DNA from: Hydractinia symbiolongicarpus
Taxonomy: Eukaryota > Cnidaria > Hydrozoa > Anthoathecata > Hydractiniidae
Direction of reading: 5' to 3'
Length of the DNA: 64,000 nucleotides
Assembly (NCBI RefSeq): GCF_029227915.1
Contig: NC_079882.1
Location: forward strand, 22,389,001-22,453,000
Shown here: piece after piece, positions 1 through 64,000 of the stretch
Numbering within the stretch: position 1 is the first letter of the stretch
Layout: the number at the start of each line of letters is the position of its first letter
Program-made: the position numbers and the translations under genes
The notes under the pieces: generated by a model
The model's input: the letters and a program-made list of their open reading frames with translations, nothing else
The model's database searches: none
What the model was told of the DNA's origin: nothing

Positions 1-59
1 AATTTCTTTGTTTTAGGGAATGTAACCGGAGTTATAATTATTTGTTTGTTTTTATTTAG

Positions 60-3000
60 AGGATTGCCCAGCAGGATTTCATGCAATAAATGATGGAAAA
101 GTTGACCTATGCATAGGTTTGTTGTTTCGAAAAAATCATTATTTTTATGCTCTTTTTCATTTCCCTTATTTTTCCCTCTACGCTATCCCTAAATTAACGT
201 CACTGGTTATTACCCCTGTTAATTTTGTTTAAACGCTCTGATGCAGACATATGTTCAATGGTGCCATCATTTTATGATTCATTCGGCATCCGAACAATGA
301 GCAACGCCACTATACTTTTAGATCGCAACGAGTGCGAAGAATATTGCAACAAGCCAGCTCAAATTTGTGAAAACATTCCAGGTGGATACATCTGTAAGTG
401 TCAAGAAGGATTTGAACCGATCGGAGACTCCTGTGAAGGTAATTATTATTATTATTATTATTGAAATTATTTACCAAGGATAGCCTCTGCAGTTCCTATT
501 AGTACTGCTATCAACGAGGGTTCTGCGAATGGGGTCCTAGTGCATTTAAAAATCACATTTGAGCTACGAAAACCGTACAAGTACAGCAACCGCTCAACTA
601 GACATCCTCCTAAGATATCAATCCTATTCTCATGTTGAAAGATTAGCAGAAAGAATAGATTCACATTTTCATAGTCTCTGGTCTGGCCGGTGTTTGAAAG
701 CAAGACCTTCCGCACTGAAAGCGAACGTTTTACCATAAGGCTACCAGTCGATAGCCTTAAAAAAACCTCTGATAGCGTCAATACATACGTGGCAACTTAG
801 TGCTTGTCTTTCACAAGAACATTGTAACTTTATCTTTTAGATATCAATGAATGTTACCATCCAAATTATACTGATTGCTATGGTCAAAAAAATGCTCATT
901 GCGTGAACACGATGCCAGGGTATACCTGTGAATGCAACGAAGGATATGCTGGATTTCCATGCCAAGGTTTTTCTTCATTTACTTATCGAGGATGTGGTCT
1001 CGTCACTCTCTCACTCTCTGCCTTTCGAACTCGATTTCTCAATAGACAGAAATGTCTGTTGAAATAGAAATATAGTTCAAAACAAAGAAAGGTTATAGGA
1101 GGGAGAGATCGGGGCCAAACTATTTGCTCAATGCAGAAAGATCTTAGATTTAAAAACAAGTATTTGGTATAAGTGCTTTTAAAAAGTATTTATAAGCAAA
1201 CCCTGCTTGTAAGCATGAGGGTTTTAAATGGCTGTTTAAAATTTGATTCCAGTAAAGCAAATAATAAGAATTGATTGACATCATCTAAAACGAAATACAA
1301 AGACTGCTTATTCTTAGAGAGATGTGTTTTTGTGTGAAACAGTTTTTCCCATTAAGCATTTTTTATGTTTCAGACGTTAATGAATGTGCTTCAATCGATC
1401 ACAATGATTGTGAACAAATATGCAAGAACACAAAGGGAAGTTATAAGTGCCAGTGTAAAAAAGGTTTCCTACTTGCTGCAGACGGCAAAAGTTGTATAGG
1501 TAACAAAAAATTGCTAATAAATTTTAGATTTATTTTTTGCTATTTTTAACGGTTAAAGAAAGTAAACAAACAAACGAACAAATAAATAAATAAGCAAAAT
1601 TTATTTTGTAGAGGCAAGAAAGTGCAAGTACAACCCGTGCAACGAAACAACTTCGCGCTGTTTTGATATTAGTGGAAACTATGAATGTCAATGTAAAGAA
1701 GGTTACGTCAAAAGAAATGCAACAGTTGATCAAGAATGCAGTCGTTAGTATTTTCGTTGAATTGATAGAAATCATAATTTATTTGTAACTAACGACCTTA
1801 CAAAACAAGGATAGGCCCATCCACGACAGAGAAAATATCACTATTTTTTAAAGGGCATGTGTAAATCAAGAGGGTGTGGGTAGAACGTCAAATATTTTAA
1901 CGAACTAAAAATGTTAAAACTAACAGAGTACTAATTAAAACAGGCAAAAAAAGAATAAAAGTGTTTTTTTTCCTTTTTGTGTGTTCAACGGCTTGCTTTT
2001 AGTTTTTTTGTCAGTTTCTCAATTTTTGTAATTTTCACAGCAGCCATATTTGTTTTGCTTTTACGTTGTCGCTTTCGTTTAATTATTCGTAATCAATTTT
2101 TGGCGCGTTTTTCATATGACGCGCTTTCGTAAAAAGTTATTGACAACGTCGTTGCAGATAGTCCCCATTCCTTTTTCGTTAAGTCCCTATTATCTCGTTG
2201 CTTATTCTGCGATAGTTGTATGAAAGGGATCGGTAGTATCACATGCAGAAATCTTATTTCAGACACTAAAATCGCTCGCTTACGATTTTTGGTAACCACC
2301 TAATTGAACTAAGAACAATGTGTTTTCAAATACTTCCATTTCACTTATTAGAGTTTAAATTCTACGACATGTCGATGTTTAACCCAAGTAAAGATGCTTA
2401 AGTAAGAACGAGGTGAAATTTTGAGTTAACATTTTTTTTTACAGCTCGCAAGTGTTTCCCATTGACCCTCACAGATAGTCAAGTAACCGTTTCTCCTAAT
2501 TCGTGTTTAACTCCTGGAGCAAAACATTACGGAGATACATGTAAATTTAGTTGTCACATTGGATACACTCTGCACGAGAATAGTGCTGATACTATGGTGT
2601 GTGATGCCAATGGAATTTGGACCTCGTCTTCCGGCACAAAATCTGTCACACCCAACTGTATTCGTAAGTTTTTTTTTTTCGTAGAAAATTTTCAAAGTGC
2701 TGGGCTATTTGTTATTTTACAGCATTGTATGTAAAACCGTTTGCAAAAATAATGATAATATTAGGTTTTTATAGTTTTTCATAAATTCATGTCATAGCAA
2801 CACTCTGCCCCAAACTCCAAACAATAGAAGATGGCTACTTGGTGCCGTACAGTTGCACCAAAACAGGAATACAGCATGGTGGCTCGTGTACGTATTATTG
2901 CAACAATGGTTACAAACTGGTTGGCAATCATACTGTAAAATGTAACAATAAAGAATATGTGGATTATGCAAAGCCTCACTGTATTCAAAGTAAGTTTAAA

Positions 3001-5968
3001 ATTTAATTTTTTTTTTCATGAGAATAAGGATTAACAAAGAATCTTTACGCCTTGCATTTATTTATTGAACAAAAATTTAAAAATGCAATACAAAACCTGT
3101 TTCAGGTTATGCTTTAAAACTTTCTAGATGATGGAGGGCAAACCGTTGCAAAAGTAGTGTGAATATTTGCAGTAAATTGATGTGTTATCTAGAAAAATCT
3201 GGTTTAAATAAAAATTTTCATTATAGTACCAAAGATCGAGTGTCCAGAGGATGTTGCGATCAGTTTACCGATAAATAAAAATAAAGTCTCGTTAGGCGCT
3301 GCTTACATTGGCGTAATTTCTAATATGGATGACAAAAACATCAGATCCAATCCACCTTACGTAAGCGCAGACTACGAATTTCCTCTTGGACACACTACAG
3401 TTAAAATGTTTGCAAAAAATGAAGTAGGCGATGAAGCTAGCTGTACATATCGCGTACACGTTAAAGGTATAACAGCCAACTTGGACTAGTGATAGACTAA
3501 GATAAATTATTTGGCAAAGTCCAAAATTTACGAATGCATATTAACCCGCAGCCGGTTTATCCAATTACCTATGTCATATTTGATCCTTGCTTAAAAGCGA
3601 GGCTCGTAATGTCATGAAAACAGGACTTCTTTATCTGAAATGAGATAAAAATTTAAACGCATGCTAATGTAGCAAAACAGGACTTCCACATTCATAAACG
3701 AAGTTTCAAAAACTGACAAAGAGTACAATAAAGAAGAGTTGGCTTTTTGATTTTTTGTTATAATTTGATTCCTGTCGTTCTTAAAAAATTTCAGGATTAT
3801 ACAATTTCTCCTTTAAATGCTTATATCATAAGTTACTATATCATTAGATACCAGTCCACCAGTGATAAAGCACTGTCCACAAGATATGTTGTACACAACA
3901 AAGGGGACTGGTAAAGTGTTTGTCAAATGGAAGGAACCAGAGTTTGTTGATAATATTGGAATAAAGAAAATCCGACAAACACAAAAAAATAATGAATATT
4001 ATCCACCGACATCGTTTAATGTGTTGTACGACGCCGTAGATGTAAACGGTAATTTGGCGACGTGCGAATTTACTGTTGTAATTAAAGGTAGAACGTTCTC
4101 TTATAGTTTACAATTTGCAGTAAACACATAAAATATCTACTTTGTTAGTAAATGTCTTATATGTCATAGTTATTACTTGCTCGTTTGACTGCATCGAGGG
4201 TGGAGATCAAACTATTTTAAAATATTGCACTTCAATGAGTCCAGTAAGCGCATTTTGTACAGCGCAATGTCCAGATGGAAAGGTTTTCCACCAGTCACCA
4301 CCTTTCGGGATGAAAAACGCTTGGATGTGTTTTGATGGAAACTTTCAAGGCGTTGAGAGAATTCCTGACTGTGTTGGTGAGTTATTTAGAAGAAACCGTG
4401 CTAATTTTTGATCTGTTACGACCTTTTTGGAGCAATAATGTTAGTTGACATTTTTTCGCAATTTTTGTAGATAAAATCCCACTACCGCAGGGGGACAAAA
4501 AGTGTCCCAGAGGAAGTGTTATGACGTACGACTATAGAGACCAAAGTGGGACACCAAAATGCGGTTAGTATATTTTGCTTACTGAGTCATTTTGTCTTAA
4601 GCTGTTAATAGACCATACTAATTTCCACACAACTCTATATACTAGGTAAATGCCCGCGTGGCACTCAACACGTGAAAGATAAATGCGTCTCTTGTCCTAA
4701 ACATACTTATCAAGATGAGGAAGGTCAAGTAGCTTGTAAAAAATGCCCCATGGGATTTGGGACGAAGAAGACGCGAAATGTAAACCAGGATGCATGTATA
4801 GGTATGTAAAAAATGTCATAAAACCTACGCATGCGCATAAACATTAAGTAAATTTTAAATTAAGTTGTTATAATGCACGTTCTTTAGGAATGTGTCCGGC
4901 TGGATTTCATTCGCCTACTGGTTTTGTTGACTTTCGGAATGGAGGTTGTATTGCTTGTGAAAAGGAATTCTACAGTTATGGATATGGTTCAACAGCCTGT
5001 ACTCGGTGTCCCGAAGGAACGTCTGCTCAAAATAAAGGAGCCATATCAAGAACTGAGTGTTTAGGTATGTACTTAAAAAATACTTATGTATTTTTGAACA
5101 TAGAATAATCAAAATGTTGTAGCTTATTGATAATTAATTTAAAAAAAAAAATAACAGTACAGGATTTGTTTAGAAATGCCCAAGTCATTGGCAGCTGTAC
5201 CAAGCATATACGTCACAGTGTTGGCGGGAAATAACGTAACATTTTCGTGCGTGTCTTACACACAACCGCCACAAAAATTAGAATGGAATATCAAACCGTT
5301 AGTGTTTCCAGGTATTGATTAGATATTTTGTCATACTAGTCGGTAGCCCGTGGAAGAATCCACGGGTTCGCCTGTTCTTTTTATATCGCATGGCGTACAT
5401 CTTGCTATTTGTGGTACCATTTTGCGTGACAGACAGACGCATACGGGTATTATAACATAGACTAGCCGTTAACTCGTGGAAAAATCCACGGGGTCGCCCG
5501 TCCTTTGTATATCGCATTTCGTGTTTCCGCCACGGGAGTCGCCTATCGCGGACAGACAGATAAAATACGGCTTTTATTAAAGAGATAAACGCTTGCTTAT
5601 TATGTCGGGACAAACACAGCTCCAAATGAAAAAAAAAACACTGAAAGAAATAGTGTTATTAAATTTTGGAAATGGAGGAATTAGAGGGAGTTGAAAGAGG
5701 AAAATTTCTTAACATTTTTTTATAGAATTGTGATTAATAGTGGACTTCAATTAATTTCTGAATAATAGTGCTGTTCGCCATGTTTTTAGGGGGTTCAAGA
5801 TTTACCCACCAAGTTACTGATTCTCCTTCACAACGGGTGTTAAGCTACACAATAACCGATGCCAGTCCTAAAGATTCGAGAAAGTTTACCTGTGAAGCCA
5901 CTGATGTTTTTGGTGCACGCTCCTCCATTGTTATCAACGTTCGTGTTGTTCCATTACGTAAGCAGTGA
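60..5968 (+). CDS. EGF/sushi/HYR/ephrin-receptor-like/Ig modular extracellular protein, 5' end outside window
   Basis: Fifteen exons with GT-AG borders, all phase 1-1: 60-116, 247-438, 841-966, 1374-1499, 1612-1743, 2445-2663, 2798-2989, 3227-3466, 3848-4087, 4170-4376, 4471-4563, 4646-4801, 4888-5064, 5174-5311, 5790-5957. In order they encode a short Cys piece, EGF and calcium-binding-type EGF domains (DINEC and DVNEC starts at 841 and 1374), two sushi/CCP domains, two HYR domains, a sushi-like Cys module, ephrin-receptor-like Cys repeats and one Ig domain split by an intron (TFSCV and LEW in the first half, KFTCEA in the second). The mixture resembles SVEP1-type proteins, but no von Willebrand A or pentraxin domain is visible. 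Reading through the last donor gives a TGA at 5966-5968 with AATAAA at 6004-6009, so the gene may end there; a further exon cannot be excluded. Secreted or cell-surface adhesion role is inferred. Confidence 0.82.
480..750 (-). repeat. tRNA-derived SINE, copy 1 (intronic)
   Basis: This intron segment matches 59700-59948 along most of its length; shared stretches include the blocks at 572-600 and 59752-59792 and the ends near 741-750 and 59936-59948. Read on the minus strand, the better preserved copy begins with a Pol III A-box-like stretch (TGGCTTTGTGGTGGAGCG) and has a B-box-like GGTTCAAACTC about 40 bases later. That is the layout of a tRNA-derived SINE head. Copy 1 is more diverged, especially at the B box. 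No target-site duplication was determined. Confidence 0.6.
5336..5600 (-). repeat. Two Helitron-like 3' termini in tandem (intronic)
   Basis: Two ends about 126 bp apart (5336 and 5462) read, on the minus strand, as a hairpin around CCCGTGGA/TCCACGGG followed by about 8-10 bases and CTAG next to a T. The sequences behind the hairpins also match each other (both contain a TATATCGCAT block and end near a GACAGACAG run). CTRR after a short 3' hairpin with a T at the insertion site is the canonical Helitron end. No RepHel protein is present, so these would be non-autonomous fragments inside the intron between the two Ig half-exons. Confidence 0.5.
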
Positions 5969-6757
5969 ATTCATGTATAACCACATAGAAGGTTTATATT
6001 GGAAATAAATACGAAAAACACAGAGTTTGTTTATAATAATTATTTATGTTTTGTTAAGTGAAAAAAAAATCCGAATTATGCTGGTGCATTTAATAATACG
6101 TATAATAAACGTCCTTATGTTAATAACACTGCACCACAACATTGCTGTTCTTCTTATCTCTGGGCATCATAAACTTATAAAAACAGCAGTTGTGTCACAG
6201 CTGTACGACCCTCTTTAAAATTTAGTATAAAAAAAACTTCAATCGTCATTCAAAAAACAACAACACAAAAACAACAACACAAAACAGAGAAATAAATATA
6301 TACAAAGAAATTCCAAACAACATTTAATTGAATGACCCCTTGGGGATTTGATTTTCAAATCTTTGGTACAGACAGGCGTTCATGTCAGAGACAGGCTTAT
6401 TAAAGAAACTATTAGTATCAGTGCAGCCATGATAAAAAGAGGGAATAGTTGTTTTATTTCTTTTTATCAAAATACAAGCTAACTAACGACTCTATGGATA
6501 ATCGACCATTTTAACAACGTTCGTTTGGTATATATGGTAATGTAAAATAAAGAAAGGGAGAGGGTGGGTGGGTGGGTGGGATGGGATGATATGGGAGGTA
6601 CTGTACGCGCTCATTAGAGTAAATGAAGATATTTTTTTTGTTTTGAAAAAAATTAAAATAGTATTTACACAAGTAGGTATATCAAATTGAGATATGAGAT
6701 GATTCCAGAGTTTACGTTTAACAAACCCTAAAAAATATCCCGACAGTCTGTTTGTAT
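5969..6757. other. Convergent intergenic spacer
   Basis: The spacer between the probable 3' ends of the plus-strand EGF/HYR gene and the minus-strand gene at 6758-13511. It holds AATAAA at 6004-6009 on the plus strand and its minus-strand counterpart (plus-strand TTTATT) at 6453-6458, either of which could be a poly(A) signal. A short GGTG microsatellite lies at 6561-6580. No exon-like sequence was recognised on either strand. Confidence 0.5.
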
Positions 6758-9700
6758 TTATTTTAATCTCCACCTTGCTCTCAACACCCACGCATCGCCA
6801 ATTTTCGGTCTGTAAAATAAGCCATCATCAGTACCTAAAAAAATGTCGTAAAAAATATTTACAAGTTCAATGGCCGCGACAAAAACGCAGATATAGGATT
6901 TTTACCTGTAAATTGCTTTCCGAATAAATCACCGGTGAATTCTGGGGGTGGTGAGTTTTGTGGCTCGATCCATGTTGCGTCTTCAACATTTTTGAATAAG
7001 ACAGCATCCATTGTGAAGGCACTATCAACGATGGGATACCATTCGTCTTCTGTTGTGTTGTACTTCATATAGGTGACTTGATTTCGTGCTATCGCATGAA
7101 GAACGCGAGAGCTGTCATGACCAAGAACACTTCCAATTCTGCTGTCCAGTGCTACACAAAATAATGTAATGTTAATTAAAGTAATAAAACGGTGGAGAGT
7201 GGAGATCAGTAGGTTATAAAGTCTAACGCGGACATGCTATATAGCGGACCCTTTTTACAGAAACTGGCCGAATCATGGTAATAGCCTCATAGAAATCCCT
7301 TTAAATAGCGGACACTTTAAAGCGGACGCAAATTTTCGCAATCATGAAAACATTTCTTTTGAAAAACACCTGTCTATAGCGAACACATCATTTTTTCGGA
7401 AATCAAAAATAAAACACGAAAAAAAAAATTACTTGTATTTGAGTGACACATTTGCCTACTTTCACATCAATGCATCGATCAAGTTTATCAATAGCTTTTT
7501 TAAACAATTCTACTGTCTCCATCAAACAGGTAATTCACAGGTCATTAACGAATTTGTAACAGTTTCAAACTCGTACCCACTGCTTCTTTCGCTTCTTAGT
7601 GAAAGAAGCAGTGGGTCTCCAGAATCATTTGAATATTTGTTTAATGTGTTTGTACTTTTTGTAAGCAAAAGGGATTATGATACGCTTATGCTTACAATTT
7701 TTTGGTTCCCACTGTAAATTATGTGTGAGTATAATATTCAAAGCCGTAAATCATTGCTTCTGGGTATGATCTTTTAAATTAACCATTCATTCCAATAATT
7801 TTTTGAATAAAATTGCAGTGTAGCTATGTTGTATATCAGACCGCAATAAATAAAATTACTGATATTACCTATCCACTTTGCACCATCATCATCAGAGTGA
7901 TAACAAGCAGGAGTTTGGCTGAATAAAGAAAAAGATACACTCACAAGCTTTACGATTTCACAATCTCTACAAGATTGGATAAACGCTCACCTCATAACAT
8001 GCTGACTCATGCAAACGTAAACATGACCTGATTTAGTATCGATGTAGAAGCCTCTGCCATAATAATCTAAGAAGAAAGTATTTGTAAAAGTTGCCTACAA
8101 CAGAAAACAAAAGAAAAAAATTTTGAACTTACGCAAAGAACACTTACTAGGCCTTGCTCGTGCAGATTTTGGAATAATCGGTGCTCTGCTCAAAACCTCC
8201 ATCGAATGACGCACAGATTTCCAGTACTGCCATTTTTCAGCATTTTCAGCATTTGTGTATTCTAAGCGTAGTGGTACCTCAAAATTTACCTTGCCTGTCT
8301 GAGGCGACTTCTCTTTGTGAAGTCTTGCAACAATTGAATGTGTAATTTCCGAAGTGAAAAACAGTTCTTCCATCTGCGTAAAAACGTCGAAACAAAATTT
8401 GTTATTCAGAAAAGAAGATGAACGGTTATTATCTTAAGATCAGTAATGGGCTTATTGAAAAGTGATAAAAAATTATAATGACGTCCCGCTCCATATATTA
8501 TACAGTGCGTTCAAGACAAAATTAAAGTTTGATTTCAATCTTTAGAAAAAGAGAAAAAAAAGGAGAACTGACCGAATATCTTGTCTTCCCTGCTACTTTT
8601 TGTACCAAACTTGATGTCGTCGAGTTCACGAATTCCAAATAGGGTGGAAGAAAATATTCAAACGTGACATTATAAGCGACTTGATCGGACGACTCGGTAT
8701 GGTTCATGATCAAATTGAAAGTATATATGTCTCTGCTAAAAATATAATTTTAATGGTGAACGCGTTGGAATGGTAGGTTTAATATAATGTCGTCAAAATA
8801 TTTTTAGTTTTTTTGTTAAATAGTCAAACTTGAGTGCAGAATGTTGCATGCTGGTCATTGTTTTTTATTGATCGCTCCATATGTGCGGAGTATGCAGCAG
8901 CATACTCTGCACATTTGGGGAGCGCTTATTCCTAGTCAATTATCTATTGCATAAAAACGAGTCTTAAGCACACTCAACATTTCGACAACCCCGCCTGCAT
9001 TTTATTAGCGCAACAATTGCCTTTTCTTAAAAAACGTCTTACTCACCCGATCTTTGTAGAGTTATACATTAAGTTCACATCAGGACGTCTGTTGCTGGAA
9101 ATGTATGGTTTGATCGCTACTTGACCAATCCACACCATCTTAGGCTTACCAATAACCCCAGCCCCTACCCAATAAGTAGAACAGTTTGTTAAGTTGCTAT
9201 TTTCAACTACAATTGATTCGAATCTTAATTTGATTTGATTGACAGGTGAGTTCGTAGTTGAGGGCGATTCGTTAATACCGGTGCCCAGGTTGATATTAGC
9301 TTGATCTTTCAAAGACGTGTGATTTGTTGTGGTGACAAAAGTAGGAGTCGCTGAACTATTTAAACCCATGATGTTACTCCCAATACTTATAACTTCATAT
9401 GATAATATCGCCATTACTGGTGAGCCATTTGCCACAGGCATTACAATCTACATCAAATATCGCAAAAAAATCATAATTTAGGCATCAAATCACTTACCTG
9501 TTATTTATTGTATTAATATTCGAACTATTATATTTGTTTTCCTACTTTAAACAATTTTTTGCATTTTATTTACCAACAATCAACTAACAACCAAAGAAAA
9601 TTAATGGACATTCAGTACCTCCACCTCTATGGGTGAACGCATTTTCGTAAGCAGAATGGTAATTGTGAATGTTCTTCTCATTCCAGGCGTGACTACATCC

Positions 9701-12700
9701 GGCTGAGTTATCATCTCATACGTAATGAGTGGTGTACCGGTTGTAATTGAAGTAAATGTGTTCACGACCGGCCGTTTCGCCACCCTGTCACCATTTTCAT
9801 AGTTCAGTTCCATGGTAATTGGAACAGAAAGAAGGGGAGAGATGTTTTTCAATAACGTCATTTTTATTTTTCCCACAATCATGCTTCCTATAAAAAAATC
9901 GAAATACGTATATATTTATTATCAATAGTATCAGAAGTATTTTTTGCTGATTAAGTTAAACACAAGGCACTTTGATTTTACCTTGATTTAAGTTAGAAGC
10001 GTTTAAGCCAATTGCAAATGTTGTTGCATTTATTTGATTAAAGCTATTCTTTGGTTCTAGCACTTCCGTAAGAGAAAAATATTCAGTGGAAAGCGTCATG
10101 TTGAGATTGTATGCGGTTGTCAATGACGTGTTGGCGTGAGAGATATTATATGTTATTGTAACCATTTCATCAATGTACAATCGGGTAAAGTTTCCTAACA
10201 GTTCTCTGGTAATAGTCAACTCCAATGCTGGTTCCACCTGAAAAAAGCAACGATTACCAATTAAATCTTCATTAGATGTAAAAAAAAACCTTTATAACTT
10301 GAACCTACTTTCTTCACTTGGATTCCTTGTTGTTCAACCCATAATGCACTGGGACCAGCTTGAAGCCCAACTCCAAACCAATGAGCACTTCCGTTTGCAA
10401 CCAACGGATGATCATTAATTTTGACATCAAAAGACACAACAATATTTCGTTCAGAAGCATGTAACATTTCAGGAATCTAAATAATTTTATGTGCAAGTAA
10501 ATACCATGAGTTAAAAAGTTAAAGAAAGCCAGTTGGAAATTTCCTACCGTTATATAACCGAAGTTAATCACAACTTGGTCAGTTTCACCATTTCCTTGGG
10601 AAGAATGTGCAATGGCATCTCCGTTTCCATTGTAACCAATAAAAGCGATTGTAACATTTTTGATTTCCATGAAAACATAGTTTTCGACATTTGTAGTCAA
10701 TTCAACAAGGAGAGAGTAGTTAAGAACAGGAAGACTGATACTCATTTTCATACCGAGGCTACCATAAACATCCACAACTAAATATAAAGAAGGTATTATG
10801 GAGAAAGTAAGTTTATAATAATTGTATTTGCTTAATTCGTGACACTCACTGTTGCTATGATCCCTTGACACATTCACTTCTGGAAAAACGGCATAAACAA
10901 TTGGTGTTGATTGAACTGAAGTGATTATCACATCATTTGATTCAAAGGTGGCGTTGGCTGTGATATCCAAAGATAGACTGCTTAATGGCGCAACATCATC
11001 TTTTACGGTTCCAGTAAGATTTCCATAAAATGATGAAGTGGCAGTCAATGTGTCTTTAGCGTAGTTTGCAACTTGATTATCCATAGTAGCGGAAGTAAAT
11101 TCATGCGCAACTGGATTACTTAACACTAGCCATCTGCTGGTCACGTTAACTAAGATTGAGTCAACGTTACTTCCAGTGGTTCCGTTGTACGTGATTTTTA
11201 TCTTGAATGATATTTCGTCCCCTTTGTTGAAGTAATAGGATGTTTCCAAATATGGAGAGGCTTCCACCAAGAGAGGATGGGCGGTAGCAATCTAATAACA
11301 AAATATTTTAGCCGAAATAAAGTATGGCGAGTAGAAAAAAAGACAAGGTATGTAAATTAATATGTCAAACGTTTTGCGACATTTAACATAGGAAAATGTC
11401 CAAATTTTCAAAATTACAAACCGCTCTTCTTGACCGATGATGTACAACAGGTAGTTCTTCATCCAAAAGACCACGCACCAAAACTTCCACCTTCAATATC
11501 GCTTTGTTGTCAGTATATTCATCTCCAACATTTTCAACAGTCACAACCAAGTCGTATTTTTTGAGTGTTGGGGGCTGTTTCAATGATAACGATCCTAAAA
11601 TATGAATATGTTTGTTATACATAGTATAACGTGAAAATGATGTGATGTGAAAAAGAATTCAGATAATTTGGCGAAAAAGTTTTCAAGCACATTTAAAATT
11701 TCGGATTTCAGTTTTCCAGTTAAAAAATATCTTTTCAAAAAGTTTTGAAAGTGATGTGGGATGCAACAACAATAATAAAAATTCCGCTTGAAGAATTAAA
11801 AATAGGCGAATTTACATCTCACACTAACCGTTGTCTCTATCAATCTCAAATTCCTCCGAGGTTCCATCCAATTTATACACAAGGTCACCACATGGGCAAT
11901 CTGAGTTCTTATTGCACAGTTCTTTGTCCTTGTCTGTTGCTGTGATAGTGGCGACAGGTATATTTATCGGATGAGTGTGCTCAATGAAAACGTGCAACTT
12001 CTTAGTTGTAACCACTGGCTTAGCCTTGTTTGCTGAAACGGTATATAATTTAATACCTTAGTGAAGAATCTTGTAAAAATACAACACAGAGACTAAAGCG
12101 ATGCTTTATCACTTTAAGCAGAACACCTCAATGGTCTAAAACTGCTCCTTTCCAGATTGTCATTCAATTGTGAAAGTATAAAGTAGCAAACACAAACAAA
12201 CAAAAAATTAAGCAAATGTTTAAAAGTTTCAAGTACCGAACTTATCACACTGTGGTCCTCTCCAGCAATGTTCACATACGCATTTTCCTTTAATTGTGTC
12301 GCATTTTCCATGTTTGCATGGCATACGTTTCCTGCACAGAGACATCATAAAAAGAAGGTAGAAAGTAGCTGCAACAAATTTAACTGAAGAGGATGTATTT
12401 TAATTTATTTTATCTTAAACAAACCTTTGGCAGTCTTTGTTGCACACACAACCGGTTACCGACTGAAGAACACGATGAACAGAAGAAGGGAAGAACTTGA
12501 TGTAACCGCAACATGGCTGGTACGGACATTTATCGGATGCACTGATCTCACATAACTCCCCTTTTTCATCTGGAGATCCTAAAAAAGGTTTTGAGCACAA
12601 TATCATTCCCAGTCCTTTTCTCTGAAGATTGTTTAGAGTTTATTGCTCGAATGGAGAAAACACCCATCGTAAAAGATAAATTTTGAAAATAAATCTTAGT

Positions 12701-13511
12701 GGAAATAAATAAATAAATATAGTGAGGCAATATATCCGCCTTAGACAGCTGTTCTTACAAGCCATTTTTATGTATGTCCCAATTTTCTTGATGTTATCCT
12801 TATCAAGTTTTGCATTCTTATTATTAAGAACTGAGCGTGCGTGCAAAACCTGTTGCTTAGCAATAAACAGAATAACAAACATTTATTGAATATTTTTAAT
12901 ATTTATAACTTCAATGCACTTGCTTAAGTGAATAGTTTATTTACGGCATACCCAGGTCCAATATTGCATTCAAAATTATGCGCCTGCGCACACGCAATTT
13001 TGATGAAAAAGCTGACGTTAAATTTATTTACCATGTCTTCATAACAAAACTTTCGTAGTCAGAAAATTTTTGAGCAAGTTAGGAACAATATAAAACGAAT
13101 TAATATTGTGCGAGGTTGTGTTTTAACTTATATTTCGCCACTGCTTTTGCTTTTTCTAAGAACGCCTTAAACAATATTAAGGTGGAAAAATTAGAAAAAC
13201 AAAGGTTTCGTTCCATTTTGTGTTCTTACAATCGTTCAAGTTAAAAGAAAAAGAATCGCTAAACATATGGAACATATGAGAAAATATATATATATATTTG
13301 CGATATGAATCTCAGAAAATAAATTAATAAATAAATGGCCTTGGACCAAGTAATTAAAAACTTTTTGGAAACACAAAATTAACCAACGTAAAGTCTAAGT
13401 GTTTTAAATTTTATTAAAACATGAAAATAAGTAAGATTTCTTACCCTTGAATGGCACACAACTTCCAAAACTGATATAAAGCCAACAACAAAATAAAAAT
13501 TGACTCCACAT
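6758..13511 (-). CDS. Secreted EGF/cadherin-like/DUF11-like repeat protein (complete gene)
   Basis: Seventeen exons: 13445-13511, 12425-12578, 12237-12331, 11829-12032, 11422-11594, 10850-11291, 10548-10777, 10309-10476, 9982-10237, 9619-9887, 9047-9447, 8573-8735, 8148-8373, 7991-8066, 7869-7918, 6906-7151, 6758-6834. Phases agree at every junction and total 3,297 nt (1,098 codons plus TAA). Residues 1-22 are a signal peptide (MWSQFLFCCWLYISFGSC start). A Cys-rich piece and an EGF-like module follow (about 23-105), then a cadherin-like domain (about 106-231; ATDKD, FEIDRDNG) ending at a basic RSRR. About 232-875 are N-glycosylation-rich beta-sandwich repeats of the DUF11 kind (for example VTFEYFLPPYLEFVNS). 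The last 200 residues contain HSDDDGAKW and DEWYPI stretches that recall propeller blades but are unassigned. No membrane segment is seen, so it is probably secreted. The function is unknown. Confidence 0.85.
7571..7618. repeat. Perfect inverted repeat (hairpin)
   Basis: Arms of 16 bases (ACCCACTGCTTCTTTC and its reverse complement) flank an 8-10 base loop inside an intron of the DUF11-like gene. This could be a small fold-back element or an intronic RNA hairpin. It has no other recognised feature. Confidence 0.6.
8873..8926. repeat. Imperfect inverted repeat (fold-back element)
   Basis: Arms of about 22 bases starting GCTCC and meeting at GTATGC/GCATAC form a fold-back inside an intron of the minus-strand gene. 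The outer parts contain a few mismatches. It is likely a small MITE-like remnant; no coding content. Confidence 0.5.
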
Positions 13512-14058
13512 TTTTATCCGTCTTGCTTCTATTCCGATATATTAAAAGTGTTTCATTTAAAAGAAAGTATCTACCTAAAATTATTCAACTCGACAAGGGG
13601 GTATGATTGCTAGTGTGGCCGAACAAACCAAACTTTACTGATGCTAAAAAATTATGAAAAAAGAACAGAACAGAAAAGTTTTCGAATCTGAAGAAAAAAA
13701 ACAAAGTTTGTAAGAAAGTATTTTCTTTTATGTTAATTAAAAATAAAATAAAACCAACAACTTTAGTATATACATTATAATTTTGTTTGCGTGTATAACT
13801 GAGAAATTAACTGTTAATAAAAAAGAACCCCCTTTTGATAAGCTGTAATTCTAAATAGTTAAAAAATATTAAAATTACATTTCGCTCATTCAACTGGTTG
13901 TCGATTTCAGTTTGTATTCATTCTGCGGACGCAACAAAGGTTTTCCATTTCATGTTTATTCATTATTTATGATTTTTATATTCTCACGTTAAGAAGCTCC
14001 ATTTATACGCCGACCATCTAAAAAACCTGAGTTATAATAAATAACACGTTTTTTTTAT

Positions 14059-14122
14059 CAACCTAGTCCCCAGGACTTGTTAGGCTTTTTAAAACCCTAT
14101 CAAGTCCTGGGGACGAGGTTGG
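14059..14122. repeat. Fold-back element, CCTNGTCCCCAGG family, copy 1
   Basis: Arms AACCTAGTCCCCAGGACTTG and its near reverse complement ending GGACGAGGTT surround a short centre. The same terminal motif occurs at 17755-17834 and 19178-19267. This looks like a miniature fold-back transposable element. Confidence 0.6.
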
Positions 14123-15884
14123 TTTATAAAAACAGAAATTTTTTGTTGGTTAAAAAATTTAAAATTTTGTCGGTTTTACATGGCCTTTTACTTATAACAC
14201 GAGTCAAAAGACGAAAAAGTGCTAATATGGTTATGTTACTCAGGTTTTTATTTTTAAGAACACTTGAAGGCTTCAATTTTTAACATGATAATGTATGTAT
14301 CTTATTTTTAGTCCTAAATTTAATTTAATTTCTTTTACGTGATAACGTTGTAAGCAAATTGCGATTTTGACCCAATTACGACACAAAGCCCTACTTGGGT
14401 TTGCACGTACTTGGCTTGTTTTCGAGTTAAGCATTTTTTTGGCGAGTTATTATAACTTCGTGGCGATAAAGCAAAATGGAGACAACAAAAAAGAACGAAC
14501 ATTAGTCTCTTTTTAACGAGTGGTTGTACAATACGAAAGTTAACACATTTTTTATTGGAAAAGTAGATATTGCTTCTATCAAAGATTGCCTTGACCAAAT
14601 AAGTAATGGCAACAAAACACAGATACCAGTTACTTAAACCTCCAAGGGACCGATGAAAATAGTTCGAATTTAGTCTAAAATGAAATTATAATTCGGAAAG
14701 CGATTTTTTCAAGAGATGGGGCAACAGTTACCGGGAAAAGTGGAATTTTGGCGATAAAAATGGGAGGGAAAAAGAGTCGGTCGAGTTAACGAATGTTCGA
14801 GTTATCCGAGGTTCGAGTTAACTATAGTTTTTTTTGTAAGAAGGTATTAACGAAAGTGCAAGGGACCTAAGAAAATGATTCGAGATAATGAACGTTATCC
14901 GGTGTTCGAGTTACCAGGAGCTAACTGTAGATTCAAACTTAAGACGAAGAATAAAAACAACATGCTTTTTCGTTAGCTATCTTTTATAGCGAAGAAAATT
15001 GCCTGTGTTTAGTGGATGGAACCAAAAACAAAAACATTGTTAAGGCAAACGTGAGTTTTTTATTTAAATTATTGCTACCTTGTCTCTCACACTCGAATTT
15101 TCGTTTTACTATTATTTCTAGTTGTTTAAGGAGGGTTGTTGCAAAGGAAGACACTTTTGAATTATTAAACAGTTTACACTCTCTACAAACAAAACATTCA
15201 GGATACTTATAAAAGAGCATGTAATAAACTTGATATTTGAAGCAGTCAAGCCATAGTACCATCAAGTATGTGTAAAATTAGCCCGGGGAGCGCAGATATT
15301 TCTTCCACTATTAGTCACTAAGCCTATTTTTCTGTTTTGTAGATATATTTTTGAATCATTTTGCTAAGTTTTTTCATTTAAAAAAAAAAAAATTAGCAAA
15401 TGCAGACTTATTTCATGTCCCATCCTGAAACCGGACCTTTTTTATCGACAGGAGTTAATAAATAAAGCCTAGCTGCTTGTCTGCATCCCTACAGAAGAAT
15501 TAACTTGCCAAAACGAACTTGGGTTAACGTTCCTCGCGAAAGAAAACTTGGGTTACCATTTTAGCACTCTTACCTACTCAGGGTCAACCCAAGTACGCGA
15601 TTAACCTACTTTGTAAAAATCGAAATTGTGTTAAAACAATAAATAATACATGTTCCTACGTTTAAACGAAGCACAATGCTCTGTTTTCAGTAAATTAGAA
15701 GAAAAATCTTTAAAGATAACATGGGAACTTATAATAGCAATGTCTCAGAACGCTTACGTCAGCAGCGGGAATCCCACCATAAACAATAGACATAGTCACG
15801 TGATTTTAGGCGAGAGTTCGGAATTTAAAAATGGCAGCATGTTGTATACAAACACGAGGCGGAACATTGAGAATCTCTATAATA

Positions 15885-16604
15885 ATACGCTAGGTGTGTC
15901 TGTCTGTGTGTCTGTGACAGGCAAAGTGGATGTCTTCATTTTCCTTTGATGTTGCCGAAAAATGCATGTCTAATATGTTAAATTTTTTGACGTTAGGGCG
16001 CGACGAAAATAACACAACTTTAACGTCAATATCCTATATTAAATTAATGAAGCCATTACAGTGCAAATAAAATTTCGAGGCCAAACAACTTGGAAACGAG
16101 TTGGTGACGTCGATGTTTTTTCACCGCGTGGGTAACTAGGGAGCAGCTGGGACCAATTTGGGTAATTCCAAACCTGAGTCCCCAAATCCGTTTCGGAATG
16201 GACGGGTTTATGACGTCATCAAAAAACCTTTAAACCACAATATTTCCGTAACCGTTGGTCAAAAGTACATGATCCTATACATTTTCTTGATCAGCGTTTC
16301 AAGAGCTATAACATGAAACGGGTACACAAATTTCGAAAAAATAATTTTTTGTACTTTTATTAGCGACTTTGCTGACGTCAGCAAAATTTTTAAACCCGTA
16401 AATCTCATTAACCATTCATCAAAAGCACGTGATTACATACACTTTCTTGATCAGCGCTTTAAAGTCTACACAATAAAGGCAACGTAAAAACAAGGTTCTA
16501 ATTTTTTTGGCAGATGGGTTGCTGACGTCATCAAAATTCATATGACGCTTATTTTTCAATTTTATCCTGCTTCAGTGGATTTTTCCACGGGCTTTATCGA
16601 CTAG
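15885..16604 (+). repeat. Helitron-like non-autonomous repeat, copy A
   Basis: This segment is homologous, in the same orientation, to 61625-62213: both share a GTTTGTGACAGGC-like start, a GCGTGGGTAACTAGGG block, a GGGACCAA block and a common 3' end. The end has a short hairpin around TGGATTTTTCCA, then CTAG (16601-16604) followed by T. No protein is encoded. The 5' boundary is approximate. Confidence 0.55.
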
Positions 16605-17754
16605 TAAAATCAATAATTTACAGGACAACCACAAAAAGCATCAACGTCATAAAACTTTGCATATAGAATTTATATTTATGATAAACGTAGTTTTTTAAGA
16701 AATAAATTTCCAGTTCCAAAGTTTTAAACTATTTTGTGAGATAGCTCTAGCTAGCTGTTTATACATGTTAGCATCTTTAAGTTACCTTTTTACATTAGAA
16801 AGTTACCTGTTTATACAAAAGTTTATGTTGGATACAAATATAACTTGCATTTTTCATTAAAAGAAGGGTTGTGAACATTACCTGGACAAAATAGCTAGCT
16901 GAGACATTGTTTCTTTTACCTCTTTATAGTCGCATATTATCTTTAATATTTAGAAAGGGGAGTAAAACGCACGAAATTTTTGGAAAATTGTTTTTTTAGT
17001 TGTATGTGTCTCAAGCAAACTTTGAGATTAAAATTAAAAAATTAAAATTTTATTTCAGAAATTATTCTCAGACTCATGAGAGTGAAGTGAGGAGTGCAAC
17101 CCGCAAATCAATATAGCAATACCCGTCAAAGAGGTAAATTTTAGCTGCGCATTAATGACCGAGTATTGGAACGAGAATTTTCGTGACTTTACGAGAAGAA
17201 ACGCTGAATAATGAATACGCGGTTTGCAAAAAAACCAAACTATATTGTGTCATGAAATATGCACAATTTATGAGAAAACAGACCACGAGTGCGTACGTTG
17301 CGAATAAAGTATTATCCTTTTAAGAAATGCGTATTTCGTAAATTTTTTAATACTTTCGTTAGGCTATACAGGGTTTATCTTTAATTTATAGGTTGCCTAA
17401 CGTGGTGACGCATAGTTGCTTTTACACGTACACACTTCAATATATTTTTCCCTTTCAACTTGAATATTATTAACTTTTGCGCAAAATTATTCTGATATAG
17501 CTAATCTTAGCATATTATTAGCACACTTAAGATTTTATAGTGCAATTCTTTAAGCGGTGGCATTCAACTAGATTTTAAGGGTAAAAAAGACATTTTACAC
17601 CAACGATAGAATACAAGTTTATACGTTGATTTTTGCTTAACTATATTCCATTTAGGATGCAAGCAAAATTTTACGACGAGCATATTTTTAGAATATTGTT
17701 AACATTTTGTCTCATTTCAAGAAATAAAGAAGAATAAAATCTAAATAATTGACC

Positions 17755-17834
17755 AACATCATCCCCAGGGCTCTTTTTCACTTTTTAATAACGATGCCAT
17801 TATCGAAAAGTAAAAAAGTTCTGGAGACGAGGTT
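17755..17834. repeat. Fold-back element, CCTNGTCCCCAGG family, copy 2
   Basis: Left arm CATCCCCAGGGCTC and right arm ending GGAGACGAGGTT form an imperfect hairpin about 80 bases long. It matches the termini of the copies at 14059 and 19178, with more mismatches. Confidence 0.5.
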
Positions 17835-19177
17835 AGCTAATTGACGTAAAGTTGTCTAACCTCACTACCATGCGATCTGCTCACGAAAATCTTTTCGTGG
17901 TTGTTGTTGTAAATTAACAGCAAAATGATTTAGGTACGAAGTTGTTTTTTTTATTTTTCTTTAGTGCTTGATAAATTAGATGAAAAGAATTTAAATTCTG
18001 AAAGAAATAAGGCTTATTATTTAAAGGAAAACTAGCGAAAAATCTTACACATATATTTTTTCTGTAATAAAAACATTCTTTCATGTCACGAAAACCGCTT
18101 GGCATGAAAAATTTTAATTTTTTATGACTAAATTCTTTCCTTAAAAACTATATTTACATTAACGGTCGCCGCCATTATCAAACAAAATTGAACTTGGTTC
18201 GTACATATTTCGTTGATTTGTGACGTCACACGCCGCATAAAGCTGAATTTGTTCAAGGGATGTTGGGACACAAAATGAAAATCTCTCCTTTGAAAGTAAT
18301 CACACTCTTTAATACGAAAATAATTTTCCGTTTTTTTATCTTTTGAAAAATATGACCTTAAAAAAATGAAAACGGCCTTGGCGGCGAGGTTGCTCATTCA
18401 GCATTTCCATGTTACACACTTTTTTATAAGAATCGTACATTTTAGTTTAAGCATATCAATTTTTAGGGTTTTAAATAATACTTAATAAAAGTGATTCCTA
18501 AATAATTATTAAAAATAAAGAAAAATTTACAATTTTCAAAATATTCAAAATATGATTGGTTACACTACAATGATATGTCTTTTGCTCTGTAAAGTTTGTA
18601 AAGAGCAAATTCGTTCCCAACGCCTATTGTCTCGCTGTCCCGATTAAAAAAATAAAATAAACGACAGAAATGCAATAGGTAATATTCCAGATTATTCAAA
18701 TTTTATAAAAAAAAACTTGTTTTATTATTGAGCCACAGCATTGTTTCTAAAATAAGATTTTGGAAACACGAGCCTTGAATTTTATTACAAAAATAATTGA
18801 AAAAGATGTACTTTATTTTTACCAATAAGGGTGTTAAGGGTGTTTTGTGGCCCGCTAAAATCATCAAATCCACTTTTATTGTCAAACTCTGGTAAGCTTC
18901 TTTAATCATTAGCAAAAATCAGTTCCTGCGAAATTAACTTCTGTTCATCGCCAAAATTTTATTATCGGAAATTTTTGACAAACAATTTTAAACAGGTTGT
19001 GGGACGATATCACAGTTGTAACAGAGACTTTGTGAATGTAGAAGTAATATATTGCAGCTGAATTACAGTCATACCCGCACAACACCACAATTACTGAACT
19101 TTAGAGTCCATATAATCGGCTGGTTAGATGGTTTTTGTCATAAAACGAACACAATCAGGTGACAAAACTTTGTCCCT

Positions 19178-19267
19178 AACCTCGTCCCCGGGGCTTCTTT
19201 TGTCTTTTTATATTTGGACAGCCTTGGTCCAAATATAAAAAGCCTAACAAAGCCTGAGAACGAGGTT
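19178..19267. repeat. Fold-back element, CCTNGTCCCCAGG family, copy 3
   Basis: The element begins AACCTCGTCCCCGGGGC and ends GAGAACGAGGTT, with an inner perfect hairpin around TTTTTATATTTGGAC and its complement. It is the longest of the three copies. Confidence 0.6.
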
Positions 19268-20047
19268 ACTTCACCCTACCTTGTCCGATGTATTATAATG
19301 TAGAAAATGTAAACATAAGTATACAAAAGAAACTTTCCTTTCTCAGCTTTTAAAAGCTAAATTTCTAACAAAAAAACTAAAGGGTACGGTACAATTTGTG
19401 ACTTCCATGCCTTTTCTCCCGTAATTTTGGAAATCTGCGGCAAAACAAAGCACCGTGACAGCAGCTAAGAAGCTTGGTGCATAATAACCTTGGGAAAAAA
19501 ATAAACAGGATCCAAAAGTTCGATTTCGCCAGAGCTTAATTTCATAAAATCCAAAACAAAGCGAAGAAACAGAACTCAATGGATTAGGTTCTACAGGTAA
19601 TCAATGTACCAATGGCATGTAAAATTTGGCAAAGGACAATTATGCGGATGACCAAATGGATGGAACAAATCCAAAAAATCAGTTCCGCAAATAATTTCTT
19701 CGGCAAATAATTTGCACTCTAACATACGAAATTCAATTCTATTATTTTCCTTCGAAGGATACTTGAGTTTGCGTTCCGCTGACAACATGTGAAAGAAAAT
19801 GAATAAACGTAAGAAAGTTACTCTTGTGTTATTTCTGCAATTACAATAATTTAAAATTCTCAGTACTGCTTGTTCTGTAAAATCGTGTCACCGTGCTTCG
19901 ACCAAAATGGTATCTTTAAGGTGCATTTTTTCGCTTTTTGTGTAGCGTAAAACTTTTTTACAGTGCAGAGTTAAATTGTTAGCATATCAGAAATTAAAAC
20001 ACATTTCCTCATTGTTATGGAAGGCATATAAATAAAATATTTCTGAC

Positions 20048-23000
20048 TCAAACATTATCAACGGATGAATCTTGTACAAGAATTACACGGGTTCTCTCCA
20101 AAGCCAATTTTATGAGAGCTTCATTCTCCTTTTCTCTACGTTTAAGATCTTCTGATTTTTGTTTTTCTTGTTTTTGTTGTTGCTTTTCTTCCTGTTTGCG
20201 TTCTTTTTTCTGTTCAAAGTTCCTCCACATGCCATACAATAATCTATCATCAGTATTGTGCATCTGGTATGTCTGCGCATCTGGCATTGTCTCATACGCT
20301 ATGCGTTCGTAAATCACCTCATTGTTTTCAATGACAGAGGGTACCGTTTCTTCTATTTTTAATTCCTTTTCCTTTTTTCTTTCTTTTTTCTTCTTTTTCT
20401 TTTTTAATTGCACAGGCGGCGGAGAGTCGACAACAACTTTGAGCTTCTTCCTTTCCTTCTTCACTGTTGACTTAACGTCTAGGTTTGGAGTCAAGCCGGC
20501 TCTTAACATCTGTCTTGTGTAGCTTTTTTTCAAAACAACAAGTCGAAACAGCTCATCGGTGTGTTTATCTTCAAGTTTCTTCATCTTTTGCTGATATCCT
20601 AACTTAAATTCTTCGAAAAAAACGCGGAGATCACTCAGCTCTTGATGAATCAGCACTGGTGTTGGCTGTACTAAAAATTTAAATGTATTAAAATAAAAGT
20701 TAGTTTAATTCGTCAACATGGTTAATTGTAAGAAAAAGCAAACCAAAACAGACTCTGTTCGTTAAAGAATGGCTTTAAGACCTTTTAATCTTAAACTTTT
20801 TACTTAAAAAAAATTGGAAAAATCTAGAAATTGTCCTTCAAAAAATACTAATTACGTCATTTTTAAGGACTCTTATAGTACAGTGTTTTGACAAAAAAAA
20901 AGGTTCATACATAATTATAAAAAAATCATATATTTACCAGGATGGACTTTTCTCTTTTTGTAACATTTAATTATATAGGAGACACATATGCCAACAAATG
21001 CCATGGCTAAGTATACGTAACACAATGTCAGTATTATGGAGGTGGATTCTTCGGGTGTAAGAAGCAACTCTTCTACAACCGTTACAAATGGCTAAAAAGA
21101 AAACAAAATAATATTTATTTGGACCTGCTTCATCTTTATATTACTATCTTAATTTGATTGCGAGTTATTTTTAAAATGGCGCCCAGTACAAATTAATCCA
21201 TATTTTTTCTGAGACTGTACTCAGCATGGGACGCTAAAGAAGCAAAAAGAAAATATGTTTTCATTCATATGCATTTACTTTAAATTCAACATAATTTAGC
21301 TTTAATGGTGGAATATTTCACCTATGAGGACATGAGGGTGACTTATAGCCGAAGATTCAATTCCATTAGCGGAAACGTCGAGAAACGAATATGCTGTTGA
21401 AAGAGTGATAAATCTTTTTATTATTTTTAAGAAATATTGCGTCTTGTTGTTGCTTGAAACTCTTAATCGCAAATCTTTCTTTAGCCTTTTTAACTTATGT
21501 ATCTTTTGATTGATTCTATTAGCCCGTAATTAAATAACGTAAAGGACAATTTATTTTTTACTTTTAATGTTTGATTCGTATTTTACATAGGCGATATTTT
21601 TCTCGTCCCACGGATTCGATTAATTTTCGATAACAAAATTAATCGCCAACGGTACTCTTCAGCAAGTAATTTCTACTACGTATTTTGACTGTCAGACAAG
21701 CCCGATTTTGTTCTATGAAAGCACGAAATAATTTTGGTCAAAATAGCAAATGTGATATTTTCTTAAAGATTCCCCTGGACTATATGTGTTATTTGTGGAG
21801 GTTGAAATTGCCAGTTGTTGGCGATGCTGGAAGTTGCATTATGTTTTTTTACAGTGACAGAATACTTTTTTGCGAGAATTAGCTAGCCATTTTGGAAAAT
21901 TTCAGTTAAATTCTGTTGATTCTTGATGCCATTGCATATAAGTTGCTATTTAACAATATAAGGGAAAGATCATTTACAAAAAGTTTTGCCTTCTTCTCTT
22001 TCTCTATCCTCTTAGTAAAACGTAAACAAGGCAAGCCTTACCTGCAACAATCCAATTTTCTTTTGTACAAACCGGGAGATCTCAGCTTGGTTTGAGGAAA
22101 CAAAACTTCTCATATCATCTTCCACCCTGGCAAACTCTGCCGACAAAATAACTCCGTATCCGCTCTTCAAATCCAAAATTTCATATATCTTTAGGCTTCT
22201 TCTTTTTAATTCTTCGGTATAACCTTTGGTAGAGATAGCATCAATCATTCCAATAACAACCTCACCCTTCTCCACGGCGTCTAAAACATCCGTTACTTTC
22301 GTGTAATTTCTTGATTTGTCAACAATAGCATTGCGGAGAATAGCTGTGCGGAACTCGAATGTATTAGTAATGGCTGCGACCTAAAATTATTAAAAAAGTT
22401 TAAAGGGTAAATCTCTTAATATTATATGTACAAGATTTATTCAAGACAATAATTTCACGGGTACTTTGAAATAGTAACAAAAAAATTGGTCGAATCAGTG
22501 AGGTCATTAAATCTATCTCTGCAATTTTTTTGTCACGTGGTTTTTCCCGTGGGCCATTCAACTAATTTTAAAAACTACTATTTTTGATTCTTAGACTTTA
22601 CAAATTCTTAGACGTATACGCAAGACCAATCGCAGCGCAGTGTTTGAGTGCAGATTTTCAACAACCTTTTTTGCATTCTATGAGCTAAATGTGCAGATGA
22701 ACCAAAGTTAAGCAAATACCTTTGTTCCGTATAATTTATATTTAGTGTCCATAGCGCTCACACTCATGCCAGATGAGACAGCACCACCAAAAATGCTGAT
22801 TATGCATAAACCAATCAAAATCCACCATATCATGAGAGCTTTAGCTAGATTAGACGAAGATACATAATCTCCATATCTAAATGCAATTATAGGTAATGAA
22901 GTAATAAAATGCAAAGTACGGGAGAGACATACGAATTATGAGAACACATCTTCTTCGCTAAATTCTATTTGCTGATAGATATTATATGCGTAGTTTTAAC

Positions 23001-23676
23001 AACTGGGTTACCCTAACGTCGTCATAGTGATAAATGAAAGCCAAAATCCTTCGTACGCGCCATACACAGACCTCTGTCTTGTGATGTCACTCTCAGATAC
23101 ATATTGTTCCTAAAATAATGTTCAAACGAACGCAAAAGTTATCATACCCTGAAGAAAAAATTGAATCCAAAATAATAACAGTAAAAATAATAAAAAAACT
23201 TACGGAGAACCAAAGGACCCATCCCATTATTGTCGCTAATAAAATAGCTATCAGAATTACGGGCCAAGCAGCATACACTGCAGTAAGGATATTCAAGAAT
23301 CCAACAGTCTTGTACTCTGGTTGATAAACAATTAAGGCGCTTCCCTGAGATGCAACAATACCGACAAATGGATATGTTCCAGCAAATCGAGTTATTGCGA
23401 ATCTTCCAAAGATAGGAAAAGACAAGTGAACATCACCGTCCAGATACTTTTTCACTTCATCAACATCTTCTTTTTGAGAAGTTCGTCCACTCTTGGTTCT
23501 GTTATAATATAGCGATGGTCGGTATGATTTGCAATCAGTACATACGTTATTCACCACCATCTTCAGAATGTCAGGAAATAAACCCTCAACATCGCCTTCT
23601 ATTTTACCAACTTGACCAATGTATGGTTTGTAGTCGTACCAATTACTAAACACATACTTTGGACATTTGCACGTAT
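20048..23676 (-). CDS. Ionotropic glutamate receptor-like channel module with K+ channel filter and coiled-coil tail
   Basis: Exons 23204-23676, 23012-23109, 22720-22876, 22042-22380, 20938-21091 and 20048-20670. The first encodes a substrate-binding-type S1 lobe ([11 protein letters not shown], then TYPFVGIV) and membrane segment M1 ([20 protein letters not shown]). The next two encode the re-entrant pore and third segment, joined as [17 protein letters not shown], then [20 protein letters not shown]. Exon 22042-22380 is the S2 lobe; 20938-21091 is M4 ([20 protein letters not shown]). The last exon is a roughly 200-residue cytoplasmic tail rich in Lys, Glu and Gln, probably coiled-coil. TMTTLGYGD matches the Kv signature T-x-x-T-x-G-Y-G-D, and GluR0 and AvGluR1 show that K+-type filters occur in glutamate-receptor folds. 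The animal M3 motif SYTANLAAF is missing. K+ selectivity is predicted from the motif, not shown. Confidence 0.85.
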
Positions 23677-26600
23677 CTATTGGAAAAAAAGCATTAATTA
23701 TTAACAGACAAAATTATTTAAATAAGGGCAGTTTCTTCGCCATTTTACAAATATGGCCGGCAACATTACTGGATTACCATTACTCCATTACTGAATTATC
23801 TATTAAGAAAAGTCCCTAAATTTAGAAAAAAGGTGATGCTGACGTCAATAACAATAGGATATTTAGGAATGTTTGAAGCTACCTTAAAGGGAAAATTGAA
23901 AGCGGAAAAGAAAAGAACACAAGTGATTGCGAATTGCCTTGTATTCGTAAACTTAAAATATCGCATTTTTAAAACAAGAAAGAACAATATCAATTTATTA
24001 TTCCGCGTGTTACATTATTCCCTGATCGTTTGCAATTTTCCTGTAAATTCGGTTCATCAGACATTGGATATAAGCAAAACAATAGGCATTTGCGGTTACT
24101 TTTTCGTAATCTTTCATCCGGCAATGTCAATAAAACTGTGCCTATTCGCAAAAAGTTTATTCCACATTTAACGTTATCAAATAACTCAAGTTCTAAGTCA
24201 TCCTTAACACTGACAAGCAATCTTTGACAGGTTCAAAAAGCGTTAATTTAAGACAGAAAAAGCTTTCAATTAATATTTTAAAGATTGTACGTTTTTCACA
24301 GATAGAAATAAGTGAAATTACCTGCGTATAATGTTAAGATGGGTCCATCACCGTAAGTGTTGAATCCAAGCAATAAAATCTCATACTTCGTATAACTTTC
24401 CAAGTCGGTCATTTTGTACTCAAAAGTAAACTGGTCGAACGTAATGATAGTATACGGTTGAGAGACAAGATCTTGTCCGGATTGTTGATACTTTCTATAA
24501 AAGAGTCTGTAGCCTGATAAATATCCATTCCTAAACTCCAGTGGAATAGCATCCCATGTTACAAACATTTCTGATGTCGAGTAGCGATCTTCAACTGTTG
24601 CGTTTGGCGGAAATATGGACGGGGCTAAATTATAACGTAAAGTATTTCTGTGTCAGATATTTTATTTTCTATATCATATCATGTATATATGTTTATAAAT
24701 GTAATCAGACATTGTTTCAAATTTTTCTGTTTTAATTGGGTGAGAAATTTTTACAATTCTAAACAACATATTGAATTTATGGAGCTGACAAAATTATTAA
24801 AATTTTAGGAGCGAATCCACCTAGTTACAACGCAGCGATTTGCAGAGTCCTGTAATTAAAAACATCAATAATAAAAAGTTCTAATAAATCGATTCCACAA
24901 AAACGATAAATTTATTGCGGTCGAAGAATTAACGATATATGATATTCGTAATAACAAATTATTTTCGAGGTATTAGTTAGCCATATAAATTCATCACGCG
25001 ATAGTGAAAAATCACAAGGTTAATTATGTACTGTTATTTTTCTGTTTCTTAAAGTCGGGTAAAATATTATCATTCCTGTATTATTTTACGACAACATTAT
25101 ATACAGTACAATGACATACCTAAAGGAGTGATATTATTTTCGCGTTTCTATTCGCGAAAATTTCTTTCTACGAAATACACCAAAGTTATCTATTCGCAAA
25201 AATTATTTCTCGCAAAAATATTGCTCGATTCGCAAAAATAAACTGGTTAGACAATCGCACTATTTACACTGTTAAACTTTCGCAAAAAATTCTTCTCAAG
25301 ATATAAAAAAAAATTATTTCCCTCCAGTTATTTTAATTTTAGGGAATCAAACGTCAACAAAATAAAGTGCTTAAGAAACAGAAACAAAAAAAGACTGAGT
25401 GGGAGTACGCTTAATTTACGTCTCCGTCGCTGTTTGCTTCCCTGGATGTTATATAAGCACTAGGCCCTGAGTATAATATATCAACATACCCCCAGGAGGA
25501 GTGCGAAACACAAATACTTCGAAAGGTCCATATCCTGCATTGGTAAAGCCAGAGATCTCAAACCAATAAAAAGTGTACGCTTTTAAGTTTGTGATAGTAA
25601 TTTGACCCATTGTGTTATCAACAACAACTTCTTGCCATGCGTTAGGTTTATAATATTCTCGATATCTTATTCTATATCCACGCAATATTCCAGGAACTTG
25701 TGCGTGAGGTATTTTCTTCCATGAGAAGTATACTGTATTCGAATCCAGTATTTGCTTTTCACAAGATGGTGGGGCGATATACGGAACTAAAATAAATAGT
25801 ACATCATAATGTAGATATTTATGGTATCAAGCAAAGAATGCAAAACACAATTTTTATCCCCAATATGAAAATTAGCTTTGCCTAAAATTAGCTTTGCTCA
25901 AATAATTAACAAAAAATCGATTATCACAACAGGCTGATCACATATTTCTCACGAATTTATCATTTGTTAAATTTTTTTTGTTTTTTTTCAAAACGTTTCC
26001 TTATGTTTACTATACTACGAGTCACTCTAACCACATTTAGAGTACTTGTTCACTTGAATAGATAAAGTATACATAAATATTAAATAGTGTTTTTTTAAAA
26101 AAAATTAAATAAAATACAGCATATTATGCGGTACTTAAATATTTCTATCTTTAGGCGTGACATGATGTCCAGCGATAAAAGATTCAGTACTCTGCTTTTT
26201 TGACACCATTTTAAATTCATTTTGACTGTACAGTATATTGCGGTTTGAAATTATTGTGGTTTGAAATTGGCTGTAGTAGTAGAATAAATTTCTTAAGGGG
26301 AACTTCTTTCGAACTTTTCAGCAAACACGAAAAATGTAAAGGCAAGGTAAAATTGCTCTAAAACAAACCTCCTTCTAAAGTTTTAACTTTAATCAGCGAA
26401 CTCGCAACACCATTTCCAGAGCTGATTGCAGCTAATACTCTTATACCATACCACGTTACTGGCTGCAAGTCTACAATCTTGAGTGATAAATTTCTCGTAC
26501 CAAAATTATCCCATGTACTTTCATTTCCATCCAACTTTTTAAAGAAAACTTGATACAAGGAGAAAGTTCCATGCAAGACAGTTTTATTCACGTCATCCCA

Positions 26601-29600
26601 CGAGACAAGAATTTTAAATGGATCTAATGAAACTGCAGTCACCTCCGGAGGAGGCTCCCCGGGTACTAAAATAGAAATAAAATTAAGAAAGAGTTCTAAA
26701 ACTATTTTTATACAGGACACCAGAGATACGGCTGTAACTTGTACACCAAGCGACTTACAGGAAGCGACAGAGATGTCGTTTAACCCGACCGGCATGGTGT
26801 AAAGCATGCCTTCTTCTATTGTGTGCTGTAGTAGCATAGCTTCCATATGCGGTACACCTTCATATCGAACGGAAAAGTCAACAATCACGCTACCCTTGCT
26901 AAGATAAACAAAGACATAAAAAATTACCATACTATCGAGCTGAGATTCCATTTTAGCATAAATCAGCAGTATGAATCATTTAAACGGAATCATTTATAAT
27001 AAAACAATCATCGCATACTTGAAGAATGTCAGGCAATTAGATTGGCTAATTTACACGGAATATATGTTAATTTTCTGACAAACTAATGCAATATTGCATA
27101 TTTTATTCGTATTTATGATAAATAATATTATTATTTTAAAAAATATTTTATGGAACTTTAACTTTAAATAATATATATCATCAAACATCTCAAAGACATC
27201 GAGATCTGAATGATTCAAAAATATGTATTATATAAAATATAATAAATATAAATTTATAAATAAATATATATTTGCACTTGTATAAACAAAACTTAGGGTA
27301 CCTCATTTCGTGAAAGACTATCACCATGTTCTCTACAAGATCGCTAACTTCTGTGGTTCTGTAGAAGTTCTTTATCTAAAAAAAGGTATTAAGGCACTTA
27401 ATTACTTTCTAGCTTTACGTTCCATTTCCCTATAATACTAACAACATAAGTTTTATACCTCACTTTTGATGCGTGAACTTAAATTTCTTGAGTATTCGCT
27501 TGCTAGGTTATACATGGTATAGTTCCATTTTTCCTCAATAAATCGCGTTAAGAAACGGTAATAAGCAGCTACAAGAAAAAACAAATTTTTGCAGTATTTT
27601 AAACAGCCAGCATTAATTTTTAAACAGTGAAATGAAAATACTTCAACGTACGTATACAAGCACTAGTTCCAGGGCAAGTAAAATTTCGTTCATTATTTCC
27701 AACGCAATCATCTCCATTGTACAAAGGTGCAGGATTTGCACAGTATCGCTTTTGTATCCTATGACCAGCGTCTCCACAGGAGTGTTTACATTCGGAGACA
27801 GGTTCCCACGGCGCCCATTCACCATGAACTAAAATAAACCGCCACATGTCCTTTTAATCATTTGTTGATTTATCTATTTTAAAACATCGCTTTGTCAAGA
27901 AAATTCTTTAAGCACAACGAGGGTCAAACTCTTTAAAAAAACGAAGCAATTGGTTAGCAACAACAGGGGCTGTAATGGTGACATGAAAATAGGAAGGGGG
28001 GAATAAAAACAGCAAGAGTTTCCAAAAAATATCTTGTTTTAGAAGCTATCTCCGTTCCTACAAGAAAAACTTCGATTTTGACTGGGGTACTAGCTTACAA
28101 ACTTTGCCATTCCCAGTAAATCGTCAACAAGCAAATACTAAAACTGCAAAATGGAGAACAAGGAGACCCCACCCCTAACATTCCGAAAGAAAAAAAATGT
28201 GTAGTTGGATATTATTAAAGTTAGAGAAAAAAAATGTTACCAGGGCATGGCATCGGATTGCAGCCATCTAGTATTTCTGTATCGATATCCCCTGCACAAT
28301 ACGAACCATTGAATTCAGGAGCAGGAGAATCACAAAATCGTTTTCGTTTTTGGTAACCAAAACCACATGTAGAAGAACAATTACTAAATGGTGTCCATTC
28401 TCCCCAGATGCCATTAACTATAATAATAAAAAAGTCACTAACTTCCAGAGATTTAAAGTTTACATAAAGATGTTTCAACTTTAAATTTTTACAGATTAAA
28501 ACTACAAAGTAAGATAAAACTAATCATTATTCAAAAACAAAATGTGATTCCTGTGTGAACTTTAACACAGCTTTTTGTTTAAGGTCATCTGATAAAATCC
28601 TTAAAAATTTCTAAGGTCCAACTAGTCTTCTCTGCGTTTTATACTAAAATAAGAAAAATGTTCCTTTTTTGTATAAGCATTGTGAAAGCTTTTTCTACAG
28701 ACTAAAAAAATAAGTAAAACAAATAAAATAACAAATAATAAGAAAGTACAATAAATAAATAAATAAATAAATACTTGGGCATGGTTGTGTGTTACAGTCT
28801 TGTACATCCAGATCATTTCCAGTACATCCACCTTCCAGAATGCATTCTCTATATCGTTGATAAGATCCTGTACCACAACTTTTCGTGCATAATCCCCAAT
28901 TCGCCCATTCAGTATACTGTGCAGATACTATCAAGGGAAAAGAATAAGATTAAAAATATCAATTTAAGCCATTCAATTACTTGTTTACAGCGTTCAAACG
29001 TTATAACGAAGACGTTTTCGTGTTACTGAACTTTCCAAGGCATTTCCGAGACGATCTGCAAACTACAATATATTCCAGGACTTTCAAGGACCTTTGAGAT
29101 ATCACATTTCTCCATTATCTATAATACAATTCCTTTTAAAAGCGATCAAAGAAAAGCGTTTACTTTAATTTAAAAATTGAACAAAGCAGTTTACAAATAA
29201 GACCCACTTAACACAGAAGGAACAGAGGAACACATATAATAGTTTACTGATTTCTGCTTTAAGCTTCTCATGTGGTGTTACTCTTTATCTGACCATTGCT
29301 TTTTAAACCCGGGCATACCTTTATCAATACAGTTGCACAACCTTCGAATATCACTTCCTGGCGTTGCTCTACAATCCACTCTATCAGATTTCACACCAAT
29401 ATAACCACGGCAAACACCTCCATTCACAATATAACTTGGATCGTACATAAATCTAAAGTTTTTGGTCAACGCGGTTGTATTGCAAGAAAGTTGTGTCAGC
29501 TTAGTGAAGTTGTATGCATCGATGGTTTCGTGAAAATGATGCGTGTTGTTTTCTGTGTGCAACTGCAAAGCACAGCCAAACACAGGTCCCAGATTCGTGC

Positions 29601-32600
29601 AAGTTCGAGTACAATTTTCACCACGTTTAGCCAAATAATAACCTAAAAAATTGTTACATTAAAATAACAGACACAACAGATAATTTGATGCAGTGTTTCT
29701 TCCTTCTGTAATAGGTCAGAGGGTCTTGGTTTAAATTACTAAATTAAAAAAGGGCACTTGAGTCGAAGGCAGCTCTTATTTACTTCTTTCTAAATTAATC
29801 AATTACGATAAACATACCAGGACAAGGAATGTTATTGCAGTATCTAAATTCTCTGCTGTCACCTTCACAATCTTTGCCACCTAACGCAGGGCGTGGATTG
29901 ACACACCAGCGCTGTCGCATGGCTGTACCCAATCCGCAACTCAATGAACAGCTACCCCAATTTGTCCAAAGTGTCCAGTTACCATCAACTACAAAAAATA
30001 TTTGCAACCTATTATTTATTTAAAAAATCATTCGGGAAAAATCACTTTTGATTTTTGTTTTCCTAAAAAAACTGTTTATGATAGCCTATTTATATCAAAC
30101 TAAAAATGCTGTACAATACGAAAGCATGATAAACAGCCATACCAAACTCCCCCGTAGTTGCATTAATCGGCTCACTCCATGGTCCGTTACCAATTTTTGT
30201 GAAACCAGCAATATAAATGGTGTAAGGTGTATTAAGAGAAAGATCTGTTAATTCGCAGCTTCCTTCCCAAATGTCGTTATGACTACAGTTGACAAAGCCT
30301 TCAGTGCTTCCACCTCTAATTTTAGTAAAACCATCAACCACCTTATAAGATATGTTATAACCAAGCAGCACTCCCTCGTGGTAATTAATTGCTATTGGTA
30401 TCCAACTTATATTTAAGCTACTACTACTGGTATCGTAGCCAGTTACATTTAGCGGAGGAGAACTGGGAACTAAAAGAAAATGACCCATGTTTAAAATCTA
30501 AGCTATAATAAAGATACCGTCTAAATCTTTTTAACCTCGGAAATAAAGTCGGGTTTACCAGAGAAGCAGGAATGTTAGAAAGGCAGGTTTAGTAGAGAAG
30601 CGGAATATAAGAGAGGTGGGTTTGCTGAAAAGGCAGGTTTGCTAGAATGGCAAGAATATAAAAGTACATGAACGTATACTTATTTGAAAATTGTTTCACT
30701 AGAAATCTCTTACCATTTTGTAGTGTTTTATATGTTTTAACAGCAGTAGAGGGTCCAGCACCAATCTTTGTATAAGCTTTAACCGAAAAAGTGTATGACG
30801 TGAAATTAGCAAGCCCGTATACCAACAGGTGTGTCAAATTTGTTGTCCAAATTACAGACCTAATATCATCATCAGTCTGCCAAGAGTTTAGGATATTTGT
30901 GACATTAACTTTGTATGCGATGATGTCACCACGTCTTTGCATTGAAAAAACATGCAACCATTCGAGGTATACACTGCCCGATGTGATTGTTTCAGCTCGA
31001 AAGTTGTTGACAGTTCCAGATGGGACTGCAGAAAAAAAATAATTAGTTTATACAATTCTTTGTATATTTAGATGTACTAAGCCAAAAGATGAAGCTGATT
31101 TTATAGTACTTTTAGATTCATTGTTTTTGCGATCTCACAGGGTAACCATCCAGCTAAAAAACTGTTTTACTGCCGAGATATAAAGATTTCAAACTTTTCT
31201 GTTTATGGGTATCTGGAAGCGTTGACAAAAAATGGCAAGGTGAAGGTATAATTAATTCACATTAAAGACAAATCACTATGCAATAGACAAATGTTGTCTA
31301 TTATGGGTACCATAACTAGTTTTAAGTAAACGGCAAAGAAATCTTATTTTTTTGTTAGGAAGGTTAAGGAGGATTTTCAATTTGTTTGGCGGTCTAAAGA
31401 TTTGTAGGGAGACCAGGAAACCCAGTCTCACCTTTTCAGCGTACTTGACCTGAAAGTTGATAGAGTGAAAGGCTCTACAGACGTCTATCCACACTGTACT
31501 TATCGTTAGTAACGTTAAATTTAATATAAAGACAAAATGGCATACCCATTTCATGCGTTTCTCCATATAAATGTGTAGTCGCTCCACATCCAGGGTTAGT
31601 ACAACCAGCAATCCAGAAATCATATTTAGTTGCAGGAAAAAGATTAAACGTATGGTTGTATGTATTTACATCTTCATGTAAAGAGTGCCACGAACCATTG
31701 CGTAGTAAACCTTTACCGTAAATGTGAAAATGCTGGAGGACGCCGTGTACAGACAGGGGTGGTATTTCTTGCCACGTTAAAGTGAACGAATCGTTTGTTT
31801 TATTTTGTATAAGAAACTGGTCAGGAGGTTTACTTGGAACTGAAATAAAATTTGGTGAACAAGTAAGGAATTGAAGCTACATTATAAAAATATATAAAAA
31901 CTTGTGACTTTCTTACCGTCTTCTAAAGTTCGTTCGTACAAGTCAAGTACAGGTCCTGCTCCTTTGATCGTCACTGCTTTTACAGAAATATTATGAAATG
32001 TGAATTTCGTCAAATTTGTGAACACAGACTGTGTGATATCATTTTGAACTTCAACAGTACGATTAATCATACTTCCAAATGCATCAATAATGTGTACTTC
32101 ATAGTGAAAGATACCATTTTGAAGCAGCCTCTCAGGTTTACCGATGCTAAGTTCAAACGATGAAGAGCTAGTATGTGAGATACTACACGTAACTGTTCCA
32201 TGTGGTTCTAAGAGAAAAAAAAACACGTGTAAAGAAACGAACAAAGAAACGAACAAAGAAACGAACAAATGAACAAAGAAACAAATAAACAAAGAAACGA
32301 ACAAACGAACAAACAAACGAACAAACAAACGAACAAAGAAACGAACGAACAAACGAACGAACAAACGAACAAGCAAAAGAACAAGCAAACGAACGAACGA
32401 ACGAACGAACAAACAAAGAAACGAACGAAGAAACGAAAAAGAAACGAAAAAGAAACGAAGAAGAATCGAAAAAGAAACGAAAAAGAAACAAAGAAACGAA
32501 CAAAGAAACGAACGAACAAACGAACAAACGAACAAAGAAACGAACAAAGAAACGAACAAAAAAACGAACAAACAAACGAACAAACAAACGAACAAACAAA

Positions 32601-35600
32601 CGAACGAACGAACAAACGAACAAAGAAACGAACAAACGAACAAAGAAACGAACAAAGAAACAAACGAACAAGCAAACGAACAAGCAAACGAACGAACGAA
32701 CAAACGAACGAACAAAGAAACGAACAAAGAAACGAAAAAGAAACGAAAAAGAAACGAAAAAGAAACAAAGAAACGAACAAAGAAACGAACGAACAAATGA
32801 ACAAAGAAACGAACAAAGAAACGAACAAAAAAAACGAACAAAGAAACGAACAAAAAAAACGAACAAACAAACGAACAAACAAACGAACAAACAAACGAAC
32901 GAACAAAGAAACGAAAAAGAAACGAACAAATGAACAAAGAAATGAACAAAGAAACAAACAATGAAACGAACAAATGAGCAAAGAAACGAACAAAGAAACA
33001 AAGAAACGAACAAAAAAACGAACAAAGAAATAAACAAAGAAACAAACAAGGAAACGAACGAACAAATGAACAAAGAAACAAACAAACGAACAAAGAAACG
33101 AACAAAGAAACGAACAAAGAAACGAACAAACGAACACAGAAACGAACAAAGAAACGAAAAAACAAATGAACATAGAAACGAACAAAGAAACGAACGAACA
33201 AACGAACGAATGAACGAATTAAAATTGGATCTTACTATCTTGGTCGGTCATACTGTAAATTGGATCAGAAACAACACCCATACCACCATTATTTTGTGCA
33301 AATGTAAGTATTGTATAATTCCAATATTCATGTAAACCAAAATATTCAACTTCCCTGGACAATGATTCATTATAAAAAGTTGCGTTTGATATAAGGTCTG
33401 CTATACTGACGTTTTCTCTCACAACATCGTGATAAATCTCTGTTTCTAACAATACCAATCCATAAAACTGCAATTCGCCTGATAGACAGGGACGAGATAA
33501 GGCATCAAATGTGAGTTTAAGAGATGTTGAACTTGTATTAAAAAGCTTCACATTTGAGGGTGGACAAAAGGGAGAATGTTCTGCAGTACGGAATTCAATG
33601 GTTAGATTTTCATTACTACAACCTTCGTCACTGCAAGCTCTTCCTGTCATTGTATAATTTGTGTAATAATAAACCGAACGTAAACTGTACATCATCTTCG
33701 AAGACGCAACAGGATATCTAATTTCTTCACAGTCAAGGAAAACATTTATGAGGTATTTCCAATATTCTTCTTCCTCAAGAGTATGGGAAATATTAAGTAT
33801 AAGCGTTGTGTAGTTGTCCACCCAGTCGAGTGATTTATACATGATTTCGTAATATCTAATCACTGTATGTTCGTTTTGGAGTCTAACGTCACCAATACTT
33901 ATGTTGATTGACGTAAGGTCATTCGGCATTGGAGGTCCAAATGTTATGTTTAGGGTTTGAATGCGTCCAGGCACTATAAAAAGAATTATAAACTTATTAT
34001 TATTAGCTCTAATTGATCGAAAAAGTTGCATGCAAAAAGAAAAAAAAAGTGCAACAAACCTGTTCTACCGAACGCGAAACAGTATTCATTCTTAACATTT
34101 TCTCCAATATAGTCATTGAATGCCCATATTGAAAATTTATACGGCATCATAGGGTTATCCACGTTTGAATGATTGAGTGAAGAAACATTTTTACTATCGG
34201 TCGCGAGTGTAATATTTAGGCTTCCTTCTGGAACGGCAAGGGAGGGAAACATTGGAAAGATGTACAATTTGTATCCATTTAGAATGTAGGAATTGTATAT
34301 ATCAATATCATCAGGCAACAAATCCCATGAAATCTTAACAGTCGTCGAATCTATCAAAGTGATGTTTGTTACGTTAGGTGCCATTTCAGGAACTACAAAA
34401 GAAACATTTTAAAAATAAACATTTTTAATGAGCGCTAGCATAATTTTATCCTAAATCTAACGGTAGTACATGTTCATTAATACACCACATGGTTTTAAGA
34501 CGTACCGCTTTGACCACTGCGTTCTGAATACCCTGGTGTCAAAGCACCAAGCCCATCCTTGTTCACAGTTCCAAGAAAAAAGCGGTATTCAGTGAAAATA
34601 CCAGTGTTGGTCAGTATGTATTCCGTGGCTGTTGTATTATCAATTGAATCGAAGAGGGTTACATTATCTTCGACAGGGGTTCTTGCGTAAAATAGTTTAA
34701 AACCATAAAAAGTCGGTGAATTCCAATATTCCATTGGGTACGTATTCCAAGTAAGTCGAATTGAAGTTTCGTTATGCGGTAGGACGCTGATAAACGATGG
34801 CGGAATGATGTTGGCTATAAGATGGAAGCAGGAAGGAAAATTACAAACTGGCAAAACTCACAAAATTGACATTCAATATTATAATTAATTAGGTTTACAT
34901 AACACTTGCCTGTGGAGGGTGTTATTATGACTTGTGTCTCGCTTGTTGGGCTAAACCCTTCATGCGTGACAGCGTATATCTGCAAATTATAACTTCGGTA
35001 AGTAATAATATCCGTATACAAAAATGTAGAACCTCCAGTTAAAAAATATCTGCGTTCCACGGTTTGTTCTACACCTGAGCTAACATATTGAATGGAAGCT
35101 TTCACTAAAAATCCTTTGTGATAACGCCTCACCAAGGTGTCAGTATTGGAAATATTAAACTGCATAGTGTACGCGTTCAACATTCCCACTGTGAAATTCG
35201 GAGCTGTGTGGTGAACTAAAAGAAAAAGGAAAGAACGACTGTAAATTACGCAGACTTTCAAAATACTTCCGTTGCAATTTTTTAATAATAGTTTCATAAC
35301 TTGAGTTTTAAATTTAGAACTTTATAGAAGTCACTGTGACATTAACTTGACGTTATATTTTGTGGTTATGCTTACTTATTCCAAGGGATATACACTGTCT
35401 ATTTTTTTCAGAAGGAAACCAAAGTTAAAGATCATTTTCTGCTTTAAAAAGAGATCGCAGTGTCCTGCAATGCATTAATGTTAGTACTGGCTGCAATGCG
35501 TCAAGGTAATCTGGCATGACTTACGTCCTACTGTCGTCTTTGTTCTTTCTATTTCACAATAGCGAAAATTTTTTTTATAACTCGTCTTTCCCACAAACGC

Positions 35601-38600
35601 ATCTGCGCTATAAGTGTTAAAATAGTTACGTATGGTCACGAAAAGGTACGCATTGGTTGTATCGTTTTCTCCCATCCTGAAAAAAACCCCAAAAACATGA
35701 ATAAATAGAAGTTTCACAGATTTTTTTTTTCACAAAAAAGAAGAAAAACAAAAATAAAAAATAAAAAAGTAAATAAACGAATCTTCTTACGAGAAACGCG
35801 CTGTATTAACAGCATAAACCGACGACGATTTTGCCCTAGCAAATGAACCAACCTGAAACAAAAGTCGATATTATTTAATCAATATGGGAAAACCTCTCAC
35901 AAAATCATTGAGTGTAATTAAACATTAAAGCCCTTGTTCTAAATTCTCAATGCTTGTCTAGGTATAGCTTAATGACATGTTTTTAAATTAACAGTAAAGA
36001 CAGAAACTGTACCAGTGGAGGAAAGTGAAACAATAATTTACACACACTCACCAAATCTTCAATATATTCTGAAACATCCTGATATTTCAAAGAGAACGGA
36101 TCTTTAAGATCATCATGCCACAGCGTGGTGTTGCAAGAGACAAACAGCTCGAATTGCGGGTAAACGTTGACTGAATGAAAACATTACAATCAGTCAATGA
36201 TGAAGTAAAATATTGTTTACATGGCAGATAAATTAGATAAAAACCACTGTTGGATATTTTGCAATAGATTACAAAAACTCATCTTCAAAGTACTGATATA
36301 TCAATTAATTCAATTTTTAATCAGCCATACCCAATAAAAAAGATAAAAATCATTTACCGACGGTTCCTTAAGTATTTGTCAGACGGATATACTTTTGGGT
36401 ATTGGTCGATTGAGACAATATCACCCCAATTGTTTAAATGCGTATAAAAAGAATTCTAATTGGGTATTGCAACAACAGGATATAGCCACTTCAGTGTAGG
36501 AAACACTTTTATCTATGTGGGTCCTGTGTTCGGAAGATATACATTAAATATACACCGGTATTACCTACCCAATTTCCCTCACATGGCATGGGTTGACCCG
36601 TAGCTGTGGCAAAGGCACTTGCTAAACATGCCCGCGCTGTGGACCGAACCACAGACCTTGTGATTGCGAAGCGAACTCAATAACCACAAGGCCACGTGCC
36701 ACAAAGGTACGTATTCTAACATGAGCTAGTGCAAAACGCTTTTGACAAAAATATCTGCAAAGGATATTGATACTAAAACATTGGTACGATCAGGTAGTGG
36801 CTGTGTGAAATACATCATTAAAAAATCAAAGCTTTTGTCAGCTATGAGAAGGTGTGTTTAAAAAAGCAGCATTACTGATAGTAGCGTTGTTAGACATCGG
36901 TCCCAGTGCTCTTTAGGAAAAAAACTGAAATTTATTAAAACAACTTTGTCATAAGCGTCATCCGTAAATAACAATCATTCGCAAAAATTAACACCCCGAA
37001 ATGTCTTTGACCCGCAAAATTAGTACCACATCGTCATTTCGATGACGTACATTAATAAATCAATTTACACATAAAATTATTTCATGTACTATATAGTATT
37101 TAGATGTTTGTTTTGTTGAAAATTCATTCTTTAATTAATCTAGTTTCTTTCAAGAAAACTATTCTGTCACAACGAAAATCCTATTACTATTAGACATCTA
37201 TTGAAGTTGATATAAATTTGAAAATTTATAATACCTGAATTTACCACTTCTGATATGCCAATCCAGCCTAAAAACAGATTTTACCATTCCGTCAAAGGTG
37301 TTAAAAATTGTAATTACACATCAGAAATATACAATAGAGGACTCCGTCAGCTTTTAAATATGGACAAAATGTGAAAAGACCAATACTCTGAGGGTAAAAA
37401 AAAACATCATTTGCGCCAGGTGGACAGGATTTAAGATTTGCTAGTGACATTTTCTAGCATGCTTGGATAACGATAGAATCAGCGAAATTCGAGGTGAATG
37501 ATTGTGCTGACGTCAGCAACAACTATCACATTTTAAAAGTATAGATTAAACCATATTCGGTCGGGAGTATTTCGAACATATTATGACCGGGGGGATCACC
37601 CCCTCCAACTTTTGACAGGCTTGTTTAATTAAATTAAACTTGGCACACTTTTACTAGGTCACAAAAGAAACAAAAATAGCAACAATAAATTTTCGCTTAT
37701 GTCAGCACATTTTCTGTCACGTCATCGGAAGTTTGAAATTTGTCTAATATCACTATTACATTCTGTTTAAAGTTTCTGATAGTCAAACAAAATCTATTTA
37801 ACATATTTTCTGGTTTTTCACATAGTTCCCCGATATTTCGTCAAAATACAAAAAATCCGCTAATCAGGTATTCGGGTAATCACGTAACCAAAATTCTGAG
37901 AAAGATTTCCCTCGACAAAATAAAGTTGTCTTGTAAATTTAAGCCCTTAGAATAATCCTAACGAAAGTTATTATATTTTCCAGATTATCCGTACCGAATA
38001 GGGTTATTCAAATAGTCCAACATCCTAGGATCTAGCTCTGTTTTAAGCATTAACCAGTGAACTTGACAATTTTAAAATGCGTAAGTCTAATATAGAAATT
38101 GTGGCGGCGAAATTCGAAATAATAATGTCTTGCTTCAATAATCTTGTCCATGATTGTAGCTGACAGAATAATATATTTTAATCGCATAACAGAAAAAGTG
38201 TAAAAGTCGCATATTACTATTATTCCAAAAATTGATTGCTATTTTCCTTCGACAAAAACGCTACTTTCACTCAAAACACTAACACTACCACAGCAATATA
38301 GAAAAGACTTTACCTAGATTTCGTTTGGATAGAACATCATAAAATTTGTTTTTTAAATCTTCCGTTCCCATCTGCCATTTCTCCAAAAAGATCTCATCGA
38401 TACAAATTTTTGAAACATTACCAAAGGATAATTCTGCATTACTAGACAACGCAGTAGACTCGTCTTCACAAATGACACCAGACGAGACATCCAGTCCATT
38501 AATGGTCACATATTCCAGCCGATGAGAAGCGACTTTTACGCTGAAATATATCCACGCCTTCAATGATAAGGTAAACTGTTTGATGCATAGCCTAACATCT

Positions 38601-41600
38601 GATTCCCATCTTATCTCACCTTCAGCAAATCCTGGATTTGTAAGCGTAAAATTACCGTTAAGAGCAAAATTGCCGAATCTGAAAAACGTTACATATCTAT
38701 CGTCTCTGTCTTCTTCGATGTACAGTGAAAAGGTTAGCACAAAGCTCACACATTCTTCTAAGTCAAGCATGCAACTTTTCGTTAAGGTTGCAATGATGGC
38801 ATTGGTATCATTAACACACAGCGCAAGATTTACTGGGGACTTTTCTTTGTATGTCTGCTCAATTTCGTCGTTTAAAGATGTATCAAACGTTCTCTCAAAT
38901 AGGATGTTTTGGAAAAACCTGTCCGTTAAGACTAAAATAAAGAAAAGAGGAGTGTGTTCACATTTTATTTCTCCCAATAACATGACAAGTGACAATTTAA
39001 ACATCAATAAAACATTAGATAACCTAAATGCATACCGTTTCTACAGGTTAATTTGCTATGATATCTTTCCAAAACTGAATTGCACACACAACCTCCTTTA
39101 AGAGGGCTACATAAGCTATTTTGATGACATTGATGAGGACACCATACGTTATCTAAAAGAAAATCTCCGTAAATACATTTAGGTATTTGTATAATATACT
39201 ATAATATTCAAACTAGGTGTTTAAAATTACTCTTACCTAACCTATCTGGACAGAGCTCGAATGCTTCAACATGCTTCGATGACAGACTCTCATTGTAAAA
39301 TTGAAAACAAGAAATCAATCCCTCATAAAAAACATTGAGTGTTTGTCCAAGATTTGCTGGTTCTCGAAAGAAATAAACATTCTCAGGAAATGGTATAATT
39401 TCTGACGCTTCTAATGAAACAACTTGATGGTCAATCTAAACAGAATGACAACAGTATACCATAAATCTTAACTTGAAAGTACAAATAGAAGCATAGATTT
39501 TATTTGTAATCAACGTACACTAAACTATGTGAAAACAAATCTTACTGTATTATTGACATAAACAGACAGTTTTTCATTTGCATATACAATTGCAAGATAC
39601 GTCCATGTGTTGTTCACAAAACTCCACGAGGATGTGTATATATCTACATCGTTACATCTAAATCAATAAACAACTTTAAAAAATAGTATTTTCGAACTTG
39701 GATTGTCTGCCTTGTATAGAATTAATTTAAGACAAGCATATAACCAATCCGCATATAAAAACAACGATATTAATATTCTTACGCCAGGATCAACTTGTCT
39801 TCAGCTAATTTGATTTGCATCACATTTTCTCCTGTTTTTCCAAACTGCGAGAATATTACTGGTTCAAGTGGTAGGTAGAATTTAAGATGAAACAAAACAG
39901 AGAATTGAGAAGTGACATCCGCACTCATGTTTCTTATTTCTTCAGCTTGCAAGATGGCAGAATTGCTATCCTTCACAACTTTCAAGGCGTGCATTGGATA
40001 CATAAATTTGTCTGAAGTCCATTCACTTAACAATGTCTCAAAGTGAGTTAAATCTTTTTCATATAGGCCATAATCTTTAGTTGTTTTCTTGAAAGGGTAC
40101 AACAGCTTTGGTTGTGGAAGACCATATTCTCCAGACTTTGCTATTGCTGGTAGACCAGCTAAATATAAATTTATAAATTAGAAGTAAAGCGTAAACATTT
40201 AGCTAACCTAAGTTGCAAAGTAAAACAATGAGAAGAAATACTTACATGAACCGAAATCCAACTCAGACGCTTCAATTGAGTCAATGGCTATATCAGCATG
40301 TCTACCTGTTTGTCCAAGGACAATAAAATGCATCTAAAAAAATGTTGATTGCATTCATTTATACCAGTAAATAGAAATTTTCTATAAATACTTTCTTGGC
40401 TATACGGAAGACCATGTTTTTTAAAAAAGTGTTGTGCAAAATCAATCATGTAAAAATTTTAGATTGTTAGCAAATTATTATCAACATTTTCGCAGAATAT
40501 ACATGGAATTATAGCGAAAATTCGATGTCTGTTAACCGTAAATGATTGACTATACATTGGAATTATCGCGAAAATTCGATGTCTGTTAACCGTAAATGAC
40601 TGAATATACATTGAATTATAGTGAAAATTCATTGTCCGTTTCCCTAAAATTGCTGACTAAATAAACATGACGTAAATTTAGTAAGAAACCCTAAACCAAG
40701 TACGCATTTATAGCGGAATTAAATTTTAAAATTTCTAACAAGGTTGCCGGGTTCTCGTTTAGTCGTTTACAGTACGTGAACATTAAAGATACTTTTAAGT
40801 TCATGATAGTTTAGTAGGCGACGTTTCGGGAGATCCTTCTCCCATCATCGGGCAAAGTAAAATGATGTTGAGCATGTATTTATATAATTGCAGAGGATCG
40901 AAATTCATAAAAATTAACCAATCAGAAACGAGCTGATAATTACAGTTAATTACGGTAGTTAACATTTTCGGACCTAGATGTAGGTAACTACTTCTTCTGT
41001 AGGGCTGGTAACCAAATCTCAGGAAGTTGATACGAGATGGTGTTTATGTGTTTGTTACGTGCTACACTGTTGATGGTTTCTTTAATCTTCCTGGCCGTTG
41101 TTCTGGATTCTCTGTCAATGATTTTCTTCTCATCCCAATTAAACCGATGACTTCTGCTCCAGCTGTGGTCCGCAATTTCGTTTTTCTTTACATCTCCGTT
41201 TCTCACTGCGCACATATGTTCTTGTACTCGTTGCTTAAACTTTCTTTTTGTTTCGCCTATGTACACTGCATCACAATCTTTACACGGGATTTCGTCAACA
41301 ACATTGCATTGTTCTACCAGGTTTAATTTGTCTTTTGGTTTAGACAAAGTGCTTCTTAGGGTGTCTTTAGAGTTAAGAATGCATTTGATCTTGTGTTGCC
41401 TTAAAACTCGACGAAGGATCTCGCTAGTACCTGGTACAAAGGGTAGGAATGCTGATGCGATGAAATCCTCTGATGTTTTCTTGTTGTCTCCGTTGCATCT
41501 TCTCTTCATTTTATTTTCTACTTGCGTGATGACTTTATGACTGTATCCATTTGCGATTAATGCATTTCTTACACGTCGAATTTCTTCTTTCCTCTCCTGT

Positions 41601-44600
41601 TGGTCACTGACTACGCTGTTGGTACGATTCAGTAATGAAGATATGACACTTTCTTTGCAAGATTTCTGATGGTTTGATTCGAAGTTAAGGTACTGGTCAG
41701 TGTGTGTTGGTTTACGATACACTGAAACTGAAATGGAACCATTCTTGCGTTTGACCAAAGTGTCCAGGAAAGCGATACTTCCATCGTGTTCAAGCTCAAC
41801 AGTGAATTTGATTTGTCGATGTAGGCCGTTGATGTGTTCATGGAACTCTTCTAGATGAGATCTTTTGATTATGGCGAATACGTCGTCAACAAATCTTTTC
41901 CAAACCTTTGAACGTCTGTCTGATGTGAGTAATGCTGTTGTCTTGTGTGCTTGCATGTATATTTCTGCGACTACTGATGATGCAGGGCCTCCCATGACAA
42001 CTCCGTCTGTTTGAGTGTAGAAGTTCTTGTTAAACAGATACCATGTTTTGGTTAGAACAAGTTCGACCAAACGCAGAAAATCCGGTACTGGAATCTTCGT
42101 CTTTTCACCGAATGCAGCATCGTTTTCAATAAGGTCTTTAATGATGTTTAGGGTGTCTTTTTTGGGAATATTTGTGTAGAGTGATGTGACATCAAATGAT
42201 ACCATGCATTCGTCGTCTGCTATCTTTATTCATCTGATGTATTCCGAAAATTCTTTTGAGTTTTTGCTGTGGTCACTTGCTGTAAATTTGCTGAGGATAG
42301 AAGCAACAAATTTTGATAAGTTGTATAACGGTGTAACGGTGTTCCATGAACACATCAACGGCCTACATCGACAAATCAAATTCACTGTTGAGCTTGAACA
42401 CGATGGAAGTATCGCTTTCCTGGACACTTTGGTCAAACGCAAGAATGGTTCCATTTCAGTTTCAGTGTATCGTAAACCAACACACACTGACCAGTACCTT
42501 AACTTCGAATCAAACCATCAGAAATCTTGCAAAGAAAGTGTCATATCTTCATTACTGAATCGTACCAACAGCGTGACCAACAGGAGAGGAAAGAAGAAAT
42601 TCGACGTGTAAGAAATGCATTAATCGCAAATGGATACAGTCATAAAGTCATCACGCAAGTAGAAAATAAAATGAAGAGAAGATGCAACGGAGACAACAAG
42701 AAAACATCAGAGGATTTCATCGCATCAGCATTCCTACCCTTTGTACCAGGTACTAGCGAGATCCTTCGTCGAGTTTTAAGGCAACACAAGATCAAATGCA
42801 TTCTTAACTCTAAAGACACCCTAAGAAGCACTTTGTCTAAACCAAAAGACAAATTAAACCTGGTAGAACAATGCAATGTTGTTGACGAAATCCCGTGTAA
42901 AGATTGTGATGCAGTGTACATAGGCGAAACAAAAAGAAAGTTTAAGCAACGAGTACAAGAACATATGTGCGCAGTGAGAAACGGAGATGTAAAGAAAAAC
43001 GAAATTGCGGACCACAGCTGGAGCAGAAGTCATCGGTTTAATTGGGATGAGAAGAAAATCATTGACAGAGAATCCAGAACAACGGCCAGGAAGATTAAAG
43101 AAACCATCAACAGTGTAGCACGTAACAAACACATAAACACCATCTCGTATCAACTTCCTGAGATTTGGTTACCAGCCCTACAGAAGAAGTAGTTACCTAC
43201 ATCTAGGTCCGAAAATGTTAACTACCGTAATTAACTGTAATTATCAGCTCGTTTCTGATTGGTTAATTTTTATGAATTTCGATCCTCTGCAATTATATAA
43301 ATACATGCTCAACATCATTTTACTTTGCCCGATGATGGGAGAAGGATCTCCCGAAACGTCGCCTACTAAACTATCATGTTCAAGAAATGATAAACTTTCC
43401 ACAGTAATATGAATACTGAACAGACAAACCGAAATATTATCTTCAATAACTTTTATGTTCCTTGGGTTCAAATAAATCATAAAAAAACCTACTCGAACAA
43501 CTTAAAGTAGTGAAACGCTGATAGATATAACTGTTACTAATATCACTAAAACACTAGATTCCATTGTTTATGCTAATCCCTTAAGCGATCACGATCTTGT
43601 TGGCGTAATGCGTAAGATGCATGTGAAGAAATTACAAGAATTATGATAAAGAAGAATTCAAAGCAAGTTTACGCAACGTACAGTGGAAGAACTGTTTATC
43701 ACAAGCAAGCATGAACGCTGCATGGGATTTATTTTAAGATTACGTCATTAGAGTGATTAATGCTCATGCCATAAAAATTTGAACGGAAAGTTCGTGGAGA
43801 TGATAACCCCTGTATGAAAAAAGATGTCAAATTAAAATTGAATACACGTGACTACCAACTTCAAAAAGCTAAACGTACTAATGCCGAAGTCGATTGGTCT
43901 GTTTATAAAAAAAACGCGAAACATTGTAACAAATACCATTCGTCACGCAAAATCGAACCATGTACGAAATTTATTTAAAGGGGATAATAACAGTCCAAAG
44001 GACTTTAGGAATTGGATTGAAAAATCCAATTAAATCCAATCAAGAAAGAAGATAAAAACTCAAGTAGATGTTTTAAAGTTGACGACACAATATGCATTTC
44101 TAACACATTCTGTTCGTCTTTCTCAACTATTGGTCAGATTTGTCACAGAAGATACCTTCTCGTTCAAGTTCTGCATGGAAAGTATTTCATTGCTTTAATT
44201 ATTTAACGTGTTTTACCCTCTTAAAGTTGCATTAAACTTCAAATTCGTTACTGTAATAATATTGAAATCAATTAAAAGTTCCAAAGCGTCTGGTGCGGAT
44301 GATATTCCTGGTTCGTTGATTACGATTCCTGGTTCGTTGATTACGATGCAGCTGAAGAGCCCCTTTCGTTGTTATTAAACATCAGTTTTAAAGAAGGTAT
44401 GTCTTCCGACAGCCGAGGAAACTGCGAAAATAACACCTCTGTATAAATCTGGCGAAAGAAACTGTTTTGACAACTATAGGCCGATATCCGTTTTGACTTT
44501 CTGTCTAAGGTTTTTGAAAAAATAGCTCATCAAGAGATTGCAGACTATTTGGAGGACAACGATCTATTAACTCCTTCCCAATATGGCTTTCGTCACAATA

Positions 44601-47600
44601 GGTCTACCAAACGCGCATTATCGAAATTAGTAGATCACATACGCAACAATATTTTTCGAAAGCATTTGACAATGTCAACCATGCATGTTTATCACAAAAA
44701 TTGCCGTACTATGAGATTGACGGTGTAGAGCAAAAATGGTTGTGTGATTAATTATTGAAATGCAAACAGCTAGTAGTTTTTGATGGAATAAGTTCGAATA
44801 CAGAGAGCATAACTCACGATGTACCGCAAGGTTCAATACTAGGACCTCTCCTATTCCTGGTCTTAGTAAACGACCTTCAACAGCAAATAAAGCTTTGCTC
44901 TCTGTTGATGTATGCTGATGATTATATTTCTCCGATAAATAAACTGCTAACATCGAAAAGCGTTTAATCGAGGAAGCTGAAATTGTTGAAAGATGGGTAA
45001 ACGATAACTGTTTTTTGTTAAATAAAAGAAAAGGAAAAACTGAGCTTATCTTATATGGTTCTCTTCATTCAAACAACCAAAATGTTCGATCAAAATCAAT
45101 AATATTGAACTAAACCAATCTGATTCAAAAATATCTTTAAGCTTAGATCGTCATTTGAATTTGAATTCTCATAACCAGCTAGCATACATGAGAATATGCA
45201 CACGTACCTCTTTACAGAGTAAAATTCGTTGCACAATATCATCAACTATAGCTGAAACTATTTACAAATTTTTGATAAATCCATTGTTCCATTACTGTTA
45301 TCCCCTACTTGCTGGTCTAAACATCACTTGGAAGACCAAATTCCAATTTAAACAGAATAGAGCAAAAAAGATCATCCGGACTGAGTCCTCACTCGTATGG
45401 CCAAGTATCGAAGTCCAACGTAATAAAAAGATTGTTAATAATGTGTTTAAATCGATGCACAAACTTGAACCTATACGACACTGTGAGTTTGTACGTATCT
45501 AGGACAAAATCAACAAGCGTGACAATAACTCACTACTCCGCCTACCTCGAGTTAGAACACAAGCTGGTCGAAAAACTACGAAGTACGAAGGCTCATTACT
45601 ATTTAACAAGCTCGATTTGTTTCTAAGAAATGAAAGTCATTTATCAAATTTAAATCAAAATTATGGCACTGTCTCTAATTTATCTAATTTATGTAGTTAC
45701 AAGTTTTTTTCTTTACGTTAATCTATTTTTCAAGCTATCCATTTTCAATTGTATCCGTTAATGTTTATTTCTTGTGTTTTTCTTATAGCAAAGCAATAGT
45801 TTATTTCAGCAATTCGTTGTTTATATATTTTTCAGGTCCTACATTGATAACAGAATTTCCTGAAGTAGTAAACCTGTATAATGATAATATTTATAATATG
45901 TGATTTTGCCAACCAGCAAAGTGTTATCCAAGAAGCACTACAGTTAGGATTACCGCAGCAGGACCCTCTTAAGTGGCCTTTGCAGAAATGATTTCCGGTT
46001 TAATTACTGTCGAAACCTAATTTCAAATTTAACAACAATAAGGTATGTATAGCTTTTAAAACGATAGAATAAAAACAGGAAACTATACCTTTGTAGATAC
46101 CCCTTGCCAGCCAGGATTAATTCTCGCCTGATACCACCTTTTTCTAGAAGATCCATATTTAAAAAAGAGGTAAGGTGTCTTCGTGTTTGATGTGTCGATC
46201 AACCAAACAAGCAACTTTCCAACGTTCGCACCATAAATGTAATACCAAAATTGAAAGGTGACTTGACTTGCTGGAAATGCAGGTGAGGTGAAAAATGCTG
46301 GATGTTTCCATTTGTATGACGTTGGGGATGGAAATAGTAAAAAATTACCTTTGAAAATAACGTAAACAAAAAATAGTCATAACTTGCACTAAAGGTAAAA
46401 GGATTCTTGCATTGAAAATGACCTTTTTGTATGTTGTAGAGGATAAAAAGTTAATCAAGTCCTTTAAAATAAATATTAAAAATACCAACAGTGCATATCA
46501 ACTTCTTGATAAATATATCCACTAAAACTCACTTTGAAAACTTTGTTGAACAAATTTCAAGGAGTGAAAATAGTGTGCATGAAATAAAAGCTACTGAATA
46601 TGACCCCATAATTTCTAGATGGTCTCCTATATCAGCTAATGTATTTTGTTCAAAATGGCTGACAAAATACAATTTTGTGTTGAAAACGCGCAAAATAACG
46701 CCGATAATGTAAATGGGCAAACCTATGTTTTCTTTCAAGCTAATGACTAATTCTATGTAATGGCGCTTTTGATCAAAAACATGTTAAAAGAATATGACCT
46801 ACAATAATATACATGGTGTGACACATGGACAACATACACTTACTGTAGTCTCTATATTGGTAAGAAATTTTGAGGTTAAACTTGTTAATTGTTGTGAGAC
46901 GTGTCGTAGTAGATCCGTATTGCCAATAAATAATAATAGCCATCTTTTCATCTAATCCACTGAGCTTGTTTTTCTTCACATATTTCCTAAGCATAGTGGA
47001 TATATCTGGGGAGAAGACCTTCTCATTTACTTTGCTTGTTTCTAATGGCCAGTGAATAGGAACGATATCTTCCAAGTGCATTCCCAATTCGCTGATAGGT
47101 ATATTCAAACAGGTTTTATTACTAAGAATGGCAATATGTAGATACTCAGTACGATCAGATGAATCTTTGGCTATGTATGTCAAATACGCACTTTCAATAT
47201 AACTATTTGCTTCCAGGTCTTTCAATGTGAAGTAGAAGGTTGTGAACCTACGTGTTGGTTCATCAAACAGAGCTAGTATTTCAGTATTGTCTTCCAAATA
47301 AGGTGACATGATGCAAACGCCATTTGTGTCGATATAAGACATTTCTGAAGGAACCAAAGTTTTCAGCAATAATGATCCATAAGCTAAAAAATAATAAAGT
47401 GTACTGAACGGCATGTCTATAAAGCATTTTTCATGCACAGAACATTAATTTGTCGCCCCCCACCCGTACTCCCCAACCCTAAAGTACTTCACAATTAATT
47501 TTAGACTAGATAAAAAAACGTCATAGTACAACTTATACAGTTAATGTAACATTGAAACAAACAGAACTACCTTTCTCCAAAAAAAATTAGCAAGCATTGA

Positions 47601-50600
47601 AAGGTTTTTCCAGTGTTTAGGTTTCCCTTTTTCTAATATAAACTAAACTTTCAAGCAGCCAAAGATAATGCAGGGATTGACAAAAGCATTTTTTCTTGTA
47701 TACGTATCTGTACACATTTTATTTATTGAACGTTTATTGCTAACACTGCACAAAAATACGAGGATGTAAATGTTTCTTAAAGTCGTTTATTCTGTGTTGT
47801 CACCACAATGTTTTTGGTCAAGAAAAATTGTGTGAGATGCCATTATAATTAAGCCATTATAATGTGCATATTAAACTATGACGTATTTTTTGAAAGAAAA
47901 AAATGTAAGTCGACGTATTTAAAAAAAATTCTCTGTAGATATACATGTGTTTGTACAGCACAACACACTATTTCACACCAATAACAACAACAACAATAAC
48001 AACAACAAACATTTCCCACCTTGACAGACAAATTGGTTGTGATCTTCACAATTTGCCGACTTCCAATCCATATCATCATCATCAGTTTGGTAATACGCGC
48101 ATTTATCACTGCCACCTTCAAATCTGTTATAATTGTAACTAGACGAATCTGTCCACTTTCTCTTACGTAATCCTAGCCAGATTTTTTCCGATTCCAGCGA
48201 ATACTTGCCTGGGGTGTTGAATACAGAGACCATCTCTGCGTTGCTATGAACGCTGGCCAGATTTCCACCAGATGCTAAACAACGCATTTCACTTTCATAA
48301 TGATCAACCTTTTCTGTGCCAAGATAGAACGACTTTTTGGATAGGACTTGAGCTAAAACAGAGAGGAGTTAAGTCAAATAAGCAAATAATGCTGATCTTT
48401 GATAGTGAATCAGAATAGATTGCTTCCTCTACTTCCTAATACTTGCATCTTATTCGTGTTTCAGAAGGCCGTTAAAACAGTTTGTACCCCATAAATTTAC
48501 ATTTCTGACACCTATGTTTTCGTGGCATGTTTTTATATGGTATTGGAATATATGGAATACCTGCAGCCAAAAACAAATCTATGTCATAGCAGGGACCAGC
48601 ACTTTGACTAGGGCATGCTCCTGTGATGCGGTAACCATCCCTTTCACTGTTTTGATAAGTCTCTTCAGAAAACGTAATCGCATCTAGAGTATAACAATAA
48701 AAGTATAGAAGCTACATGAACAAGTAAAACTTTAAGTGGACATCCAGCTAGAAAGTCTCCAGAAGAAATATCACAAACAACCACTTGAATTTTCTTTATA
48801 AGCTATACCTTTTTTTGTTATTATTATAGCTGGCAAAAAAAATTTATGCTACATTGTTATTTCATGTAATTCGCATTATCAATCATTCACCACCTAAACC
48901 CCTTGAAATGCATTTTTTGTTCTTCAATTTGAAAACAGATGGAAGAAATAAATAAAAAATATATATAAAAAGCACACACTGTGTTTTGTTTTGACAACAC
49001 TCGATGTCCTTGCTCATTCAACATGTTTAGCAAGTTAGCAATAACTGCTAAATAATTTTAGATACTTTAATAGGAGAAACATTCGTGCATGAAAACTTTC
49101 TGGAGAACATATATTAATGAAATTTTTGGGATAAACTTTTACGGATTTACAAATTAAAGGTATTCGTAAAAAAACAAACTTTTGTGGCGTCTGAAATGTT
49201 TTTGCAAGATAAACTTTCTCAATTCCTTATTTATAAGGTTTTTAGATTTCTTGCTGAGCAAAAAAGTCTTTATCAAACAAATGTCGTACAGAAAATGGAC
49301 AATTTCTTCGTGTTTACCATATGGTGATAAACAAGCAATGCAACAACTTTCTTTTTGTGTTCTCACAGATAAAGTGGCCACTGTTGTTATTGATAGAAAA
49401 GGAGGAAAAGTCATTTCCAAACACTTTTGCTATTGGGTTAATTTTTTAGGATACATACGCTTTTTTCCTCGATTTTTTCTAATTCTATGTAGCTGCATTA
49501 TAATTGTGGGTTTTGAAAGAAATTTAGCAAATTAAAAGGAAAACATTTTACACCAGACTTTAAATTTTAGTGGATTTGCTTTTGTAAATCGAATATTTGG
49601 AAAGTTTGTACTCAATAACTTTTCATGAATGAGCAAATGATCGCGAAAATTGTAGAAGTTTCTCTTCCAAAAGTATATAATTAAATTTTTTACTATATCA
49701 GTTATTGCTGGCATTGTAATATGCTGTAACTTCTTTAATAAACGCTGTGGAGTTTTATATATTGTGAAACCGAAAAACAAATCGAAAGTTACAGAATTTA
49801 ATGTTTAATCTTTTTCATCTTGTATCATCTTATATTTTGGCAAAGCTTAAATCTTATATTTATTTAAATGCCCAATAATTATAACAATAGAAATCATCAA
49901 CAATATTTGTAAGCTAAATATGGAATTAAAATTTTTTTTGTACTAAATACTTTGTTGTTAATCTTGAGCTCTACAACAAGATTTGCTTTAGCTTTCCATT
50001 TTCCTAATTGATCATTATTATTTTAATGATAATGCAATACCACGAATCCTGATGGTTGCAATGTTAAAAAAGTACCGGCTGCACACCAAACATTGGCTTT
50101 TTTGTTAACTTCAATGGAAATATATATTATTAGAAAGAAAAATAGAGAAGGTTTACCGTTAATCACTCTCCATTGCACGAATATAGAGTTATTTCCACAA
50201 ACAACATAGTCATTTGTAATCTTAAAATCACTGCATTTTCGATTCATTTCTAACACCCATCTGTCTTGATTCTTTCGATACACATATCCATCCTTCTTTA
50301 AACACCAAATAAAATCTTCATACACCAGAATAGTCAAGCAAATTGTCTTATCAAATGTATCAAGCGTAGAACTCCATGCACCATTGTATGAAGTTACTTC
50401 CATTTTTTCATCATTATTAACATGAAAGAAATAATTCTTTCCATTGCTATACTGAATATATTTTTTTTTTGCATTATCCAAATTTTCTTCTTCAGGGCAG
50501 GCTGCATCCGAATTTTCTTGACAACTAAGAAATTCTACATAAAAAGTAATGTAATCAAAAATATATAAGAAAAAATACTGTATATCATTATAAATCAATT

Positions 50601-53600
50601 AAAGACTACTATCAACTTATATTAACTGGATCACTGTGAACAGTTATTAAAAAGTTTGAATTCTAAAATTCAAAATTGTCGGATAGCATAAGAACATGCT
50701 TAAAGGAAATTTTACTGTGTAAAGTTAATTGCAACAAGGCTCCGTGTTTTACCACGTATCTTTTTGCATAGAGTTACACAGTTGTAAGAAGGTAGTAAAG
50801 GCATGAATAGACAGGAAAATTTTGTAGATTAATTTTCGAAAAATATTATTTGTCAGAATTTTGTTGAAAAAAATACAGGCACAAATTTTAGACCAATAAT
50901 TATTCAATTCTTAAATTAATTTAATATTTTTGTTTACATACACAATATAATATAAAGAACAATCTGAATTTTATTTATCATAACATCAGGCATGAGCGAC
51001 AACAAAGAAGATACAATTTTGTGCTCCTTAATCTTTTCAAGCAATCTTATTCTTTTACATGAAAAAAAAGTTAGAAAAAAAGAACTGTATAGGTGAAAGA
51101 TTGGCTCCATCACAAAAATGAAAGAGCATATAATGCAATTCTAAACGAATTAAAATTGGTGGATTTTGATACGATCTAAACGTACCTGGTAATAAAAAAT
51201 TATCTGACATAATTTCTAGTCGCTTTTTCACTACTATTTACTCTCTTTTAGGTGCATAAAAACATTTAAAATGAATGAAATGCTGGGCGTGAGTTTCAAA
51301 AGAAAGTGAGCAGCTGGCGGTTTTCTTTAAAATAACATTGCTGTGACAAAAAGTTGATCTAATAAAATCAAACCAGTTTGATTTAATTAGATCAATTTTC
51401 GAATATTTTTTTTAAAGATATATACACAACAATTATGGATCAATTTTATTCCAATATTTTATTTTGAAAATTGATCTGCAAAATTGCTTCGTCTATTCGG
51501 GCATTAATAATTTAAAGAATAAAAAATGTTCCATAAGTGCTCAAACATTTAACGTACAAGTAAATGCAGTGTGTCGACATGGTTTTTCCTTAAAAAAATA
51601 TAGGCACACATTGAATAAATATCCCCGCCATAGTTGTTAAAGGTCTTTTAAATTTGGGGACCTTTTTATACTCAAAAATGAGATATCATTGTTCATCTCA
51701 CGATAAAAAGACTTCACTCAGAAGTGAAAGTGAATCACTCACTTACGGTTTTAAAAAGTATATATTCACAATTAACAACACACAAAACAACTTTTAAGAT
51801 TAACAGTCTAGCAAACCTGAAATGGAGAATTTGTAGATTTTTTCATCCATCCCGATAAATCCAATGTGCACTTCATCATATAACAATGCAAAGTCCACTG
51901 CTTTTTGAGAGTGTTGTAAACTTGTCCACGTTTGGTTAAGCCAAATATAAATCACTTTCTCATCAGATTCCAAGCAAAATAAATGCTTTAAGAAGTATTC
52001 CAACTTTGAACAATTTTTTTCGGAATGATAAATCCATCTGTTTACATAACGAGTTCTTGTTTTAGCTGGTTTCATAGCATGTCTTTTTATGATATTGTTT
52101 TTGTCAAGACAATACCAGTCCTCCTCATCATTATTTACAACCACCTTTTGGCAGTCCCTGCCTGGATAGCCAAATTGGTTAATACCAGAGAGACCTATTT
52201 GAAGAAAAAAGATGTTATTATAATAAAATGGGCATTTGTTTGATGACAGGTGTATAACAGGAAAATAAGTAACAAAGTGTCACAAACTTGATGTAATTAA
52301 AAACAAAAAACAAAACAACAAAAAAACAATGCATTGACTACAACCTTTATGCATATGGAATTGTATGAAAATCAATGCGGTATATTAGAAATTTTATACT
52401 CAACATTAGTATGTACTTAATAAAGATAAGAAGTGCTTAGAGTTTTAAAAGATTAGTTTAATTTCCTGGTCTGGTTTGAAACATAAACAATGCAGGTATA
52501 AAAATACTAATATTTACCTATAATGATCTAGGATGATATTCAGGCCATACAAAATAGTAATATCCCCATCACATTCAGTATTAGAGATAAATTGAAAATA
52601 ATTATGCATTATTTTTTGCCTAAACACTAAAACAATTGGCAAAATTCTCTTATAATCCTACTATTTAGGTTACAAAAACTCATCACAGTGATATTTGTCC
52701 TTTTGTAAACTGTGCCATTCTTTATTGAAACCGATAATTTCGGTATAATACTAAGTATACTCATTTTTTTCACTTTATAAATTTAATTGAATTGTGACTG
52801 GGTGTTCACAAAGTATTCTACAAATCAACTTGATCTACAAACCAACCACCCAACGCACATGCTACAGGGAAAAGATGGACATTTAAGCAAGGCAACAAAC
52901 CAGACATGATATCATATTATTTAATGCGTACTTAATAATGCTACATAATATGTTGAGTAACTGATAATTCTTTTTGTGAATTGCTTCAAGATCTTAAAAA
53001 CTTTGCTGTATAAATTTAAAATCTTAATATCTTTAATATCTTAATTAAAAAAGAAATGGAATCAATTAGATATATGATGCATTTCACACATAACATTTTT
53101 CGTTTACACTTTATAAACTATCAAACTGAGAGATATTCTTATTCAACAAGACAAATTCTACAATCAAGGTACATCTGAAAAAAAATCTCACCTTTTCTTT
53201 GAAATATTGTTGTCTGCTCTTCACTCTTGAAAAAGTTTCCCCAAAGCTTTAAATCTCTTAACCCAAAACCAGACACATAAGAAAAGAGGTGATCATAGAA
53301 CCTTCCTATGTTAATGTAATAATGAGAAGCAACATCCGTGTTGGTCCCATCAACACATGCACTTGTATATACCTCCTTTCCATCAATGTATAAAAATAAT
53401 TTGTTTTTAATTTTTGACCATGAAAACGAATAGGTGTTCCATGACGATATATCATTAATAAACGAAGTAGGATACACAGCTTCACAAATCTTTAATGATG
53501 TCTGAACTGCTACAATAAAAGATGAATGAAGATCTGAATATGAAATTTGAAATCCTGTTCCAAAACTTTTTCCATTTGATCTTTGCAAACCATTGGATAT

Positions 53601-55699
53601 GATTGCACGCTCGTTTGATTGTGGTTCATCTGAAATGCAATGCAAAATGATAATCAAACCGATACAGGTTAATATACATGTACAACTGACGGTGCAAAGT
53701 ATACTTTTGTAACGAAAACATCTCTAACCTTGAGTTTTGTATTTTAAATAAATTCCATCTCCTGTGACCAAGCAGATGTAAGAATTTTGTTGAACCACAA
53801 ATGCATCACAGTGTCTTTCATCAAACATTAAAACCCATGTTAAAATTCCATTATGTACTCCACTAACATATATATATCCATCTCTCAAACAATAAATTTG
53901 ATTAGATTCTCTTACAAAGTCAGAACACGGTCCATTTAAAAACAATGTTGCTTTGCCTTTAGTATGTGTATATATATTACCATCAGCATGAAGTGCGTAC
54001 AGTAGTTCACTGGATTCATCATAATGGACCTTTTCAATCGAATTATCTGTTTGAGCAACGTACCCTTTAAAGGTCCAGTCAGTCCCTGAAAACAAAATAG
54101 CAAAGATAATTAGTACAATAGCAGCAATAAGCAGGAAGGCAACCAAACTAAACAAAAAAAATGAATAAAAAGCACTAACAATCAATCCTTCCAACGTAGC
54201 CAGAAACATCTTCAATATAAATAATATATTTATTTCCCACATAAATATCTTTTGAGCTAATTGCAGCTGGCGCGGTGAAAAGAACATCGGTATTATCAGC
54301 ATAACTGATGCTCTGAGATTCTATGCAAATGCTGGAATCAGAAGGAAGATTTGGCACAAATATGCAATCTTTGATCGATGCTGTTAAGTCATGGTAAACA
54401 GTCCAATCTTGAACGATGCCAATTGAATCTATTTGAATGGTATAAACCTTTTTCTGGTTAGACACCCAACTTGTAATTTTTCCTGTTGAACGTTCTTTAA
54501 TGTTAGATATTCCAATTTGGTGACTTCCCACCTTGTGCACAGCACTAAAACCTAACATAAAACCAATGAAAAAAAATTCAATTTAAAACGCACAAAAATA
54601 CCAACTAAATATCGACTCTCTATATTAGTCAGTGACAATTGATAATATCATTATATGATACACATTCTGCTCCTGATGCAGTGAATATAACTTCAACAAG
54701 TCCTTTTAATAGTAGAACAACCTAATAACACTTGTACTGATTGGGTAAAATCAGAGAAAGTAAGAAAGATCTAGTTCTAAATGAAGATTGTTTAAAGACT
54801 TTTTTGAGCGGATCCAGCCATGTAGGGTACCTTTACCAGTGGTAATAGCTTACTCACATCTATTCAATTTTTTCTATCCATCCACGCAAACTTTGTCCTT
54901 GCAAAAGCAAAATCTATTTTTTTTACTTTAAAAGACTTGGCTGGTCAAGTTTATCATTCTGCTTGTAATTTGAAAGTGTTGTTTTTTTAATTCTTTTTTT
55001 TGCAAATTTTAAAAAAGCAAAAGGTCTATCATATTATGAAACTAGTCAACCAAATAAACACAGATGTTACTTTCAATGAAACAAAAAACAAAGCAAGAAA
55101 AGAAAAATTAAACTTTTTCAAGTAACTCTTCGTACACATTTTTTTTTTCACTGAAAATAAGAGAAATATCAGCATAACAATAAAGAACTATGGAAAATAA
55201 AATGGATATACAAACTAGAAATAACTAGCATAGTCTGTAGTTAGCTCATGAAGTTTTTGTTCAATTTACTGGAAAATGGTTGGTACTAAATACCGAAAAA
55301 TAATAAAATGTAAGGCAGCGTGCTTTTGATAGCATTATTTGGTATTTGCACAGTTATCCAATTGGGTTTAACACTGTGAATCCAATTGATTTAACATTGT
55401 GAAGGTAAATGTTTGAACGCAATAAAAATCATACAGACAAATAAAGATAAACAAAGTAACCTAATGTTTAAAATAACAAAAAAAAATTTTTAACGAATTT
55501 AATTTCATGCATTCTTCGCTGATACTTATCTATATATTGATGCTACCGTTTATGCAGAAATGAAAGAGTTATAATGATATTAATGATGGCAGAAACCATT
55601 GAGAAATTATTACTTCAATTTACGGTTCATGACACCTACCACAAGTGCAAAACTAACCAACAGTGCGAAAATGAGAGTAGTACTCGATTTCATCTGCAT
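20048..55699 (-). CDS. Giant adhesion-type receptor with K+-filter glutamate-receptor-like channel (whole gene model)
   Basis: Forty-five exons with compatible phases give 12,096 nt (4,031 codons plus TGA at 20048-20050). Approximate residue map: signal peptide 1-21; propeller-like 22-264; ConA-like 265-410; propeller-like 411-662; linker to 703; C-type lectin to 814; beta-sandwich to 994; MAM to 1110; LamG-like to 1339; EGF to 1378; LamG-like to 1584; SEA-like to 1706; nine FN3 to 2676; TSP1, Cys-rich module and three TSP1 to 3010; SEA to 3118; three FN3 to 3417; channel and tail 3418-4031. Between 54551 and 20670 I see no initial or terminal exon, so splitting this stretch into several genes lacks support. 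The start at 55699 is less sure (see that entry). The expected location is the plasma membrane with the modules outside. Ligand and function are unknown; gating by an extracellular or matrix cue is inference. Confidence 0.72.
24322..26665 (-). CDS. Membrane-proximal FN3 triplet of the channel gene
   Basis: Three phase 1-1 exons of 297, 297 and 303 nt (26369-26665, 25490-25786, 24322-24624), each one fibronectin type III domain. They show the usual Trp in strand B ([21 protein letters not shown]), the Tyr-containing C strand ([19 protein letters not shown]) and the YGP/YGDGP turn before the last strand. The last exon ends G|, which joins phase-correctly to the S1-lobe exon at 23676. They lie between the SEA domain and the channel, so after any SEA cleavage they would stay with the pore. 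Confidence 0.88.
26759..27568 (-). CDS. SEA domain (MUC1-like, with G-S-V-I-V motif) of the channel gene
   Basis: Three exons (27459-27568, 27302-27375, 26759-26898) with phases 1-0, 0-2 and 2-1 give about 108 residues. The order fits SEA: an N-terminal helix region ([14 protein letters not shown]), a second helix ([13 protein letters not shown]), then [12 protein letters not shown] and a C-terminal GLNDISVAS that resembles the end of the MUC1 SEA domain (LTISDVSVSD). The G-S step (codons 26894-26889) lies where MUC1-type SEA domains self-cleave (G/SVVV). Autoproteolysis here is inferred from that motif alone. Confidence 0.82.
27652..29988 (-). CDS. Thrombospondin type 1 array with an inserted Cys-rich module (channel gene)
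   Basis: Five phase 1-1 exons: TSP1 at 29818-29988, 28775-28927, 28241-28417 and 27652-27828, and a distinct Cys-rich module at 29319-29642. The TSP1 exons show W-x-x-W and CSxSCG-type cores ([29 protein letters not shown]) and CPG ends. The 108-residue inserted module has ten Cys, begins [14 protein letters not shown] and ends RRLCNC; I cannot assign it to a named family. TSP1 repeats typically bind glycosaminoglycans or matrix and are often C-mannosylated on the Trp motif; that role here is inferred. Confidence 0.87.
30143..35215 (-). CDS. Nine-domain FN3 stretch of the channel gene
   Basis: Exons 34910-35215, 34506-34814, 34060-34392, 33236-33973 (two FN3 domains in one exon), 31917-32207, 31546-31839, 30714-31025 and 30143-30469, all phase 1-1 and about 97-111 codons per domain. 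Each starts near a Pro-rich VP or AP and has a Trp or equivalent in strand B and an NxxGxGP-type turn near the end ([21 protein letters not shown]). N-x-S/T sites are frequent. Exon 34910-35215 ends at a GC donor (AG|GCAAGT), the only donor in the chain that is not GT. The intron before 31917-32207 is a 1 kb simple repeat. Confidence 0.87.
32218..33222. repeat. 1 kb simple-sequence tract of 4-bp period filling an intron
   Basis: The tract is built from the words AAAC, GAAC, AAAG and GAAA in a 4-base register and occupies nearly all of the 1,028 bp intron 32208-33235. Because the unit lacks stop codons in most registers, it produces long spurious open frames on both strands (Asn/Lys/Glu/Thr-rich on plus; Phe/Val/Ser/Leu-rich on minus). 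Blocks containing AACAAGCAAA near 32366 and 32666 suggest a higher-order duplication of about 300 bp. On the sense strand of the host gene it is pyrimidine-rich up to the acceptor. Confidence 0.9.
35525..36170 (-). CDS. SEA-like domain exons of the channel gene
   Basis: Three exons (36052-36170, 35791-35852, 35525-35676) with phases 1-0, 0-2 and 2-1, the same phase pattern as the SEA domain at 26759-27568. They give about 111 residues starting [16 protein letters not shown] with a [15 protein letters not shown] helix and a [10 protein letters not shown] strand. The equal phase pattern and secondary-structure order suggest a diverged SEA domain without the G-S cleavage motif. The family assignment is tentative; the splice model itself is well supported. 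Confidence 0.6.
36541..36702 (-). repeat. tRNA-derived SINE, second family (intronic)
   Basis: On the minus strand this begins near GTGGCACGTGGCCTTGTGG (A-box-like TGGCCTTGTGG) and has a B-box-like GGTTCGGTCC about 45 bases later. It is more GC-rich than the flanking intron. It is not a functional tRNA, since no cloverleaf could be folded by eye. Confidence 0.55.
37235..37267 (-). CDS. Putative 33-nt microexon of the channel gene
   Basis: This 11-codon, phase 1-1 segment ([11 protein letters not shown]) has an AG acceptor after a T-rich stretch and a GT donor (CAG|GTATTA). Including or skipping it keeps the frame between the LamG exon ending at 38314 and the SEA-like exon starting at 36170. 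It may be an alternatively used exon or a chance match. Confidence 0.35.
38314..40158 (-). CDS. LamG/ConA-like - EGF - LamG-like block of the channel gene
   Basis: The first LamG/pentraxin-like domain is spread over 39783-40158 (phase 1-2), 39546-39657 (2-0) and 39237-39435 (0-1). It has [32 protein letters not shown] and [15 protein letters not shown], the typical strands of a ConA-fold sandwich. Exon 39036-39152 is a short EGF-like module with eight Cys ([19 protein letters not shown]). Exon 38314-38931 is a second ConA-fold domain ([44 protein letters not shown]-like end). The domain class rests on strand pattern; exact family (LamG versus pentraxin) is uncertain. Confidence 0.75.
40246..46348 (-). 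CDS. MAM domain of the channel gene, split by a 5.7 kb intron
   Basis: Two exons, 46089-46348 (phase 1-0) and 40246-40333 (0-1). The first gives [19 protein letters not shown] and [13 protein letters not shown]; the second gives FIVLGQTG followed by [13 protein letters not shown]. Together they make the standard MAM order: W-x-Y or F-W-Y core, then F-x-I-V-x-x-G and D-I-A-I-D-x-I. The phase 0 join across 5,755 bp therefore lies inside one domain, which is good evidence that both sides belong to one gene despite the retroelements between them. Confidence 0.85.
40496..40665. repeat. 54-bp tandem repeat, about three copies (intronic)
   Basis: The unit GGAATTATAGCGAAAATTCG and its continuation starts near 40505, 40559 and 40613. 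The first two copies are almost identical and the third is diverged and truncated. It lies in the MAM intron next to the left Penelope copy. Confidence 0.75.
40802..42340 (-). mobile_element. Penelope-like retroelement, left copy: RT + GIY-YIG, 5' truncated
   Basis: A reading frame at 40988-42205 (405 codons) encodes the C-terminal part of a Penelope reverse transcriptase: motif [13 protein letters not shown], motif [18 protein letters not shown] and catalytic FVDDVF. A GIY-YIG endonuclease follows ([20 protein letters not shown]). The frame continues upstream to 42340 with one in-frame TGA at 42230-42232 (after KEFSEYIR), so the copy is truncated at its N-terminus and carries a stop. The 3' non-coding part to 40802 contains a hammerhead-like motif. 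It forms the left half of an inverted pair and lies antisense to nothing here: it runs in the same direction as its host gene. Confidence 0.88.
40817..40853 (-). ncRNA. Hammerhead-ribozyme-like motif, left copy
   Basis: Read on the minus strand it has CCGATGA, a stem GGGAGA/TCTCCC with an AGGA loop, then GAAAC and GTC, the order of a hammerhead core (CUGAUGA - stem II - GAAA). Position 4 of the core is C instead of U, which would be expected to weaken or abolish cleavage. Hammerhead motifs are established components of Penelope-like elements. Confidence 0.55.
42341..43378 (+). mobile_element. Penelope-like retroelement, right copy, inverted and frameshifted
   Basis: This is a near-identical inverted copy of 40802-41846. 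It encodes the RT after motif D and the whole GIY-YIG domain to the stop near 43192. Its coding frame is broken by a 7-bp deletion relative to the left copy around 42570-42580 (GGTCAC-GCTG instead of GGTCACTGACTACGCTG, minus sense), which moves the reading frame. It begins abruptly at 42341, where the left copy also ends, so the two are joined head to head. Non-functional. Confidence 0.88.
43327..43362 (+). ncRNA. Hammerhead-ribozyme-like motif, right copy
   Basis: The plus strand reads CCCGATGATGGGAGAAGGAT then CTCCCGAAACGTC: core box, six-base stem II, GAAAC. It is the mirror copy of 40817-40853, with the same C for U substitution in the CUGAUGA box. Confidence 0.55.
43530..45725 (+). mobile_element. 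Decayed non-LTR retrotransposon (LINE), CR1/Jockey-like
   Basis: The plus strand carries a broken LINE ORF2 in several frames. There is the end of an AP endonuclease ([17 protein letters not shown] near 43577), RT fragments ([13 protein letters not shown] near 44290, [16 protein letters not shown] near 44580, [19 protein letters not shown] near 44822, MYADDY near 44910), and a C-terminal region whose frame includes [19 protein letters not shown] near 45535-45592. Frameshifts and stops separate the parts and the 5' end is missing. It is antisense to the host gene and lies in the MAM intron beside the Penelope pair. Confidence 0.85.
46844..48683 (-). CDS. C-type lectin and beta-sandwich exons of the channel gene
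   Basis: Three phase 1-1 exons. 48561-48683 is a 41-residue piece with two Cys ([16 protein letters not shown]) of unknown fold. 48020-48352 is a C-type lectin domain: [47 protein letters not shown] and FVCQ, i.e. the expected Cys and WLG/W.D..C pattern. The Ca2+/sugar QPD or EPN motif is not evident, so carbohydrate binding is uncertain. 46844-47383 is a 180-residue single-exon module ([31 protein letters not shown]) resembling DNRLRE/CBM96-type beta-sandwiches; the exon at 63226-63723 has a similar layout. Confidence 0.78.
50157..54551 (-). CDS. Beta-propeller-like units and ConA-like domain at the start of the channel gene
   Basis: Phase 1-1 exons 54180-54551, 53729-54085, 53192-53629, 51817-52194 and 50157-50534. 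Four of them (372, 357, 378 and 378 nt) share repeated blades of about 40 residues with patterns such as [53 protein letters not shown] and [14 protein letters not shown], which resemble tectonin/tachylectin-type propeller repeats. Two exons would supply about six blades, i.e. one propeller per pair. Exon 53192-53629 between the pairs is a ConA-fold domain ([31 protein letters not shown]). The propeller class is an inference from the pattern. Confidence 0.72.
51354..51395. repeat. Near-perfect 20-bp-arm inverted repeat (intronic)
   Basis: TTGATCTAATAAAATCAAAC and its complement (one mismatch) are separated by two bases. It is in the intron between the propeller-like exons ending at 51817 and starting at 50534. 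No other feature is recognised. Confidence 0.65.
55636..55699 (-). CDS. Probable signal-peptide exon of the channel gene
   Basis: ATG at 55699 opens [20 protein letters not shown], a basic n-region followed by a hydrophobic core of about 15 residues, then V and a phase 1 donor G|GTGTCA that matches the phase of the exon starting at 54551. The base composition is more balanced than the surrounding T-rich intron sequence, which argues against a chance polypyrimidine translation. The donor is weak, so the true start could lie elsewhere, including in the upstream exons at 57-64 kb. Confidence 0.5.
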
Positions 55700-57164
55700 G
55701 AAGTCGTGGTTGAAAAAAAATAATAATTAATTTTTAGTTTTCGATTTCCCCGAATTTTTCCGTAATATTCAAAAGTAAATAATTTTATTTAAAAAAATTC
55801 CAAATTTTTTTAATGGTGGCCAGCTCGTGATTCCAGTTTTTTTAATTTTTTAATGAGGGGGATGGGTGATGAAGGGAGATGGGTGGTTATAAAAACTTAG
55901 TGTTATGTAATTAAAGAACAGTCCCATTCCCGATGCATTTTTTTAGTTCGACTCCTTTTAGCTCCGTTTTGTTATTCTACAAACAATTGGGAGGATAGAC
56001 AGGAATGCCATAGCCTCCTCTATGAAACTGTCTTTAGAATGTGCTACAATTAATAACTACGTGGACAAGATAAATGTTAGAAAATAATCTTATAAATTAT
56101 TTTGATCGTCAGTGCAAGGTCCATTCAATAAACTCATTGAAAGATTAATTCTTCTTCGAATTTTATAATGACGAGTCCTTTATTACTTTTCATAAACTTT
56201 TGATTTCCTAACAAAATGGATTTTTCCACTAACCAAAACAACCTCTTTAATATGCTAACTATGTTCATCTGGGGATGACAGGAAAAGGCGTTAAATTCTT
56301 AGTGAAAAAAAACCTTTATCGTTAAAGCTATACATTACATTAGCCTGATACAAATGAAGGGGTACAGTATTCTATTTTATACGAAGAAAATTTTATAGAC
56401 ACCATTCTTATGCAAAATCTGTTTTGAAGTGGGTAACTAAGCCAAACCTGGGATTAAAATAAATTAATTTAATACCCTTTAGTGGAGCCACTTGTGTGCT
56501 TTCAAACTTATGGTAATAAACTCCACTTTTCCCCTTCATCTTTTACCACGCCAAGGGTTATTCATTGAAAAAAACAAAAACAACAACAACAGGAAAAATA
56601 AACTACTCTGAATAATTTTTTTTATTTACATGGTTACCATTTGAAAATCAAATATTGCTTTTGTTGTTCATCTACCTAAGCGAATTTATCAAGTTCTAAC
56701 AGTAAGAAAAATATTGAATCCTTCTCATCTTTATTTTTCTATTTTTTTAAAGGCTTGTCCACATTATTTGTTTTTTTTTAGATTAGTAAATTTTCCAATG
56801 AGCAGTCCCTCTTAAATGTGTTCCCATGAAACAAAATTATAAAAAAGCTTTATCAGAAAGACCTTGTAATACTTTTCAATTTAATAACTTTATTTGAAAA
56901 TAAAATAATAGCAAAAAAAAAAAAATGAACAAAAATCAGCCAACAGACAACTTTTATTTCAAAAGAAAACTCAGTGCATAAACGTAGAAAAAACAAGGTC
57001 AAAGGTTTTTTATGCTTTGTTTAAAGATTAATAGAAATGGTATTTTTAGGTATAGGAAGAAGTAGTATATCTGTTGAATTTTAAATATTAGTTTCACTTG
57101 AAGTAATACTCGTTCTGAACTCTTACTTTATTGGGATCATTATTCCACGAAAGAAAAAAAGTTA
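55700..57164. other. Intergenic spacer or long intron
   Basis: No convincing internal exon is present. On the minus strand an acceptor TTGTAAG ending at 57178 followed by GAT TGC-type reading gives an early stop near 57165 and could be a short terminal exon of the upstream gene. AATAAA (minus strand) lies near 56957. If these are real, the spacer separates two genes; otherwise it is part of a 2.7 kb intron. Confidence 0.4.
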
Positions 57165-57268
57165 AGTTTTGGAGCAATCTTACAACAGAATAACATTAGA
57201 TCCATGCAAGTGTCACAATTAAGGATGCTGCATAACTAACAGTCAGTATATAAAACGACAACGCATAC

Positions 57269-60200
57269 CTTTTGATAAAGGTATCCTTAACACAACTCTT
57301 TTAGAACCTGCATAAACAATGAAATTGCTGCCAACATCAAAACTTTTGCAATCAATATTTTTGACTGCAAGTTGCCATTGCTGAGTGTCATCATTCAACA
57401 GATATATATCTTTGCCACTAAGACACCACAAATCGCCTATTCTTGATACTTTGATATAAGAGCATACTTTTCCCAACTTTTCCCAACTTCCTACAAGTAC
57501 AGTTTCACCTATTGCATGCCTGTAAACAAATTGATCATTGGCATCGATGACATAAAGGGTTCTTCTGCTCTCTGATACATCAATCTGAGAAACAACTTTC
57601 AGAGCCGCTGCTACAAAACAAGCACCTAAATGACAAAAGTATTTTTAAGAATTAAGAATATGATATAATTCCATTCTTCTTTTTTTATTTTTTACAGTCA
57701 TTACAAAAGTGTTGCACATCAATGTTCAAAACTGTAGTTGCAAACATATTTTTGAGAAATGGCTAACAAAGATTATGTATTTTTAGTTCACAATCACCAA
57801 AGCTGGTGTTTGAAAATATCTATATGAACAAATAAACTTATACCTGCAGAAAGACAATGGTAGAAGACGTTATCAGTTCCATGGCAAATTGTATATTGAA
57901 GAGCTATATAAAAATCAGAACATTGTAAACCGTTTGGAGTTAGATCTTCTGCAGTAGAGACATTTCGAATTGTTTTAGTATGTGCGTCTCTAACGTCATA
58001 GATTTTATTAACAGACACCACTTTAACAGCATTCCTTTTGCAGAGAAGCCTTTTAACCAAATATGTATAACTGCCTTCAATGCCAGTAGTACCAACCGGG
58101 TGGCTATAGAAGAGTGTATATGGTGATCCATAATATAATATCACCATAGTTGATTCATCGTTAGTTAAGAAAACTTTGTCCACCCAAGCAGCATTTGTAA
58201 TGTATATACTCTCAGAAGCTAAATAATACAATAAAAATAAATAAATCAATGTACAGATAATTAACCATAAAATAAAGCTCAAATTATCTAAAATTAGAAA
58301 CTCCTCTTCTCTGAAAACCCTGTTAGTTCCTTCAGTGTGGACTAACTCACCAAAACATATGGAAATAGTTTCAAAGTAAAGGCCATGTGTGAAAAAAGAA
58401 TGTAAATATCAAATAGATCATGTGAAAGTTGTAAAAATTTCAATTTCGTTTGGATTCTCTGCTTTAATGATATTTTAGTTAAATTTTTATAAAAACAATC
58501 TATATCTTATTATAGTAAACTAGTCGTCAGTCTGTGGAAAATCTTCCAGAGGCTCACCCGGCACACATATTTCAGTTCTCACATTCTTATACATCTCCCA
58601 AACATAGGTAATTTGTGCATCTGTAGCATTTGGCTACCATTATTAACAAAACATGGCTATCATTGGAGAGATTACCATTTTACTTAATTAACGTGCTTTT
58701 GAACTTAGCGTTGATGGTAATTTTTATAGGCGTTAATTTCAACTAAAAAAATCAGTAAGACACCATAACCTAAGGGTAGTGGTAAGAGATTTGTTGTTGC
58801 CCAAATGATTACTGAAGATACTGATAACGAAAGAGAAAGACCCATTTTATTCTTAATGAATGCAAAAAAAACATGTATTCTAACAATTTCCTAAAAATTA
58901 TTTCCTAATGTTAACTATTTCCACATAAATTTTTACAAGGATTTCACTGAAGAAATATCAACACTTAATCCATTGTTTAATGTTTAATGTGTTGGTTGAC
59001 AAATTGCAAAAAATATAATTTTATAAGACATTTTTATTGGTTCGTCTAGACTGCCCAAAAATAAATTTTTAAACGCTTACCAAACCTGGGCAAAATTTTT
59101 TGGAGTAACTTAAAAGATAAGCAATTCAAACAACTGTTTTAAACTTTTATACTGTAAAAGAAGTAAAATAAATTATTATAACGTAACTCAGGTTATCTTT
59201 GAAACTAAAACGAATGAAATGATGCAAATAGAAATACTAATCAACAGCGATAAATGTGTGCTGTTAAATCCTTATTAAGTGTTGGTCAGAAGACTTTCTT
59301 TTTTAATAATTAAGGGTTTTTTTTTTGTTTCTTTGCAGATAAAACTTTCGCAGCTGGGATAATTTTTATTATTTTTAAAACTTTTAGGCTTGTGAAAATA
59401 AATTTTTAAGGAAATAAACTTTTGTGATTTAAGCTAAAACCAGAAAAATTCACAAAACTTTTTTCGGCAAACTCTTCTTTCATTAAAGTTCTAGCCGCAA
59501 TTAAATTTGACAAACTGCATTAATTTAATTGAAATAAGAGCTTCCACTTATTTCTAAAGCATTTATTTTCTGAGTGCTAAATTTGCTATAACAAGATTTA
59601 TACAATAACAAGATTTGTATAATCAAGGCAATAAAGGCAACAAAATAACAAGTAAAAGATGAAAATTCTATATAATTTAGCCTCTTCAGTTCAACAGTAA
59701 TGGTACTTTTATTACTGAGAGTTCTGCAAAAGTGCATTTAAATCTCCCATTTGAGCTACAGAAGCTGTGCAAGCACAACAGCCGCTCAACTAGACAACTG
59801 CCAAGACAATCAATCCTATTCTCGTATTGAACGGTAAGCGGAAATGATTGATTCACACTTTTTATAGTCTCTGGCATGACTCAGCCAGAGTTTGAACCTA
59901 ATACCTTCTGCACTGGAGCGGAACGCTCCACCACAAAGCCACCAGTCAGGTTAGAACGTTTACAAAAAATTTTTCTTATAACTTTAAGAAAAATGAAAAA
60001 ATACAGCTCAACTGGAAAACCAATCAATACTTATGAAATAATTTAAAAACAAAAGCATTTTAAACTTGATAGTTCTCCTTAGCCCTGGCTTTGGTAGAAA
60101 TGCTGTTTGGGAGGAATTAATTATGCTTATTGGTTGTAAAACGACTAAATACAAACTCATTCCATGTAGAAATAGGGGGATCATAAATGACATTACATAT

Positions 60201-63200
60201 ATATTTTGCTTAATTCTCCCTAAATTTTAATTTCTTGTGTATTACTAACGCTATGACCACGATTCTTGGTAGACTTGTTGACTATGTAGTAGTTTTACTC
60301 CAGAATAAAAAAATAAATTTATCGACATTATATCAGCAACAAAGTTTCTTATTTTAGACAATTCTTTTGAGAAATGAGAAATATTAATTCTCATGTCATT
60401 AAACTTGGAAAACCTACACAATACAACATTTAAGACGATCCAGGTAAAGAAAATAATGACGTCATTTCGGTGAATTGGCATTTTTGGTAAATCTGGTTTT
60501 AAGCCACATGGTGTGTTATTTTTACTTTAGTTTCTAAACCACATGGGTAGGGTATGGCCAAAGTTATCAATTAAAATTGGTATTATCGTTGTCTACTTCT
60601 TGTTTTGTTACCTGTAGTAAAAAAATGAGTTAACCACAATAACTCAAAGTTTATCAACAACTTCGTCTTTTTTAAAATCTTTTTCAAAATCTCTAAAATT
60701 TCTAAAATCTTTTCCACTGAGTAATTAACAGTATAGCTTGACGTTTTCCAAGTTTTTTTTTAATAGTTTTTCTTTTAAAAAGCTCTTTTGTCATGTAACT
60801 TTGTTGTGTGCATGAAACCATGCAGTGAATTTGGAGGCAAATGTTCAACTTTTGTTAAAAAGAAAAGTCTCACCACATTTTTTGGTGCTATAATAAATCA
60901 TTTTCACTTGAGGCTTTAAGAATAAGCTAGGCGTATTGTTTTCTATTGGTAAGCTTTGACGCACAAATTTGTTGTGTTTGAATAAAAATTGGGGCTTTAA
61001 TTGCAGATTGCAGTTCTGATAAAAGCTTGAAATCCTTAAAAACTCTGCTCTGTAACTAGGTAGTTGAACTAACAAACAACCAATGTCCTTTCTTTCAATA
61101 ATCAATGATACATGGACTTGCCTTAATACTTGCCTTACAAGTTGTCACTACCCACACTAGTGTTACAGAGTAAAATAATAAAAATGTGAAGAAAATCTCA
61201 ATTCTTCTCATTGGCCATGAAAAAAAAAACTACATCCTTTACGCGTTTAGGCAGCAATGCAGATATTGCTTTCTATTTACTATTATTTTTTCTCTTAAAA
61301 CATGTTTCATCACTGTTTATATAGTAGTTTTTAGCACTTAGCAGGCTGTTTCTATATAACGTAGGTGATACAATTACGTAAGAATAGTTTTAAGTGAAGT
61401 GATTACTCCTTGAATCGTAAATATACATGCATATTACTCACAATCACAGACAACAACATCCAGCTTCATTTGAAAAACTTCTCCACGAAAGGTTAGAGGT
61501 AGAACACGCAAATATCTGGCATAAACAGGAAATGGAAGACTAAGATATTCAATAAAGTATTCCTTTTTCTGGAACATCTAAATATAACATAATTTGAAGT
61601 AAAAATAATACACATTAAACCATTTCCTATAATAATATGGTGTGTCAATGTGTTTGTGACAGGCGATTTCGACATGTGTTCATTTTCCTCTAATGTCGCC
61701 ATAAAGCTTCTGTCTCAAATGATAAATTTACAAACTAATAAAGTTAAAATAATTAATTGAAATAATTAATTAATGGAGCTATTACAATACCCTTAAAACT
61801 TTAAGACCAAATAACTTGGAAACAAGGTGGTGACACAGTAATTTTTAACGCGTGGGTAACTAGGGAAAACCTGGGACCAAATTGGTAAGTTTCTCAAACC
61901 GAATCCGTTTTAGAATAAACAGATTGATGAAGTCATTAAAAAACATTTAAACCTCAATATCTCTGCAACCATTCGTCAAAATTACATGATACTATACATT
62001 TTCTTAATCAGCATTTTAAGATCTATATGATGAGGGAAACAGATATACAAATTTCTAAAAAAAATTTTTGTATTTGGCAGATAAACAAATATCTGAATAA
62101 AACGTTTTGTATGCATTGATGAGTCCTTCCAGAAGTCATTAAAATTCAAGTGATAGTTTTCTTTTCATTTTTCTCCTGCCTAAGTAGATTTTTCCACGGG
62201 CCTTATTGACTAGTTTGATATAAAAAAACAAACAGAACAGAACGATGAGGGTGTATGCCTCCCAGGGTGTGATACAATTGGAGAAAATTTTATTGACTAG
62301 TTCGGAGATATATTACTGCTATACATTTTAGGAGGAAAATATGTCACATGGAGAGATACATCTTTCCTATGTAGTGTCCTTACTTTGTCTACAGCTTGTG
62401 ATATAAAGATAGCATCAAATTTATGGCACAGTGGGCAGATATATTGCCTGGCAAGCAAGAATACGTGGGTTCAAGTCCCACAATTTACAACCTTAGCAGC
62501 ATTGGTAAACTAATGTGCAGGTTTTATGCTCATATTGGCTATACTTCTCTGCAATATCATTTTGCCTCTAGATAAATGAAATAAAAAATCAATGACTAAT
62601 TAACATAATAAAAAAATGGACGTACATGTATACTTGAGTCAGCATTAACAACATCTCTCCAATCCACATTGTCTGAGGAATATTTTAAAGTAAATTGATG
62701 AGGTGAACCTGTTTTGTCACCATATGCAACAAGTGTAAACACAAATTGTTCTTCCTGCAGGTCCACTTGTAGATAGTTATCACCAGGATTACAGTCTTTC
62801 CAAAAGTAAGTTTGCGAAGGATGAGCTTTAGAAGCCTGGTAGTTAGTGTTGGAGCATGACACTTTGTCTGAAAATGTTGCTGTATTAACACTGACAACAT
62901 AATCAAATATTTTAGCAGCACATGCTGAAATGAAATATAACAAGCGAAACTGAGTTTAACACATCAAAAAAATAATAATAATCTAATCCTCAAAAAATTC
63001 GCATTTTCAAATGGTTTTTACCCATTTTGCCCACTAATCCACCATCCTACGAAGGTGCATTATTGCAGCTAATTCGTGCAAGTAACTTAAAATAACTTGA
63101 AAACTCCAAAGTCCTTTATTTCGTAACAATAAAAACTCCTGCAAACTTTACCAACAGTAACATTTATAATTTTACATATAAGCTTACGTTGTATTTCTTG

Positions 63201-64000
63201 CAACTAATTGGGTTAAAAGACTTACCATAGTAAATAAAATTATCCAATCTTCCCACCACGCTTCCCAACACTGGAAAATTTAAAACATCTATATTTCCTG
63301 GAATTAATTCAAAAACAATTGCAATTTTTACACTGGAATACCAATTCATGGATTTAACTGCCATTGCCAACAATGATCTTAAATCTAAGATTTCCAAATA
63401 TTCATTAGTGCGTTTTATTCTGACATCTTTCGATAATAACTCTTTTTTGCTTGTGTACTCACAGTTTGTTACAAAAGCTGAATCAGACACAATAAATAAT
63501 CTTGCTCTTCTTTTAATTTCTCCAGTGTTGCCATCCTGTGTATAATATAACTTTAGAGTGACGTCATTTAGCACTTCGACTTTCTTTTGTATTTGAACAT
63601 CAGGAATGTATACACCAATGCTATTGGCAAAGTCAAAATTACTGGTTTTGCAAGTTGTGTCATAAGTAGATGCTACTGTAATATCATAACTTTTCTTGAC
63701 TCCTTTTGATCTTGTATTGGGAACTAAAAAAGGTATTTATTAAATATTTATTACAAAACAGATAGAAAAAGTAAAGCTAATAGCTGACACATAACAAAGC
63801 AAACCTTTTGATGAGAAGGCAACTGAAAATCCAGATGTGCAACTATCAGGATTATTGAAACAATTTTTTTCGCCTTGTAACTTTGTAGTCTGAATTCTCT
63901 GTTCTGTAGAATTTCCAAAGTAAACACCTTCTTCATCTGATGCTAAAGGTTGTCGAGAGGAAAGGTCTTTAAATGTCACTTGGTCCTGAATGGATCCGGA
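57269..64000 (-). CDS. ConA-like / beta-sandwich / F5-8C / propeller modular protein, 5' end outside window
   Basis: Exons 63805-64000 (running off the window), 63226-63723, 62626-62924, 61442-61577, 57844-58218 and 57269-57625, all phase-compatible (1,861 nt). The first ends SCTSGFSVAFSSKG, like a ConA-fold strand. The second is a 166-residue beta-sandwich (DVTLKLYYTQDG, RARLFIVSDS) with the single-exon layout of 46844-47383. The next two form an F5/8 type C (discoidin) domain: YFWKDCNPGDNYLQVDLQEE, FTLKYSSDNVDWRDV, then ARYLRVLPLTFRGEV. The last two are propeller-like (LYVIDANDQFVYRH, WEKLGK, DLWCLSGKDIYLL). No terminal exon is certain, so this may be a separate paralogous gene ending near 57.1 kb or the N-terminal part of the channel gene. 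Confidence 0.72.
58520..58560 (-). repeat. Helitron-like 3' terminus, fragment
   Basis: CTAG at 58520-58523 followed inward by a hairpin-like CTGTGGAAAATCTTCCAGAG, matching the ends at 5336, 5462, 16601 and 62210. On the minus strand a T follows CTAG, as at the other copies. Diverged fragment. Confidence 0.4.
59700..59948 (-). repeat. tRNA-derived SINE, copy 2 (intronic)
   Basis: This is the better preserved partner of 480-750. Minus-strand head TGGCTTTGTGGTGGAGCG (A-box-like) and GGTTCAAACTC (B-box-like) are followed by the shared body. It lies in the intron between the F5/8C and propeller exons. Confidence 0.65.
61625..62213 (+). repeat. Helitron-like non-autonomous repeat, copy B
   Basis: Homologous to 15885-16604 in the same orientation, with GCGTGGGTAACTAGGG near 61850 and the 3' end TTTTTCCACGGG, then CTAG at 62210-62213 followed by T. 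It sits in the intron that splits the F5/8C domain. No coding sequence. Confidence 0.55.
62415..62575 (+). repeat. tRNA-derived SINE or tRNA-like fragment (intronic)
   Basis: TGGCACAGTGGGCAGATAT (A-box-like) and GGGTTCAAGTCCCAC (B-box-like) lie 30 bases apart near 62424 and 62467. The B-box arm pairs well (GTGGG/CCCAC), but no acceptor stem is evident, which argues for a SINE head and against a working tRNA gene. Confidence 0.5.

Follow-up and report, generated by a model that had tools for sequence, protein, structure and literature searches.

The locus considered here raises the question of whether an ion channel and a giant adhesion ectodomain can be parts of one protein, and, if they are, what opens the channel. 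It lies in a 64,000-nucleotide stretch of contig C8 of the hydroid Hydractinia symbiolongicarpus (the window, within which positions are given), and the gene, with every feature placed below, is on the minus strand. The best overall explanation of the locus is probably one large gene for a type-I receptor channel. The joining of an adhesion ectodomain to a channel is itself highly probable as an architecture, while gating by contact or force is a possibility somewhat short of even. The modules follow one another in the order propeller-like, C-type lectin, MAM, LamG, SEA-like, FN3, TSP1, SEA and three FN3, leading into S1, M1, the pore, M2 and S2, after which come one more helix and the tail.

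At the channel end of the exon chain, the S1 lobe and M1 share an exon (23204..23676) with matches among S1 paralogs. The pore helix and the first part of the filter (TMTTLG) are at 23012..23109, the rest of the filter (YGD) and M2 at 22720..22876, the S2 lobe at 22042..22380, a third, M4-like transmembrane helix predicted by hydropathy at 20938..21091, and the cytoplasmic tail, followed by the stop, at 20048..20670. The tail contains a charged, coiled-coil-like stretch (by eye), and part of it is alignable to paralog P0001. The filter, TMTTLGYGD, spans exons 23109-23012 and 22876-22720 and contains the K+ signature TxxTxGYG; from it we infer that the pore selects K+, in agreement with the sequence-only reading that preceded this analysis. 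In Pfam the joined channel scores 34.5 bits against Ion_trans_2 (cut-off 22.5) and 24.0 bits against Lig_chan, below that family's curated cut-off of 30.8. The best PDB chains, among the best 60 listed, are K+ channels aligned at the pore.

The same reading called the channel "ligand-gated type", a description borne out in part. S2 resembles, in sequence comparison, the lobe of a bacterial GluR0-like protein, of the solute-binding kind: none of 100 shuffles reaches its score over 55 columns. For S1, 69 of 100 shuffles score as well as the real sequence. Profile alignment of the pore plus part of S2 to the GluR0-like protein gives a probability of 98.8, and S2 alone only 10.5. Neither Pfam nor PDB searches give S1 any match to a ligand-binding family, PDB sequence searches with the S1/S2 lobes return nothing useful, and the arginine that we presume should be present in S1, by analogy with iGluRs, finds no confident placement.

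There is a substantial possibility, still below an even chance, that the fusion is real but that a small ligand (an amino acid or other metabolite) gates the S1/S2 clamp in the manner of GluR0 and AvGluR1, the ectodomain merely placing or anchoring the channel. The S1-M1-P-M2-S2-M3 order and the likeness of S2 suit such gating, as does an S2 aspartate (D290 in the numbering of the 407-residue channel) invariant in 4 of 4 aligned sequences; the undetectable S1 and its unplaced arginine do not, and small-ligand gating gives no reason for the strong conservation of the SEA motif or of the FN3 stalk. A precedent is AvGluR1 of the rotifer Adineta vaga, which two papers describe as having eukaryotic iGluR architecture with a K+-channel filter (PMC12332018, PMC12226733) and as being gated by amino acids and selective for K+ (PMC12226733).

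AvGluR1 and GluR0 of Synechocystis are like the Hydractinia channel in having a K+-signature pore loop between two lobes; the latter is set apart by its giant adhesion ectodomain, an S1 diverged past detection, and the filter TMTTLGYGD. P0002, a 516-aa protein from the coral Porites harrisoni, is 25% identical to the Hydractinia channel over 84%, and the alignment shows the same S1-M1-P-M2-S2-M3 order, with the filter TMTTVGYGD. P0002 differs in having no adhesion modules in Pfam and a hydrophobic, signal-like N-terminus (by eye) close before S1; its structure prediction (pLDDT 39.2) is too poor for use on the S1/S2 fold. Like the window channel, the ordinary iGluRs of the Hydractinia genome (L001, L003-L008) possess the Lig_chan family's lobe, membrane helices and pore loop. 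All seven of the ordinary iGluR frames carry YTA(I/V/M)LTA after the pore and none carries a GYGD filter, the reverse of what is found in the window channel, and profile alignment of the window channel with these seven frames gives no match. In ordinary animal iGluRs a SYTANLAAF-type motif ends M3; it is absent from the corresponding helix end of the window channel.

The ectodomain part of the chain opens with propeller-like modules 1 (54180..54551) and 2 (53729..54085), a LamG/ConA-like module (53192..53629; Laminin_G_3 20.1 bits, below cut-off; six non-window matches, every one upstream of channel paralogs), and propeller-like modules 3 (51817..52194) and 4 (50157..50534). Six propeller-like modules align, including two that lie further 5', with 10-23% identity to the first; modules 2, 3 and 4 are also matched in paralogs. 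The structure predicted with module 2 is four-stranded and repetitive (pLDDT 77.6), and its top Foldseek matches are mostly beta-propellers, judged in part by their titles (the best has E 5.2e-3, and none reaches 0.001). A short unnamed exon with uncertain boundaries (48501..48683) precedes the C-type lectin domain (48020..48352; Lectin_C 33.2 bits, with paralog matches). There follow an unnamed 180-residue module matched in three paralogs (46844..47383) and a MAM domain, whose middle part (46101..46338, start approximate, outside the 42-exon chain) and last exon (40246..40333) jointly score 41.5 bits. A LamG domain occupies three exons in 39237..40158 (40158-39783, 39657-39546, 39435-39237; Laminin_G_3 36.9 bits in the Pfam scan of the ectodomain). 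Beyond it are an EGF-like cysteine-rich exon (39036..39152), a second LamG-like domain seen in the Pfam scan and in paralogs (38314..38931), and a SEA1-like module (35525..36170; exons 36170-36046, 35852-35791, 35676-35525) with exon phases equal to those of SEA2.

Membrane-ward of these lie FN3-1 to FN3-9 in eight exons (30143..35215), collinear in paralog L037, with 8 Pfam fn3 stretches over three queries. TSP1-1 (29818..29988) is separated from TSP1-2 (28927-28775), TSP1-3 (28417-28241) and TSP1-4 (27828-27652), together 27652..28927, by a 108-residue cysteine-rich module (29319..29642). The TSP1 modules are collinear or matched in paralogs and score 115.8 bits against TSP_1 in 4 stretches; the cysteine-rich module has no Pfam family over cut-off and occurs at at least eight loci, all 8 listed being within this channel gene family. 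SEA2 (26759..27568; exons 27568-27459, 27375-27302, 26898-26759) and then FN3-10 (26665-26369), FN3-11 (25786-25490) and FN3-12 (24624-24322), together 24322..26665 (fn3 83.9 bits, 3 stretches), complete the ectodomain. Pfam supports MAM, LamG, Lectin_C, FN3, TSP1 and the second SEA from the list of modules first read from the letters, and has no match for the EGF-like, first SEA or propeller-like modules. The bilobed amino-terminal domain of animal iGluRs, already said to be missing, does not appear in Pfam scans of the rebuilt window modules, and neither does a GAIN/GPS domain.

SEA2 has both marks of a SEA-domain receptor, a profile match (SEA 32.1 bits in Pfam) and a G-S motif, which by the rule we assume for such motifs would mean cleavage; a PDB sequence search with SEA2 finds nothing useful. 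The motif reads KGSVIV in the window, L033 and L034, RGSVIA in L035, and RGSLIA in L036, so that GS[VL]I[VA] is present in all five sequences read and kept in 4 of 4 paralogs. FN3-10 to FN3-12 and SEA2c show pN well under pS in 12 of 12 comparisons (e.g. 0.24 vs 0.69 for FN3-10 of L033 and L034). Cleavage might instead shed the ectodomain as a recognition module, leaving the channel remnant as a leak K+ channel, an outcome to which the conserved motif and the three FN3 domains between SEA2 and the pore lend themselves; we consider it unlikely, as the halves of a SEA domain usually stay together after cleavage.

Polycystin-1 family proteins resemble the Hydractinia gene in that lectin and further adhesion modules make up a large ectodomain, a self-cleaving domain sits ahead of the membrane, and the membrane part is channel-like. 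They use GAIN/GPS, eleven membrane helices and a TRP-type pore, where the Hydractinia gene has SEA, three hydrophobic segments and a K+ pore between two clamp lobes. Cnidarian adhesion receptors of the FN3/F5-8C type, receptor tyrosine phosphatases among them, are built of module exons of the same kit, but end in a phosphatase rather than a channel. A phosphatase receptor gene (250 bits against Y_phosphatase; F5/8C and FN3 parts by eye) is located upstream in the same orientation. F5/8C exons are present at 61-63 kb and beyond the window.

Whether these modules and the channel form one gene depends on more than the exon chain, which comprises 42 exons from 54551 to 20048 and translates to 3,934 residues. 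An automated self-training exon chain over-predicted and two further runs blurred the exon ends; the ends used were picked by hand from scored splice sites. Acceptors are AG and donors GT, except for a single GC donor at 34910. The exons had been claimed to be phase-compatible throughout, and 40 of 41 joins are indeed in phase; the exception is the join from x47 to MAM, since the exon list lacks a placed front MAM exon (at about 46.3-46.1 kb). Phase agreement is nevertheless weaker evidence than claimed, and is set aside as main evidence, because 26 of the 42 exons are class 1-1. Hydropathy reaches 1.6 or more in three 19-mers of the chain, which fall on M1, M2 and M3 of the channel and leave the adhesion part without any; 63 of the chain's 65 N-glycosylation sequons precede the channel.

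Collinear paralogs at independent loci support the fusion beyond phase agreement. At least 18 S1 exon paralogs were read outside the window, and 15 of the 18 listed have same-strand SEA/FN3 exons at most 4 kb upstream; the other three have no SEA/FN3 match among the matches listed. SEA/FN3 matches listed outside the window are linked to S1 in 34 of 43 cases; in 2,000 random placements the count never exceeds 3. With the window included, 16 of 19 S1 loci and 40 of 49 matches are linked, none on the wrong side (random at most 6). These paralog counts are lower bounds, since 102 of 143 candidates were scored in the S1 search and 102 of 142 in the SEA/FN3 search. All candidates were scored for three blocks further 5', whose non-window matches lie upstream of channel paralogs in 16 of 16 cases for LamG-SEA1 (seven paralogs), 11 of 12 for propeller-to-MAM, and 11 of 11 for the 5' propeller block. 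At three paralog loci the order from propeller to channel, tested by query coordinates for modules and blocks, is conserved across 31-38 kb (19, 20 and 20 matches). Within 304 kb, made up of the window and flanks of 110 kb and 130 kb, there is no channel paralog. For paralog P0001, the NCBI model (LOC130655615, 377 aa) begins inside S1 and omits the SEA/FN3 exons, which begin 142 bp upstream of the S1 match. Together, at least 16 Hydractinia loci, the window among them, join SEA/FN3 exons to the channel, which suggests a multigene family and bears out the original claim of one gene, presumably read as one transcript.

A new start just upstream of 23676 had been named as the finding that would overturn this claim. 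The gap from the FN3-12 donor to the S1 acceptor is 645 bp in the window; matched FN3-12 and S1 are only 121-261 bp apart at seven paralogs. All five FN3-12/S1 junctions read are phase 1 (donors by script, acceptors by eye). In the splice matrix used, the 23676 acceptor of S1 has a low score (0.6), and an alternative at 23645 scores higher (4.9) yet would be out of phase. None of four ATG-to-phase-1-donor candidates in the window gap has a hydrophobic signal, and two hydrophobic ATG exon candidates from 23966 do not fit as an S1 leader, their donors being phase 0 and the acceptor phase 1. Gaps at L034, L035 and L036 likewise have no phase-fitting signal-peptide-like exon, and in the S1 exon no in-frame ATG occurs before 23560, 117 bases in. 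A local start is possible at L033, where a frame containing a hydrophobic stretch continues into S1 without splicing. A search of proteins of 224-712 residues, H. symbiolongicarpus included, finds none equal to the window channel; with a stand-alone product expected at about 614 residues, this fits, indirectly, a longer annotated protein. Two genes, a secreted adhesion protein ending at FN3-12 and a separate K+-selective receptor starting just before S1, would accord with cheap phase agreement, the stand-alone coral relative, the P0001 annotation, the L033 frame, the phase-0 candidates, the low-scoring acceptor and the three unlinked paralogs, but linkage and order kept across paralogs make them very unlikely, and the short spacing, the gaps, the late ATG and an adhesion part without a membrane segment argue the same way.

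The 5' end, earlier set at 55699, probably has to be revised. The exon 55624..55699 is a good signal-peptide-like candidate, but is probably not the sole start, and is doubtful or alternative, because the propeller-like class 1-1 exon 57269..57625 upstream (query 122-237) is collinear in three paralogs (C11:7654657, C8:27688541, C11:9223625). The gene very probably reaches further 5'. The neighbouring class 1-1 exon 57845..58218 aligns with the other five propeller-like modules and probably belongs to the same gene; it has no matches of its own outside the window in the 5' propeller block search. Further start candidates are 61211 and 77432.

The single protein would have a signal peptide, its place not settled, followed by an adhesion ectodomain of at least 3,300 residues rich in glycosylation sites. 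Three FN3 domains would lead directly into S1, the first part of a pore module of the GluR0 type (S1-M1-P-M2-S2-M3), and a cytoplasmic tail would follow. Four subunits would assemble the K+ pore; tetrameric K+ pores are established for the families that the channel resembles. SEA2 most likely self-cleaves during maturation into two non-covalently held parts. Were the distal modules then to bind matrix, a neighbouring cell or prey, the FN3 stalk and the S1/S2 clamp would be put under load or relieved of it, and the opening of a hyperpolarising K+ conductance would change; the clamp may respond to a small ligand as well. Gating by matrix or contact had been suggested, as a conjecture, by the sequence-only reading. 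We tentatively propose, short of thinking it likely, that the Hydractinia loci, at least 16 in number, form a multigene family of adhesion-receptor K+ channels whose GluR0-type pore opens or closes when the self-cleaved ectodomain meets contact or force, making each a directly inhibitory adhesion receptor. We know of no channel class that resembles a contact- or force-gated adhesion-receptor K+ channel.

The class 1-1 modules in common with other adhesion receptors suggest that exon shuffling placed a channel where those receptors have an enzyme. K+-signature iGluR-like channels extend to Cnidaria, on the evidence of a gene family in the hydroid and a single protein in the coral; the animal example in the available portions of PMC12332018 and PMC12226733 is a rotifer. 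If the proposal is true, adhesion to matrix or cell and a K+ conductance, otherwise separate, are united in a single polypeptide of an early-branching phylum. The family may be one of channels that sense contact or force, and would be a concrete candidate for the step from contact to inhibition in a colonial animal.

Paralogs across the Hydractinia symbiolongicarpus genome (480.9 Mb in 76 contigs searched) bear directly on whether the adhesion exons and the channel exons on the minus strand of the window (C8:22389001-22453000) form one gene or two neighboring genes. A search with the channel gave at least 82 matches (102 of 143 candidates scored), from which 19 loci with an exon for the first clamp lobe, S1, were read, the window included; a search with the second SEA module and FN3-10 to FN3-12 gave at least 49 (102 of 142 candidates scored). 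Among the matches listed, window included, 40 of the 49 for SEA2/FN3 have an S1 exon no more than 4 kb downstream of them on their own strand, which covers 16 of the 19 loci; none of the 49 lies close to S1 on its downstream side or on the opposite strand. The maximum in 2,000 random placements, window included and with some contig sizes approximate, was 6 linked matches vs the 40 observed; with the window excluded, 34 of 43 listed matches are linked, at 15 of 18 loci, against a chance maximum of 3 (some contig sizes again approximate). Of the nine matches unlinked at 4 kb, two still precede a channel, by 4.2 and 6.4 kb, and seven are elsewhere. The S1 loci at C1:24178953, C10:23625226, and C8:25323552 have no SEA2/FN3 match among those listed, while at seven loci the FN3-12 match lies 121-261 bp from S1. 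Two channel pairs, C8:10748311 with C8:10758023 and C1:12461465 with C1:16052786, give equal scores for the same exons, and so are probably recent copies, tandem and distant.

The modules nearest the channel in the paralog stretches L033 and L034 pair with their positional counterparts in the window, at identities of 60% and 53% for FN3-10, 59% and 55% for FN3-11, 57% and 58% for FN3-12, and 64% and 66% for SEA2c, respectively; of these two stretches, only L034 gave a SEA2b match. For FN3-10 to FN3-12 and SEA2c, each of the 12 comparisons has pN well under pS, with synonymous sites saturated in many pairs. One paralog, once stretch L037 is added, shows 20 module exons in the order of the window: FN3-1 to FN3-9, TSP1-1, a 108-residue module, TSP1-2 to TSP1-4, SEA2, FN3-10 to FN3-12, and S1. 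The upstream kit does vary among family members, since the distant paralog L036 (C1:4791501-4797750; channel locus C1:4797710) has FN3 (by tblastn) and a SEA-like GSLIA exon, with no TSP1 match by tblastn in the stretch read.

Farther upstream, three blocks were searched with all candidates scored. Of 24 matches to LamG-EGF-LamG-SEA1, 8 belong to the window; each of the other 16 precedes one of seven channel paralogs by 14-26 kb on the channel's strand. Propeller-lectin-MAM gave 19 matches, 7 from the window, 11 spread over three paralogs, and 1 elsewhere, on C15. For the 5' propeller block the total is 16: 5 from the window and 11 from six channel paralogs, in every case on the upstream side, at distances of up to 44 kb. 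TSP1 alone is widespread, with 139 matches in all; the 108-residue module occurs at eight loci or more, window included, all in the channel family (120 of 541 candidates scored). Away from S1, block and module order is kept at C11:7616743 (19 matches), C11:9258926 (20), and C8:27657881 (20). Linkage and kept module order support a probable single gene that joins channel to adhesion exons. The proposed start at 55699 is probably not the only one: exon 57625-57269, upstream of it, is matched at the corresponding position in three paralogs, and therefore the gene begins farther upstream or has several starts. F5/8C exons at 61-63 kb, and others past the window's edge, may be part of it.

The exon chain was built by scoring acceptors and donors per open frame and joining them by hand, because self-training predictors were unreliable. 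Where the sequence-only reading counted 44 phase-compatible exons, the hand-built chain has 42, with 40 of 41 joins in phase at AG and GT sites save for a single GC donor at 34910; the join left open is in the MAM domain, whose front exon is not part of the chain. The S1 acceptor has a low matrix score, and a better-scoring site 31 bases into the exon would break phase. Phase agreement alone would also be expected between adjacent genes of shuffled modules, as 26 of the 42 exons are of class 1-1. The product is 3,934 residues long. Its three hydrophobic segments all belong to the channel, and of 65 N-glycosylation sequons 63 stand ahead of the channel.

Much of the proposed module kit is recovered over Pfam cut-offs: Lectin_C (33.2 bits), MAM (41.5), Laminin_G_3 (36.9), fn3 (56.8, 101.4, and 83.9 in three queries, 8 stretches), TSP_1 (115.8, 4 stretches), and SEA for the second SEA module (32.1). 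No Pfam match came from the EGF-like exon, the first of the SEA-like modules, or any propeller-like module. Six propeller-like modules are 10-23% identical when aligned to the first, and a predicted model of one shows repeated four-stranded sheets (pLDDT 77.6); most of its leading Foldseek hits are beta-propellers, judged by name, with a best E of 5.2e-3 and none reaching 0.001. In line with the sequence-only reading, the scans of the rebuilt modules show no bilobed amino-terminal receptor domain. The 108-residue cysteine-rich module (29319-29642, minus strand) matches no Pfam family over cut-off.

A channel gene of its own would show a local start just upstream of 23676, and in the window the gap there offers no hydrophobic candidate of fitting phase. 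The 645-bp gap between FN3-12 and S1 holds four ATG-to-phase-1-donor candidates, none with a hydrophobic signal; two hydrophobic candidates beginning at 23966 are unfit to join S1 because their donors are phase 0, and the earliest in-frame ATG in the S1 exon is at 23560. At all five loci read (window, L033-L036), FN3-12 ends in a phase-1 donor and S1 starts, by eye, at a phase-1 acceptor. The gaps of the window, L034, L035, and L036 contain no signal-peptide-like exon of fitting phase, and the adhesion part minus the channel has no hydrophobic membrane segment. On the side of two genes, L033 has an unspliced frame, hydrophobic stretch included, running into S1. Likewise, the coral relative P0002 (Porites harrisoni) stands alone, a K+-signature iGluR-like protein lacking adhesion modules. 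Also counted against fusion is the NCBI model P0001 (LOC130655615; C8:27657881, minus strand; 377 residues), which begins mid-S1 and covers only what follows that point; this model looks truncated, with SEA/FN3 exons from 142 bp upstream at its locus and upstream SEA, FN3, TSP1, LamG, and lectin matches left out.

The channel part of the proposed fused gene comprises minus-strand exons for S1-M1 (23676-23204), the pore (23109-23012), the rest of the filter with M2 (22876-22720), S2 (22380-22042), the third helix (21091-20938), and the tail (20670-20048). An intron interrupts the filter, TMTTLGYGD, within a glycine codon. Ion_trans_2 scores over its Pfam cut-off (34.5 vs 22.5 bits) and Lig_chan below (24.0 vs 30.8); among PDB matches (best 60 of 188 and best 60 of 459), almost every one is a named K+ channel, aligned over the pore. 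The motif YTA(I/V/M)LTA is present in 7 of 7 frames of ordinary iGluRs from this genome and absent from the window gene. The pore can be assigned with good support to the iGluR kind with a K+ signature. For S2, sequence comparison gives moderate support: no shuffle in 100 reaches its alignment score to the bacterial GluR0-like P0003, and hhalign with S2 alone gives a probability of only 10.5. For S1 the assignment stays tentative: in the same comparison 69 of 100 shuffles are equally good, and a PDB sequence search with both lobes gave nothing useful.

Other elements accompany the gene. The intron splitting the MAM domain holds a mobile element in two inverted copies (40988-42229, minus; 42503-43192, plus), with a reverse-transcriptase frame (RVT_1 20.5 bits, under cut-off) and a GIY-YIG-like stretch, Penelope-like by eye; frames at 44480-44967 (plus), also within this intron, resemble, by eye, remnants of a different second reverse transcriptase. 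A long low-complexity repeat (32200-33230), open in several frames on both strands, lies in the intron preceding FN3-6. A further modular gene at 198-5108 (plus) has EGF_CA, Sushi, HYR, and ephrin-receptor-like domains, and a multi-exon gene lies at 6860-12330 (minus), from which a 468-residue piece, assembled by eye, matched nothing in Pfam at 0.01. Upstream of the window (C8:22473084-22486281, minus) lies a gene for a receptor-type tyrosine phosphatase (Y_phosphatase, 250 bits), preceded by exons resembling, by eye, F5/8C and FN3.

Among known channels, the nearest in kind are GluR0 and AvGluR1 (PMC12332018, PMC12226733, PMC6385376, PMC2924276), and the titles and abstract openings listed contain no description of such an adhesion-channel fusion. 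Of five SEA2 sequences read, three have the motif as GSVIV; the other two have GSVIA and GSLIA. Self-cleavage is common in SEA domains that bear a G-S motif, the halves remaining associated. SEA2 is connected to S1 through three FN3 domains. An equally good alternative to mechanical or contact gating is that a small ligand acts within the S1/S2 clamp. The channel type itself occurs in Anthozoa, as P0002 indicates. Were the fused protein gated by its ectodomain, tension or binding at the distal modules could shift the S1/S2 clamp and alter the K+ pore, and the cell may thereby be quieted upon contact.
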